Shown piece after piece: positions 1-64,000 of a stretch of 64,000 bases of DNA (positions are counted from its first letter, which is position 1; every line of letters begins with the position of its first letter). The stretch lies in assembly GCA_000467715.1 (NCBI GenBank), contig AJFK01000462.1:1-64000 (forward strand), given 5' to 3'. The DNA comes from Hysterium pulicare CBS 123377 (Eukaryota > Ascomycota > Dothideomycetes > Hysteriales > Hysteriaceae). A program made the translations under genes and the position numbers. The notes under the pieces were generated by a model that had not been told where the DNA came from, searched no databases, and saw only the letters and a program-made list of their open reading frames with translations.

Positions 1-1134
1 GACTTTTATCTTGCTTGCGAAAGTAACTTTGATGCGAACTTACTGTATTTAGAACATAACAGTGTTTACATAGATTGGGCCAGAAAAGTTTCTGTTGTAT
101 GATGTTGAGAATTTCGTAGTTCAATAGAGTATTAAAGTATCATAGGAGTTCTGATTTGTTAGAATACTTTATTGCTATAATCAGCCATCAGCAGTAAATA
201 GTAATGATGAGCCTCATTAGCGACAGATATTCTTCATTAGGTTTTATGATTTCTCCACTCCGAAAGTTATAAGCCCGGGAGTATCTCTACTAGACGTCGG
301 TTGTTAAGTATTCCAGTCCTAGAACCACCAGCAGCAAATAAAGTTAGTGAGCTATACTATTCCCCCAATATCCTTTGAACATCAACGGCTTTACAATTCA
401 ACATCAGTCTATCTACCTAGAAAACTGTTCCCATTTTAGTGGGTATGAAGCAGCCGTTTCGGTGATAATCCTCACTACGGACTATTTCCAAGTTCAATAT
501 GTACTGCACGTACAAAATCTGCCATAGCTAGGCAGCGTTTTGTGTATATTCGTCAACCCAAGCTCGAAAAGTGCAAATCTTACCACGTGATGCGGATTTC
601 TGACGACGAGAAATGGGTTTTCGTCTACGAGATGTGCAAAAACAATAGCTACTCTTTTGAAAACAGTTATCATATCATATGAGCCGCAGGAGCAAACGGT
701 GGTGATGAGCTACATCAACAATCCAATATCCTTCATCAAAGCATTGCGGCTTTGCGATTTAACACAGTCAGGATAACATGTATGAGCAACGAGACCGTCT
801 CAAAATGAATAAACGGGTAGCTCTAGTAACTATGTGCGCTATTGTCCATTTTCAAGAGGGCTTTCCTATTAGCGCCGCAAGTCCATCTCTTCTTACAAAA
901 GAAACGGGCGAAGGCTGGCGAGCACGTGCAGTGAAAGACCTATATATTTTGCACTCTCTCGAGCAGGAAGGTACACCGTTTACGGAGAGAACTCAACTCA
1001 ACCAACTTCGGACTTGCGCTTCACAAAGTACAGCCTGAACTATCTTCACTATACAACATCTGTCATTTTCACTCCGACCAATTTCCCTTTCTACTCCTTT
1101 AAGGCAAACCTCCTTTTTCACCAGTATACCAACA
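1..1134. other. intergenic, no supported gene
   Basis: AT-leaning non-coding stretch at the window edge. Short open frames (for example one of 86 codons at 778-1038) have no recognisable protein features. A TATA-like tract near 942-949 lies about 190 bp upstream of the start codon chosen for the next gene and could serve it. Confidence 0.6.
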
Positions 1135-3374
1135 ATGAATAATATAAGTGATCTCGATTGTAAGTCCTCCTCCATGCATCACGCATCTCGTTTCCTGGTA
1201 CTACTGTATCTTATTCTGACTATATAAAAGCTCCTTTTGCTGTCCACAAGGATCATGCACGTAACGAAGCGGATAAAACTAACTCCTCCAAAAATGGAGT
1301 AAGCATCCAGTCTCGAAGAATTAGAGCAGTATCTGGCGCTAATATCTCTTACAGTTCCCAGCTGGAGTAATTCGTGACGACACGGTGAACCAGAATGCAT
1401 CGTCGCAGCAGCTTGCTCTCAAGAACACGACCAATCTACCACCTCGTAGTCGAGATCGTGACCGTTCTAAGTCACCCCTTCGATGTAAAGAAAATGGTAG
1501 TGCAGCTCCACCAAAGTACCGTGATAGGACGCCCGCCGACCCACGTACTCATGCTCGACACCGCGATCATGTACAGCCACTTGATCAACGTTCTCAGGAG
1601 CCGAACTCTTCCGACCGTTTGTCTAACAAAGCTCACCGTCACCAAGATGAGCATATCCGCGCGACTAAAGCCTTCGTCTATAGTGGGACTGAGGAGGGCA
1701 GCCGCGCTACACGCACTCCTCTCAATCGGGATAGCCATCGCTCGTCAAAAGCTGGCCCGACGGATCCTAAGTCGCCACTCAACTCGACTGAAGGTATTTC
1801 CATTGCTTTTATGGCCCTATTTCCTTCAACTGCTAATCACCACTAAAGCTAAAACATCTTCTAAAAACGAGAGGTATATGACAGCTCGTAAGGCAAACAC
1901 TAGTCCTGTCACTACTAGTCCTATCTCTTCCAACTATACCGCTCCAATCATCGCAATAGCCGCTCCAACAGGAGGCTCTGCCAATGACGACGATGATGTT
2001 ATCAGGAGACCTCCCTCTCTTAGCGCATATCGTAACCACAATAAGCGGAGTCTCGAAACAATGTGCGAGGAGCGTCACCTAAAGTATACGGACAACAAGG
2101 GCAAGTCCTTCATTAAAAAAGACTTGATTGAGCTACTTTGGCAAGATGATGGGGAGTTTGAGGCGCGTTCAAGTTATTCGCAGTGGTCCTCCAGCAAATT
2201 GAGGAGAGAGTATATCAAACTCGAGATTGTACCAGCTGCAGGTGCTCAGACCAGTGAGCTTTCTAAAGCAGATCTCCTCAATGGACTAGTAGAGCATCAT
2301 ATCCACACCCGGGGTCCAAACCATCAGAACGGCAGTCTTTCCAAAGCTCAGCCAAAGAAGACGAATGGTCAGCATGCTCCTCTTAAAGCTAGCAAAACTC
2401 TTCCTAAAGCTACTACGCTCCTTTCTCCACAAGAAACTAGGGTAAAAGCAATGAGTGATGACGAGCTCAAAGCCGAAGCACGAGAAGGCAAGGTATTCGC
2501 AGGATTCATCACATTGATGACTCGCTATCAGCTAGAGCATTGGCTCTTGAACAAAGACAAGTATGGAATCGACCATGCAACTGAGTTGTGGCAAGCAGAG
2601 TTTATCTACTCTCAGCCATTCCTTCGCGATTTGACCAAAGAGCAGCTCGCCATGCGAGTCACGTCGCTCAAGAAGAACAAACTTGATTACAATGAATTGA
2701 TAAAGAAGAGCCGAATCAACCTTATCGCGCGTATAGCCCACGCTGAGAAGTTGCAGGAAATGCAGAGGTCAGGCCAAGGGAGAAAAAACAATGACTCTTC
2801 GTCTTCATCTAGCCTGGTAAGGGACAACGAGGTGGCCGAAGCCGAGCATACATCGACAGATGAGGTTGAGGCCACACCGACCTCCGAGCGAATCAACCGC
2901 TCTCCTACCTCATCTGGACATCGACGTCAGCCCGCTGGTGGATCTGTACATCCGCCGAATCGGGTTGTTGCTTCGGGTGCCGTGTCAAAGAGCAAGAAGG
3001 TCAAAGACGCAAAGCTCTCCAGAAGCCAAAATCAGTCGCAGCTTCTAGCGCATGCTATCAAAGGTTCTGAAGATGCTTCTCATCTACCAAAATGGCCTCT
3101 GACCTATCTGGAAAAGGTTAGACATGCTGCTGAGCTCCAAGCAGAGCGTGAAGCTGAAGCAAAACATGTTGCCGAAGAGAGAAAAGCAAAGCAAGCGGAA
3201 GAGACCAAGAAGGTAGCGTCCATTTACGAACAGAAAATGAAGGAGAGTCGTGAGACATATGCCTTCCTTTCTTCCCATCGCATCAAGCGAACACGCGATG
3301 ATGATGACGAGGAGAAGCCAGAGCCCAGCAAGAAGTCGAAGACTTCCAACCAGCACGGTAGCCTCCAGAGGTAA
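1135..3374 (+). CDS. SAP/HeH-repeat nuclear protein A (hypothetical)
   Basis: Exons are proposed at 1135-1159, 1362-1793 and 1849-3374, giving 660 residues. Both introns have GT-AG ends and a GCTAAT branch site, and phases agree. Residues 20-150 are rich in Arg, Ser and Asp, like an SR-type linker. Four helix-extension-helix-like segments follow, at about 217-250, 260-306, 349-395 and 409-455; the second opens with a Y-x-x-W motif and a Leu/Glu/Arg pattern also seen in proteins D and E. About 569-625 is a Glu/Ala/Lys coiled coil, and the C-terminus has a KRTR...KKSK basic signal, so a nuclear location is likely. SAP and HeH folds bind DNA or RNA in known families, but here that is inference from pattern only. 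A second, unspliced frame also runs open from an ATG at 1395 to the same stop, so the N-terminus is uncertain; I prefer the spliced form because its first 150 residues resemble the charged linkers of the paralogues. Confidence 0.7.
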
Positions 3375-4289
3375 ACCGTCTATATGGGCAATAACTCGGA
3401 ATCACAGAGGTCGACTACTATGTTCCGTCCAGCACATTATATCAAAATCGATTCTCGACACCCTCCACCAGCCTCCATCATCCTCCTCACCAAACATCAA
3501 CAACATATTCAACGACCTATGAGGAAATCTTCACATCAAGGCCTTGCGCCTGACACCTGATCTCTCTACGAAATCAATCCTTATCTCTTTCATCGACTAC
3601 CAATCCGAATTTCGTAAAATATCTCTGCTCAACAACATACCACTGAGGCGATCGCCTTCAACATACGAACTCTTTCTTCTTTATGGCCATGGCTATTGCC
3701 TCATCTATTCGATCGGGCCTCCACAACATATGATGAGCACATGGATATCGCTTCCACTTCTTCTTTTCCAGCTACCCTTCTTTCACAACATTGACATCCA
3801 TGGGTAATTCAGAGGAGGAAACCCGTCGGCGCAACGATGCTTTATTTTTCTTTTCTGCGAAAGTACTGTGCTGCGATTCTTGTATTACTAAAAGTAGTGA
3901 CATCGCCTACATGGGTTGGATCGGGATGTTTTTGTTGTGCTTATATTGGGATTTTGGATAGCACGTTCAAGGAAGTGTCTTCGGAAGTTGGATAAGGATT
4001 GTGGTTGGATACTGTTGCGTTTAGTATAAAATTGATAGGGCATCAACTTGGGGTGCAATGCATGAGACACAATATAAGATGTAGAGAGTGAACTCAGAAA
4101 TCGCCAGTATCATCTCATCGCTCATTGAACATCTGTGTTCATTGATCTAACCTCCAAAGCACGCATTGTAACCAAACTACACACCTCCCTCCTGACCCCG
4201 CATCATAGCCTCCTTCAAATACAGCCAGGGCCCTGAACGCATGGCTACACTCTGACATATATAGTTCATTGTAGCTGAACACGCAAATG
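3375..4289. other. intergenic, 3' flanks of two converging genes
   Basis: The stretch lies between the converging genes at 1135-3374 (+) and 4290-5573 (-). It holds only short open frames without recognisable features and is presumably 3' untranslated sequence of both. Confidence 0.6.
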
Positions 4290-5573
4290 CTATTCAAGCT
4301 CCTCCAACCCACGGGGATATTTTTCTACGAGAGATCTCATCTCTTTCTTCGCCCTGAATAAGGTTATTAGAGTCGGTAAGAAAGCTGTATGTATAAACTA
4401 CTCACAGCTCGCGAAATTTAGTCTCGTTGGGGTAGAGCCCCGAGACAAGAAGATCATAGCGCCTGTGAACAGTAAGCGTTCATATTGATGGGTCATCCTC
4501 GATACCGCAAGGCCGCACTCACAGAGCGTATAAAGCATTTCGATCATCCCAATCGCTGTGTGGCTCTGACATGCCCATTACCTTCTGGTATTCTTCTAGA
4601 AACGGACGCCCCATCCGGTACCGTGGAGCTCGCCAACTACCCAAATCTGATTCGTTGTGGCCCCGGTATGAACATGAGTCGAAGATCATGATTTCGCCAG
4701 TGTCAGCATCCGGCATACAATTTCCTGGCCAAAGGTCTGAATGCACAAGACAGGGCTCGATAGAGCGGCCTCCCGTTTCTAAAGGACGTAGCAATCGTGG
4801 AATGACCTTTGTACATAAACAGTCAAAAAGATCTTGCAATTCTTCATCCTTACCGTGTGCCATGTTCTCGAAATTGAACATAGTTTTCATGGCTTGTGTG
4901 AACCACGTCTCCCACGACGTGGACCAAGCATTGTCGTTTGGAACATTTGCGAGATGGGTTGGAACCGCAAACCCGTATTGCCCGTTCGGAGACTTGCCCA
5001 TGCTGTCTTTGTGGACTTTTGCGATTATATTGACGAATGACCTTACGTCTGGAGGCTCGTCAACCATATCATGGAATTCACAGAGATAGAACCATGTGTC
5101 TGGCTCAGTTTTATATTCTCCGAGTGCAATTGGCTTCGGGACATGACCGGAGCAGTAGTTGTAGTAGGCCGACTCAGACTGGAAAGTGCCTTCTATCATG
5201 CGATGGCCGGCTTCGCCTGATTGGGACTACGAGTGAACTGGCATCAGCAGCTGTAGGAGTGTCTAGGGCGCACTCTACACGTACCTTATTGAAGTATCGC
5301 TTGGTACTTCCATCCGGTAAACGGGTATCGATGCGGAGTGTATCGCACCAGGCGCTTGCTCCAGATGGAACGATGGAAAGGAATTCAGTCCCAGGAGGAA
5401 ATGCTTTCTCTGTTAGCCTCGCCAACGGTATGGGTCGCACCCATTCGAAGCGCATGCTCACCGGCAACGACACTTTCATCTAAGTCCTGAATATACACTG
5501 GGTTCGCTTCGCGCTTGCGCTTCAGCTTTGCAGCATATGCTTCGGCGGGATTCGAAGACACGGTCGCGTTCAT
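4290..5573 (-). CDS. ketosamine-3-kinase / APH-fold kinase
   Basis: Five exons on the minus strand: 5573-5462, 5409-5285, 5226-4523, 4462-4406 and 4353-4290. Phases agree and give 353 residues. The sequence fits the fungal fructosamine/ketosamine-3-kinase family (aminoglycoside-phosphotransferase fold). An ATP-site beta region with the G-A-S-A-W turn lies near residues 55-60, the catalytic loop HSDLWPGN at about 241-248 (Asp 243), and the Mg-binding F-D in IFDSCSYRGH near 262. The family usually reads HGD and FDP at these places, so the Ser replacements are mild departures. Characterised members phosphorylate sugar-derived ketosamines on proteins or small molecules; the substrate here cannot be told. 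The C-terminal LRYDL...LYPNETKF segment is conserved and was recovered only by splicing. A diverged relative lies at 7.9-9.0 kb in the opposite orientation. Confidence 0.88.
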
Positions 5574-5700
5574 TGTCCGGCTGTTGGGAAGGCTGAGGCC
5601 TTGTGTTTAAGTGTGAGCATAACGCCGAAGGTGAGCTGAGCTAAAGGCACAGACGGCGCACGGACGAAGAAAGGTCAACCTTTGGAATGCATAGGGCGGC

Positions 5701-7534
5701 ATGCTTGTCTGGACTGGCGCTGTTGAAGATCAACCCCTGGCTTTTGAATTCAATGAAGACGAGAGCATACTCATGGCCGTCACAAGAGGCAACCAGATGG
5801 TTTTCTGGGATTCTGCCTCGGGAAAGGAGGTGAACGTTTCTACCTTTTCCGATTTTGACGAAGAAGATATGGTGCCCTATCACTATCAGCGACCGCCAAT
5901 ACATGCCGCCTTTTCATCGGGTCTGGATCTCCTTGGAGTTGCTTTTCGGACACGTCCTGTGAGCTTTTGGGAAACAAACACGAGCACTTTCGCGGGCCAG
6001 TATCACAAGTTAGGAGCCATTTATCCGGAACCTTACATTCATGCATTCATCTTCAATCCAGTGCCCGAAATATGTCTGGCTGCAGTTGCGTTTCAAGATG
6101 AAGATATCGCTGTATTTGATCCCTGGTCTCATACTACACATGCAATGGCCCACTCATACTCTTCTTGCCTCTCTGCCTCCCCGAGCGGAACCATTCCTGC
6201 CAGTGGGAGTGCCGAAGGTGTTATCAAGCTTTTCGACTCTGAGACCCTAACCTTTCTGTACCAGATCAATTCCCAAGAGGAGGGCATCCGCTCCCTATCA
6301 TTCAGCATGAACAGCCTACGGTTCTACGATGTTCGCGGAGATCACTGTAATGTCTGGGAGCCTTCCGTGTTAGTAAGGCGTGTCAACTCTAGTGACGATT
6401 CCAGTGTCGATCAAAGCGACAGGGTTACGGATGATCCACATTATGCAACAAATCGCGTTCTGAATGAGGATGAAGAGATCACAGCTATCGCAGCGCATCA
6501 TGATGGTGATTTTGTATTCTGCGGATTCGAAAATGGCTCGGTAAATATTTATTCAACCGCGCACGGAAAGCCCGTGCAAAGTCCCTTCAAGCACTCTCAT
6601 AATATTGCCATCCTTCATTTGAATTGGGATGAACGAGAGAATCGTCTGGTGAGTGCGGACCGCACCGGACATATCCTCATTCATCGACTCTCGCGGGTGA
6701 AGGGTGCACAGCAGCCGTTTGCAATTGACGAAAAGTTGTTGGACAACCGGTCATCCTCAGCCGTTCGACAAATCCTCCTCGACGTACACGGCAGGAAAAT
6801 GCTTCTTGTAACCAACGAGAGGATAGAATTATGGGACCTGGATAATGTCCTCATGGTCAACGAAGACGCGGCCGAAGACACTGACCAGGCCTTGCTCTGT
6901 ACGACGCACCCCCAGGACTCTGTCAAGCTCCTCCTCATATCCGGAGAGCTGGAAGTGAGAACTTACCAAAGGGCGACACTCCAACAGGAAGGGAAGCCGC
7001 AAACATTGTCCTTAGGTAAAAGTTCCTCACCAGGCCTCATAGTGTCTCAATCTGACGAACTCCTCACGAGGCCGAAATATATGCACTATTTTTGCTAGCT
7101 CTCAAGACAAAGGGCTAGGCTCGAGCTTATGCGTATACCCAAGCCAAGCATTCTCGTTAGACCAAGATGCTATCTCCCCAGTAGCATGCTAAAACGACCT
7201 CGCTAATACTATCAAAACGTTTGTCGGCTGCTTTAAATCACAGCTTGTCTTTCTCGACCACAGCGACTGGATCTGTCCTCTCAACATCGAGAACTTGCGT
7301 CAAAACACAACTTATACGAAACACTTCTTCATACCTCAACAGTGGCAGGGCAGTGTGAACAGTATGCTGATGCTGGTCACGAAACGAGGTGGTGTTGTTC
7401 TGGTCAGTATGGACGAACTGGCTATTTTCCAAGGCGAATTGAATTTCGAGGAGTCTGTGAATGTTTCGAATACTGCGCTGCCTTCTTTGATTAGACGTTC
7501 GTCCTTGAAAAAGAGTATATGCAGTCCTTCCTAG
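5701..7534 (+). pseudogene. C-terminal WD40 remnant of a STAND/NLR-type protein
   Basis: An open frame of 465 codons at 5701-7098 encodes WD40-like blades. It includes the stretch ending C-N-V-W-E-P-S-V-L-V-R that is typical of the C-terminal sensor half of large fungal NACHT/WD40 proteins. The usual end of that protein (QLVFLDHSDWIC, then HFFIPQQW, then a final VLVSMDELAIF block) continues to 7534, but in another frame: a one-base shift occurs near 7085 and a stop lies at 7190. No HET, NACHT or NB-ARC part exists upstream; the kinase gene on the other strand begins only 127 bp away. The 5' two thirds of the ancestral gene are therefore missing and the rest is decaying. Members of this family act in self/non-self recognition and programmed cell death; this copy is most likely non-functional, although the 465-codon part could still be expressed. 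Confidence 0.75.
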
Positions 7535-7877
7535 GCCGACATTCATATATCTTCGACTATATTATTCCAGGTGCAACTTTAGTTTCACATGTGCAGCGTT
7601 CTCCATTTTACATAGCATATCTGCGATACCCACCAGATTATCTCTTATTTGGGAGTTTCCGGAACTTATACAAGCATCTTGCAATTCGCTGTCAGTTCAA
7701 CACTAGCTTCGCGATAGTTTCTGACACAATTCATTTTCAACGAGCTAGGGACTTAACCTCAGGTATGGGGCTGGAATGAGAGATAATATATCGGTATGGA
7801 GGAATCGTCGGGGAGAGAGTACGGAGCTACCGCCCAACATACCAAGTGAATATTGGACTGAATAGGGGTAGAGAAAA
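7535..7877. other. intergenic, no supported gene
   Basis: An 86-codon open frame at 7519-7779 shows no family features. The stretch separates the NLR remnant from the second kinase copy. Confidence 0.5.
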
Positions 7878-8993
7878 TGAATTGGGACGTTGATCATGCC
7901 TCAAAGCTCTACCATGCGGTGCCAAAGTTGTTACCGCTCAAGGGCATGGAGCGAGCAATTGGAACAAAACTGGATATATTGAGTTTCTTGACAAAGACTC
8001 CAGTACAAAGCGATGGTTCTTAAAGGTAAGTGGTACTTCAATTCTTTGATTATCGGATAACCGCAAATAGATGGCTTTTGGAGAGCGCGGCGGTGCTGTG
8101 GTGCATGGAGAGTACGAATCTATGCTCGCAATATGTGCAGTATCTCCTTCACTTGCACCGCATCCTATATGTTGGGGTCCTTGCTCTGAATCTGATAGCT
8201 ACTTCTTTCTGTTGGGATTCCATAACTTGAAGACCGGCATCCCTTCCATTCCCGAATTTGTGAAGGCGGTGGCCAAGTTGCATGAAGAAAGCGACTCTCC
8301 CACAGGCAAGTTTAGCTTCCATGTTACGACTTATAACGGCACTCTCGAGCAGGATAATACCTGGACGGGTTCGTGGGAAAGGTTCTTCGCGAAAGGTACG
8401 GTGCGACTGCTCGCATTAGAGGGAGCAGCAAGAGGTCCAAGTGAAGACCTACGCCATCTATCAATGATTCTTCTTGAAAGATTCATTCCACGGCTTTTGC
8501 GACCACTGGAGACTCATGGCCGGATTGTCAAGCCCAGCCTACTTCATGGCGATCTTTGGATCGGTAATGTGGCTACAAACAAGACAACGCAGCAACCCAT
8601 GATATTCGATTTCTCGGCTTATTATGGTCATCACGAATGTGAGTCTAGCATGTGCTCGGCGCTGATTCAAGTGTTATTTTCTCACTAACTGCAATAACTC
8701 AGACGAGCTCAGTACTCTCAGACCGATGAACAGCCAGTGGAGCCGAGATGGTATCGAGAATTATTATAAATGCGTCCCAAAAGATAAGCCAGAGGAAGAT
8801 TGGGATGCTCGTAACGCCTTGTACGCCCTGTATGCACACATTTTGCATTTTCTTGTAAGGCTATTCTCTTCCGACACTGAACAGTCGTACATATATAATT
8901 GACTCCGCACTGTATCCCGATATCCGGAAATATCGGCAAACGTATGCGTCTCTATCCTTTTACGGTGGTATCGGCTTTCCGGTGCATATTTGA
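7878..8993 (+). pseudogene. second ketosamine-3-kinase copy, probable 5' frameshift
   Basis: Exons 8071-8638, 8703-8829 and 8885-8993 join in phase through GT-AG introns. They give a kinase body with HGDLWIGN (catalytic loop), IFDFSAYYGHHE and the family C-terminus ALYAL-RTYIIDSALYPDIRKYRQ. An upstream exon ends at 8025 and carries H-G-A-S-N-W-N-K-T (ATP-site turn), preceded in frame by a LKALPCGAKVV segment. The likely start ATG at 7878 (MNWDVDHA) reads into that segment only after a one-base shift near 7895-7905. So either the copy is frameshifted, or it starts elsewhere (for instance at the ATG at 8071, which would lose the ATP-site region). The catalytic Asp is intact, unlike in a fully dead copy. 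It is in inverted orientation to the kinase at 4.3-5.6 kb. Confidence 0.7.
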
Positions 8994-9468
8994 AACCAAG
9001 TCACATGCAATATTTTCCATATCACTTAAGTTGCGGATTCGACCGTGTTTGCACCTTCCTAAGTCTACTTCACCTCCAGCTCGCCCGCCAAGTCTCAGCC
9101 TCGTGCCCTGTATCGAAATGAGTGGGGGCTCCCACCAATGGCCATTGTTTATATGCATGAAAGCGATTCTCTTACCAAATGGGAATCACTATTCGCATAA
9201 AAATCAAAAACCTGGTTGAAGGACGTGGTCACGCGGGAAGGATGAGGCTCAACGAATGACGACGCTTGCAAAGCTGAGGATCCAGTAATGAGATACTTGT
9301 TAAGCTGGTCGGCAGTAGGTCTATCTATGTATCACATCATTCTATGGCAAAGATGAATCCCGTACAGTTGTCGTCTCTTGTACAGCAGTTGATCAGCTAC
9401 TGTGGCGGCACTTCGGGTTGCTGACGAACAAAACTTATGCCAACGAGCAGTGTGCTGGGAACATATGT
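8994..9468. other. intergenic, no supported gene
   Basis: No coding or RNA feature could be supported here. On the minus strand this is where the rest of the HAD phosphatase fragment should lie, but I could not recognise it. Confidence 0.5.
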
Positions 9469-9735
9469 TCATGGAACGATCGGACATGCGCCGCTAGCAC
9501 GATTACCCGTTTGTGGATTATTTAACGGCCAGAGGAGGAGATTTTGGGATTTGGTTGAGGGAATGGAAGGAAAGCCTCTGCCATAGGGTTGGGATGATGT
9601 GTATGTCAAAGGGCCTTCTTCTGTTTCCATTGCGCTCACGAGAAAGTCATTACTGTCCGTGGTGGTTATTGTTCCGTCAAAGTCGGTGAAGAAAATGATC
9701 TTTGGCCTTGTTTCCAGATCTTCCAAGATGGACAT
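9469..9735 (-). pseudogene. N-terminal fragment of a HAD-superfamily phosphatase
   Basis: The frame contains I-F-F-T-D-F-D-G-T-I-T followed by D-S-N-D-F-L. This is motif I of the fungal phosphoserine-phosphatase-like HAD family, with nucleophile Asp and acid/base Asp in DFDGT. After D-S-N-D-F-L a GTGAGC sequence could be a donor, but I could not find the cap domain or motifs II-IV within the next 500 bp, and the frame ends after 89 codons. The family protein is usually 240 residues or more. I read it as a truncated or decayed copy. The frame stays open to an ATG at 9861, but the family start is better placed at 9735. Confidence 0.5.
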
Positions 9736-9908
9736 GGTAAAGACGAAAGCTATAAACACGATGCAGTATTGGAGTAGGCTGAGTCTAGGTACCTTTTGTA
9801 CTTCATCACTTGACGTAAGCTGCGGCGGGACCAGGGTACCTATATAAGTGTGACGAGGCAACGCTCAATGATTCTAACTTTCTTAGCTTCCATCACCACG
9901 ACTTCGAG

Positions 9909-11372
9909 ATGGCTTTGGATAATAACGATAAATGTCTCCGAAAGACGGCCGCCGTCGCTATGGACGGACCTAAGCAGAATGACAACCCAACGCAGAGCAC
10001 TCAGCATTACTCGATCTTCAGCTCCACCCAAAAGGACTTGATTGCATATGCATGCTCTATATCCGCAGTGTTCTCTACGGTCTCTTCTTTTATTTTACTT
10101 TCCTGCCATCACTGCTGTAGCGGAGTCTTTGGAAGTTTCGATCCAATCCGTTAACTTTACCATCACATCTTACCAAATCATATCTGGAATCGCACCTTTG
10201 ATATTTGGCAGCATGGCCGATCAATCAGGACGACGCCCGACCATGCTCCTAACTTTGACCTTGTATTTCGGGGCCAACGTCGGACTTGCCTTGACAACTA
10301 GCTATGTGGCGCTTCTAATTATGCGATGCGTTCAGAGTGCAGGAGCGTCGAGTAGCATTGCCATCGCCTACGGAATTATTGCCGACATCTCCACGCCGGC
10401 CGATAGAGGCTCTTACGTTGGGGTTCCTTTTAGTTTTACCAATGCTGCTCCTTGCTTAGGCCCCGTTCTTAGTAGCGTCGTTTCTAAACAGCTTTCCTAG
10501 CGTTAGATCTTTTGGCTACTTGCCATCGTATCTAGCGTTCATTCGGTATGTCTTACGCTATTCCTCCCGGACACTTGCCTTAATGTCGTCGGAAACGGCT
10601 CAAACACACCAACAAATCTAATACATCGGTCATTGTTCTCAATTTTGTCCAGTCGAAACCGCCGCGGCCCGTTTTGTTCTCGGCTGGCAAGCCAACGCCT
10701 AGACCTACCGAATCCTTTCACTTGCTTGAAAGCTCTTTCGAACCTATCGAATTCTATCGTCGTACTTGTCGGAGGGATAACATACACAACATTTCAGTGC
10801 CTTGCAGCGTCACTTTCGGCTCAGGTCATCGACGTCTATTCGTTAAATTATCTCAATGCAGGCTTGACATATCTTTCAGCTGGGATTGGCGGTATCCTGG
10901 CTGCATTACTCACCGGAAAATTGCTCGACTACGACTATCGCATGATGGTCCACAAGAGAGCTGTGGCGACGGCAGACGACCACGGCTTTCCGATAGAAGA
11001 AGCTAGGCTGCGCTCGATTTTCCCCACAATATTGCTTAGTGCTACCGCAACGGCAGCATATGGGTGGCCCTCCATGCTAAATTCCATTTAGCTGTCCTGC
11101 TTGTCATCCAGTTTTTCTCTGGCGCCTCACAAGTCTTTGTTTTTGTTTTTGTAGCGTGTGGCACTCTCTTGACGGAACTGAATGCCTCTAAAAGTGTCGC
11201 AGTACAGGCTAGTTATAACCTAGTTCGTTGCGCGCTCAATGCTGCAGGGCTTGCAGCACTGGAGGCGATGATTCAGGGCGCGGGGATTGGCTGGTGTTTC
11301 ACTGTTTTTGCTGCCTTGCAAGCAGGGTGTACACTTTTACTTTATGTCTTGAAGCAGAGCGGCGAGAAGTAG
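9909..11372 (+). pseudogene. MFS drug/polyamine-type transporter, broken
   Basis: The order of pieces is that of a 12-helix major facilitator of the fungal DHA1 group. An N-terminal tail begins at the ATG at 9909. A first half contains G-S-M-A-D-Q-S-G-R-R-P (the loop 2-3 signature), M-R-C-V-Q-S-A-G-A-S-S-S and G-P-V-L-S-S-V. The remnant of the loop 6-7 region follows, then helices 7-12 ending at 11372. The pieces lie in different frames: a shift near 10095, a stop at 10498 with another just after, and a shift near 11065. None of these points looks like a good intron. The gene is therefore dead or badly sequenced. It stands 375 bp from the O-methyltransferase 3' end and may once have exported that pathway's product. 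Confidence 0.75.
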
Positions 11373-11747
11373 CGTGCATCTGCGACGTGAAAGCCTCTCA
11401 GTTGGATGAGAGGAAAAGTGTGAAACTCGGGGAGAGTAAAGAACCAAAATGTCTCCTTCGTAACGAATTGAAAAAGTATGTGGCAAACCTTAAGAGATGA
11501 AATGCATCCCTATAATGAGTATATCATTAGTCGCTCTTTAACCACACACCTAGGCTGTTTCGTGGGAAGACTGAAAGATAATCGCGTTTTCATGTCGGCG
11601 ACTCACATCTGGAAGGACAATAAGAAAGCCTTCCCATATTTCCGATGAATACAAAGGATAGAACTATTAAGCTGAATGATGACGGAGAGGGGATGGTATC
11701 TACATAAGCGAAACCTACGCAGGCAGGGGCCGGCCCCCGCTTGGCCG
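11373..11747. other. intergenic, no supported gene
   Basis: Lies between the converging ends of the broken transporter and the O-methyltransferase. An open frame continues at 11228-11500 without family features. Confidence 0.5.
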
Positions 11748-13067
11748 TTACTTTGGCACAGCAACAATAACTGATGTGGACAAGGTCGGGTTGTACTCGT
11801 AAACATCCACTATCTTCAATCCAGCAGCTTCTACCAGTCTATCCCATTCAGCTCTCGTACGCTCCACACCACCAAGTGTAACCATCATGGAGAGGTCCAT
11901 GAAAGTAGATTGCCACGATGCTCCAGTATTCGGCATAACGTTTTCATCGATGAGAATCAGCGAATCTGCGCCCATTGCCGGAACAATGTTCTTCAGAATT
12001 TGAACGCAAAGGTCCTCGGGCCAGTCGTGAAGGATGTGTCTGAGGTAGTAAAACTTCGCTCCCTTAACTGGCTGTGGTTGAAAGAAATCGTACTCGGCGA
12101 ACTCGACCCCTGAGATTGGTTTGGCTCGTGATAAAGTTGCGGGGATATCTTGTACGATGATACGACCGGGCAGCTGGGGATGCTTTTCCTTGAAGGCAGC
12201 TGACATTTGGCCAAATCCTCCGCCGATGTCCACGAGTACGGCATTTTCGGGTGAGGCACTCCAGGAACCGATTTCTTTTTCGACAGGGAATGTGTCCAGC
12301 CAGACCCCAGAACGCTGAATAGCCATGGCATGTCCAAGACTTGCCATGTTCTCCGGGTGCTGAGTGAGCCAGTCGAAAGCGGTAAGATTGGTGTTGAAGG
12401 CTTTTTGAAATGGAGTCCTGGTGTTTGAGTTGATCATCACGTACTTTGTTTCCGCCAAATAGTCCGGGAACGCTTGAATAGCGGAGTCGTTGATGTGGAA
12501 CCTGAGTCGCGAAAGATTAAGACTATTCATGAAACCGATTCGAGAGTTGGACTTACGAATGCTTCACGGCTCCCGAAACGTGTTCTTCTGCAAACAATGA
12601 TGTCATACTATTCGATGTATATTCGTTCATTGCTGTCTCCTTGATCATACCAAAAGATGCCATGGATCGCAAGAGATGGCCTAGATATCCGTGAGAGGAT
12701 GCATACGTGAAGGGAGAACGAGCATACTCAGTAGCTCTGGAGAAGCACCAGATTTCTCTGCAAGCTTGGAAACGGTCAAGGCAGTGGCACTTCCCTCAAG
12801 TGTCTTGAATATCTCAAGATCAGTACCAATCTTTGCTAGGGCACCTTCAAGATGCTACAACCAATGTCAGCAAGGGGGCTTTTTCGAAACTAAGTAGGAT
12901 CTTAGTACAGAATGAAGTATACTCACCCCAGAAGCGATTCGCAAGCAAGCGTCGAACTTGGTATCCAAAGAAGACTGCAGGGCTCTAAGGGCATGCTGAA
13001 TATTTCTCCGCCCGAGCTCGTCTGTACTTGCCGCAAGCTTCCTGACTTGATCGACAACTGCGTCCAT
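11748..13067 (-). CDS. SAM-dependent O-methyltransferase (fungal OMT family)
   Basis: Four minus-strand exons: 13067-12927, 12854-12728, 12680-12557 and 12501-11748. Phases agree and give 381 residues, the normal length for this family (Pfam Methyltransf_2 type). An N-terminal winged-helix dimerisation part (about 1-130) is followed by the Rossmann domain. SAM motif I, VDIGGGFG, lies at about 221-227, and the R-H-I-L-H-D-W block near 285-290 supplies the catalytic His (about 289). Such enzymes methylate hydroxyl groups of aromatic or polyketide metabolites in the cytosol. No polyketide or peptide synthase is in the window, so the substrate is unknown. The neighbours (FAD oxidase 1.2 kb upstream on the other strand, broken transporter downstream) suggest a small or eroded metabolite locus. 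Confidence 0.93.
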
Positions 13068-14286
13068 GGAAAAAGGCAGTCTTAGCGGAATTAGGAAGCA
13101 AGTTAAACTTTATGGATAGGGAAAGAAATATTGTGGGATGACAATTTGATGTAAATATCAGGAGTTTGACGAAATGGTGTTGATCTGGAAATATTCGGCT
13201 GAGACATAATGACAGCAACAGGTCGATTTATATATCTTGTTCTGGATGCCACTCGCTCTTTTCGTCTGCAATTGAGCGCGAAGGCCGAAGAAGCCTCAAA
13301 CGTTAGAGGTAGACCAGGGGTCATAGAAACGGGATGATGAAAAGACGCCAGGCGAAGGCAGAAGAGCGAGAAGAGCGAAAAAGCCGGAGTCAACGCCACA
13401 TCATCTTGAAGCGACCTATGATTGAGAAAGGACAAGCTTAATGCGAGTCGTCGTAATAACTCCAGGCAGCAGCACAAGTTTGCTTCTCTACGAAGCAGTC
13501 CAACAGCCATGGCTTTGGAGAGGTGAATTGAATGATGATCTCATCTTATCTGATCGCGGTGTAAGACAGGCCGGGCCGGCGACTCGTTCCCCGGACCTCC
13601 GCAATCGAACATGCAACTCGCGTCTTGACTTTCTCCCATCCCAAACTCATCAACCATCAATTTCCATCATAGCTCTTCTCCTATCTAGACTCATCAACAT
13701 CCCACGCATTCTTTCCCGATTCAGACTCATTGATGTACCGTCACCCCGGGTACTAATTTCCGACGACCTCATATCTACACTCGGCCACGCAAGACGCGTC
13801 CCACAACTCAGATCTTGCATTGAGAAACTGCATTAACAAATGGCAAAGTCGCGTGTTATCTTGTCTACTATTGCTCAATCAGCTTATTCTTTATTATATT
13901 TCGTCCTGATTGCGGCACCCGCACGTTTTGTGGGCCGAAATTAATCTGGATAATACTTTCGGGATCCCACAACACATATGTAGGACGCAATCCACAAGCT
14001 GGCCATTCTATTTGAGCTGAATCCACACACCCACCAAGACTAAATCTCTCCCATGGAAGGGTGCCTGCAATAACAGATCGTTTTATCCCGCATACCTAGA
14101 TTTAAGGGTCGCGAGATTGTCAGCCGAGCACCCGGGAATATGGACGCCATGCAGAAATCAACGCAAAGAAAAAAACTACGGTGCCTGATAAAAGCTCGTA
14201 GATTCTATTTCCATGACTTGAAGGTAATCGTGGTTATCGTCCCTTCTTTCTTCTCTTTGGATTTTTTTTAGCTTGCGTTGCTCAAG
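13068..14286. promoter_or_regulatory. divergent intergenic region between O-methyltransferase and FAD oxidase
   Basis: A 1.2-kb region between divergent genes with no supported coding sequence; open frames at 13103-13510 and 13441-13836 lack family features. CCGG/CGG-rich tracts near 13570-13600 and 13745-13752 could be sites for zinc-cluster regulators, but I can show no defined operator. Confidence 0.35.
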
Positions 14287-16444
14287 ATGGCTTTTTTTGT
14301 GCCGTTTTTATTTCTCATCCTTCACTTACTTTACAGTGTTCACTGCTACAACTTCCCATGGGAAGGTATACAACTCTCCGATGCAGATGTCGGAAATAAC
14401 TCGGATCTAGCATTTGGCAATGGAAATGATATCCCACGCTATGCCAACGGAACAAGCACAAGGTGCAAAGCCTTTCCCGGTGATGTTAATTGGCCCAGTG
14501 CAACTCAGTGGACTGCTTTCAATTCGAGTCTCGAAGGAGCTTTGATCAAGGGAATCCCACCTGCAGCTGTGTGCTATCCAGGACCGAACTATGACGCAGA
14601 CCGATGTGCGTATGTCAGAAGAAATTGGTTCAACTCGACATTCTTGTACGTAAACAATGAACCCTTAGAATCCGGAAATTTACATAGCTAACTTCACGAA
14701 GCACCGCAGATCCGACTTCGCAAATGGAGCAATGGCAGACGGGAAATAACTGCCCTCTACCTTTCCTTCTCCCTTTTCAGAATGTGACGCAGAATGTGAC
14801 GGGTACGTGCAACGAGACCGAGCAGCCAGCGTATGTGGTTAGAGCGACAACAGTCAAGCATTTACAGCTCGCCGTCAATTTCGCAAGGAATAATAATTTA
14901 CGTGTGGTGATCAAGTGAGTAGTGGCCGAATTTTGCAGCAAAAAATCGATGGCTAACTCAAACAGGAATACTGGACATGACTTCCTGGGTAGATCAGCCG
15001 GTGCGGGAGCTCTCGGTATCTGGGTGCATAACTTGAAAGACTCCCAATATCTTCCTTCAGCGCAAATCGGCGGATACAGCGGAAGAGCTATGAGAATGGG
15101 AGCTGGTATGGAGTCATGGGAAGTCTTTCAATTGATGAACAAATTGAACATCACTGTTGTATCTCCAGGAGGCAGCACCGTTGGAGGATATGGAGGGTAT
15201 ATGCAAGGAGGCGGGCATTCAGCCTTGTCATCTTATTATGGTCTTCTGGCCGATACGGTCCTATCCATGGAGGTTGTTACCGCGGACGGAAGATTCATGC
15301 ATGCGGATCCGGATGAGAATGATGACTTATTTTGGGCCATTCGCGGAGGAGGCGGAAGTAAGTCTCAAGTTCCTGCACGAATAAGATTATTAAGGGGGAC
15401 GAGAACTGATGTTTTACAGGTACTTTTGGTATCGTCACTTCCGTGGTAGTGAAGGCATATCCAGTAATGCAAGTGTCTGCCGCAGAAGTCTCTTTTGGGA
15501 CCGCGGGATTATTCGCTAGGCCCGGTGCTTCAATAGTAGTTAACAACGACACGTTCTGGGCCGGAGTTCACACATACTTCGCTCACATCACACGAATTGC
15601 CGATGCCAAAGGTATCTCATTGAACTACGTCTCGACCTTCAGTATACCTGCCTTCGGTCCAGGTCCCAGATTCAGTAACGCGACTGGACGGATCTTCTCG
15701 TTCACCACAAGGATAATTATGCCAGGAATGGGTCTTAATGAAACCTCGACTTTCATGGCGCCATTGATTACGGACTTGAACAAAGCCGGTATCAACGTCA
15801 CGAATCAAATACCTACATACTTCCCAACTTACTATGCCTACGGGACCCAGTATGGTTTGAGTCGTCCCGGCGAGGGCGCCGGCAATGGTCGCTTCGGCTC
15901 GCGACTTTTCCCTCGCGCTAATTTCGATGATCCTAACAGCGAAACTTACAACAATACGATAGGAGCCATCCGATCATTCGTGGAAGAAGGCGGTTATTCA
16001 TTCCACTCCGTAACCTGTACTCCAACCGAAGACATCGCAGGCTCCCCAGGTGCAAATTCCGCCGTCAACCCCGCCTTCCGCAAAGCAGTCGCTCACGCCA
16101 CGGGCTTCGATACCGGATTCTATGGCCCAGGCGTCACTCCAGCACAGCAGATCGCGAGCCACAAGCGTCTTGATCAGTATGTACAGAAATGGCGTGATGT
16201 GACTGAAGGAGGGGGCGCCTACATGAATGAAGCGGATACCGAGGAACCAAATTGGCAAGCCAGCTTCTATGGTGCTAACTATGATAGGCTTTTGGGGATC
16301 AAGAAGAGTAGGGATCCGTGGGGGCTTTTCTATGCCATTACGGGGGTCGGGAGTGAAGCGTGGAAGGTGGAGGGGACGGAGGGGCTACCGACACAGAATG
16401 GGAGGCTTTGTCGGGTGGAGGATAGCGAAAATAACGATAATTGA
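14287..16444 (+). CDS. secreted FAD-linked oxidase (berberine-bridge-enzyme type)
   Basis: Exons 14287-14645, 14702-14914, 14966-15357 and 15420-16444 join in phase into 662 residues. The second exon uses an unusual AG directly after ACGA (14700-14701); the later CAG would break the frame. A hydrophobic signal peptide covers about residues 1-20. An FAD-binding (PCMH-type) domain follows, with N-T-G-H-D-F-L-G-R-S at 192-201, where the His is placed like the flavin-linked His of this family. A G-G-G-H-S segment and a glycine-rich R-G-G-G-G-S-T-F-G turn come next. The C-terminal BBE segment ends near P-N-W-Q-A-S-F-Y-G-A-N-Y, and several N-x-T/S sites fit secretion. The usual second-link Cys after the G-G-H-S segment is not seen. 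Known relatives oxidise alcohols, sugars or metabolite rings with O2; the substrate here is unknown. Confidence 0.93.
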
Positions 16445-19076
16445 TTTAAACTTGAATAACATGTAAAGGGCAAGGATAGATACATAGACTTTAGTTCATA
16501 AATTGGGTAGAATTTTCCTGCGTACAGATCTTACTTGGCCGGCGTAAGCGATGCCTCGTAATCCTTCTAGTGCACAACGCAACAGGTCTATGAACACCAC
16601 CGGTCGCAGCAAACCTCTTAAACCCAAAGAGGAGAACTCAGCGACCACAGCCATGCCCCTTCCTCCTCTACACACCGGAGTGCTCGTGATGATGTTCGTC
16701 GCACAAGATACTCGCTCATCATTGGACGACGCCATGGGTGCCCGCCTAACCGCAAGGAGTTGGAAGGATGCTTGTCCCGCGTTACCAGTGCGCCGCAAAC
16801 CTTTTTCCAACTTCAAAACACTCACCTCGTGCCTCTTTCTTTGCTGTAAGAATGAAAACGTGGCGGTTTCCACACGTTTTCGTCGATCGTGCGGAGCTTG
16901 GCTTGATCAAATGATGTTTACCGCAATTTTCCAGCAGGTTTTGTGAGGGGCGCGCGTGCGGAGAGGGGGTTTGACACACGAAGGGTGGAAGAGGCTGCGC
17001 GAGTTTGCAGAGAACGACTCGCGAGCGAAGAGGCGATCTGACGCAAAAAGTGAGCAAGAGTCTCTTCGTGCTGGCAGAGCCAGAAGAGGAGATGCCCAAG
17101 AACGGCACGCAAAGGCGCTCAACTGGTATCACCGCTTTGTGCAGGCTCAGTGGCTCAGGGACAATCTCATTGTGCTGAGGTGAAAATTTCCTCCCCGCCC
17201 CCTTTGTGTCTTGTCTTTTCACAATACCAAGTCCCTCTTCTAGGTAGGAAATGCACTTGAGCATACGCTGACGAGGAGGAATAGATATGAGCTTTAGCAT
17301 GAGACCACCAGCTACTTCCTGCACGAAGCAAAGTACAATAGAGTTGACAATAGAGAGAATAGAACGGCACGGTAGGACTCGGGTGACCACGCGCTAGAAA
17401 TCGGAAAGAAAATCATGAGAAACACCAAGGAGAGGGGCGATCTTCGCGGCTTTGAAAGGGAAGAGATAGGCCACTAAGTGAAACCAGGAAAGAAATCTTT
17501 AACATAATAACTTCGAGTAAGTGTTGGCTGTTGGATAAGTATTCCCACTCTTTGACTTCCTCTCTCTTCCTCCTACCGTCGTGCATTGTGTCATTCTCTT
17601 TCGTCCTCGCTGGTCGTTTCTTAAAGATTTCTTCTTGAAGATCCTTTTTTTTTTTTCGAGTTTGCTTCCAACTCTGGATTTTTCTGCAGTTCGTGGAATT
17701 AGAAAGAGATGGATCTCACAAACAAGCCTTGTATTCCGCTTTAAAAGTTTGCAGGGTCAGCTGCGTTGGCTGACTGGTACTGGCAATCAGGGTACGATGG
17801 CTGACAAGCTTCCTTTGGCGAATTACTCGCAACAAATGGCAACAAGTAAGTCTGGATACCCAAGCTGGTCAGGTACAACACCTCGACCTTCCTACCATGG
17901 ATGTTCGCGAGGTCGGCTGCGTTGGCCGCATGCCATTGTCATCAATTCGATCTCCACGACAAATGAAAATCTTACAACCGAATTGACAAGATAAATAGAT
18001 CGAGGTTAGAAAAGATAACTTGAGTATCGAGAGCGCCTCCTAGGAGATTGCAAGAAAACTTAACGAAATGGTGCAGACGAGCGGCATTCACCGCACCGAA
18101 CTTACCCAAAGCGGGTATCACACAACTAACTTCCCGCCAAGAGACCTGTTTGGTTCCATTCTTCAACCATATATTTCCAAAATTTGGTCCTTCTCTTTAA
18201 GTTCGAACAAGATGGTGTAGTGTGAAGGTTCATGCAATTCTATTGTGAAAACCCAAGGGTCAGCCAAGATCCTATACATGAGTTCGAGCCCGGGTGCTAG
18301 CGTCGGTAAAACGGCTGCAGATAATAGTTTCCCAAAGGTATCGATACGTTCGATACTTTTTGTCTTTTGATTCGTTCTTGTTCTTTTTTCTTTTTTGCTT
18401 ATTTGCCAAGAGTTCCTTGAGCCTTCTCCCTTCTCCATATCTCCAGAAGGGAGGGTAGCATTCTGTTCTCGGCTATTGCTTGCCCCGCGGAAGCACTCAA
18501 TCAACACACACGATGCCTATAAATAACTTGGCTTGCTCAGTAGAGGAGGCCTCTCAAAGTTTACGGACTTTTGAGATGTTTCTTTCTATATATCTAGATG
18601 TCTTGACTTGTATCTCCATGAGGACTTATACGGTATGTCAACCCGCTTCTTCATCGTTATCCTTGCTTGCTGCATTCAATATGTCTCTTCAATGTTGAAC
18701 CGCGCCTATGTGAAAGGTTCGTGCACTTCTTGCTCGGGTTGTCTTCGTTTGTCAGTGCACAAGGCGCGAAGGTGCCTGCCTTTCAGTTTCTATATGATTC
18801 TGTGTATTCACGTGCTTTCATCGAAGATGGCAGGGTTGTTGTGAGTAGCCCAGGCAAGCGAATCGCGTCGGCATCGTTAGTCTTGGCGCACTTTCATCGA
18901 ATTCTAACTCCATATAAAGGCCTCTTCCCACCCTCCACAGTAATTCTGCATTGGATTCCACCTCAACACACTCTCAGCATCAACGACACGCCGAGAACCA
19001 CCACTATCCCAACAATACATCGACACTTCGAATCGACTTTCTCAACTGCACCAAACGCAGCACACCTTTATACACA
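16445..19076. other. 2.6-kb intergenic region, no supported gene
   Basis: Several moderately long frames overlap (202 codons on minus at 16782-17390, 137 codons on plus at 17581-17994, 114 codons on minus at 18163-18507), but none has family features or a convincing exon set. A pyrimidine-rich stretch at 17556-17660 resembles a fungal promoter/leader. It is followed by ATG and GTAAGT near 17798-17846, so a small unrecognised or broken gene is possible. Confidence 0.45.
18913..18919 (+). promoter_or_regulatory. TATA box of nuclear protein B
   Basis: TATAAAG lies about 160 bp before the chosen ATG. Paralogue C has the same word about 145 bp before its ATG, which supports both start choices. 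Confidence 0.5.
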
Positions 19077-21926
19077 ATGTCCGACAACAACAACTCCGAT
19101 CAGCCCTCAAAACGCCAACCGGATCAAGGCTCTGCTATCGACAGTTTGTTCGAAGACAGCGATACCGGTTCAAACGCGTCCACAGCCGCGCCAGCACCAC
19201 CAGCCGCAACGCCCGCTCCAGCCAGCATGGTATCGGCGGGATCTAAAAAGCGTAAGGAACTTCCACAGGAAGACGCCGATCAGATTACAGTTCGTCAGCC
19301 TGCGAAGAAGCAAAAGGGACCTGATTCGGCACGTCCCACACCAAGAGAGTCTCGTCCGTCCGCGCCCAAAAACCCGCTCATCAAAAAGATGGTGAACGAA
19401 GGCAAGGCCAAGAAGAAGGCCAAAGCGCAGACATCCTCCGCTACAACAAGCGCTGCAGGCCCAACACCGAGCGATGTAGCTAGTACGACTCCAACAGAGA
19501 CACCTGTGGCGGCTCCTCAGATGCAGGCGGCAAGGCAACGCGAGGCTGCGGAAGAGGCTAGCATATCCCCAGTTTACGACCCTTATGAGCTGATTATCGA
19601 AGATTCCGCAGCCAATGATCCACCTCAAGCACAGGATACTTCGATTTCCGCGGCTCCAGCGAACGGCTCTCAGGCACTCAGTCGTCCAAAGCCTGCTTCC
19701 AAGGGAAAGCCAGCCGACAGAAAAGATCAAACCTCAAGGCCAGGAAAGATTCGGATAATCGTCGGCCCTCCTAAAAAGCCTGCCAACTCTTCCAAGATCC
19801 CTCTGAGCGCACCATTGAGAGTGATCGGTTTTCGTCATAAAGGCAAAAGCACTTGGATGAAGGAAACTCTCCCCACTCTCAAGGGCGAGTTCAAGAAACG
19901 CGGATTCTCTGATGCGGAAATCGATAATATCGGCACGACTAAGGGTCCGCTCAGCGAATACTTGGAGAAGGACAGTCAACAGATCCTAGAATCTGGTGTA
20001 GTTCCTCTATGGCTTCACAGATTAAACGCAAACTTGCCTCCTCCACCGCGAAATGCCAGCACATCAACGCAGCCTTGCAGCACAGCGACACAGCCTGCCA
20101 GTACTTCGGCCCAACCGCCAGCCGCCCGGACGCAAATTCCTATATCTCAGGGATTAGCCGATGCATTGGCGCCAGTGCCCACTGCCCCGACCAAAGTTGC
20201 CAATAGCCAGCGGCAGACAGCCGTACGAAACCCCAACGTCGGCGATGAAGTTTCCCGTGAGAGGCCACGGTCGTCGGCGATCGTATCGATGGCGGCAGCG
20301 GACGCAGCGGCCAGGGCAAGACTCGGATTGCCTCCTAGGCATCCAGGGGGAGCAAATTCTGCCACCCAAGCCGCGAACTCTGGTCAAAATGCGCCTCAAA
20401 GTGCTCACCAAAGCCCACCCGCAAGTGCTCCGCCTCAGAGTGGACAAAATCCCTCGCAGAGCACTCAGGCAGCTCCAGGGGCTTCGGGGTATCCAGACGA
20501 CTCTAGTTATTCTGATGAGAATGCCAGACTCCCCAACGTTCCGAAAAACGCCAAGGAATTTAAGAAGCCAGAAGCCGCGAACTTCGACAGCGACGAGGAT
20601 GGCGATGCTGCAAATGATACCGCAAAGAAAGACTCCAAGACAGGAGCTAATAATCATGCGGATAACCATAGTGCTGCAAACGCTCCCATCGCCAAAAAGG
20701 GCGCGAAAGGACCTCGGAAGTGGAAAGGGATAGCCAGGGATTATACCACTTGGCGGGTCAAACACTCGATTGCTGATAAGCTGGCCGAGCTCGAGTTATA
20801 CGGCTGGCTCGGCAAGTTCGGCACCAACCCCACCAAAGAGCAGAATGATGAAATCTGCGAACTTTTGGCCGCTCTAGAAGCCCACCGAAGAGATCACAAT
20901 GAGATTCTTCGGGAGCCAACACTTCCACCGGGCTACATTTCCCCGGTTCCCCGGGCTCGACCTGCATCCTCGAAGGCGAAAAAGGATAATCCACGTCTGC
21001 GAGTGTCTGTCGAAGTGGAAGATTTCGATCGTGAAGGAGTAAATCCTTGGTTGGAGGGCTCTCCAGTTGGTGAGTCCGAAGTAGAGGGGGAACGTCCGCT
21101 CAAACGTCAAAGGCCGGACCCAACAATGTACGATGAAGTTGCGCCGGGCTCAGATTTCGCATACATTCTGAACCCCAGGCACCTTCGTTTGATTTCCGGC
21201 CCTCCTCCAAGCGCACCGCTCGCCCCGAAGCCTCCCCCAAAGGTAGGAGTCCAGAGAGAAGAGATGCCTGGCAGTGGCGGAAGGACTCTCAATCCCAGGC
21301 GTCCTGGCTACTCCGAAGATCTGCAGGCGCAGTGGGAAGAACTCCCTAGCCCACTCGGAAAGAAGCTAAAACGCAAGTTTAAACAGCTTTCCGACGAAGA
21401 ATCAGCCGACTACGAAGCCAGGTTGAGAGCGAAGTTTGGACATCCCGAGTTACTCACTGTTCCAGAAGAACTCCCTGGCAGGAAACGCAAGCGCGCCTTT
21501 ATCTATCGTGCGCATAAAGATCACCACTATACCGGAAAGGTACGGCATATGTATGGATTTCCAGGTGATCGAATCTGCCTCCAGGATGAATTTGGAATCG
21601 GATACCACAGCCTTCGAGAGATGGCTCAGAATGCGTCCGAAGTGCTCGCCATCTTGAGGGACGGGCCTGAGGCTCAAACGGGTGCTGTTGCTGTACGATC
21701 CCCTACAGAAGAGGACTTGGACCAGGATCAGGAAATGTCAGATCCTGAAGATTCGGGCGATGACACAGAGATGATTGAGGAAGATGTCGAGGTGGAGGGA
21801 GAACTCGATAACGAGGACGAAAAAGTCTCAGAGATAGGCAGCGATATCACTGAGACTGAGGGCCCCGAGGTACCAGATGGCGGATGGGGTGGTGCCGACG
21901 AGAGTGAGGAGAGTGAGGAGGAGTAA
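19077..21926 (+). CDS. nuclear charged protein B, paralogue of C (hypothetical)
   Basis: Single exon of 949 residues if begun at the ATG at 19077 (context ACACAATGTCC, like paralogue C). The frame is open 42 codons further up, but that part looks like leader. Residues 1-240 are disordered, Pro/Ala/Lys-rich, with KKRK and KKQK basic signals. At about 258-297 is a compact block with S-T-W-M-K, then L-K-x-E-F-K-K-R-G, matching a block in C. A long Gln/Pro/Ser region follows. A second compact block near 557-581 has W-R-V-K-H-S-I-A-D-K-L and Y-G-W-L-G-K-F, again matching C. The tail is very acidic (runs of Glu/Asp/Ser). The layout suggests a nuclear scaffold or chromatin-associated protein; no catalytic motif is visible. 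I recognise no named family. Confidence 0.8.
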   Translation: MSDNNNSDQPSKRQPDQGSAIDSLFEDSDTGSNASTAAPAPPAATPAPASMVSAGSKKRKELPQEDADQITVRQPAKKQKGPDSARPTPRESRPSAPKNPLIKKMVNEGKAKKKAKAQTSSATTSAAGPTPSDVASTTPTETPVAAPQMQAARQREAAEEASISPVYDPYELIIEDSAANDPPQAQDTSISAAPANGSQALSRPKPASKGKPADRKDQTSRPGKIRIIVGPPKKPANSSKIPLSAPLRVIGFRHKGKSTWMKETLPTLKGEFKKRGFSDAEIDNIGTTKGPLSEYLEKDSQQILESGVVPLWLHRLNANLPPPPRNASTSTQPCSTATQPASTSAQPPAARTQIPISQGLADALAPVPTAPTKVANSQRQTAVRNPNVGDEVSRERPRSSAIVSMAAADAAARARLGLPPRHPGGANSATQAANSGQNAPQSAHQSPPASAPPQSGQNPSQSTQAAPGASGYPDDSSYSDENARLPNVPKNAKEFKKPEAANFDSDEDGDAANDTAKKDSKTGANNHADNHSAANAPIAKKGAKGPRKWKGIARDYTTWRVKHSIADKLAELELYGWLGKFGTNPTKEQNDEICELLAALEAHRRDHNEILREPTLPPGYISPVPRARPASSKAKKDNPRLRVSVEVEDFDREGVNPWLEGSPVGESEVEGERPLKRQRPDPTMYDEVAPGSDFAYILNPRHLRLISGPPPSAPLAPKPPPKVGVQREEMPGSGGRTLNPRRPGYSEDLQAQWEELPSPLGKKLKRKFKQLSDEESADYEARLRAKFGHPELLTVPEELPGRKRKRAFIYRAHKDHHYTGKVRHMYGFPGDRICLQDEFGIGYHSLREMAQNASEVLAILRDGPEAQTGAVAVRSPTEEDLDQDQEMSDPEDSGDDTEMIEEDVEVEGELDNEDEKVSEIGSDITETEGPEVPDGGWGGADESEESEEE

Positions 21927-23575
21927 CGGGGCTTTGGGGAGTTCTCTGGAGTATGCATACCAGATTGTGATCTTTAAGGAGCGCGACGATTAGATTGTTT
22001 CATAGAGGCGCGCTGCCTTGCCTAGAGTTGAAGATACTTGCGGATCGCAATATTTCTCATTCATTTTTATATACTTATGGCTAGAAATTGCAGATACAAA
22101 AGCCATATTTGGACAAATAGATAGATTGACATAACACATATTCTAGACTCAAAGAAGTATCCTAAACACTGTATACTGCTATCGTGCAACATAAACATAG
22201 ATCTTCAATGCCGCCGAGCAAGTTCTTATTCCTCACTCCAATTCTGGACATAAGACATTTAGCGTCGAGTACAGCCCTCTTATTATCTTATTTTCTCGCC
22301 CAACATATCCATACATCATGTGTCTAATGCTATTGTCCGGGTCCGCTTCAAGAGGGCAACTGGCGTTTGAGCTTTACACGAAGCTCAATCCATCTATGCA
22401 GACCGACCGCACCCAAAATTGTGAGGGTGGACATAATTGCGGAGAATCGCAAATTGTGTCTCTATCATAAGAGCTCTAAGAAACGCTATTATAATATACA
22501 CCTAATCTTAGTGGCTTTTTGGGAGTAAGACTTTTAGATTCTGTAAGAAATATAGGCAAATAAAGTTGCATTTTAGCATACGCAATCAGGGGAGTCTCAT
22601 TTCGCTGCCTCTTTTAGATCCTCGTACTTTACCAGCGCGACCATTTATTTGCTTCTGGACTGGCTCCCATGATGCAACCATATCTTGAACCTTTGCGAGT
22701 GCAAGCTGTATCTGTTTGGCCCACTTCTGATTTGGTCCCATGCTTTCTAATTTGTTTCTACAGTTGCTAAATGATCAGTCATGGACCTAATTCTTTTCTG
22801 ATCTCCTGGATTGCTATGCTCTCGTGAGTGTTATCTGTATACGCCTAACCCAATTCTAATTTGGTCAATTGCGCAAGGATCCAGGTGACCCATATATGCA
22901 AGACTATATATACTGGAAGCAGTTCTGGATGGCTGGACAGAATCACGATCATTGTTACGATACAGTCATTGTATACCTCTTGCTTATCCTTTTCAATATA
23001 TATCGAAAGCTATTCAACTGGCGATATATTACAAGCTTACCATGAGTCAACGCTTGGTTACGCCTCTCAATGCCCCTATCCGACCTTTTTGGTAAGCATC
23101 CCAAGGTGGATGGATCGCATCGCGTGGATTAAGCAAAAGAAAGTTCCAGACGCTCCGATGTAATCCTGTCACAAGAGGCAAATTCACTGGTTTCGTCTCC
23201 AGCTTGAACATTCGAGGAGATATTCACCAGAGCTGCAGACCAGTTGTCCATTCACGACGCTCGTAAACAAATCATGCGAGTGATTTGGAGGTGGCTGGGA
23301 CGGCGAGTGACCCATGGAGGTGATCGAGAAGTGGCGAGAATCACGAGGTCAGAAACAGTCTAAGTCCTCGTCAATTCATAGACTAAGACATTCGGGGCAG
23401 TTCCAGAAAAAAGTTGTTCCCTAGAAAGCATATAAAGACCATAGGTACCTTGCCAACTCCCGTCCTACAACACCTTTGTCAGAACGTGGACTCAACTTCG
23501 ATCGCTTTGACAACAACAACTACACAACAACACCAAGTGAACTTACAAGCATTTTACTTACCAAGTTCATCAACA
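21927..23575. other. AT-rich intergenic region
   Basis: 1.6 kb, visibly A/T-rich with many short TATA tracts. A 100-codon frame at 22861-23163 lacks family features. No terminal repeats or transposase remnants were recognised. Confidence 0.5.
23431..23437 (+). promoter_or_regulatory. TATA box of nuclear protein C
   Basis: TATAAAG lies 145 bp before the chosen ATG at 23576 and matches the arrangement in front of paralogue B. Confidence 0.5.
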
Positions 23576-26404
23576 ATGTCTCAAGACAGCAATTCGAGCC
23601 ACGGATCTCGTTCACCATCACCAGGTGCTAGTCCTGCACTCCCGTCAGCTCCAACTGGCCGCAATGCAGGTTTGCCTGTCACCAACCAGGTCTTAAGAAA
23701 TACACAGCGCGAGTCTGTAAGAGACCAGGGTGCAGAGGTCGATACAAACATGGCTACGGCATCCAACAAGCGAAAGAGGGACGACAGCGAAGAGCCAGCC
23801 AACAAACCAGTACGATCCAATCCGCAGCCACCGAAAAAGCGGCCACGGCAAAAGCAACTCGTGGGCAATTTAGGAAATGGGGAGAACGTACGCGAAGCTA
23901 CAGAGGCACAGCCTCTTAAGCCACTGAAGTCCAAGCAACAGAAGAAGTCTCAGCCGGAGCTCCCTTTTCCGGTAAGTGTTTCTGCATCTCATGCTACGGG
24001 GGACGCAAGGATGACTGACTCCTCCCTACAGAACCTTCCCAGTCTTGAAGATGATGTGATCCAGACGGGACATCAGGAAGCTACTTCTCGTTCCGATCGC
24101 CCGGCCACTGCGGGTTCTTCAAAAGTTTCGAAATTGATTGTTCATGATGCGGCCTCCAAAGGAAACGCAAAATCGGTCAAGGGAAAGCAGAAAAAAGCCG
24201 CAGACTCTGTACCAAAGACTCAGAAGCCATCCGCAGGGTCTTCTTCTAAAACCCTAAGAAAGCTCCAGTATATCAAGACGGATGGGAGCTATTATACTCG
24301 AGAAGCGAGCACGTGGAAGAAGGACAACCGAGCGTTCCTTGACGCAGAACTGCGGAAGCGCGGCCATGACCCCGAGTCACATGGCTTCAAAAGTTTGAAT
24401 GCTATGGAACTAGGGGAGAGTTTGCAGGCCGAAGATAAAGCGATTGAACAAGCAGGGGAACCTTATCCAGACTGGGTTTATACCCACAATCGTGACTTTG
24501 TGGAAGCAAAGAAAGCGAAGTCTGCACAGAGGAAAGAGGCCAAGGCAAACGTCCCTCAATTGAAGAAAGGTGGGCAAACCCTCAATGAGGATGAGCAAGT
24601 CCCTTCCAACGAAGACAATCCTGAGGAAAAGGCTGCCTCTGATGCCTCTGGCGAGGACAGTGACCCAGAGTCTTCGGAAAGGACTGAACCTAGAATCATG
24701 GACCAGTCTGCAATAACATCCTTCTCTGATGCTATCGCCGATGCTCATCGCCGTCGTGGGATCCATGTGCCCCGCAGCTTGAGGCCCGAGTCTACAACCG
24801 GGCCTGCTGTTGAAGACGGTACTCTCAATGAGGGCGCAGGGGATAGAGAAGGGCGTGCTGCTGAAGGTAGCCACCTACATGCCTCAACGCTGGACCCATC
24901 TTGGCCAACCAGCAATGCTCCTAGCGACCCAAATGATCCCGATGACTCGGATGATGAGGGTGACTCCGATCAAGGGAAGCAGGGGGATGATGGAAAGGAT
25001 AGGAAGAATGGCAAAGACCAAGACAAAAAGAAGAACGATGCTGGCGGCTCTTCTGACCAAGGAGAGGAAGATGTGGATGAACATGAACACGAGTATGAGG
25101 CCGAAGGAGATGACGAGGAGGATGAGGAAGACAATGCCGAAGAAATTGAGGCCAACGAAGAGGACTTGCCCTGGCCAAACTGGAAGAAAAGGAGTGAGCT
25201 GACGTGGGAGAAAAAGCATAGCAAGGCGGACAAACTAAAAGCCATTGCTCAGTACGGGGGCAGTCACTTGTTCAACAAGTTCTCCAACGGTGGCCACATG
25301 TCCAGGTGGCTGGAACGCAAAGACCTCATCCGTTGCGAGCCAGAGCTAGGTTTGTCTGAACCGGAAGACCCTCCATTACCTTCAGGTCCCAGAAAACGAG
25401 GACTCGCAGCCGATTCTACGGGTAGCCGGCCACACAAACGCAGAAGGACATCCGTGGAATCGGAGACTCCCGATCAACACATAACCGATTCCTCACTACC
25501 TCCCGTCGAGGGTGAAGATAGCTCTTCAGACTCCACCATGACGGACGTAGAAGACTACATTGGTTTCGGAAATTGGTCTGATGATGAACTCTTTGTGGAA
25601 GATGAACATCAGATCAGGAGCGGTAGTCAGCCACTCTCCATGAATAAAGCCATCATGGAGATATTCGAAAGAACTATGGGTCGACGAAAAGAGTCAGGCG
25701 ATGGTTCCAAAGAAAGCGATGGCCATGATGAGGACGCCGAGATGACGGACGCCGACTCCAATGCCACGTTTGATAGCAACGAAACGCTCGACGACGTTGT
25801 TTATGATATTCCAGCCCGAACCACGTACTACCTAAGCTTGGAGGACGACGAGCTCATCACTGTTGGCCGTCAACGTAATCTAGCAATCATTGCAGATGAC
25901 GTCGACAATGAAGACCAATATCTCCATGAGTATGTGCAAGAGCATGTGGTAATAGGCGCAGACGAACCTCTCGACGAAGAAGCGACACGGCTGTACGTCG
26001 AGCACATCAGGACTCTATATGACTCTCGAGAGAAGATCGCAAGCAGACTTGCTTGGCAAGACGCTGGGACGGCTCGTCACAAAGTTTTAAAGCGATACGA
26101 CTACAAGACCGAAGCCGACATGGAGCCTCAGGATGAGGAATTGGTCCGGAGGATGTTCAAAGCTCGAAGGAATGCCTGGCTTGCCGATGAAGATCCAGAT
26201 TTGATCCAGTGGGAGGACCTTGAGCGTGCGGTTGCAAATGAGGATCCTGGGTGGACTAACGAAGCTGGCAATGCTGGTGACAAGACTGAGAGCGGCGGTG
26301 AGGATGAAATTGAGAGCGATAGTGCTAGCCAAAATAAAGATGCCAACGAGGGTCTAGATGATGGCGAGGATGACAGTGGTATTGAATGGGACGAGATGCT
26401 TTAG
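23576..26404 (+). CDS. nuclear charged protein C, paralogue of B (hypothetical)
   Basis: 942 residues if unspliced. ATG 23576 is chosen over the in-frame ATG at 23414 because of its context (ACAATGTC) and the TATA box at 23431. Order of parts: a disordered basic N-terminus with KKRPRQK; a compact block at about 239-283 with R-E-A-S-T-W-K-K and A-E-L-R-K-R-G; a long acidic Ser/Asp/Lys/Glu region; a second block at about 543-569 with W-E-K-K-H-S-K-A-D-K-L and Y-G-G...L-F-N-K-F; and a Glu/Asp-rich C-terminus. Both blocks stand at nearly the same positions as in protein B, so the two are diverged duplicates. A 60-nt stretch at 23972-24031 has a perfect GTAAGT donor and CCTACAG acceptor, has no stop and is a multiple of three, so it may be an intron or an optional one. 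Function unknown; a nuclear role is inferred. Confidence 0.82.
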   Translation: MSQDSNSSHGSRSPSPGASPALPSAPTGRNAGLPVTNQVLRNTQRESVRDQGAEVDTNMATASNKRKRDDSEEPANKPVRSNPQPPKKRPRQKQLVGNLGNGENVREATEAQPLKPLKSKQQKKSQPELPFPVSVSASHATGDARMTDSSLQNLPSLEDDVIQTGHQEATSRSDRPATAGSSKVSKLIVHDAASKGNAKSVKGKQKKAADSVPKTQKPSAGSSSKTLRKLQYIKTDGSYYTREASTWKKDNRAFLDAELRKRGHDPESHGFKSLNAMELGESLQAEDKAIEQAGEPYPDWVYTHNRDFVEAKKAKSAQRKEAKANVPQLKKGGQTLNEDEQVPSNEDNPEEKAASDASGEDSDPESSERTEPRIMDQSAITSFSDAIADAHRRRGIHVPRSLRPESTTGPAVEDGTLNEGAGDREGRAAEGSHLHASTLDPSWPTSNAPSDPNDPDDSDDEGDSDQGKQGDDGKDRKNGKDQDKKKNDAGGSSDQGEEDVDEHEHEYEAEGDDEEDEEDNAEEIEANEEDLPWPNWKKRSELTWEKKHSKADKLKAIAQYGGSHLFNKFSNGGHMSRWLERKDLIRCEPELGLSEPEDPPLPSGPRKRGLAADSTGSRPHKRRRTSVESETPDQHITDSSLPPVEGEDSSSDSTMTDVEDYIGFGNWSDDELFVEDEHQIRSGSQPLSMNKAIMEIFERTMGRRKESGDGSKESDGHDEDAEMTDADSNATFDSNETLDDVVYDIPARTTYYLSLEDDELITVGRQRNLAIIADDVDNEDQYLHEYVQEHVVIGADEPLDEEATRLYVEHIRTLYDSREKIASRLAWQDAGTARHKVLKRYDYKTEADMEPQDEELVRRMFKARRNAWLADEDPDLIQWEDLERAVANEDPGWTNEAGNAGDKTESGGEDEIESDSASQNKDANEGLDDGEDDSGIEWDEML

Positions 26405-27442
26405 ACCGCCATAACAATTTTAACCTTACTCTTTCTCAAACATTGTTCCTAAAAGTGCCGCAATACTTCAATCTACAGGGCATCAGCGCATAGATAATAC
26501 CAAGTCATGAATGCAAGTCTCACTTCGACACTGTCATGTGCATATAATTAGATCGTCTAATCGAGGATACATTTTCTCTGAGACTCAAAAACTTGATTCA
26601 TTACTAGCTCTCACAAATCCTGTTTAACAAAGACGAAACATCTAATATAACCAAAGTAGATTTCTGCCAATAAAAGTTCAAGTTCATGAGAAATGCAGGC
26701 ATGTTATGCCTCCTCCGTGTGGATATCAACTTCTTTCCTCGATGAGCGGTGAAGTCTAAAGCTTATGCGTCTTCGAGCTTTCCAAAGTTTCTAGACAGCA
26801 TACCGCCTTCAGATTCTTTCTTGAGTATGATCGATCTATAGTTCCGTCCATTCTAGGGGCATATGAACATGTAATCCAATGTGTTGCCATAGGAAGTACA
26901 AAGCCAAATCATTAGTAGCTCAACAGTTCACAATAAAATCTCCAGATTATCGCTGGCACGTTGCTGATACACGAGTAAGTCTCTAGGATGTCTTTCAACA
27001 AAGACAATGTTAATGCACAACAAAGAATGAAACATACTAATTGCTTGTTTCATTGTCCATGATCTGTTTGAGACCATTTTTGTCTCACGGACAGCAACAA
27101 TTGCAGGTTGGATATCTCCCACATCAGTTTCTCTAATCCAGCTCACTTTCATAGCTTTTATTGGCACTCTTTTCGGTGTTTTTGACGTAATAGTCGGGTA
27201 CCTGTCATTCACTTCACTTCACTTCTTCACGTGAAGCTTCCGCTGAATCACGCCATACTCATCTGCATCGCTTCCCAGACAACGAGTCCGTCGCCTCCGG
27301 CCGAAAAGTTCTTCCGGGGGTATTTGTTTCTCTCCGATTCTTTGGGTTGTTGACATCCACACACACATTTCCTCAATTCAGTCTCAATCAACACAACATT
27401 CGATTCATTTACTATCCAGCCTACATCCACACACCAACGATT
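26405..27442. other. AT-rich intergenic region
   Basis: About 1 kb. A 94-codon minus frame at 26928-27212 has no family features. The distal part carries CACTT repeats and a palindrome that are described separately. Confidence 0.5.
27225..27236. promoter_or_regulatory. E-box palindrome CTTCACGTGAAG upstream of protein D
   Basis: A perfect 12-bp palindrome with a CACGTG core lies about 207 bp before the ATG of the next gene, directly after three ACTTC repeats. CACGTG is the known core site of bHLH factors; its use here is inferred. Confidence 0.35.
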
Positions 27443-28603
27443 ATGGCTTCTTTCAATCGATCCCGTACCGGTAAAGCCGCCGAATCTAATGAGCCCATCC
27501 GCGAACCAAATCAACCTCTCCATCCAAAATCGTCCCTCAAGAGAAGGTCACCTTCAAACGATGAGCATTCAGAGTCAGAGAAACCAACAGAGACTACCAC
27601 TACTATCTCTAAACTCCAGAAAACCAGCAAACGACAAGATGTATCAGCAGCAAAGCAAGAAGAAAGTAGGGGTGTCTTTCTAAGGGTGGTGATTCCACAG
27701 GAGGAGACTAGACCTACCCGCACCCGCACCGCACGAGCTCGTACGACTGTTCAGCCTTCATCCCAAGCCAGAATCCAAGCACGACTACAGCATCCCCCTC
27801 CATCTGTTCATGAAATCCAGTTCTCTAAGCCCCTTCAACTCCTACGTCATTATCCTAGCCAAGCAACCGGTCCTCCTCTATTACCAGCTCCACAGAATCC
27901 TTCTGCCCGGGTCCAGCAGCTCAGAACTAGTCATCCAGCCACAAACTACAATGCCTTCACAGGCCCTCAGTCGCGGGATGAGCCGCCACAAGCTCAGGAG
28001 AATTGGGCGATCCTCCAGTCAGATGAAGCTCAGTATCAATACAGCATTGCCTTCGGGCTCAACATTGACCCTCACGTGCTCTCCGCCTTGGACTTCGAGC
28101 GCTGGAGAGAGCTGCAGGACAAGGCAGAAGAATTCAAGGTTCAGTGGGAAGCCAGAAACCCGTACCTAAGTGGGAAATCTGCTGGCGCATTGGAGGTAGA
28201 GGAAGAGGTGGAGAAAGATCCAGTTTCCCAGGAACCACAATCCGAGCCTCGTCCACCAACTGTCTCTCCATTTACTCCAACCACTGCAAATGCCGAAGCG
28301 CTTCCTCCAGCCGACCCCAATCCACCTCCGGGAAACCAGTCGAAGCCAGTTCGCGCACGCAACGCCACCAGAAACAAGAAGTCTAAGCAGAAGTCTGGGA
28401 CTGTGGAGGGTGGAAAAGTGAATAAGAGGAAAGGGGCTAAAGTGGGCTTGGGAAAGATTGCTAAAGGCAATAAAGCCTACAATGCGTGGATGCGGCTGAG
28501 AAAAGATGAGTTGCTGGAAGAGGCACGCAGCCGCGGGATACTGGACTTGAGTGAAGCCGACCTTAAGAAAAGGATCGTTGGTGCCATAATGGCACAAGGC
28601 TGA
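27443..28603 (+). CDS. SAP-motif nuclear protein D (hypothetical)
   Basis: Single exon of 386 residues from the ATG at 27443; the frame is open 32 codons further up, but those read as leader sequence. The first two thirds are disordered, with Arg/Thr repeats (T-R-T-R-T-A-R-A-R) and Pro/Gln runs. A Lys/Asn/Arg stretch (about 320-345) probably directs it to the nucleus. The last 41 residues form the clearest SAP-like motif of the cluster: Y-N-A-W, then L-R-K-D-E-L-L-E-E-A-R-S-R-G, a short loop, and L-K-K-R-I-V-G-A-I. SAP motifs (about 35 residues, two helices) bind scaffold-attachment DNA in known proteins. Its Y-x-x-W opening recurs in A and E. It stands alone with its own promoter, 1.0 kb after C. 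Confidence 0.8.
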   Translation: MASFNRSRTGKAAESNEPIREPNQPLHPKSSLKRRSPSNDEHSESEKPTETTTTISKLQKTSKRQDVSAAKQEESRGVFLRVVIPQEETRPTRTRTARARTTVQPSSQARIQARLQHPPPSVHEIQFSKPLQLLRHYPSQATGPPLLPAPQNPSARVQQLRTSHPATNYNAFTGPQSRDEPPQAQENWAILQSDEAQYQYSIAFGLNIDPHVLSALDFERWRELQDKAEEFKVQWEARNPYLSGKSAGALEVEEEVEKDPVSQEPQSEPRPPTVSPFTPTTANAEALPPADPNPPPGNQSKPVRARNATRNKKSKQKSGTVEGGKVNKRKGAKVGLGKIAKGNKAYNAWMRLRKDELLEEARSRGILDLSEADLKKRIVGAIMAQG

Positions 28604-29708
28604 AGAGGATTGGCCTGTGGGAAGAGACTAGAAAGGCCCGTAGAGGGTGGTGACAGGCTTTTAGATTGTTTTTGAATGCATGCTTGGATTTGTATGGGTA
28701 GGAAAATGGTTACTAGGTTAGCCTGTAGGATGACAAGGGGATGTTGTAATACTTAGTTAAGATTAGTTTGCTTGGGCTTGGTATGCCTCATGAAAAGTAC
28801 TATATCGACTTCAGAGAATTGCTTTAGCTTGTTCTAAACAGTAGCTAGACTACTTATCTCTAGAAAATGGATAGATGATTACCCTTGTTTACATCATGTG
28901 GCTCTGCTTATGTTTGTGTATTAAAGCAATCTGACCACCGTGACTATACAGTTTGACCTTGGTAATATGTATTAAAGTGCTACGTTTAATATCTAACAAG
29001 TTTAAACCTAGTTACTTCCTCTTAAGGTAGAGGTAAAATACTTTAAGATAATCCTCTCTTTTTCTACTCCATTCCAAAACACGTTCTTGTAGTAGGATAT
29101 TTAGCCTGCACGCACCCACGTGGCAACTTACTTCAGCATACTTCCCCAAGCGCGAATGACATCGGTGCTACGTACTCCTTCGGCATTTGATGAACTTTAC
29201 GCATGGTGGCTTATGCTCTTGGCCTAGGCCGCCTAGCTCCTTAGAGAGTTTTATACCTTTTACTTTCTACTCTTATATATACTTAAGCTCAGATTCTTAT
29301 ATACTTTCTGACTCTTCATGCATCTCTTTTACCATTATGACCTTGTTTCACAATGTGAACTCATCCAGATTCTATACTCCAGAATTAAGGGGTCAAGGAA
29401 GACATCAGTGATAATTCCAGCCTGTATGGAACACTACAGGGGAATTGCACTATGCGGTCACAATGCTAGGAACCAGAAACTCATATTGGGCACTGACCGG
29501 AAGTACCAAGAAGTGAAAGCGTCTGCTCTCGATTGTGTGAAAACGAATCACTGGATCCGAAGTCCGTAAGTACAAGGCTCGACTCTCTGCTCCCAGCGTA
29601 CTTTTCGAACACCAACATACTCCACTACTCGAAATCAACCCATCACCTCGAGTTAAACCAATACTTCGACTACTTCAAAACACCATCGTTTTCCATCCTA
29701 CAAATCAA
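28604..29708. other. AT-rich intergenic region
   Basis: 1.1 kb of A/T-rich sequence with TATATATA near 29273 and short frames without features. It may contain the promoter of protein E. A pyrimidine/CAA-rich leader precedes the ATG at 29709. Confidence 0.5.
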
Positions 29709-31208
29709 ATGGCTCCATCTACGAACACACCAACTGGCCGGGCAGCTTCTGTCCCACCCAATAATCGCCGAGTAATGCATTTGAAAGAAACTTTCAAGGG
29801 TAGAGCAGTGTCCGAACCACCCACTTCAAACGGGATAGCTTCTTCCCTTGCTCGGAAGCCCCAGCCTGCAGTAAGTCTCATGATTGTAGCCCGCCGCGTG
29901 GACAACTCAACTAACGCGACCAAGCGCGATGCACATCCAAACCCTACGCTCACAAAACCTACCAAGCGTAGAGCCGAAGAGGATGAAGACCCATCCGATA
30001 CTCTTGAAGGACTCACGGATTCTGCACCGCCAGCCAAGCGGAAGCTAATCGCCCGCAAACCATCCGCCAAAATCCTCGCCATGAACGAGGGTGCTCTTCC
30101 GGGAGCCGTGGTTCCAGAGGAAGTAAAACAACCAGAGCCCGATGCACTTCTAAAACCGACACTCACCAAGGCTACTAAGCGTAGGCGTGATGATAAAAAA
30201 GAGCTTTCTGCACCTCTGGACGGATCCTCAGATGCTTCCCAGTCTCCTAAGCGTAAGCTGGTCTCTCTGAAACCGTCTGCCGAAATTCTCATGATGAATG
30301 ATGGTGCTATTCCTGATACCCTGGTTCCAGATGAGGATAAACAACCACACGAAGTCTCCCCGCCCCTGTCTCCTGAGTCACCTCCAGCTGTAGTCGATCA
30401 GCCCCGACCGCTAAAACTGAAATTCACATATAAGAACAAGGGGCGTGACATTACTACGGCGAGGGCTCAGGAGGCGAAGCGGAGGGAACAGACCCGAGGA
30501 CTGGTCCAATCCAAGGCTGCAACAAGGCTTCAGAAAGAAGCATCTACCGCAATCAACCCAACGTCTGACTCTGAAGAGAAGAAGGTCCCAAATATCAAGA
30601 CCTATATGCAGTGGACCCATGCAAAATTAGTTAAGGAAGCCAATAGTCGTGGTTTTTCCTATATCACTGCCAAGTCTGGTCATTCAAAGGGGGTCATTGC
30701 TATGCTTCTGCACACGGACAACAAGATCCCACAACTGAAGGTCGGCTTTAGAGGGCGACAAAGGATCTACGAGCGACTCGATAAGAGCCAGCTCGCAAAG
30801 ATTCTGAGAGATAATGGGGAGCCCGTGGTTGAGCTCAGGACCGATATCACCGACTATATGAAGCAAGGACGCTCTAAGGAGTGGATCTTAGAGGTACGGG
30901 AAGCGACCAATACCCAAGAGAAATTGGTGGATCGATGCATAGAATTGCAGGATGCAGACATATCTGTAGTCATTGGATCGGTGGAATTTCGACTCTGGGA
31001 CGAGAAAGGCTTCAGCGAGGAGGTTGGCTCGGTCTGGCTCTGGGAGAATTCCGAGGATCAAGAGATGACGGGCGCGGAGGAGAACATTGGCTCAGAAGAC
31101 AACGGAAATGGCTATGAAGGAAGGGACAATGTAGGAAGGGTCGCGATCATCCAGGAGAAGCTCCGGGCGTTGAACAAGGAGCTCAATGATATCTCCCCCC
31201 ACCGTTGA
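29709..31208 (+). CDS. SAP/HeH-motif nuclear protein E with internal tandem repeat (hypothetical)
   Basis: 499 residues from the ATG at 29709. Residues 79-212 are a gapless tandem duplication of a 71-residue unit: each copy has T-K-x-T-K-R-R, then K-R-K-L, K-P-S-A-x-I-L and N-x-G-A, ending V-P-x-E/D-x-K-Q-P. Residues about 298-338 form a SAP/HeH-like segment opening Y-M-Q-W and continuing K-L-V-K-E-A-N-S-R-G-F. A second, Y-E-R-L-D-K-S-Q-L-A-K-I-L-R-D-N-G, lies near 353-390. The tail is acidic. A possible 54-nt in-frame intron (29871-29924; GTAAGT, ACTAAC, AAG end) would remove 18 residues. The TKRR and KRKL groups suggest nuclear import. No enzyme motif is seen; a DNA- or RNA-binding role is inferred from the SAP-like segments. 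Confidence 0.8.
   Translation: MAPSTNTPTGRAASVPPNNRRVMHLKETFKGRAVSEPPTSNGIASSLARKPQPAVSLMIVARRVDNSTNATKRDAHPNPTLTKPTKRRAEEDEDPSDTLEGLTDSAPPAKRKLIARKPSAKILAMNEGALPGAVVPEEVKQPEPDALLKPTLTKATKRRRDDKKELSAPLDGSSDASQSPKRKLVSLKPSAEILMMNDGAIPDTLVPDEDKQPHEVSPPLSPESPPAVVDQPRPLKLKFTYKNKGRDITTARAQEAKRREQTRGLVQSKAATRLQKEASTAINPTSDSEEKKVPNIKTYMQWTHAKLVKEANSRGFSYITAKSGHSKGVIAMLLHTDNKIPQLKVGFRGRQRIYERLDKSQLAKILRDNGEPVVELRTDITDYMKQGRSKEWILEVREATNTQEKLVDRCIELQDADISVVIGSVEFRLWDEKGFSEEVGSVWLWENSEDQEMTGAEENIGSEDNGNGYEGRDNVGRVAIIQEKLRALNKELNDISPHR
29943..30347 (+). repeat. 213-bp tandem repeat within protein E gene
   Basis: Two copies with a period of 71 codons, roughly 29943-30134 and 30156-30347 for the conserved cores. 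Alignment is gapless at the protein level and diverged at the base level, so the duplication is not very recent. Confidence 0.8.
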
Positions 31209-32795
31209 CTCTGACAGAGCAGAAGATGATTTATAGACTACGGACCTAGCAATTCGCTTTATCAAAGCATATTACTGTTGCAAGGATACAAATCAATAAT
31301 AGTTTCACACTCAATCGATTATAATGTTGCAACAACGTGATGAAGCCGATGCCTATAGCCAAGGAATCCGGAGGCCCTTACTAATCAAGCCTACAATAGT
31401 ACTGCTCATGAAGCCGTGCCCGTGTTATCCACCCAACCAAGCATATCCGTTGTTTATTTCTCCATCTAAACTTTATCCGGCTCAAGAGTCTCGCGTGTCA
31501 TCTGCAACTTGGTATTTGATGGACCCAGATGCGTTTTTACATCCTCCATGCATTCATAGCCTCATCTATACTTTCTCTCTTCAATTCGACGATATGCAGC
31601 CTTCAGTAACCGGAGCCACCATGCGCACTACGTTAAGCAACTCAGCGCCTCCGACAAAAGTAACGGCGTCGCTAGTAGCGAGGTACGTTAGACAGTGTTC
31701 CTGAATGATTGTGGTGGGTATACTGACCGGCTCTTCCCAAGGAGACCAACCAGTTAAGAGCGTTAGCTTCCATTTCTGGCGTTCAGACACCCCTCATGTT
31801 TTGTTCTCCGTCAGATACCAGACTTTTTGCCACAATTTTCTTCTTTAGATGTCTGCCAACGTTAGTGCAAGTGGACTGCAAAGCGTCACAAGGCTCCTAT
31901 TGTACCTTGCTAAGCTGAGGATGGTTGGCGGGAATAACTCTCTCCTTTACTGGATGCGGCAGCGTACTCGTCCACGATCACTCCAAACGGCGACGAGCAT
32001 ACGACAAGTACTTCTCGCTGCATGCCTGAACAATACATTTAATTGCAGAAGTTTTTGCCGGGTGGACCACTGAAGCTTGAACAATGACAACTTCGGTCAC
32101 CGGAGACAGGTAGCAACACCAGCGGTGATCCACTTAGGTACCCAGACCTGATTTATCCGACGCGCACCTAGGTACCATCGAAGCATTTCAGACAATGGTT
32201 TGACGGCCATGCCCTGGAGAAGGCGCAGCGGACTTAACGCGTGCTTGTTGGTTGCTCTTTCCGATCTCAGCAATCACGTTTGATCTTCAAATGAGCACCG
32301 TCATACCTACCTCCAAGACTCACATCGCGCAACACCGGGACAACACTGGGACAGCGTCAGCAGGATCATTCTTCTTGTTTCAGAGGTTATCAGAACGTTC
32401 TTACAGCATCTTATGATCTCCCAGCGAATCAGCAAATCCCGAACCTCGATCGGAAAGCGACGACGACATTAGACAACGGGAACTACCAGTGAGTAATTCA
32501 CAGTCTTTTGGAATTCAGCAGGTGGTGAATCTCCCATCTCTCAAAGACTGAAAACGGGGACAGCAACCTCTCTGCACATGACGACCATCAAAGCCCGTAT
32601 GCCAACGTCAACTCCCACCATCACGCAGTTCAGCTCCGGAAAAACCATCACCTCCGCTGACTCATTACGCGATGCCGTCCATTCAGTTTCCCCTCCAATA
32701 TCTATATAAACCTGTAACCTCCTCTCGCTGAACCTGACGACCACACCTTACAGCCAAACCCACCACCCAACAACCACCATCGGAGCTCCTCCACC
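31209..32795. other. intergenic region, no supported gene
   Basis: 1.6 kb. Frames at 31324-31704 and 31849-32073 have no family features. The last 100 bp hold the TATA box and C/A-rich leader of protein F. Confidence 0.5.
32703..32710 (+). promoter_or_regulatory. TATA box of protein F
   Basis: TATATAAA lies about 90 bp before the ATG and is followed by a CCACCAAC-rich leader. Confidence 0.5.
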
Positions 32796-34024
32796 ATGGA
32801 CTCAGATACCGAATACCGCCCTGGTGGTATTCCTGCCGCCGAGATCGCGAAAATCAAACCGAAGCTGCAGAAGCGCAAGGAAGGCGAGCGTGAACACTCT
32901 CCAGCCCGCCGCCCCATCAAGAAATTGAAAGGACAAGACGGAAAATATGACCCTCCACTATCGACGTCACCAGCACGATCAACAGACGACCCGCTTGGTG
33001 CACGTTCCGGTAAAATGTCTCGCGGTCCTGCTGTGGGCTCCTCTGCTATGGTAGACTCTGAATCGAGCAGTGGTGACGAAATTCATTTTGACAAGCGCAA
33101 GCAGGCTGAAGCGGAGAAAGCTCGACGACAAATACGTGCCGAACGAAAGCGTGCGGAAATGAATCGAGAGGATCGCTATGCGAAGAAAGCGAAGATTGTT
33201 GCCCAAGAGAACGAAGGCAGATGGGTGGAGACGAGTTACGGAGTTCGAGAAGCGAGCACGTGGAAGAAGAAAGAACGAAAACCAAGGAAGAAACAGTTCA
33301 ATCATGAGGATCAAAAACTTTCGAGCGATGAGTCGGACGATGGTCAGAACGGTAAGTTTGGATTAAGAACCTTAAAGTGGAAATTACGGCACACGAGAGA
33401 TATGAAGATGCTAATGTGAATGCTACCCAGAGCCCATCTCTCAATACCCACCCGGACGAAATCGTAGGAACGCAATCAGCGAGCCGAGGCCTGAACTCGA
33501 CAACGAGGACAACGAGCGAAAGTCGAAGAACAACTCGTTGGGTCCACAGGGCTATGTTGTTGACAGTGATTTGTTGGATGACAGGAAGAAAGGTAAGTTC
33601 CACAACAATGGCATTGGGAACTGGACATATGAGATGTGAGATGCTAATGTGTTGCAGAGTCCACCGTTCCCAACTCTGGACGAACAGGTCGAAACGGAAT
33701 CAGTAAGGCGAGGCTTGAGCGCGATGACAAACTTCCGAGCAGCAAAGAAGCCAAGACCCTGAAGGAAATTATCAAGTAAGTAACTCAACATTTTTTAACC
33801 AAAGCTGGAACGGAGTGGTGCTGATTTCTTCTTCTCTTCCTCAAGCGACCAGACGACAAAACCTAAATTTCTGAAAAAGAATGCTGAAGACTTCCAATCG
33901 GGTGGTAAGTAGACATCCCTTCCTAGTCACAATACATAAAATCGCCAGCTAATTTTCCGGCCGAATAGACCCGGTTCCAAAGAAGAAAGTCTTGAAGCGG
34001 GGCACTGTTAAGGAGAAAAAGTAA
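32796..34024 (+). CDS. basic nuclear protein F with the REASTWKK block (hypothetical)
   Basis: Five exons (32796-33351, 33431-33592, 33658-33775, 33846-33904, 33969-34024) joined in phase through GTAAGT introns give 316 residues. An N-terminal Lys/Arg-rich, disordered part leads into a Lys/Arg/Glu helix (about 90-125). The block S-Y-G-V-R-E-A-S-T-W-K-K at about 147-158 is shared with protein C, even at the DNA level (25 identical bases). The rest is disordered and the C-terminus is very basic (P-K-K-K-V-L-K-R, K-E-K-K). No SAP motif is visible, so F is a partial relative of C rather than a full paralogue. Unlike B-E it is rich in introns. Function unknown; nuclear location is likely from the basic signals. 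Confidence 0.8.
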
Positions 34025-34340
34025 ACTATTACCATATCTCTGATAAGGGCGACCTCAGTCTTCCTCTTACAGGTACTTAAGTGGCTCCGGTTTGAAGTGG
34101 TCAAGTAGGTAGTCGGAGTAGCGTTGTCGGAGTGCTGTACCAAGCTAGGTGACCTAGCGAGCCGTCTACGATGTTGAACGATTTCCCTATGTTCACGACG
34201 ATGACGAGTTGGATGATGTGATGATGAGCGGCATTGGATGGCTTTTCAGGCGTTCTCTTCCTTCTTACTTTACGGCTCTGGACGACTTGTTCAAATTTTC
34301 TGAGCCATTATTGAGCTATGGCATCATCAATCAACACTCT
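34025..34340. other. intergenic, 3' flanks of converging genes
   Basis: About 316 bp between protein F (+) and the dehydrogenase (-). Nothing beyond presumed 3' untranslated sequence is seen. Confidence 0.5.
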
Positions 34341-35404
34341 CTAATAATCATAAAACCCCTTTCCGCTCTTCTTCCCTAACCATCCTGCATCTACCATCTT
34401 CTTCATTAAAACGGCTGGTCTGTACTTAGAGTCACCTGTATCTTCGTATAACACCCTCATGATAGCCAAGCATGTGTCAATGCCGATGAAATCTGCCAGC
34501 TGTAGCGGACCCATGGGTACGTTCGTCCCATTCTTCATGATGTTATCGATATCCTCTTTAGTCCCCACTCCAGTTTCCAGGCACATGATAGCTTCGTTGA
34601 TGTATGGCATAAGGATACGATTTGCCAGGAAGCCTGGGGAGTCCGCACTTCTTGAGGGCACTTTGCCCATCTTCTTACAAAATTCAACAGCGGTGTCTAT
34701 TGTGTCTTGTGATGTTTGTAAGCCTGTTATAATCTCCACTCCTTTTTGTACAGGTACGGGATTCATGAAGTGTGTACTAATCACGCGAGAGGAGGCGGAG
34801 AGGTCGGTGGGGTCTTTCGTGGTAGCAGCAGCGATTTTGGTTATGGAGATTGAGGAAGTGTTTGTGGAGAGGATGGCGTGGGATGGACAGATTTGAGCGA
34901 GCTGGAAGAATATTTTGTGCTTCAGGTCCGGTATTTCCTGAGCGGCATTAGCTTTCTGCCCGTGTAGTCTTCCAGGGGGACATACGGGAACAGCCTCAAT
35001 CACAAAATCCACATCCGAAAGATCATCCATTGATGTGCTCGGAACCAGTCTTTCCCTTGCAGCTGTAGCATCGTCTTTCGATATCCGCTGCTTGCCCACA
35101 TCTTTTTCTAGAAGCTTGTCCGCGAACTTCAGACCCTTATCGATCGAAGCTTGGGAATTGTCGATCAATCGAACGGGTATTGAAGCTTTTTGTGCTGCTA
35201 CTAGAGCAATGCCTAAACCCTGAATCCAGTCAATTGATTGTTCATCATGCAAATATTACAGCGACTTACCATTTGACCAGCTCCAATGACACCGAGCTTC
35301 TTGACCTGAGAAGCAGCTCCTACAGAACGAGTAGAGCTGAAGCTTCTGCATTGTCTTTTTAAGATTGATCTCAAGACTCGTCTTGAAGCTGAAGGGAAGG
35401 ACAT
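34341..35404 (-). CDS. mitochondrial 3-hydroxyacyl-CoA (3-hydroxybutyryl-CoA) dehydrogenase
   Basis: Exons 35404-35270, 35219-34986 and 34937-34341 give 321 residues. The second intron (48 nt, GTATGT donor, GCTAATG branch) is a multiple of three without a stop, so unspliced reading adds 16 residues inside the conserved E-A-V-P-E-I-P segment; splicing restores the family sequence. The N-terminus is rich in Arg and Ser (SASRRVLRS...RSFSSTRS), a probable mitochondrial presequence. NAD-binding G-x-G-x-x-G appears as G-V-I-G-A-G-Q-M-G near 38-46. S-T-N-T-S-S and H-F-M-N-P carry the substrate and catalytic residues (His of HFMNP). The C-terminal domain ends G-K-G-F-Y-D-Y. The enzyme oxidises 3-hydroxyacyl-CoA with NAD in fatty-acid beta-oxidation or butanoate metabolism. 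Confidence 0.94.
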
Positions 35405-35624
35405 ATTGGGAATGGAAGGAATTGATATCGTCAGAGTGGAAAATCATGTGAAGTCTGAAAGTTTGACGTGAGCGAAATGCCCGACAGAAGCCGAGCGTCA
35501 TCCACCGAGGTTCCAGAGCGGGGTCTTGGCAGATTTGCAACTCGCGCAAACACTTTGACGCGTCGACGCGTTCTCCGCCAAAAGATATCGGGGCAAGCAC
35601 CGATGTTCAACGTCAACCACAATT
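35405..35624. promoter_or_regulatory. shared divergent promoter, dehydrogenase / TOF1
   Basis: Only 220 bp separate the two start codons, so both promoters must lie here or overlap transcribed leaders. Two adjacent ACGCGTCGACGCG-like words near 35557-35572 include ACGCGT (MluI cell-cycle box type). This would fit a replication-fork gene, but I did not test it. Confidence 0.45.
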
Positions 35625-38600
35625 ATGGCACAGACGACTCTCGACGAGTGGGCCAAAGACCCTTTGGTTGATCCGGAAGTGCGAGCGCATGTCTACAGTC
35701 TTATTTCTGCGGTACGTATTCACCATCGTTCCAAAAAGACTGTAACTAACAGCTATATAGCTTGGTGGGAGCGGCGACGATGGACGATATGCACTCGGAG
35801 ATGACGCGCTATTATGTTTGAAGGACCTTCGGAAATGGCTCAAGGTTGTCGATACGCAATTGAACCGGCGTGATGTTGCGCGATGTATGGCAGAGGCCAA
35901 CCTCGTGAAGGGTGATCTTCTGGAGATACTGGCGAAGGTGTCGGACAGGGTGACGGTGGATAAATTGAAGCACAAGACTGCGGTAGCATGCTGTAGGTTG
36001 GGAGAATCTATATGCGGTTTCTGAAACTGACAGCGAATAGTGGAACTTCTCGTTCCCTTAACATGGCCAGTCGAGATCGATCCTCAGGAAGCTACAGTTA
36101 ACCACCACCGCCACGGTCCCTATATTCAGCTCGCACAGATTGGCTACAAGCGCGCTATTCTCCAGTATGATACCGCAAAGATCCTCCAGGTTGCTGTACG
36201 CACCGCTCTACCCTCAATGGCCGAACCCCGGAAGGAGAGATCAGTCCGTGATGAGGGGATCATCCGTATCGTTCTCTACTTCATTCGCAACATCGCCATG
36301 CTCTCGCCACCCAACAGCGTGCCCACAGATGGAGATGAGGCCGAGATATCAAGATCCGCAACAATTGATGCATTCCACGACCAAGACATCTTCCAGGTTA
36401 TCCTGACGGTTGCATCTAGCATGGGAGATGAATTTGTCTCACAAGATGTTGCGGTTTTGGAGATTTTATTCTATCTACTGAAGGGCATTGATGCAGAGAA
36501 GCTCTTCATGGAAGAGAAGAAACTCACAACTACAAACACGGAGGAGTTCAAGAGCTTGATTCAGAAAGAGAAGGCGATGTTGGCTGGATATGCGCGTCAT
36601 GCGCCAACCAGACATAACCGGTTCGGAACCATGATCTGGGTCAAGCGCGACGACGAAAGGGTATCGACAATCTCGGGGCAGGATGTACTAGGGAAAGCTC
36701 AGAAGAGTATGCAGAAGATGGACACGACCAAGAAGTGGAATAAACCCCGTACTGGCGGTCGACGAAAGGAGGATGAAGCCGGCAAGGAGGAATTCGATCT
36801 TCCCATTCCCCTCTCAGCTTCAGCGCGTAAACACCTCAAAGCGTTCGTAGAAGAGTTCTTAGACTCTTCGTTCAATCCTCTTTTTCTGCATCTCCGAAAG
36901 GCTATCGAACGCGAGGTCGAAAGAGTGGAAACCCGCCATTCCCGTCAATTCTTCTATCTCGTATCATGGTTCTTAAGAGCAGAATGCGCTCGTCGTCGTC
37001 AAATCAAAGAACACGCAGCAGACCCAAAGAGCAACGAGATCCTCAATGCGGAAGATGAAAGCTATGGTCTCGTCGCTGAAGTCATGAATCAAGAAACATT
37101 CGTCCTCCTCAATCGATTCATGCAGCGAAGCCAAGACGAGAAGAGATGGCAGGACTTGAATGCCGGCATGAAATGCTTTACTCAAATCCTTCACACCGTC
37201 CAAGAGATGTCGGAGTCGGCGATGGAGGATGATCAGGAAATCGCAGAGAACATCCAGAATCGTATTTTCTACGAGGAGTCAACACATGATCGCATCGTGG
37301 CTATGCTTCGTAGCTATAAGGATCAGGGCTTTGGGTATCTAGATGCTTGTACAGAACTGTCTCATGTCTTCTTGCGAATGCTCGAACGCTACTCTAAACA
37401 GAATGTCGACTTGCAAGTCCGCTCTCGGCGACGCGCAAGGAAGAAGAAGAAAGTTGAGGCGCAAGCTCAAGGCGTCGAGAACGAGGAGGGCAATGTATCT
37501 GAAGCGGAAGACATTGTGGAAGCACAACGAACTACCACCGAACGCAAATTCGATTTCCACCGGTTCTCCGCTAGGTTCATGACGCAGGGTAGTGTCGACA
37601 CTTTCGTTGCGTTCGCGAGATTTTATAACGATCTCAGTACGGAGCAGCTAAAGCGCGCCCATCGCTTCTTCTACCGTGTAGCGTTCAAACTGGAGTTGGG
37701 CGTCTTACTCTACCGGGTTGATATCCTTCAACTATTCAACAAAATGATTAGGGGGCCTGAGGGTCTAGATCCAGAGTCGCCGTCGTTCAAGGAGTGGGAA
37801 GAGTTCGTACGTCATTTCTTTAGAGCGGTGGTCAAGAAAGTTCAAGATCGACCGGAGCTTGTAGTAGAGATGTTGTTCAGCAAGATTCCTCACGCGATGT
37901 TCTACCTTGAGCATGGCTACGAGCGCGAAATACCCACGCGCACCCCCCGAGCGCCGGCTGAACTCGAAGTCAAGCCTGGGATGGAGAAAGCTGATCAGAT
38001 TGGTGTTGCTGTTGGTGTTTTAGTCAATCAACAAAAGTCGGATTCATTGCATTGGGTGCGAGATACCTTGGCTTCTGCAGCCCAGGAGCGCAAGAGTTGG
38101 GAAGACATGGATGAAGCGAGGAAAGCCACCGAAGCACCTCCCGCTGGCGAAGCACCGGTCGAGACAACAGAGGAAAGCGAGCCCCCTAAGGCTCCTTCAA
38201 TCCGTAAGTTTACACCTCTCCAACCTACTGCCACAAAGCTAATTCATTATAGTCGTCAAACCCGACAACGACGAACGCCGCCTAGCCATGTTCAAAGACA
38301 ACAAACTCCGCCTTCTCATGACCCTCGTTGGCATGATACGCCTCGGCATCGACGATGACCCGGACACCACTTGGATCATTCCTTCCTCTCTTACCTCCTC
38401 TGACCTCACCGAAGCTGTTGACCTCATCCGCAAATTCGAGTTCGATCCCCCGGTCTACGATGATGGAAAGGCGCCTGAAGACTTCCTCCGCAGTAAAGCC
38501 GCCGCGAGGAGACAACGTCGAGCAGAATTCGATGATGAGTCGGATGGGGACATAAGTGTGGGTGAAGGAGAGTACGCAGCTGGCGGTCCTACTGAGCGGA

Positions 38601-39280
38601 AGGCAGATGCGTTGGACGAGCTGAAGTCCAAGCGAAGGCGCAGGCGCAGGAGCCGGACGCCAATGGAGCTCGATGATGAAGAGCAAGAGCTGAAGGCTGA
38701 AGCGAGGAGGAAGAAGGATCTAGAGAAGCAGAGGAAAGTCAAGAGTACGATTTTCGTTCATGAATCGGATGATGAGAGTGATGAGGAGAGGGATACTGCG
38801 TTCTTTGCTCGTGAGAAGGAGTTGCGGAATAAGAATCAACATGGGTTACAGGAGGCTTTGGCGCGCGGGGATGCGGAGGTGATGGTATCTAGCAAGAAGA
38901 AGAGGAAGTCGGCGGGTGGAGAGGAGAGGAAGGAGAAGAAGAAGAGGAGAACGGTGTTTGAGGAATCTGACGAGGAAGGGAGTGGGCGGGATGAGGTGGT
39001 TAGTATTAGTAGTAGGGCGAGTTCGGAGGGTATTGGTGCGCTGGTGGCGTTGGAGAGTGATGAGGAAGAGGAGGCAACCGATACGCCTCTGTCTTCGCAA
39101 CTGGCTGGACATGTCAGTGATGATGGGGCAGAGACCGAAATATCTAAGCCGATGTCGAGAGCAGATAGGGACTCTGTCATGTTGGATGATGAGGATGAGG
39201 AAGATGCTCCTGTGGTGAGGAAGCCTGTTGCGAGGAACATGAGGGCTGGGTTTGTCATTGATGATAGCGATGAGGAGTGA
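35625..39280 (+). CDS. TOF1: Timeless-family replication fork protein TOF1/Swi1
   Basis: Exons 35625-35711, 35761-35992, 36041-38203 and 38253-39280 join in phase into 1169 residues, the usual size for fungal Tof1. The N-terminal third carries the TIMELESS-type helical repeat: L-L-V-P-L-T-W-P, then Q-L-A-Q-I-G-Y-K-R-A-I-L, then V-R-D-E-G-I-I-R-I-V-L-Y-F-I-R-N-I. The centre is helical (R-F-S-A-R-F-M-T-Q-G-S-V-D-T-F-V) and the C-terminal third is acidic, Lys/Arg/Ser-rich and probably disordered. In yeast and animals this protein works with Csm3/Tipin at the replisome in the nucleus, holding helicase and polymerase together and mediating checkpoint signals and fork pausing. It is divergently transcribed from the dehydrogenase. 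Confidence 0.95.
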
Positions 39281-40194
39281 ATTGGATATGGCGTTCTGGG
39301 AGGATTAGGGCATAATGGGATAAAACGGGATTCTTCTTTCTGGTGGAGTTTATATACCAGATGCCTAGTCTTGATTATATGCCTCTCGTCTGTATCAATG
39401 CGTGTCACTGTTCACAATACCAAGGATGTTTTTTGGGGGGCAAGTAATCAGATATCCAGCTTCAATAACCTTTTTAGTTGGTTGTATTCTTCTCCTTTTC
39501 CCTTCAACCTCTAATCAAAATAAGCCCCTAAGGAATTAGAAGCTGGGCTGAAAGTGGCGACCTTGAGTTGTGGCTTTGGACGGAATATAATTCATCCCTG
39601 TAGACAGTGGACAACGTGAGCAACTAGACTGGACAAACACTCCCATATCTTATAAATGTAACTCTCTGCAGTCTACTGCAAAAAGTAACTAAAAGAGACT
39701 CTCCCTGAGGTCAATAGCTTTGAGTACAAGACCATAGCTCTGATATAAATAGGCAAATAGATCTTGAGAGCCACACATCGTACTTTTACAGATCAAGCTA
39801 CATGATGGTATAGCACGGTAACATCTTAGTTTCCATGCTGTCTGACCTCACCGCCAATCGCGTGGAGGGCCATCTGTGACATGGCCTGACCTTCTTGGAC
39901 TTTGTGCCCCTGCCCTTCACCTCTCACCGTCAGTTCCTTCCCATTTAAGATTGCGGGGCGTGTGAACAGTCGATGGCGTGACCGCTGCTTGCGTTTGCCA
40001 GGTGAAGTTGACGTCGTTGCCTGGCTACTTCCTCACTCTCGCTCGCTACTTCCTCCCTCTTGCTCGCTCCTTCCTCACTCTCCCTCGCTCCTTCCTCCCT
40101 CGCCACACCACTCTCCTTCGGGCGTCCACATCGTCAACGCCATCACGCGTAAGTCTTCTTCCGCCCTCTCTGACGGCGTGGCCCTCTCGCAATC
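39281..40194. other. intergenic region and pyrimidine-rich leader
   Basis: No gene is supported. The last 170 bp are strongly C/T-rich and contain the 21-bp minisatellite listed separately. A frame of 160 codons (39902-40384) crosses it, but its start codon and composition are unconvincing. Confidence 0.5.
40025..40104 (+). repeat. 21-bp pyrimidine minisatellite, about 3.8 copies
   Basis: Units start at 40025, 40046, 40067 and 40088 and follow the consensus CTMCTTCCTCMCTCTYSCTCG with a few substitutions. The tract is almost pure C/T with periodic G. It lies in the promoter or leader of the next gene, about 90-170 bp before its ATG. Confidence 0.85.
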
Positions 40195-42442
40195 ATGCTC
40201 ACGTATCGTGACAGGCAGAAGTTTGAGCTCCTCCGTGCGCATTGGGAGGCTGCCCAAGTTCAACCCGCCAACATGCTTGGATACAGCAGGGCAAAGACGC
40301 CAAAGCCTAAGCACCAGCGGCTGCTCTCTCTCACCCCCGATGGCCATCCAGCCCAGCGGCAGCCGAGTAGGCTTCGCCGTCTGAAATCCTCCACTTTTAC
40401 TCAGAACTCTTTTGTATTGAAAGCGAAAGAAGTTTTCGGTGGCAAGAAACCTTCACATCCGAAGACAGCTGCGACCACTCCCGCGAGCGATTCGCACCAC
40501 TCACTCATCGATTCAGCTGATGAAACGTCAAGGCTGATAGGTTCAAGTCCTCAATTCACCGAGAGACCAGATTCTGCTGATTTCTCTGAACCCTCGCCTA
40601 TCCAATGTGCACCACAGAAATCCGTTCGCAGTGAGATTGCAGTCCCAGACTCTGACGATACGCCTCGTGCTCTTCCTCGCTCTCAGACAAATGGTAACCT
40701 CTCTTTGTCTTCGTCCGGTAGTGTTTCGACTGCAGTTCAGCGGATGGACGCGTTGGGCTCTACGCCGGCTCTTGCCTCTGTCGACACACGTCGGCAATTC
40801 CAGAGTCGTATTCCCAGTGCACCCAAGAATGTAATTCCCGTCAGGCGTCCTGCTCAGCGTCCCCTTCAACGCGCCATTCAGTATAACGCTGAGCGTCGTC
40901 GAATCAGCCAGCGGAGCGAGAAGCACATTGCAGCAGGCGAAGCTTTCGCTGCCTCTAGCCAAGAACCACAACGGTCGAAAACTACTTCAGATCTTGTGGA
41001 AGGTCATGAGAACGACCCTTTTGCCAGCAGCTATGCAACGTCGCTGCAGAACCAGAGAGCGACAATGTCATCGTCTCGGAAAGAAAACGTTGCTCACCGG
41101 TCTGTTAGACCTCAGCGTATTCGTCAACCCGCTCGTCAGCACTCTGGTCGGATCGCACAACGCAATCATACAGCAACGAACCGTCCCTCTCAGCAGTCCT
41201 CTTACCAAGTTAATGGTAAAGGGAAAGAGCCGGTCCGAGACCCGCCCGTCCTGCATGACAACAGTGACAGATCAAATCTTGCAGTGCAGCCGTCCAGAGT
41301 TGTCAAACGCAAGCCAGTACCGGAGCCGCACTCCCGGCTTCCACGTCCCTCTACCACCTTCGACGTGCCCCAAACAGGACTCTTACGCCCAGTCAGCCCA
41401 ATGACTCCTCGCCAATCCGGTCAACAACACCTTCAGTCGGGCCTACCCAAGAAAGCATTGGAAACAAGCATCCAGAGGCAAGACTTGGAAACGAACCGAG
41501 ACAACAGCTCAGGGGACTCAAGCTCACGTGGAGGCCTTCCCAGTGAGGTGGGTCGGAGTTCTGTTCATCCAGCACTTGAGTCATTTTGCTCTCCGCCAAA
41601 GGAAGTCAAAGCTGTTTCGCCAGCTCCCCAAGGTTATTCTCAGTCCGCGGAAAGAGGACCTCATAACCATCTAGAACATCAACGAAACGAAACGACGCCG
41701 CAAGAAGTCGAGATCCATACCGGACACGAAGCGGACACAGACATCGAGACTAACAACCAGAACCCTTTTCTGACTCCCTCTGTTCTTGTTTCTAGCTCTG
41801 AAAGCTCTCCAGACGTACCAAACTCTCAAACTCAATCTCTGCATCATGTTTTTGCTAGTACCTCTTTACACGGTGATGCTAATGACGACCTGCAGAGAGA
41901 GCAGGTTACCGAAGAAATGGATTCCAGATATTGGACCGGTCGAGTGTCAAACTATCGGGACTACTACCTCTGGAAGGAAAACCGAGACAGCACGAGAGAC
42001 CAGGCCGTGTACCTGGGACAGCACCATTACGTCCAGATATATGAGAAGCTGGCGGAAGATTGCCGTACATCCAGGGCTCTCCGCAGTCTTTGGGTAAGAT
42101 ATCACCCGATCCAGTCCCCTTGGTATACACGAGCTCGTCCACACTAACATTTTGCAGGAGCACCAAGAACAGTTTGCGATCGAGAGGGGTTGGTATCACT
42201 TACGTTACGCAAAGCACCGCCCACGACCTCCAACGCCCCCACCTCGTCGTCCAACTCCCCCGCCAAGCATGCTCATGAGGACGAGACGCTCCATGTCTAA
42301 CCTTTTCAAATCATCGAGCAGCAGACAGACGAGCGACGGGTCAGGAGACCAGGCACCGCCCGTCCCGCCAATTCCATCGCTGGCAAGTTTGTCCAAGAGT
42401 CTGTTCAGCAAGTCAATGGTGAATCTTCGGGGAAGAAACTGA
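40195..42442 (+). CDS. Ser/Pro/Gln-rich fungal protein of unknown function
   Basis: Exons 40195-42093 and 42158-42442 give 727 residues. Most of the protein is disordered and rich in Ser, Pro, Gln and Arg. Near the C-terminus a short ordered part (about 580-660) has R-Y-W-T-G-R-V-S-N-Y-R-D-Y-Y-L-W, then a helix, then E-H-Q-E-Q-F-A-I-E-R-G-W-Y; the intron falls inside it in phase 0, which supports the splice. A P-P-P-R-R-P-T-P-P-P linker and an S-L-S-K-S-L-F-S-K-S tail follow. The start could instead use an upstream exon: a GTAAGT near 40149 and CAG at 40216 would splice out the ATG at 40195. I recognise no family. Confidence 0.75.
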
Positions 42443-42969
42443 GGGTGTGATATGGAGTGGTTTTCTTGTTTCCTTTTTCTTTCATACGACAAATCAGGAT
42501 TGTGGAATTTGGTAATGGTGGACTTTGAGAGGCAGGCTAGCCGGGGATTTGTTTATGTTTGGTTGAGTTGAATCTTTGTGGATTTCTGGAGTTGTGGTTT
42601 GGAGATTTATGCTGGACTGGAGGTTGAGAAAAAAGGAAATGTTGAGTTGACTGAGTGATCTCACCTCCGGTCTGCCTGCTCAGCAAAGGTTCAAATGGAT
42701 ATGCATGTGTCTTCTGGTTTGGGGTACCCTGGAAAATGGGCGGAGAAAAATCTAGGAAAATGGAGAAAAAAAATTGAAAAATTTAAGTTTTATATGAATG
42801 TGACTTGAGAGGATTTACTGGACCTCGCCTCTACGACATGAGATTAAGGGAGTTGTGGCACGGGAGAAGACAGTAGGTAAACCAAGTTTTGAAACCCTGT
42901 TTGATGGTAGACTGGAAAATACCTACCTTAAAAATCCTATAATATAGCGTCCAACGCCTACTCATGCAC
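42443..42969. other. intergenic, 3' flanks of converging genes
   Basis: About 530 bp, with a poly-A-rich segment near 42735-42790. No coding feature is supported. Confidence 0.5.
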
Positions 42970-44566
42970 CTACTCCGGCCTCTTCCTCTTATTATTGAGA
43001 TAAAGACTAATCTGCTGCACCGAATCCACAAAAAGCACCCTCTTCGCATCACTCTTCCAAACCAGCACGCCCAAATTCTCGGCATACTCCAACAACTCGC
43101 GATACTCGGCCTCGTGCCCAAAATCCTTCATCAGAAAGCCCGCCGTCGTCTCGACGCGCTCGCCCTCGTACTCCCACAGCCGGATCTGGTCCATGACGGT
43201 GGGCGGCAGGACGGGCTGGGCCTTCTGCATCTGCGGATGCGCGTGCGCGGTCAGGTAGTCGATGATCTGGGCGGCGGAGATGCCGAGGTGGATGGCGCGG
43301 AGGACCGACTCCTTTGTCAGTTTGCCCGAGACGAGGTTCGGGTGGCGCGAGGTGAATTTGGTGAAGAGGGACAGGACGGCGATTTGCAGGAGCGACGAGG
43401 TGTAGGCGTAGAGGCGGTAGTTTGTCTCGATGATTATGTAGCCCTTTTGGGAGGCGGAGGGCCGCAGGGCGTTGGAGAAGGTCTGCGCGGCGGCGGAGGG
43501 GGCGCCCGAGTCTGAAGTGAGGGTTGTGGCGAGGCGGGTGGGGTGGAAGCGGTGGGAGGAGCGCGAGCGGCGGTAGATGATGCCGAAGTCGTTGAGGTCT
43601 TCGAGCATTTGGAGTTGGGTTGCCGTGAGGTTGGTTGTGGAGTAGTCTTGGCCTAGTTCGAGGGAGCCGAGCATGAAGAGGAAGGAGAGGATGTCGATTT
43701 CGGACATGCCGAGTTGCTGTGGATCCGATGTGTTAGAAGCTGAACGTACTTGCTGAGAGTGGAGATGTTGAGGGGTGACTTACTTCAGGTGCATACTTGA
43801 GGTATACGATGAGTAGACTCCAGACCTGCGCATTCGTATCTTGCAGAACGAACTGGAAGCCTGCTTTTGTGATCTTGACTCTATTGTGGCCGCCAGAGGA
43901 CACAAAGCCGCCAGCATCCAGGAGCCGCTTCGTTCCGCTTTCAACGCCCGAGCCTAGATTTTGCGCATTCGCAAGCCCGCTCGTTGACCCCACCATAAAA
44001 TATAATATCGACTCCCATCTTGTCTGGGCATGTTTATCCAAATCTCCCACATCGACCTTAGTCTCGTCGGAGGTATTAGACAGCACGCCAAAGGAGCCCT
44101 GGGTGCCACCGCCCGTGAGAGCTTGTCTCAGGGAGTTTGCGAAGCCTGAGGATAGGCGGTAGGCGTAGACTTTCGGTTGCTCTTGAACCGAGCCTAGAAT
44201 GTGGAGAGACTCGAGCACGGCGATGGCTTTTTCTTTCTCCCTACGTAGCCGCATTAGCTAGTGCTTCTGAAGCTGAAAGGTATTCATACGATCTCGCTTC
44301 CGGTTTGATCCACGCATCAAGATCGGTGACGAGGAAAGGGCCGGTCATATAGATCATGGCCATTACGATGCTCTTTGCTATCATCCCACCAGAGTCAGTT
44401 GCGTGCTTTCATTCAACTTCGATTCTAATAACCATAACTCACCCAAATGCGGCAGCATGCACCTAAAAATCGCCAGCGTTGTCGAAGGCTGTTGATACAA
44501 CTTCTTATGCGTGGAGCCGGGGAGCTGCTCGAGGTACTCAAGAGCCTGAGAGGTTGACGCCGACAT
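42970..44566 (-). CDS. TFB2: TFIIH core subunit Tfb2 (p52)
   Basis: Exons 44566-44443, 44377-44290, 44240-43784 and 43716-42970 join in phase into 471 residues, as expected for fungal Tfb2. The N-terminus (Y-L-E-Q-L-P-G-S-T-H-K-K-L-Y-Q-Q-P) and W-I-K-P-E-A-R are family marks. The C-terminal half has I-I-I-E-T-N-Y-R-L-Y-A-Y-T, H-L-G-I-S-A-A-Q-I-I-D-Y-L-T-A-H-A-H-P and L-P-P-T-V-M-D-Q-I-R-L-W-E, all conserved from yeast to human p52. In TFIIH this subunit holds and stimulates the XPB/Ssl2 translocase and binds the small Tfb5 subunit, in transcription initiation and nucleotide-excision repair. It is divergently arranged with the thioesterase gene (299 bp between start codons). Confidence 0.96.
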
Positions 44567-44865
44567 CGTTGAGGATGCTGGGTCGTTCTGTAAAGAGTGC
44601 TACCTCAATATCATGGTATTCTAGGGATTTTGGAAGGGCGAGACGCGTTTCCAGCGCCTGTGAATGCGATGTTGAATTTATTCTGACGTTGGCCGAAGCT
44701 TTGAAAGAATTAGGCAGGGATGCCAGAGCGGAGCGGAGGGTCGGGGTTAGTCATTCCACTCCACCCTGATGCGGCGGGATGTTTGAGCGGGAAATCATCT
44801 CAACTGCCGAGGCGGAGATTGAATTTCCTCCATCGCTCTTGTATATACACATTAGGGCTCCAAAG
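44567..44865. promoter_or_regulatory. shared divergent promoter, TFB2 / thioesterase
   Basis: A 299-bp interval between opposite start codons. A TATATACA tract at 44841-44848 lies about 20 bp before the thioesterase ATG. No clear operator. Confidence 0.4.
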
Positions 44866-45868
44866 ATGCCGTGCTTAAAGTTTGTGCGATCTGTATGCAA
44901 TTAGCTTCTTGCTCTTCCTTTGACTTGAAAAATGAAATGAGTTCTAACGATCAACTAGGTCTGGGAGTCTTTCCGTGCATCCTCGGGCTTGGAGCCAAGG
45001 TAAGATCTCTACGCCTATCTTGAATCTCAATTGATAATTTTCGTCTTCTAGATTGCTAGACGGTGTAAGGAAGCCTCAATCCCTCTAACCATCCCTGAAA
45101 TTCGCAATCCTAATGTGACTATCAGCTCCGAGTAACAAGAGCCGTGCCGGGGAAGGTACACTTTGAACTGGAGATAAAGAAAGAACACACAGTAAACACC
45201 CCAATGCTCTATATTTCCCAATCAACTCTAACAGAGGTTGTAGAACCGCCTAGACATCCTCCATGGCGGCACAATCGCAAGCATGGGTGAAACACACTCT
45301 CTCTCCACCAACCCTACGACCCTTGCTAACGAAAGCAACAGTCGATCTCGGAGGCTCGCTAGCGGTCGCGTCAAGAGGTCTCTACTCAACTGGTGTATCG
45401 ACTGATATAAACGGTACCAATTTCTTCCCTAAATTCTCGACTACAATTCATCCCAAGGTCTGACTTGCTTCGTCCAGTCACGTATCTCACCCCAGGAGGC
45501 AAAGTAGGTGATCTGATCAAGGCGGAAGTATCTTGCGATAAGTGTTTGTATCCCTTCCTGTCTACATGTCTGTTTAATTACCTTCGCCTTTTTTCAACCA
45601 CATCCTGAAACGGCGTATGTCTTGCGGACTAAACATTTCTGGAGGTGCTAATTTCATGTAGTTGGCAAAAAGCTGGCCTACACATCCATCAAATTCATAA
45701 ACAGCAAGGACGAGATGTTTGCTAGGGGCAGTCATACCAAGTACGTTCGAATTCATCCATCCCTTTCTCCTACTCCGCCCAGATAGGAAAGTTAATGGGC
45801 TACATAGATTCATCGAGCTGGCGCATAAGGACCCAAAGAATATCGTGGATCAAATGACACCGAAATAA
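44866..45868 (+). CDS. hot-dog fold (4HBT) acyl-CoA thioesterase
   Basis: Nine exons were assembled by hand: 44866-44892, 44959-44999, 45052-45064, 45126-45191, 45244-45286, 45342-45413, 45478-45543, 45662-45740 and 45808-45868. All phases fit and give 155 residues, the normal length for the fungal acyl-CoA thioesterase 13-like group. The core reads E-H-T-N-R-L-D-I-L-H-G-G-T-I-A-S-M-V-D-L-G-G-S at about 47-69; H-G-G (56-58) and Asp 65 are the active-site region of the family. A-V-A-S-R-G, G-V-S-T-D-I-N-V-T-Y and A-R-G-S-H-T-K-F follow in the expected order. Exon 3 has only 13 nt. The intron after exon 7 uses a weaker GTTTGT donor. It should hydrolyse acyl-CoA thioesters; chain length cannot be told. 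No continuous frame longer than about 66 codons exists, so simple ORF calling misses this gene. Confidence 0.92.
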
Positions 45869-46112
45869 GGCGGGAAGTAGGTTCTGTAAGTCATGTGTTG
45901 TTAAGTGAGTTTGGATGGCGCATGAGTTTAGACAAAGCAAAGAATAGCGCTAGAATTTTAGAGAGCGTATCAAAAACACACATGGACATGGAGTGCACGA
46001 TGTACCCGGCTTTAGTGGTAAAAGTCCAAGGGGTCTTGATATCTCTATCCTACTAAACCCTCCAAGTCAATTGGCGAGTCTCCTAAAATACAGTGTCTTC
46101 CTATTCAAGGCA

Positions 46113-49100
46113 TTATACCAAGTCCTCAGGCAAATCCGGTTCCTCAGCCTCCATATCCTCATCTTTAACGTAGCCCTCCCCATCCACATCCATGTCCTCG
46201 TCATCTACAGCAGCAGCCGCTGCCTCCTCCACAGGCGGCAACACTCCACCGCCCCTCTTCAACGTTTCTACCTTCGCCTTCGTCATCTCGAAGACGTACT
46301 GGCCTAAATGCTCCACGCCTGCCATTTCCACTGGCTCAACCTCTTCATCGACCATTCTGGTCGTTTCACCATACATCTCTCCGGTAACAAGCGACAGATT
46401 GTCGGTGCGGCGAAGAAGGCGATCAAAAGCTTCCTTGAGCTCGAAACAAGCTTCGAAGACGTCGCGGCGGCCGAGGATGTATAGACCGAGGCGAGCGCGG
46501 GAGAGGGCTACGGTCAAGCGGCGAATATCACGTAGATAGCCGACGCGGGTGGTGCGGACAAGGGAAAGTATGATGTCTATGCGAAATCGTTAGCGGCAGA
46601 TCCACCGTCTAATGGATTACGAAGACTGTGCTCGGAAGGAAACACTTACAATCGTTCTGCTCTCCCTGATACTTGTCCACAGTGCTCACCACCCTCGGCA
46701 TGCCGAAGAGCCTATTTCCTTTACACCTATGCCCGAGCACATCCCTGATCAGAGCTCGCTGCCCAGCATACGTTGTCAAGATACTGATTTTATTTGCTGG
46801 GTACCCAAGCAGCCGCATATACATGAATATCGCAACCGCATACTCCGCCTCGCCCAGATTTTGGAGGAAATGGGGCGAGGGCTCCATTTCACCTTTACCC
46901 TTATAATCAGGTACGCTGATGAATTGGTACTCGTACCTGAATCCAGAATTTGCTTTCTGAAACTCCGGAGCGGTCTCTACGATAGGAAGGTTGCCGAGAC
47001 GAGGGTATCGCCATTTGTACAATTCTGCAAGACTAGGTCGTGCGCGGCCTTGTTGGTCAAGCATGATAGTTGGCGCGCCGAGACGAACGAGACGAAGGAA
47101 GAGACTTTGCTCTAAGTTTGCGTATTGGCGGAAGGCAAGATTTTGGATGATGGGGGAGTTTTGGAGATGGTCACCGCACAAGACGATTCGTTGGAGAGGT
47201 AGTTCGCCATCCTTCGGGTTTTGGAGGGCGAGAGGAATGAAGTTCTCGATTTCAGTGATTTGCGCCGCTTCTTCCATGACTACGTTGTCGTAGTGGAAAC
47301 CTAAGTTTGCGATTTCCTGTCTCCGCATCGCAGCATGCGTCGATGTCATGGCGATAATGCGCGCCTCTTTAACGAGGAGGTAGTTCGCCTTGTCACGCTG
47401 GCTGCGTAGAATCTCGAAGGGACGGATGTCCTCGAGCTCAGAGAAGATCTTCTCGACATGTCTATAGCACCCAGTGGCAATGTCCACGAGTTTTTCTCTT
47501 GATGCATCAGGTGGGAAGAGAGGTTGCGGCGCATTCGAGAAATAAAAGTGGAAAGGAAACTGGTCTACGATCTGCTCGACGGTCAAGTCTTCAGATTGTA
47601 CATTGTCCCAATACTTCTGCCACGCGGGCTTCACGTAGACTAGATTGAAGTAATCTGCCGTTTCGCAAGAGCTGCCATGAGCACCGGGCGCAGCGAAATT
47701 CTGAGCCAGGCGATTAACTTCTGCCAGGTACCGTGCGCCATTCTCCAGGAAAGAATCTACACGACCGTGCTTGCTGTAACTCGCTTCTGTTTCAAGTTCC
47801 TCCTCGCCATGGCCCAAGCGTAGGAGATGGCGCTCATCAATGTCGAGCGCCACAATCTTCTGGAATAGCTGGTTGAGGGCCTGATTACTGTGTGCTACAA
47901 GCAATGTCCGCTGGTCCGGGAAGTTGTGATATATATTGTTAATAATCTGCGTTGCAACATCCGTCTTGCCGGTACCCGGCGGGCCGACCACAATGGTTAG
48001 CCCTGGCTGCGTACCTGAAGTGATCGCTTCGATTTGAGCAGGGGTAAATCTCACTGCATTCAGCTTCGGTGCGTCAGTAGGGTAAGGCCCTGTATTCGGG
48101 GGTTTGTATGTAGACACATGCAAGGACTCATGCACAGGCTGTGGGATCTCCACCTGATCACGACGTCTCTTTTTAGACGGGCGTACAGGTATGGATTGTG
48201 GTTCAGCTGCGGGGAAGTTGAGAACATACGGGGGACCAAACGAGGATTCCATGTCTTCATGTGGTTCGATAGATTTGCCGGGCAGACTCTGGATGAGATG
48301 CTGCCAGTCCAGGAAGGTGTCTCGGAAATCTATCGACTGCAGATAGTTGGGGAGCCGTTTGTAGGTTGCTGAGGCCGGATCCCCATAGCCCAAGAAGACC
48401 TCCTGAAGCCATGATGGGGCAGGAATATCCGAGAGTGTGAGACGCCTGACAGACTCTAGAATGGGTTTGAAGTTGTTTTCTCGACCCCTGCGACGGACGA
48501 TGAGGTTGATACCCTCGTAAATATTGGGCCTGCCTTGGGAGGCTCGATCCATGTCTTCTTTGTACGTGACTGCATCCAGGTTCAGGAGAAGCCTTCGTTG
48601 CCGTGCTCGATAGGGTTGGCCCTCAGTCTGAGTCTTATGTTCGCGAAGAGGGCGCCCGTTTTCGTCTTGAACTTGAACCACTTCTGCACACCGTAGTCTT
48701 CGAAGGCCTAGTATCTCACCAGAGTTCTGGTCCTGATGGCCGTTCCTCATTGGCTTATCTGGAGTTTCCACAGTGAGCAGGAAGACGATATCATCTGGCT
48801 TCAGCGATTCCCACTCCCTCCGAACCCCGTAATTCAGACGATTGACATCCAGAATTACTTCAGCACGTACATGCGCAGGATGATCTTCTCCGACTTTCGC
48901 AGGAGCTACATCAACAATGGCGGGCTTCGAGATCGGCAGCGCCATTCTTGCAAATCCACTAAAGCGAGTTCCTGTTGCGGATGGCTTTGGATCGAGTCGC
49001 TTCGCAACATCCTCCATGTCTTTCCTGATCTCGTAGAAGGATTCACATCGATATAGAATGAATGATCTCCACAAGAAGTCGCCCATTGTTAAGTACTGAA

Positions 49101-50558
49101 GATTCAGCTTTGGTATTGCCAGGGGCCTTGATCCGTTGTAGGACTCATTGCGAAGGAATGTTGATTCGTATAATATCCGTTCGGTAGGTAAGATAGGCAT
49201 TTCTCGCACTGTGTTTCGGAAAGTAGGCCTCTTCTCATGCGCTGACACTAAAATGTCCACGAAAAATGCTCTATCCTGTACCAGAAATGATGACTTAGGG
49301 TACTCTGTCCTAAATCCTAGCAAGGCACAGAGTTGAACAAGCTCTGGAACAGTCAACGACTCTAGGTGCCCTTCCAAGTCCGCCCGTTGATCTAGGGTTC
49401 CGTAGTTTGATAGAGCCAAGAGCTTGAGCTTCTCGGTGAAATGTTTCATGGCCGTTCTCTGCAACCTCGCCAAAGAAGCGCAATGCTCTTGATGATACTC
49501 CGCATCGCTCAATTGCTTGCCCGTCTGATCCTCGATCGGAAAGTACGTAAAATGCCGTAACAAATGGAAGAGGTCACGGAACAGCCCGTTGTCCTCATCC
49601 GTGTACATTGGCGATAGCTTGATAGCGGACAAAAGATTTATATCGTGTATCAAAGAATTGACATATCTTCTCGTTGGTAGCTGACTTTGAAGATCTGTGA
49701 GCAATTCAACGAAGCGCTCACAATAAGCCAGATTATCCCTGACCGTCTCTCCAGTGCTGTTGTACAATCGGTCCAGAAAATCCAGTAGCAGCGTGAAAAG
49801 CCATGATCTCTCAAATCGTAGCCGTGCTTTAAGGTTATCGTCACCGCTGTCAAATCGCTTGGAGGCTGCTCGCCATGCTTTCCGCAGCATTGGGTTCTTT
49901 TCGAAGAGGTGTTCCCTGACTTCATCTCCGTGCAGATTTTGCCATATTGCTATGGAAACCAAAGGCGCGCATTCTTTCCTGACGAGACCGCTATCCAGAG
50001 ACTGAAATGCGCCGATGACGAGGGATATGAGCTGTGTTCGAATTCTCGTAGAGAGCGAAGAGTCGAACGTCATAGATAGTATTCGGCGGAAGAAGGCAGA
50101 GAATTCTGCGGGCTTGTTTGAGAAGTGTTCTATACATTATTAGACCGCATGCAGCGTAAAAAGTGGAGGACATAGTTACCCCATGACGGCAGGTTCTCCC
50201 TCCTCTTTACATTAACCATCAACGCCAGCAGCAAGTGGTGGTAATTAGACGCATCTTCTGTATATCCAGGCCAAAGATACCGCTCCAACAGCTGTAGATT
50301 CTCCAGCACTAAAAGAGATCCAAATGCGAAGTCGGCGTTCTCCAATTCATCCCATATCTCTTCCTTAACCACCTTGGGCCGCAGTTTTGCAGGTTTCGAG
50401 GGGTTCAGCCAGTGTTTTCGCGCGAGCTGTGCAAAATGGTTTCCGCCGTGAAGATCTGCAACGGTTGGGCGCGAATGAATTGCTGAAAAGCCGCCTTCCT
50501 GTGACGCAATGGGTGCGACGGAGCCGTTGCTGGAGCCGGTGGGTTTAATGTCCTCCAT
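46113..50558 (-). CDS. cwf11: spliceosomal SF1 helicase aquarius/Cwf11
   Basis: Exons 50558-50180, 50129-46650 and 46576-46113 join in phase into 1440 residues. The N-terminal half is the aquarius-type armadillo/beta-barrel region (R-S-F-I-L-Y-R-C-E-S-F-Y-E-I-R-K-D-M-E-D is typical). The C-terminal half is an SF1 helicase. Motif I G-P-P-G-T-G-K-T lies near 841-848, motif II is the family form M-E-E-A-A-Q-I near 1080, and D-Q-Q-G-R-A-R-P-S, V-D-K-Y-Q-G-E-Q-N-D-Y-I-I-L-S and A-L-S-R-A-R-L-G-L-Y follow. The last splice lies inside the Q-N-D-Y motif, and the unspliced frame breaks there. The tail is acidic. In human cells aquarius binds pre-mRNA introns as part of the intron-binding complex with XAB2/Syf1 in the spliceosome; Cwf11 is the fission-yeast name. 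It converges on the thioesterase gene (244 bp) and diverges from the complex I gene. Confidence 0.95.
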
Positions 50559-50787
50559 GGTTCAATCTTTCGGTCGTCACGATAGTCTCAAGTAGGTTCG
50601 GGGAACGATATAGCTGGGCGGGCACTCATATTTGTTGGCCTGGCGTGGTCTCTGACGCGCCGTACATGTTTTTTCGCGATGAGAGCTTGGAGTTTCTTTG
50701 ACAGGGATTCGTCACGGAGCTTGCCGAAGCTTCACCTCACCTCGCCCTCGCACCTCCACCTCTCCGAACTGCCCAACACCACACACA
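50559..50787. promoter_or_regulatory. shared divergent promoter, Cwf11 / complex I subunit
   Basis: A 229-bp interval between opposite start codons, with CT/CACC-rich sequence on the complex I side. No TATA box is evident. Confidence 0.45.
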
Positions 50788-51519
50788 ATGGCGACAGACG
50801 ACAGGACAACACCCTATGCGATAGGCAAGAAGCCTGAGGGTGACTACCCCGTATGCTAATTACTTCACCCCATGCCTCAATGGCTTGTCCAAAGCTAACA
50901 TGATCCAGCTCATCGACTGTGACCCGTACGACCTCTCGCCCACTCCTCCCCTAGACTTGTCCGAGTACTGATAGATACAGCCATTTTAAGCGTGTAATGA
51001 CCTATACTCGCCGCTCCGATTGGGCATGGGGCGCCGCTTTCTCATGCCTAACTCCCGGTCTGATGCTATACTGGGAGAAAATCTCCCCCTCATACGTCGG
51101 GAAGGGCGGGTTCGCTCCTATTATGCGATTATCTGGAGCGATTGGACTCTCGGCAGGGTTTTTCCTCGTTTACTCCCGGTCAATTAGTGCGTCTCTGCTC
51201 TTCCGCGCCCGCAAACCATTATATGATTGCTAATGTGTTGATCATAGACCGCTTCTACGGCGCAACCGAAAACCGCCGCGAAATTGATATGGATATGAGA
51301 GAGATGGTGGATAAAGTCAAAAAGGGCGAGCCGTTATATGGTAAATCTACACTATCAGAGTACATGCAGGGCGTTGCGGCACGAAACTCGAGATATACCG
51401 GAACGTTCATCCATGTTCTACCTTGGTTCAACTTTGTGAACCACCCACATCATGGCGTGGATACTGCAAAATACTACCAGCAGGCCGAGAGGGAACTGGA
51501 GGAAGAGAGTAAGGCTTAG
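50788..51519 (+). CDS. NADH:ubiquinone oxidoreductase 21-kDa accessory subunit
   Basis: Exons 50788-50850, 50909-50925, 50981-51186 and 51248-51519 give 185 residues. The N-terminal half has Y-P-L-I-D-C-D-P-H-F-K-R-V, then two hydrophobic segments (about 38-58 and 71-93) that can span the membrane. The C-terminal half has R-F-Y-G-A-T-E-N-R-R-E and ends with W-F-N-F-V-N-H-P-H-H-G-V-D-T-A-K-Y-Y. This order is that of the fungal complex I 21-kDa subunit (NUXM-type, Pfam NADH-u_ox-rdase). It should be part of mitochondrial complex I in the inner membrane. No cleavable presequence is visible. Exon 2 is only 17 nt. Confidence 0.9.
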
Positions 51520-51854
51520 CGCGCATGAAGCGTGCATGAAGGGCGCGGGAGTAGAAGGGTAACCTAAGGTATTGAAAAGACCACTGTATTACATTTCATT
51601 GACTAGAGCATGACTGTATATAAGTTCAAATGATCATTTAAAAATCAATTTCTACAAAACTCTATCGTTCCATTCGAGATGATCCAGGGCATCATCTTGT
51701 CTAGAGTCACAAGCGTGAGAAATGGACTATCTACTCATATTCAAACCCTCCAAATGCAAGTATTTTCTGTTTATTGTATAGAAAAGGTATCATCGATGCG
51801 CAAAACATCATTCAGCAAGAATAATCCATATGCGAAGAGAGCGCATAGTCATCT
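51520..51854. other. intergenic, 3' flanks of converging genes
   Basis: 335 bp of A/T-rich sequence between complex I (+) and BTA1 (-). No coding feature. Confidence 0.5.
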
Positions 51855-54800
51855 TTAAATCTTGAGATCGCCCATCGAACCATAAGCCTTGCGAAGGCCC
51901 TGCTTCACATCTTCCGGTTCAATGCTTACTTCCTTGGTGCAAATCCAGGTAGACGCATACATGTTAACACTACATCGTGGTTAGTTCTAGCCCTCTGTTA
52001 GGTCCAAAAGAAGGGAACTCACCGATCAATACACGTCCCAGGCAGTCTTGCTCCAACTCTCTTACAAGAAAAGCCGAAGTCTTCGAACTTCTTGACATAC
52101 CATGGCTCCAACCCTGCACTTCGCAACAACACCCGTCCTTTCAACTTCATAGCTCTATTCAGCGCCTTGATCTGTTTCACGGCATGATTTCCTGTTGGCG
52201 GGAACCAGTCCATAGAATCCATGACAACGACGATAGTCAACGTAGATGGCCTCATGCGGGCAATGACTTCGCTTATCTCATCAGTGTGAATGCGGAGTCC
52301 ATCAAAGGCGTCGGGTTTGGAGAGTTTGATATGCGCTTTGGGCGTAAGGTACTCCGGGTGGGATTTGCGAGAGTATTTGCCTTGGAGGCATAGATAATAG
52401 TAGTGGTTGTCTTCGCTCAGAAGGGTGGTGTTAACGACGGGTTCGAATGTGTTGAGGACATACTCGTAGATAGCATGTCCAGAGTGAGTTGCATTCACGG
52501 CTGGAGCACCCTCCTGCTTACGGTAGTCCTGTTCAATGATGTTTCGTTGTGCGGGTGGCACACCGAGTGCCTTCCAGAGCCATTTCTCATTGCCAATGAC
52601 CGCCCACGTAAGCAGTTTGCTGTGTAGGACGCCCTTGATACTTCTTTGCCAAATCTCTCGCTGCTCGTTGAGAGTTTGGGCTGTGCAAAGCTTCTTGATT
52701 TCTTCGGAGAACCTGAGAACTCTGAAAAGCCATCCACACAAATGTAGGGCATGGCCCGAACCTCCAGAGTAGTAAAGCCCACTCTGGTTGAAAGCTTTCG
52801 GACCGTTCTGAAGCCAGAACTGGAATGCAAGACTGGACATGTGTGGGCTAAGCTTGTTGATCACTAAAGGTGGAAGTACAATTAGCATAATGTTCGAAAA
52901 GGGCCAGAAACCGCTTGATACTTCTGCTTATAGTGTTCTGATTTTCAGACACAGTTTAAGTGGGATGTAGATAGTAAACTTATAAGCGAAAAGTACAAAG
53001 TTTGGAAGATAGACTTTGTACCGGGACCTTACGTACAAAGATCTCGGAAGGATTCATGCTTGCCCTCTCCAAACAGCTTCCAAACATCCGAGTAACCAAG
53101 GGAGGTGAAAGCGGCCACTTTTAATTCCAAAAGGTGATTTTGGGATGGACTGGAAAGTTAGCTGATATGCGGCAGTCGGGCAACATATACGTACTTAAGG
53201 TCAACAGCATGGATTCTCCGAGGCTTCTCAAGAGCGAATGAAAGGATGTTGTCTCCGGCGCTGGTGATGGCGAGGATGACGTCGTCTGATCTCACTTTCA
53301 ATAGACGGGCGTCAACGCGACTATCTTCCCAAGTAAAAGCATAGATGTATTTATTGTTGAACCGCTTATGTTTCTGAAGTGTTTCATCGTGATGAAGTCT
53401 CCAAACTTGATTTTGATAGCTGCATTTTATTAGCATCAGTGTCTTGCCTTCGCTACATTGTTATGCTAACCAGGTTGCAGGGAGAGGGAGGCTAGACTGG
53501 AGATTGACAATGGCTGATTCATAGGCTTTGGATCGGACCTCAATATCTCCGGGAATCGGTCCAGTCTGAAGGTCAAGTGCGGATAGGTACGGTGATTCCG
53601 TTGCAGCCGCGTCTATTTCGGCAAGCTTTGTCGTGGCGTTTCCAGTATCTTTCGAGCATCCAATCCAGATATAATACGGTAACTTGACTCCGAAGAAATG
53701 ATTTCTAGCGTTGATACCAAGGACCGTGCCAAAACGATACTCCAAATAGTCCTTTATAAGTTAGCTCCATACACCCTAACAGAGACGCATTCCATACCCT
53801 TCTGGCAGCCTCTAAATTAACTCTATCAATTTCAAACCATGTTCTCCAGAAGACGCGAGAGATCCAAACGCAATGACGATCGAGGGCACCACCAGTATAA
53901 TTACGGCTCTGGTAGTCGACTTGGTTTTGGACGTAGAAATCGCAGACCCCAATGACTCCATTAGGTGAGAGTAAGGAAGACATCGAATCGATTACTGGGT
54001 AGAACTCGGGTATCATTGAAAGGGCGTAGCTCAGCGTGACCAGTTCAGCACCACCTGCATCTGCATTCTCATCCAGATCACGGACGGTCTGGCCTTGCAG
54101 AACAACCTCCTTCAGCTGGTGTGCTTCTTTCTCGTGCTCATGAAGGCGGAAGGCTCGTGCATCCTGACAAATCACTTTGACGTTCTTCCAGCCGAGCCTT
54201 TCGAATCTTTTTCTCGCTACTTGGCAGAGACTTGGGGATAAGTCCACCACGTCTAAAAGTGATTAGCTGGTTACCTAAGATAAGAAGGTGATATCAAACC
54301 CACAAACTGCTCGAAAGAAATCTGGAACCGAGAGAAAGGCAGACATCTGTTCGATGCTGCGAACCCCAGTCAGAACATGGTGAGCGTATTTCACCTTTCA
54401 CATTAAACGTACTTTTGTCCCGTTCCTCCTCCGACCTAAGAGAGTCAGCGGGGGCTTTTCTAAACATGCGGCACCATAGTAGACTCACGTCAACCCAGAC
54501 AGGCCTTTGCGAAATAAGCTCAGCTTGGGTGCGATGCTTCAGTTGTGCAGCCACAAGACCCAGCATGTCCTCGCGTCCTTTCAAGAGCCTTGCGCGAGTG
54601 GCATCGTACACATCTGCCTGAGCTTTGTAGAAGCTCTCCTGTCGGGTGTTTAGCATGTGCTGGCCCTCAAGACTGTTGCTAGACGGACAAGTGCATCTTG
54701 CTGGCTACCAGAGCCGTCGCCTGTGTGCGGCTTCACAAAGCAAGCGTAGAAAAACTTCAGATATGCTTGCAGTGTATGACCTGGTCCAGATTTGCTATGC

Positions 54801-54910
54801 TTAGTGAAGGCAATAACGAATACACTGGTAAGAAAGATCCCAATAATACAAAGGGCCAGGCCGATTAGGTTGATAGGGTCACGAGGAACGACTGCCGAAA
54901 GACCTATCAT
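51855..54910 (-). CDS. BTA1: betaine lipid (DGTS) synthase, fused BtaB-BtaA
   Basis: Ten exons: 54910-54689, 54638-54489, 54435-54413, 54356-54304, 54252-53798, 53751-53471, 53419-53195, 53149-53037, 52863-52023 and 51969-51855. Phases agree and give 825 residues. A membrane segment (about 10-35) is followed by a SAM methyltransferase domain with V-D-V-G-G-G-T-G (123-130) and V-V-D-L-S-P-S-L-C; this part resembles bacterial BtaB. From about 396 on is the BtaA-like aminocarboxypropyl transferase part: F-T-W-E-D-S-R-V-D-A-R-L-L, S-A-G-D-N-I-L and H-A-V-D-L-N-P-S-Q-N-H-L-L-E-L-K. Together they make diacylglyceryl-trimethylhomoserine, a phosphorus-free membrane lipid; in fungi the enzyme is known to be induced by phosphate shortage. 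The order (methyltransferase first) is opposite to the algal fusion. Exon 3 has only 23 nt. The start at 54910 is a choice; the frame is open to an ATG at 54952. Confidence 0.93.
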
Positions 54911-56060
54911 GGTTGCAGCGGGTGACGAACAACAAAGATTCTGAGCAGACAAACAGGATCACAGAAGGAAGTAAAGAGAGATCTTCCGAGCTTAAATCTG
55001 ATGTTTGACCATTATGGCCATCCAATTTCGGGTTGAGAATGATACTTGCCCACATGATGCCGCCATTGCCAACATGTAAAGTCTTCGAACCCAATTTGGA
55101 CATCACGAGAGATGGTATCCAATTGAATCAGGCACATGCTGAATGAAGCAAAGGCATAGTCCGGGAGCTCTTTGTCTAGAGGTAAAATCGGAGAAGTTGA
55201 TGAGGCAGGCTAGAATCATCAAAGCCTTAGCAGGCCGCCAACAGCGGTTATGCAGGGCATGAGAAGAACCGAGAGATCCAAACATGTATTACAGCCATGG
55301 GGGAGGGGCAGATTCGATAGCCTATCAAGGCATATCTCACTTCCCCGTGCTGGCAGGTCGTGGTGTTGAGCGTCTTTGAAACATGTCGCTTCGCCAAACG
55401 GAGCATCTCGGGACCACTTTGCCGGCCAATCACACGTCGCGCCCGAGCTGCGTGCGATTTTCACGAAGCATACTACGCGCAGAGCAGCAGCCTCGTCTGA
55501 TCTTGTCGAGATAAGCTACGACGAGGAAAACGTTAATGCTATGCGCACCAACGTTGACGTACATACAAGTCGTACCCCACTGTTAGGCCCCACAGTTGTC
55601 TTTTACCAGATATGCTCTGCATACTTATTCGGGTTGGCAGACTAGGCAAGCCGGTGGAACTTGAAGCTCCTTCAAAGCGAGCATCTCTTTGACCAAGACC
55701 ATGGGGAAGGTGTTTGGCGCGTCATGAAAGGAGTTTTGAACCTGATCTGGCCTTATGTTGAATTTGCTGCCTCGCCTTCCCCAGTCACGCGTCGACACCT
55801 GGAAACACTTGATCCCTTTCCATTTAAATAACCAAAGCATTCTTACCTCCTACCGCTCCAGATTAGGGGCTGAATGAGAAAGAACTGCTATGATTGGATA
55901 GTAGTTAGGCCATACAAATTCTGCAGAAAGCAAATGGATAGATACCCTGTTTGAAGAGTTTCGACTGTTTATGCATTCCTAATGTCTATTGATTATGAGT
56001 ACAAACCGCAGTACGTGCGGGTACCTTCATGCAACCGATACCAAGCGAGGTCGTAATTTC
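54911..56060. other. intergenic region upstream of BTA1
   Basis: 1.15 kb between BTA1 and the 3' end of RPT5 (same strand). Frames of 60-94 codons lack family features. It is long for this gene-dense half, which leaves room for BTA1 control elements. I saw no convincing CACGTG-type phosphate-response site, but I did not scan every degenerate form. Confidence 0.45.
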
Positions 56061-57654
56061 TTATGCATAAAAGTTCACAGTGTCCTTCTTCTTGGCCTGT
56101 TGAATTGTTAGCGGTGGTCAGAACGAGTATCCTTTGCACTTACCTGAACTTCCGAAATAGCATCTACATAATGCTCGTGGCATATCTTCGCCTGTCCAGT
56201 TCGTAGAGCGATCATACCCGCTTCAACGCAAACTGCCTTCAGCTGTGCTCCACCAAATTCGTCTGTACTCCGAGCCAACTCGGGCCAGTTGACAGCATCA
56301 TCCACTGTCATTTTCCGGGAATGAATGCGGAGAATCTGCGCTCGAGCCTCCTCGTTTGGCAATGGAAATTCGATCTTTCTGTCTAGACGACCTGACCGGA
56401 GAAGAGCAGGATCTAGGACGTCGACACGGTTAGTGGCAGCAAGGACCTTCACGCGATCATCAGATGCAAAGCCATCAAGCTGGTTCAGTAGCTCCAACAT
56501 AGTCCGCTGCACTTCTCTGTCACCCGACTTTTCTGAGTCGAACCGTTTTGTGCCAACGGCGTCCAGCTCATCGATGAAGATAATTGACGGAGCCTTCTCT
56601 TTTGCAAGAGCAAAGCAATCACGGACAAGCTTGGCGCCATCTCCGATGAACATCTGTACGAGCTGAGGTCCAGCGAGTTTGAGGAAAGTAGCATCTGTCT
56701 GAGCAGCGCAGGCACGAGCAAGTAGCGTTTTGCCAGTGCCGGGAGGCCCATACATCAAAGCGCCTGGTGAGATTAATTAGTCCTACGTTCCGACAGCAAG
56801 GAACTTCTGAGATTTCCAACCTTTGGGTGCCTTGATACCAATCTTCTTGAACCGTTCAGCTTCCTTCATTGGCCAGACAACGGCTTCCACAAGTTCCTCG
56901 ATCTGCTTATCCAAGCCACCGACATCCGTGTACTTCTCCGTGGGTTTCTCGTCAACTTCCATAGCCTTGACTCTGCTGTCATACTCTGCGGGTAGTGTGT
57001 CTAGAACGAGGTAAGAATCTTTGTTGACACCGATCAGGTCGCCGGGCTTGAGCTTCTCGTGATCCACAAGACCTATGAGGGGGAGGAAGATGGTTTGTCG
57101 GGTTGAGGTCTTGATGACAGCTGATTTTCCGACCCGGGTGGCGTCGAGATCGATGTTTGCACCCTCCTCAGCAGCCTCCGCGGTTACATCTAGATCCAGT
57201 ATCTCAACGACGTTACCAACGAGGTACGGGAGTTGTCTGTGAATCTTAAGTTAACTTCTGGGTAATTAAACCATCGATACACTTGAAGGATAATGTAGAT
57301 CTAGTTGTCAAACGGAAGTCCGTACCTGTTGTTCTCGATCTTGTCCACATTGTCCTTAATCTTTTCATGCATAGATGCCTTTTCGTGGGTTAACCGTTGA
57401 AACTCGCTCTTCATGATACGAGTGTCATTTTCCAACAACCGCCGCCGTGACATGATGTCTCGTGTACTTGAGTTGAGGATTTCTTCGTCCAAAACTTCTT
57501 CTTCCTTTTCTTCTGGCTCAGCGTCCTTCATTTCTGCATCCCCATCGGCCTTCTTGCCATCCTTGCCATCCTTGCCTCCGTCCTTCTTCTTGTCGTCCTT
57601 CTTCTCCTCCTTCTCCTCGCGTTCAAGGTCATCAAGATCTTCTAATGTAGACAT
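56061..57654 (-). CDS. RPT5: 26S proteasome regulatory ATPase Rpt5
   Basis: Exons 57654-57326, 57236-56821, 56763-56144 and 56096-56061 give 466 residues. The N-terminus is an acidic/Lys-rich stretch ([14 protein letters not shown]) followed by the coiled coil. An OB-fold part holds [14 protein letters not shown]. The AAA+ domain has Walker A G-P-P-G-T-G-K-T (254-261), Walker B F-I-D-E-L-D (Asp 313, Glu 314), and sensor and arginine-finger segments ([13 protein letters not shown]). The last exon of 12 codons ends N-F-Y-A, the HbYX tail that opens the 20S gate; an unspliced reading would lose it. The protein unfolds ubiquitinated substrates as one of six ATPases of the 19S base. Confidence 0.97.
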
Positions 57655-58785
57655 GGCGGTGGCGGTGAAATCGTTGAGGTAGATGAGGCGATGTTTATTT
57701 GGGGAAATGAACGAGTATTGTGACGGGATGAAGTGTCGGGCTTAGAATCCAGTTGTTGAATTATGAAGATAGAAGGTAAGGGTTGATCGGTGAGCTCGTG
57801 AGGCAGCTCTGGATTACGAACATCTACCTTAGCTCTCGGATTACTTAAGCAAAAACACGGGCTTGGCGCGGTGATCTCGGTGTTTACAATCTACATTCAC
57901 TAAATCCTATGTTAATGCCAATCACTTTTCCAACCCTAGATATCCTCAACTATTATTGCCATCTACAAAGGCTTCCAAATGTCCAGTATCGCGTCTGGTA
58001 TTTGTGCATCCTCATAACCCCCCATATACAGAGGAAGACTCGTCGCCGTCAGAGGAGATAGGTCATCCACGATGGGTGTCGTTATTGGTCGTACTCTCAA
58101 TATTTTATGCTGGGCCCCTTTAACTTAAGCTATACCTCTTATGCTACTTTCCAGATCACCTTAAGAGGGCAACCTGCTTTGATGCCTGACATCAAGTCCA
58201 AATCATCTTTGTAGGTAGATAGTTGGTAGACGCAGACACATCCTCATACCCTTTAACTTAAGAATTTAGGAACAGGACCGATAATACAGTCCATCGGAAA
58301 AATAGCGGTGGTAAATACAGCTCGTTCAATCTTTTCCGTTAATGGCTCGTCAGCAAGGAGTCACGCTTCAGTCGCTATCGCTTTTGAGTTGGCCTCAAAG
58401 CTAGGCTAGTTTGGTATATACATTTGCGTGGAGATAGGTGATTCCTGCCGGTTGATGTTGAAGGTATGCCTATAGAATCGCGACCAAAGGGCTGTGATTT
58501 CATGGGCAGGTTGGCTGGTGGTAGGAATTATAAGATCCCACGTGTCATTCGGAGCATTCCCAGGTCCAACATCATTCAGAGCTATTACAAATGCATAACT
58601 CAGTGTGTCCATACCGCTATGCGCCACGCGGCTGCAAAGCTTTCGTCGTTTCGATGTCAAACGGCCACTCTCAAATGACCGCTTGTCTCGAATACGGTGT
58701 TCTGATTGGATGTAATCTTACAATTCTTGAGTGCTACAAAAACAATAGTATAATCTTATCATTATTTTTTAAAATTCTGTTTCCA
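57655..58785. other. intergenic region between RPT5 and the tRNA gene
   Basis: 1.1 kb. An 84-codon minus frame (58406-58660) and a 70-codon plus frame (58466-58678) overlap without family features. A 14-base word CCCTTTAACTTAAG occurs at 58116-58129 and again at 58249-58262. Confidence 0.5.
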
Positions 58786-58857
58786 GGCACCATGGCCTAA
58801 TGGTAAGGCGTTGCTTTCCGGTGGCAAAGATTGTGGGTTCGAGTCCCACTGGTGTCG
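58786..58857 (+). tRNA. tRNA-Arg (anticodon CCG)
   Basis: 72 nt fold into a full cloverleaf. The acceptor stem pairs GGCACCA with TGGTGTC (one G-U). The D arm is GCCT/AGGC with loop AATGGTA. The anticodon stem TTGCT/GGCAA carries loop TTCCGGT, so the anticodon CCG reads CGG. The T arm is GTGGG/CCCAC with loop TTCGAGT, and the discriminator base is G. No intron. It stands alone between protein genes. Confidence 0.95.
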
Positions 58858-58862
58858 TTTTT
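58858..58862 (+). terminator. RNA polymerase III T-run terminator
   Basis: Five T residues follow directly after the discriminator base of the tRNA. Confidence 0.8.
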
Positions 58863-59161
58863 GCTATTCTTTTTGTTCTTCCCATACTTTTTAAGCTATG
58901 AAAGGGTACAAAAAGGATGTCTTTTTGTCACTGTGGAGTTTTGTTGAATAATGAAGTATGTCCTGATATGTGCGGACTAATTCCGTTCAAGCGAGCACTA
59001 CACCCGAGCTTCGGATTCGGAACTCTCCAACCCTACAACGACAAAGCATTGGATAATTTGACTTTGGAGGGGTAACAAACTCTTCATGGGAGACAGATAA
59101 GGACTTTTTCTCTTGGCTTACTGAGTCTTTCACTTCGGCAAGGATCATTGTTCAATTCGCC
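58863..59161. other. intergenic region between tRNA-Arg and trimethyllysine dioxygenase
   Basis: About 300 bp with no supported feature; presumed promoter of the next gene. Confidence 0.5.
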
Positions 59162-61155
59162 ATGTCCTCCTTCAGAGTAATTACCCCTGTCTGGAGGTCT
59201 CGGTGCGTTCTCCATAACTATCAGGCATTGAATGAGCTACTGACTCATTCAAGATCCGCATTCTCCTCAGGCTTCAGGATTGGAAGTCGTACACCTGTTC
59301 AGGTTTGGACATCGACTCCCGCTTATTGAGGCTAACTTGACTAACAAAACTCGAGGCATGTAAAAAACAAGGGCGCACAAGTCATAGCTGCTATTACAAC
59401 AGACTGGACTCGACCTCTACAAACCAGAAATCTAAACTTAATGTTCCATCGAGAAGGATTTCCAGGCCAAGGATACATGCTGCCCAATTGGTAGGGATTC
59501 GTGGAGGATTAGATGCAAACACCAAATTGAGTTAATCTTTGAACAGCATGTAATGACAAAAACCCCTAGTGACTCTAATCTCAAGGGTCCAATCGTGAAG
59601 AACGGCTCGATCGAGGTATACTCCGACTTCCTTGACGAATACACACGAGTGTGAGCTTCATCTTTACTTTTCCGGCCTCTACTCTCTACCGACTAACGTA
59701 TTCGATGTTAGCCCGAATATATGGCTGAGGTACGATGATTGGTATGCGTGAAGACAGTACTCGAGAGACTCATAATGTCAGGGACAACTGTCAATGCAAC
59801 GGCTGCGTGCATGAGGACACCAAGCAGCGTTTGTTGGATACTTTCCAGGTAGACCTCGGACCCAGCAGCGTTTTGCTACCAAACTGACCTGTCAAAGATA
59901 CCTCAAGACATTTCAATCAAGTCTACCGAGAAGAGCAATCACGGAGTTCAGATCATCTGTAAGCAGCCGTTCCACAATCTCGTAGCTTGTAGCTTACCTT
60001 TTCATAGGGAGCGACGGTCACCAAAGCTACTACGATAATGCTTTTCTTGCCCAAAGTGGTTTGGAGAAAGATAAGGGTGTTGTTCGCCAGGGCCTCACGG
60101 AGTAAGTAAGTGCATGCATGTTCAGAATGCTTATTGATCGAGTATTTCTATCAGGGTCACACTTTGGGATAACACCGTCCGAAACAATCCACCATCGGTT
60201 CAGTATGACGTGGTGATGAAGTCAGACTCCGGTTTACAGGAATGGCTAGGCAAAATTGTACGCCTTGAAACCATAAACTTAAGCCTCTCTGACAAGCGGA
60301 CAGCGCGAATTCGGTTTCTGCTACGTCGACGCGACCCCAGCAACTCCATCGGATACCGAGACGCTCCTCGAACGTATTGCTTTCATCCGCAACACGCACT
60401 ACGGCGGCTTCTACGACTTCACCGCCGACCTCTCTTCCAAAGACACTGCTTACACTTCAATAGCACTTGACGCTCACACCGATAACACCTACTTTTCTGA
60501 TCCCGCTGGCCTCCAAGCCTTCCATTTGCTCTCGCATACGGAGGGGCAAGGGGGTGCCTCCTTACTCGTTGATGGATTTCGAGCGGCTGCGGATCTGCGA
60601 CGTAATGATCCAGACGCGTATCACATCCTCAGCACAGTGAACGTTCACGCTCATGCCAGTGGGAATGAGGGCATCAGCATTCAGCCTTATCGGCCATTCC
60701 CCGTTCTTCAGCATCATCCCCAAACGCATCAGTTGGTGCAGGTGCGGTGGAACTCGAGCGACAGGGCGGCGATCGACGAGCCCATTCACGAGGTAGAGAG
60801 ATGGTATGATGCTGCGCGGAAATGGGATACTATGCTCAAGGCACCACAATATCAGTATTGGGAGCAGTTGACTCCTGGAAGGGTACTCGGTAAGTTGCAG
60901 GAAGCCATCGCCTTTAAGGTCTGAGGTCCTGATGATGTATACAGTCTTCGATAATTGGCGCGTTCTCCATGGCCGATCAGCCTTCACTGGTAAACGTAGG
61001 ATATGTGGAGGATACAGTATGTTGCTCCATTGTGCCTTACTTGAGAGATCTGTTCCTAGCTAACATAAGCAGTCAACCGCGATGATTGGATATCGAAGTT
61101 CAAAATACTCCATTGGGGCCAGCAGAAAGTGATGAAATCACTGGTAGTGGGATGA
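59162..61155 (+). CDS. trimethyllysine dioxygenase (carnitine biosynthesis)
   Basis: Eleven exons: 59162-59202, 59254-59302, 59547-59650, 59712-59729, 59782-59848, 59898-59958, 60008-60101, 60155-60257, 60304-60889, 60945-61016 and 61073-61155. Phases agree and give 425 residues. The first two exons encode an Arg/Ser-rich stretch that suits a mitochondrial presequence; the first three exons are less certain than the rest. W-L-R-D-N-C-Q-C-N-G-C-V-H with its Cys cluster is the zinc-binding N-terminal domain of the gamma-butyrobetaine/trimethyllysine hydroxylase family. The Fe(II) site is H-T-D (237-239) plus the His of V-L-H-G-R (about 383), and R-S-A-F-T-G-K-R-R belongs to the 2-oxoglutarate site. 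D-E-Y-T-R-V-P-N and the C-terminal G-G-Y-I-N-R-D-D-W favour the trimethyllysine enzyme. It makes 3-hydroxytrimethyllysine, the first carnitine intermediate. Exon 4 has 18 nt. Confidence 0.9.
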
Positions 61156-61783
61156 GAGTAGTCAATCCACAATTGCTGTGGCGGGATTTTGGAGACAGTT
61201 CTTTGGGACACAACACCTGCGTAGCGTTTACCAGTACCAGCCAAAATCCTAATATTAAATATCCATCCACAAGTACTCTCTCATCCATGCCCGGTACACT
61301 CAACCATACGCAGTATATCAATGCTAACCTCTGGGGCGCTCACGATAACCATGTGAAGACCCATCACAGTCGTTACCTTCAGAATCGGCAGAAGATTCAT
61401 CGCTGGACTGGGTATGAAGTTGGGAGGTCTCCGTGCCGTTTCCGTCAAGGCTATGGCATATGTCGTAGTGGACGCGTACCTTAGATTGGCAACACCCCCG
61501 AAACAAGCAGCTGGGGCGTTCGTGCTCTAAAGTCCGCCATAGTAAATTCCTTTGGAAGCTGCTTCACCTTCTCCCTTCTCCTTACCTTTGCTCTCTCCTA
61601 TTTCTGGCGGTTTGAGGATTCATGAAGTAGTTTCAGCGTTAGAAGACTAGGGGTGAACTCGTTGAAGCAAATTGGTCGTCATGAATTATGTGCTATCATT
61701 ACAAGTCATACTGCCCCCTAAGACCGACGTCCCAATGTCGCTTTCCGATACGCTTGCAAGACCCTGCATATCAGTCAGAGCAT
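61156..61783. other. intergenic, 3' flanks of converging genes
   Basis: About 630 bp. A plus-strand frame continues to 61484 without family features. Confidence 0.5.
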
Positions 61784-62361
61784 CTACTGGGTCTCACTCT
61801 TCTTCGCACCGATCGCCTCACCACCCTTGCTCGTTGTATCAGAGACGAAGTTTCCGGTAGCTAGGAGTGAAGGTCAGCTTAATCCTCTTGAACCTAGCCA
61901 ACTGTCGCAACCAACCTTTCGTGGTGTCTCCTGCGCCCTTCGTGATTCCTCCGACCGTATCTCCTACTCCTTTGCCGGCTATCAGTCTCTGAAGTGCATA
62001 CTTCGGGCGAGGGGGTGTCTCAATGTACCTTTGCCCACACCAGATACGGTGTTACCCAGTGTATCCGTTGTACCTTTCACGCCTGCGCCCACCTATTTCG
62101 AGTGGTTAATACACGATCGAGAAGGTTTGAGCGGCAGTAATGAGCAAATGAGTACCGTATTGGTTACGCCGCCCGCAATGTTGCCTGGTTCGAGTAGTTA
62201 ATTCATGATCGCAGAATACTGAACGGCAGCAAAGAAAAAAAAAGTACCTAAACCGCTGCCTGCAGTGCCGAAGAAGCCTTTGGTTCCTTTAGTTCGATTA
62301 CAGGAAAGCGATGGAAAGAAGAATATGCCGTACCTTTCTGTTCCTTGTTTTGGTCGGCCAT
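61784..62361 (-). CDS. small glycine-repeat protein built from six short exons
   Basis: Exons 62361-62334, 62277-62248, 62184-62156, 62092-62029, 61978-61916 and 61860-61784 (28, 30, 29, 64, 63 and 77 nt) join in phase into 96 residues. It begins M-A-D-Q-N-K-E-Q-K-G and continues with 10-12-residue units of the form G-x-x-x-G-G-V-T-x-T / G-N-T-V-S-G-V-G-K / G-D-T-V-G-G-I-T-K / G-D-T-T-K. The end is charged: G-G-E-A-I-G-A-K-K-S-E-T-Q. Such Gly/Thr/Val repeats with LEA-like amphipathic character occur in small ascomycete proteins of unknown role, possibly stress or membrane related; that is inference. No signal peptide. Introns 2 and 3 resemble each other over their whole length, so the middle exons arose by exon-intron duplication. 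On the plus strand a spurious 124-codon frame covers it. Confidence 0.82.
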
Positions 62362-63671
62362 TGTGGATGTAGTTTGGTTTCGAAGATTGAATGTGGATTT
62401 GGTTTGGTTTGGTATATGCGTTGTGGAATTGTTGACGGCGAAGAGGTCTTGTCTACAATATATGTATCATGATCTCCACCTATGACGTCTTCCCAAATAT
62501 CACCCCTTCCTTCCTGAGCCCCTCCTTCCTGGACCCCCTTCCGCGCTTCCTGCAGGAAGAGAGGCGGAAGCAAACACCGACCAATCTGGGACATCGATGC
62601 CATCATTCCGCTCGCGGTTAGCAGGGAAGTGCGCCATCTGTACATGCGGGATGTGTGTAGTAATGGAAAAGTGAAGTTGGAATCTTTGGAATTATGACAC
62701 CTATTTATTGTGCATGGCTAGTTGGATAGTTTGACAAATCACGACATTTCGCACGCCAGGCATGTACTACATATAAATGTAAATCGCAGTTTCCGGTGGC
62801 GTGCATGTCATCTCGTACTAGAACAATGTCGATTAGATATCTCTTTGATGTTTTCTTAGAGGGCTTTAACGGGGCCTACTCTTGTGTCATGGTCCATGCA
62901 GAGGGAAGATTAAATGCCACTGGAACTACCGCTTTCACATGTCAACTCAAAGTCACCACATATTCACAGTATTCGAAATTATCATAGGAATTATACACAA
63001 ATGTGTTAAGGGCAAGTCTACCAGACACTACCTCGACCACCCACCCGCCATCCTTGCCCCTCGCAGACAAACACATAAATTAAAGAAAAGGCCGCAGACC
63101 AGTCAAGAGGAGCTAAAGTGAAGTACCGAAGTCTTCAATTCCCCATGTATCTGTCTCGCCCATATCCCGAAGATTGTAGAAAATAAGGCCCGGTCGAAGG
63201 AGTAGTGGTGTATAAGTGAGAAAAGCAGAAAGGCACACCGGGGTCCTTATTGTTGGAGACTGAGAACACACAATACAATGAAGAAGAAAAGAGTAGGAGG
63301 CCCGAATCCTACCAAGCCGCCTCAAATGGATTGGCGCGGTCGGGTAGGGGCAGGAGTGGCGCGAGCACAGCGGAAATCCGTCTACTCAGAAGGACGAACA
63401 GGCCGAAATGCGACGAGCGATAGGAAAATAACCCATGCCTCCAACGCCGTAACCAGCGAGTGTAACGCAGAAGTAACAGTGAAAAGAGAATGCCAGTAGT
63501 TGAGCCGCCCACCGCCAATCTTTGGTAGCTCGCTTGACCGACAAGAGGAAAAAAACACTTTTCTAAGACATGGATGAATGTGAAACCCGCGATATGCTAC
63601 AATGCGTGCAGAATGCCCCGTCTATGCAAACAGAGAGAGATTAGAGTAGAAGTATTTATTAGAAACCTTAA
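62362..63671. other. intergenic region, no supported gene
   Basis: 1.3 kb. Frames at 62796-62987 and 63278-63499 lack family features. The stretch probably holds the promoter of the glycine-repeat gene and the 3' flank of the edge gene. Confidence 0.5.
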
Positions 63672-64000
63672 TCAAGACTCGGAAGGCTTGGCTCCGTCCT
63701 CCTTCTTGACAGCCGGTGATTTCGGCCGCACTGCTGGAGACGAGGCTGTCGAAGGTGGAGAACCAACATCGCCAGCGCCTTCGCCTGATGCATCGAGGGC
63801 TGCAAGCGCACTGTTCGCCGTTAGTACTCTGTAAGTGCATTATGCGGAGCACTGATATTACCTGAATGAGTTCACATGGGTTGTGGATTCTTTCTCCTTC
63901 TGAGGTGGTGTAGCAGTCCGGGATGAAGCTCCCGACTCTTCACCTCCTTTCATCATGCCAGGACCGAGACCTTTTCGACCACTGCCACTACGGCCTCCAA
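63672..64000 (-). CDS. C-terminal end of a Ser/Pro/Lys-rich protein (partial at window edge)
   Basis: Two exon parts: 64000-63862 (continues outside the window) and 63810-63672, ending in TGA. The intron of 51 nt has a GTAATA donor, a perfect TACTAAC branch and a CAG acceptor; a nearer CAG would make it only 33 nt. The visible 92 residues read G-G-R-S-G-S-G-R-K-G-L-G-P-G-M-M-K, then Ser/Thr/Pro/Lys-rich sequence, then N-S-F-S-A-L-A-A-L-D and a charged tail. The N-S-F-S-A-L motif with RGG-like beginnings recalls C-terminal parts of fungal translation-initiation or RNA-binding factors, but I cannot assign it. Confidence 0.7.

Follow-up and report, generated by a model that had tools for sequence, protein, structure and literature searches.

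The window, a stretch of 64,000 nucleotides from the genome of Hysterium pulicare, carries six long charged coding frames, here named A to F. They had been claimed in a preliminary description of this DNA, and 6/6 are borne out by open frames at the positions given there, i.e.:

1135..3374, forward strand: gene A, 685 aa, with exons 1135-1159, 1231-1298, 1355-1793 and 1849-3374, GT-AG introns linking the open frames
19077..21926, forward strand: gene B, 949 aa, single open frame
23576..26404, forward strand: gene C, 942 aa, single open frame
27443..28603, forward strand: gene D, 386 aa, single open frame
29709..31208, forward strand: gene E, 499 aa, single open frame
32796..34024, forward strand: gene F, five exons

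The characterization of these genes as single-exon or intron-poor, with the exception of F, holds for the single frames of B, C, D and E, but not for A, which has four exons in our gene model. By amino-acid composition, rather than by a disorder predictor, 75-82% of the residues of A-F promote disorder, in agreement with the proteins having been called mostly disordered. A cluster of six within 33 kb is correct as far as the coding frames are concerned, but the cluster is not continuous: A and B are 15.7 kb apart, separated by unrelated genes for a fructosamine kinase, a WD40 protein, an MFS protein, an O-methyltransferase and an FAD/BBE protein. Moreover, the membership of F is not supported by any unit of the kind described below. 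The gaps are AT-rich only mildly, with a GC content of 0.41-0.49 vs 0.49-0.55 in the genes. They show no RIP-type bias beyond that of the housekeeping half of the window, TpA/ApT being 0.83 vs 0.71 and (CpA+TpG)/(ApC+GpT) 1.19 vs 1.22; the idea of gaps marked by RIP was dropped. Of the TATA boxes attributed to all six genes, those of A, B, C and F (4/6) are present as TATAWA within 300 nt upstream, while the motif is absent from the 300 nt upstream of D and of E; 44/150 gap windows carry TATAWA as well.

Gene A contains four short units:

2019..2150, forward strand: unit 1, SAP-like, 7.1 bits to an HMM of the SAP motifs of this genome (0/200 shuffles); AlphaFold2 helices H11-20/H35-55
2172..2300, forward strand: unit 2, SAP-like, with a YxxW opening; unit-2 profile vs SAP 95.4% in hhalign; helices H60-69/H85-99
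2442..2555, forward strand: unit 3, helix-loop-helix, H149-158/H171-184; unit-3 profile vs SAP only 41% in hhalign
2622..2747, forward strand: unit 4, helix-loop-helix, H209-219/H234-247; unit-4 profile without SAP sequence match (1%)

Structure prediction of the compact blocks, which had been proposed earlier, yields four helix-loop-helix units in the AlphaFold2 model of A (mean pLDDT 77, pTM 0.43), and the predicted fold is a helix-extended loop-helix of the SAP type. A Foldseek search with the models of A and B found no solved structure below E 1; this result is treated as uninformative, because small helical units suit Foldseek poorly.

Gene A is not alone. Five further relatives, X1-X5, all on the same strand, are located on contig C352, which probably adjoins the window's contig (C353). 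Across the unit region, identity to A is 25-36% for X3, X4 and X5. The genome search finds A's paralogues X3 (E 2.6e-20) and X5 (E 3.9e-15), and pairwise BLAST links A to X3 (4e-22), A to X5 (2e-16) and X3 to X4 (2e-10). In X1-X5 the main frame stays open for 1.3-2.2 kb. A and X1-X5 form a tandem array of six genes over C352/C353. A local expansion with strong divergence had been suggested; for A it stands, the array being larger than could be seen from the window. The number of units varies: units 3-4 are repeated internally in X1 (BLAST E 4e-8), X2 carries two unit 1-2 pairs by our assignment, and X5 has no unit 1 or unit 2 match with the unit HMMs. Unit limits were placed by eye, and the counts per protein are our own assignment because unit HMMs match their source sequences by construction. 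Copy counts from the genome are lower bounds, since the X4 query found itself alone, yet X4 and X3 align at E 2e-10. Genome searches with X2 likewise returned only X2, those with D, E and the first exon of F gave no other match, and the one with C gave a sole other place at E 0.86. No relative was confirmed among the viral contigs scanned with the array alignment, and none of the open-licence papers listed in literature searches showed a description of such an array.

To what extent these units are SAP motifs was judged against a reference profile built from the canonical SAP genes of this genome. The array-unit profile, A4, consists of 11 units (six unit 1 and five unit 2) and leaves out unit 2 of X1 and units 3 and 4. 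Units 1 and 2 together match the reference in hhalign at 96.9% (E 1.6e-10), and at 96.2-97.0% with any one array protein removed; 0/100 column shuffles do so, and the reversed profile reaches 0.5%. Taken singly, only 3/11 units exceed 80%, and unit 2 of A gives 1.3%. Profile comparison thus makes units 1 and 2 of the array similar to bona fide SAP motifs, with unit 3 marginal and unit 4 dissimilar. Even with the E limit relaxed to 1 or 5, Pfam SAP is unlisted for A-F and X1-X5 (for A, F and X5 the main exon only), and the curated cut-off of PF02037 gives seven matches in the genome, none of them on C352 or C353. The own-genome SAP HMM does not score X2, X4, X5 or B-F above shuffles. Searches of PDB sequences with the array gave no match below E 0.1; the best hits of the array profile were Mdm38 (E 0.21) and Ku70 (1jjr, E 0.28).

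In the remaining genes of the window, units of this type were sought by leave-one-out HMM, by a blind sliding-window scan and by a ranking against background ORFs. The scan used profile A4 without by-eye limits for B-F, and its 560 background windows come from 15 frames, four of them pieces of two genes. The ranking covered 401 ORFs, a third profile containing the targets being left out. The candidate units are:

30600..30725, forward strand: SAP-like unit of E with YxxW opening; leave-one-out HMM 9.4 bits, 0/500 shuffles; blind window 24.2
28475..28600, forward strand: C-terminal unit of D, possibly SAP-like; blind window 18.4, above the 560 background windows; leave-one-out 3/500 shuffles
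19845..19982, forward strand: block 1 of B, probably a SAP-like unit (W-x7-L-x2-E-x3-RG); AlphaFold2 helices H21-36/H53-68
24305..24442, forward strand: block 1 of C, probably a SAP-like unit; blind window 17.8, above the 560 background windows

For E, D and C, the top-scoring window exceeds 560/560 background windows and corresponds to the tryptophan-containing unit. E also ranks first outside the array against the 401 background ORFs, and a SAP-like nature of its unit is well supported. D falls inside the background in that ranking, and its C-terminal unit is possibly SAP-like. The SAP/HeH assignment, originally made by eye, stands for A and E, and for D it is plausible. For B and C the indications are mixed. 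A joint profile of their block 1 matches the array units at 88.6% in hhalign (0/100 shuffles), block 1 of B alone at 11.8%. The leave-one-out HMM gives 3/500 shuffles for B and misses block 1 of C (78/500 shuffles). In the sliding-window scan C lies above background, and B, whose best window is at the background edge, aligns with C there; block 1 is therefore probably the same unit type as the array units. Block 1 of B and block 1 of C are linked at BLAST E 0.02, seen only with the low-complexity filter on; phmmer of B vs C gives 0.068. The AlphaFold2 model of B has helices in both of its blocks but is poor overall.

A rival view holds that the units are convergent helical hairpins serving protein-protein contacts, and not true SAP relatives. 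It would account for the missing Pfam and PDB sequence matches, for unit 4 being unlike SAP, and for E, D and B/C block 1 lacking a direct match to the canonical SAP profile (2.5%, 4.6% and 23.8% in hhalign, respectively). We nevertheless regard it as unlikely, since the match of units 1-2 to SAP reaches E 1.6e-10 where shuffled and reversed controls fail, and none of the 560 background windows scores as high against the array profile as E, D or C do.

Gene F differs in this respect. No SAP-like unit was found in F by leave-one-out HMM or sliding-window scan, and the idea of one unit common to all six genes was dropped for F. The block that F was said to share with C is a stretch of only ten residues:

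33234..33263, forward strand: peptide common to F and C, 8/10 residues identical, the best of 20 local shuffles reaching 7

B and C were said to share two blocks other than those of A, D and E. Both blocks are indeed shared, but "other" probably applies to block 2 only, which is of a different type from the SAP-like unit:

20709..20957, forward strand: block 2 of B, a conserved module of about 80-90 aa, found in a Myb-like gene on contig C309 and more weakly in C
25187..25294, forward strand: block 2 of C; a profile built from B block 2 and the C309 copy scores it at 8.8 bits and the best background ORF at 2.9

Block 2 of B is 57-59% identical to the C309 copy (59% in the match at E 4.2e-28), and B and C are linked in block 2 at BLAST E 3e-4. 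Among three C309 genes scanned with Pfam Myb, one passes the cut-off, and the gene with block 2 narrowly misses it (23.4 vs 24.4 bits); A-F give no Pfam Myb match. Between B and the C309 copy, dN is 0.25-0.30, dS is 2.0 by one of two methods and undefined by the second, and third positions are 41% identical, which points to purifying selection. These values bear on the idea that genetic conflict shaped the array under positive selection, the proteins belonging to a drive element or being chromatin factors directed against transposons. A tandem array of low identity with varying unit number would fit such a history, as would the presence on C309 of another local cluster, whose domains are Myb-like. 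With the single measured pair looking purifying, the gaps free of RIP-type bias beyond the housekeeping half and the main frames of X1-X5 open over 1.3-2.2 kb, we consider it improbable.

The proteins could also act mainly on RNA, in mRNPs or transcription-coupled export of the Tho1 type, in which case the SAP-like units would provide accessory contacts to chromatin. Against solved structures, the own-genome SAP profile matches Tho1 best, followed by E1B-AP5/hnRNPUL1, MKL1 and Hcc-1/SARNP, although this concerns the canonical SAP genes and not the array. N-terminal RS/RD/RE dipeptides are slightly above shuffles in A (P 0.048) and X4 (P 0.076), but the excess is missing in the other 9/11 stretches (P 0.23-0.98), and no Pfam RNA-binding domain is listed in the frames scanned. 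A role chiefly on RNA is accordingly given a low, though not negligible, probability. An RS-domain at the N-termini was rejected, P being below 0.05 in 1/11 stretches.

Overall, the locus is more plausibly read as a diverged, modular local family of probably nuclear proteins, combining predicted SAP/HeH-type units with charged, disordered-looking stretches and presumably binding nucleic acids. Each protein would consist of long stretches of the latter kind and carry short helix-extended-loop-helix units, from one up to about six. The units may contact DNA, perhaps AT-rich, weakly and with effects adding up along one protein, which would make each protein a multivalent chromatin binder. The basic disordered tails could serve nuclear import and extra binding; KR-x-R-D/E strings, which we take to be NLS-like, are present in A, C, E, X1, X2 and X3 and absent in B, D, F, X4 and X5. 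Growth of the family may have occurred by old tandem duplication along with gain and loss of units within genes, and B and C would pair a SAP-like unit with block 2, a module also used by the Myb-like gene cluster. In a bolder and rather doubtful version, the proteins would be a hitherto undescribed family of fungal, lineage-specific chromatin factors with several SAP/HeH-like units each, a family that gains and loses units like zinc fingers, swaps modules with the parallel Myb-like cluster and may answer genome conflict. Fungal genomes have a blind spot in nuclear-type proteins that lack Pfam domains, and here the neighbourhood of such genes largely resolves to one very diverged DNA-binding-type unit in varying number. 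If chromatin binding applies, the locus would offer a tractable case of fungi building chromatin factors via tandem duplication and unit gain or loss. The unit profile would then serve as a tool for finding similar genes elsewhere.

The closest known systems are the SAP proteins, such as Tho1/SARNP, hnRNPU-like proteins and the C-terminus of Ku70. They resemble the array in having, within a charged protein, a short helix-extended loop-helix unit whose first helix is rich in Leu and Arg and whose second helix shows a Lys-then-Leu pattern. SAP proteins usually bear one SAP motif that is matched by Pfam, whereas the array proteins are not matched by Pfam and have up to about six diverged units each, with loops of greater length and, in unit 2, a Y-x-x-W opening. 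The C-terminal RNA-binding domain of the Tho1/CIP29 type has no Pfam match in the frames scanned. The canonical SAP genes of this genome (seven matches) have the same unit type as the array, but lie on seven other contigs and above the Pfam cut-off, the array members being below it. One of these canonical genes appears by eye to contain two motifs in succession. The Myb/SANT-like cluster on C309 is comparable to the window in that neighbouring genes encode DNA-binding-type domains and block 2 is common to B and one C309 gene; it differs from A-F in being Myb-like rather than SAP-like, with only block 2 of B in common. The helices of the Tho1 SAP domain span 9-19 and 27-42 (PMC4909252), and the model of A has a similar helix layout with a longer loop.

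Gene models confirm that the six genes A to F, which encode the charged, nuclear-looking proteins picked out in the preliminary description, are present at the locus:

Gene A: exons 1135-1159, 1231-1298, 1355-1793 and 1849-3374; four-exon model, 685 aa
Gene B: 19077-21926; single open frame, 949 residues
Gene C: 23576-26404; single open frame, 942 residues
Gene D: 27443-28603; single open frame, 386 residues
Gene E: 29709-31208; single open frame, 499 residues
Gene F: 32796 to 34024; five exons

The earlier characterization as single-exon or intron-poor genes thus holds for B, C, D and E, which are single frames, but not for A with its four exons. All six proteins are charged, and 75-82% of their residues are disorder-promoting, as determined by a composition count rather than a disorder predictor. 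In Pfam searches with E up to 1, no family was detected in B-F (F being scanned as its first exon), and the last exon of A gave one weak, irrelevant family (E 0.3).

The window covers the first 64,000 of the 220,789 bases of contig C353, in a genome of 37.2 Mb and 596 contigs. Beyond approximately 34 kb it resembles ordinary housekeeping DNA, including a TIMELESS/Tof1 gene and an Aquarius helicase that are confirmed by Pfam; the remaining neighbors are identified by eye only. RIP-type bias in the gaps between genes is no greater than in this housekeeping half. The six genes had been proposed to form one cluster. However, A and B are 15.7 kb apart, with unrelated genes in between: those for a WD40 protein, an MFS transporter, an O-methyltransferase and a FAD/BBE oxidase, as well as two for fructosamine kinase (4522-5199, minus strand; 8071-8685, plus strand), which lie 2.9 kb from each other.

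Relatives of A are found on another contig. A genome search with its last exon identified two relatives, X3 (E 2.6e-20) and X5 (E 3.9e-15), on contig C352, which has 18,871 bases and carries five same-strand genes, X1-X5, whose main frames are open. A and X1-X5, together called the array, are connected by BLAST (A-X3 4e-22, A-X5 2e-16, X3-X4 2e-10, X2-X4 0.002, X2-X3 0.011), with X1 being linked more weakly (A against the second part of X1, phmmer E 4e-4 to 9e-4). Identity to A is 29% (X3), 25% (X4) and 36% (X5) in the region of the units described below, and 26, 24 and 29%, respectively, across longer stretches. This low identity within the array suggests that it is old. Copy numbers from genome searches are lower bounds; X3 was missed by the search with X4. 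C352 terminates in a run of T, and C353 starts 1.1 kb ahead of A. As an apparent DNA polymerase alpha gene (by eye) breaks off at the end of C353 and resumes at the start of C354, contig numbering seems to follow physical order, and therefore C352 likely adjoins C353. The contig numbered just before C352 contains large polyketide-synthase-like frames by eye (C351:1-10000). No description of such an array was found among the open-licence papers searched, although it may still have been published.

The array proteins contain units, i.e., short segments of 37-49 residues with a helix-loop-helix fold predicted in A, which by our own assignment are distributed as follows:

A and X3: units 1 to 4
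X4: units 1, 2 and 4
X5: units 3 and 4; units 1 and 2 without match
X2: the unit 1-2 pair, twice
X1: units 1 and 2, plus the unit 3-4 pair twice, its second copy spanning an inferred intron (C352 6043-6100)

A profile of 11 unit-1 and unit-2 sequences matched a SAP profile of eight motifs from seven other loci of the same genome with an hhalign probability of 96.9% (E 1.6e-10). None of 100 column-shuffled profiles scored as well, the reversed profile reached 0.5%, and the match stayed at 96.2-97.0% with any single array protein removed. Tested alone, 3 of the 11 units exceeded 80%. The match to SAP is borderline for unit 3 (41%), and unit 4 does not resemble SAP in sequence (1%). An HMM from the eight SAP motifs gave 7.1 bits for A, 7.1 for X1 and 2.0 for X3, each above all 200 local shuffles; X2, X4, X5 and B-F did not exceed theirs. 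The Pfam SAP cut-off was reached by none of A-F or X1-X5. A canonical SAP gene on C356 has two SAP motifs in tandem by eye, of which the Pfam search gave one.

The presence of the unit in B-F was assessed with leave-one-out HMMs, a ranking against 401 background ORFs by the array profile and a blind scan, in which 46-residue sliding windows of B-F and 15 other frames were compared to the array profile. SAP-like segments had been described in A, D and E. For E this is well supported: its HMM score is 9.4 bits (0/500 local shuffles as good), it ranks first outside the array among the ORFs (5.3 bits; best background 3.9), and its best blind window scores 24.2, the top of 560 background windows being 15.14. 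E can thus be considered a family member. D is a probable case, with 2.5 bits (3/500 shuffles) and a window of 18.4, but falls within the ORF background (-0.6 bits). Block 1, shared by B and C and originally kept apart from these segments, probably belongs to the same unit type. Best windows are 17.8 for C and 15.0 for B, the HMM gives 1.0 bits for B (3/500 shuffles; 78/500 for C), and block 1 of B and C taken jointly matches the array units at 88.6%, compared to 11.8% (B) and 43.1% (C) alone. The top windows in E, D, C and B include the previously noted segment or block 1. By hand alignment, D, B and C have the spacing W-x7-L-x2-E-x3-RG in common, while E shares W-x4-L-x2-E with array unit 2, which opens with YxxW. 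Against the canonical SAP profile, E (2.5%), D (4.6%) and block 1 of B/C (23.8%) score low, and their link to SAP therefore goes via the array. Membership of F is not borne out (window 8.5; 65/500 shuffles).

Block 2, the other segment common to B and C, shows no SAP-like character in B: hhalign gives 0.5% against the array and 2.4% against SAP. C has a diverged version of it, scoring 8.8 bits where the best background reaches 2.9. A further copy with 57-59% identity to that of B lies beside Myb-like repeats, one slightly below the Pfam cut-off (23.4 vs 24.4 bits), in a gene on C309 (4539-5732 within C309:106500-116499). Genes of the Myb/SANT-like type, this one among them, form a further local cluster in that piece (201-7913). 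Codon-position identities between the B and C309 copies (75, 80 and 41%), dN (0.25-0.30) and dS (undefined by NG86, 2.0 by YN00) suggest that the copy is old and under purifying selection. AlphaFold2 places helices in both blocks of B, in an overall poor model (mean pLDDT 51) without a Foldseek match.

The findings are best read as a family of nuclear proteins, in which several weak SAP/HeH-like contacts per protein would provide a hold on chromatin or other nucleic acid. The analysis supports the array itself, its match to the SAP profile, the fold predicted for A and the differences in unit number; nuclear localization, binding and a function in common are inferred. KR-x-R-D/E strings, which are typical of nuclear import signals, occur by simple pattern in A, C, E, X1, X2 and X3 and are absent elsewhere among A-F and X1-X5. 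Alternatively, these proteins may act on RNA, serve in protein contacts or play a role in conflict. The AlphaFold2 model of A with three relatives (mean pLDDT 77, pTM 0.43) predicts four helix-loop-helix units flanking a low-confidence linker; Foldseek gave no solved counterpart for this model. In Tho1, the helices of the SAP domain span 9-19 and 27-42 (PMC4909252). The modelled units of A have a similar helix layout, with a shorter loop in Tho1.
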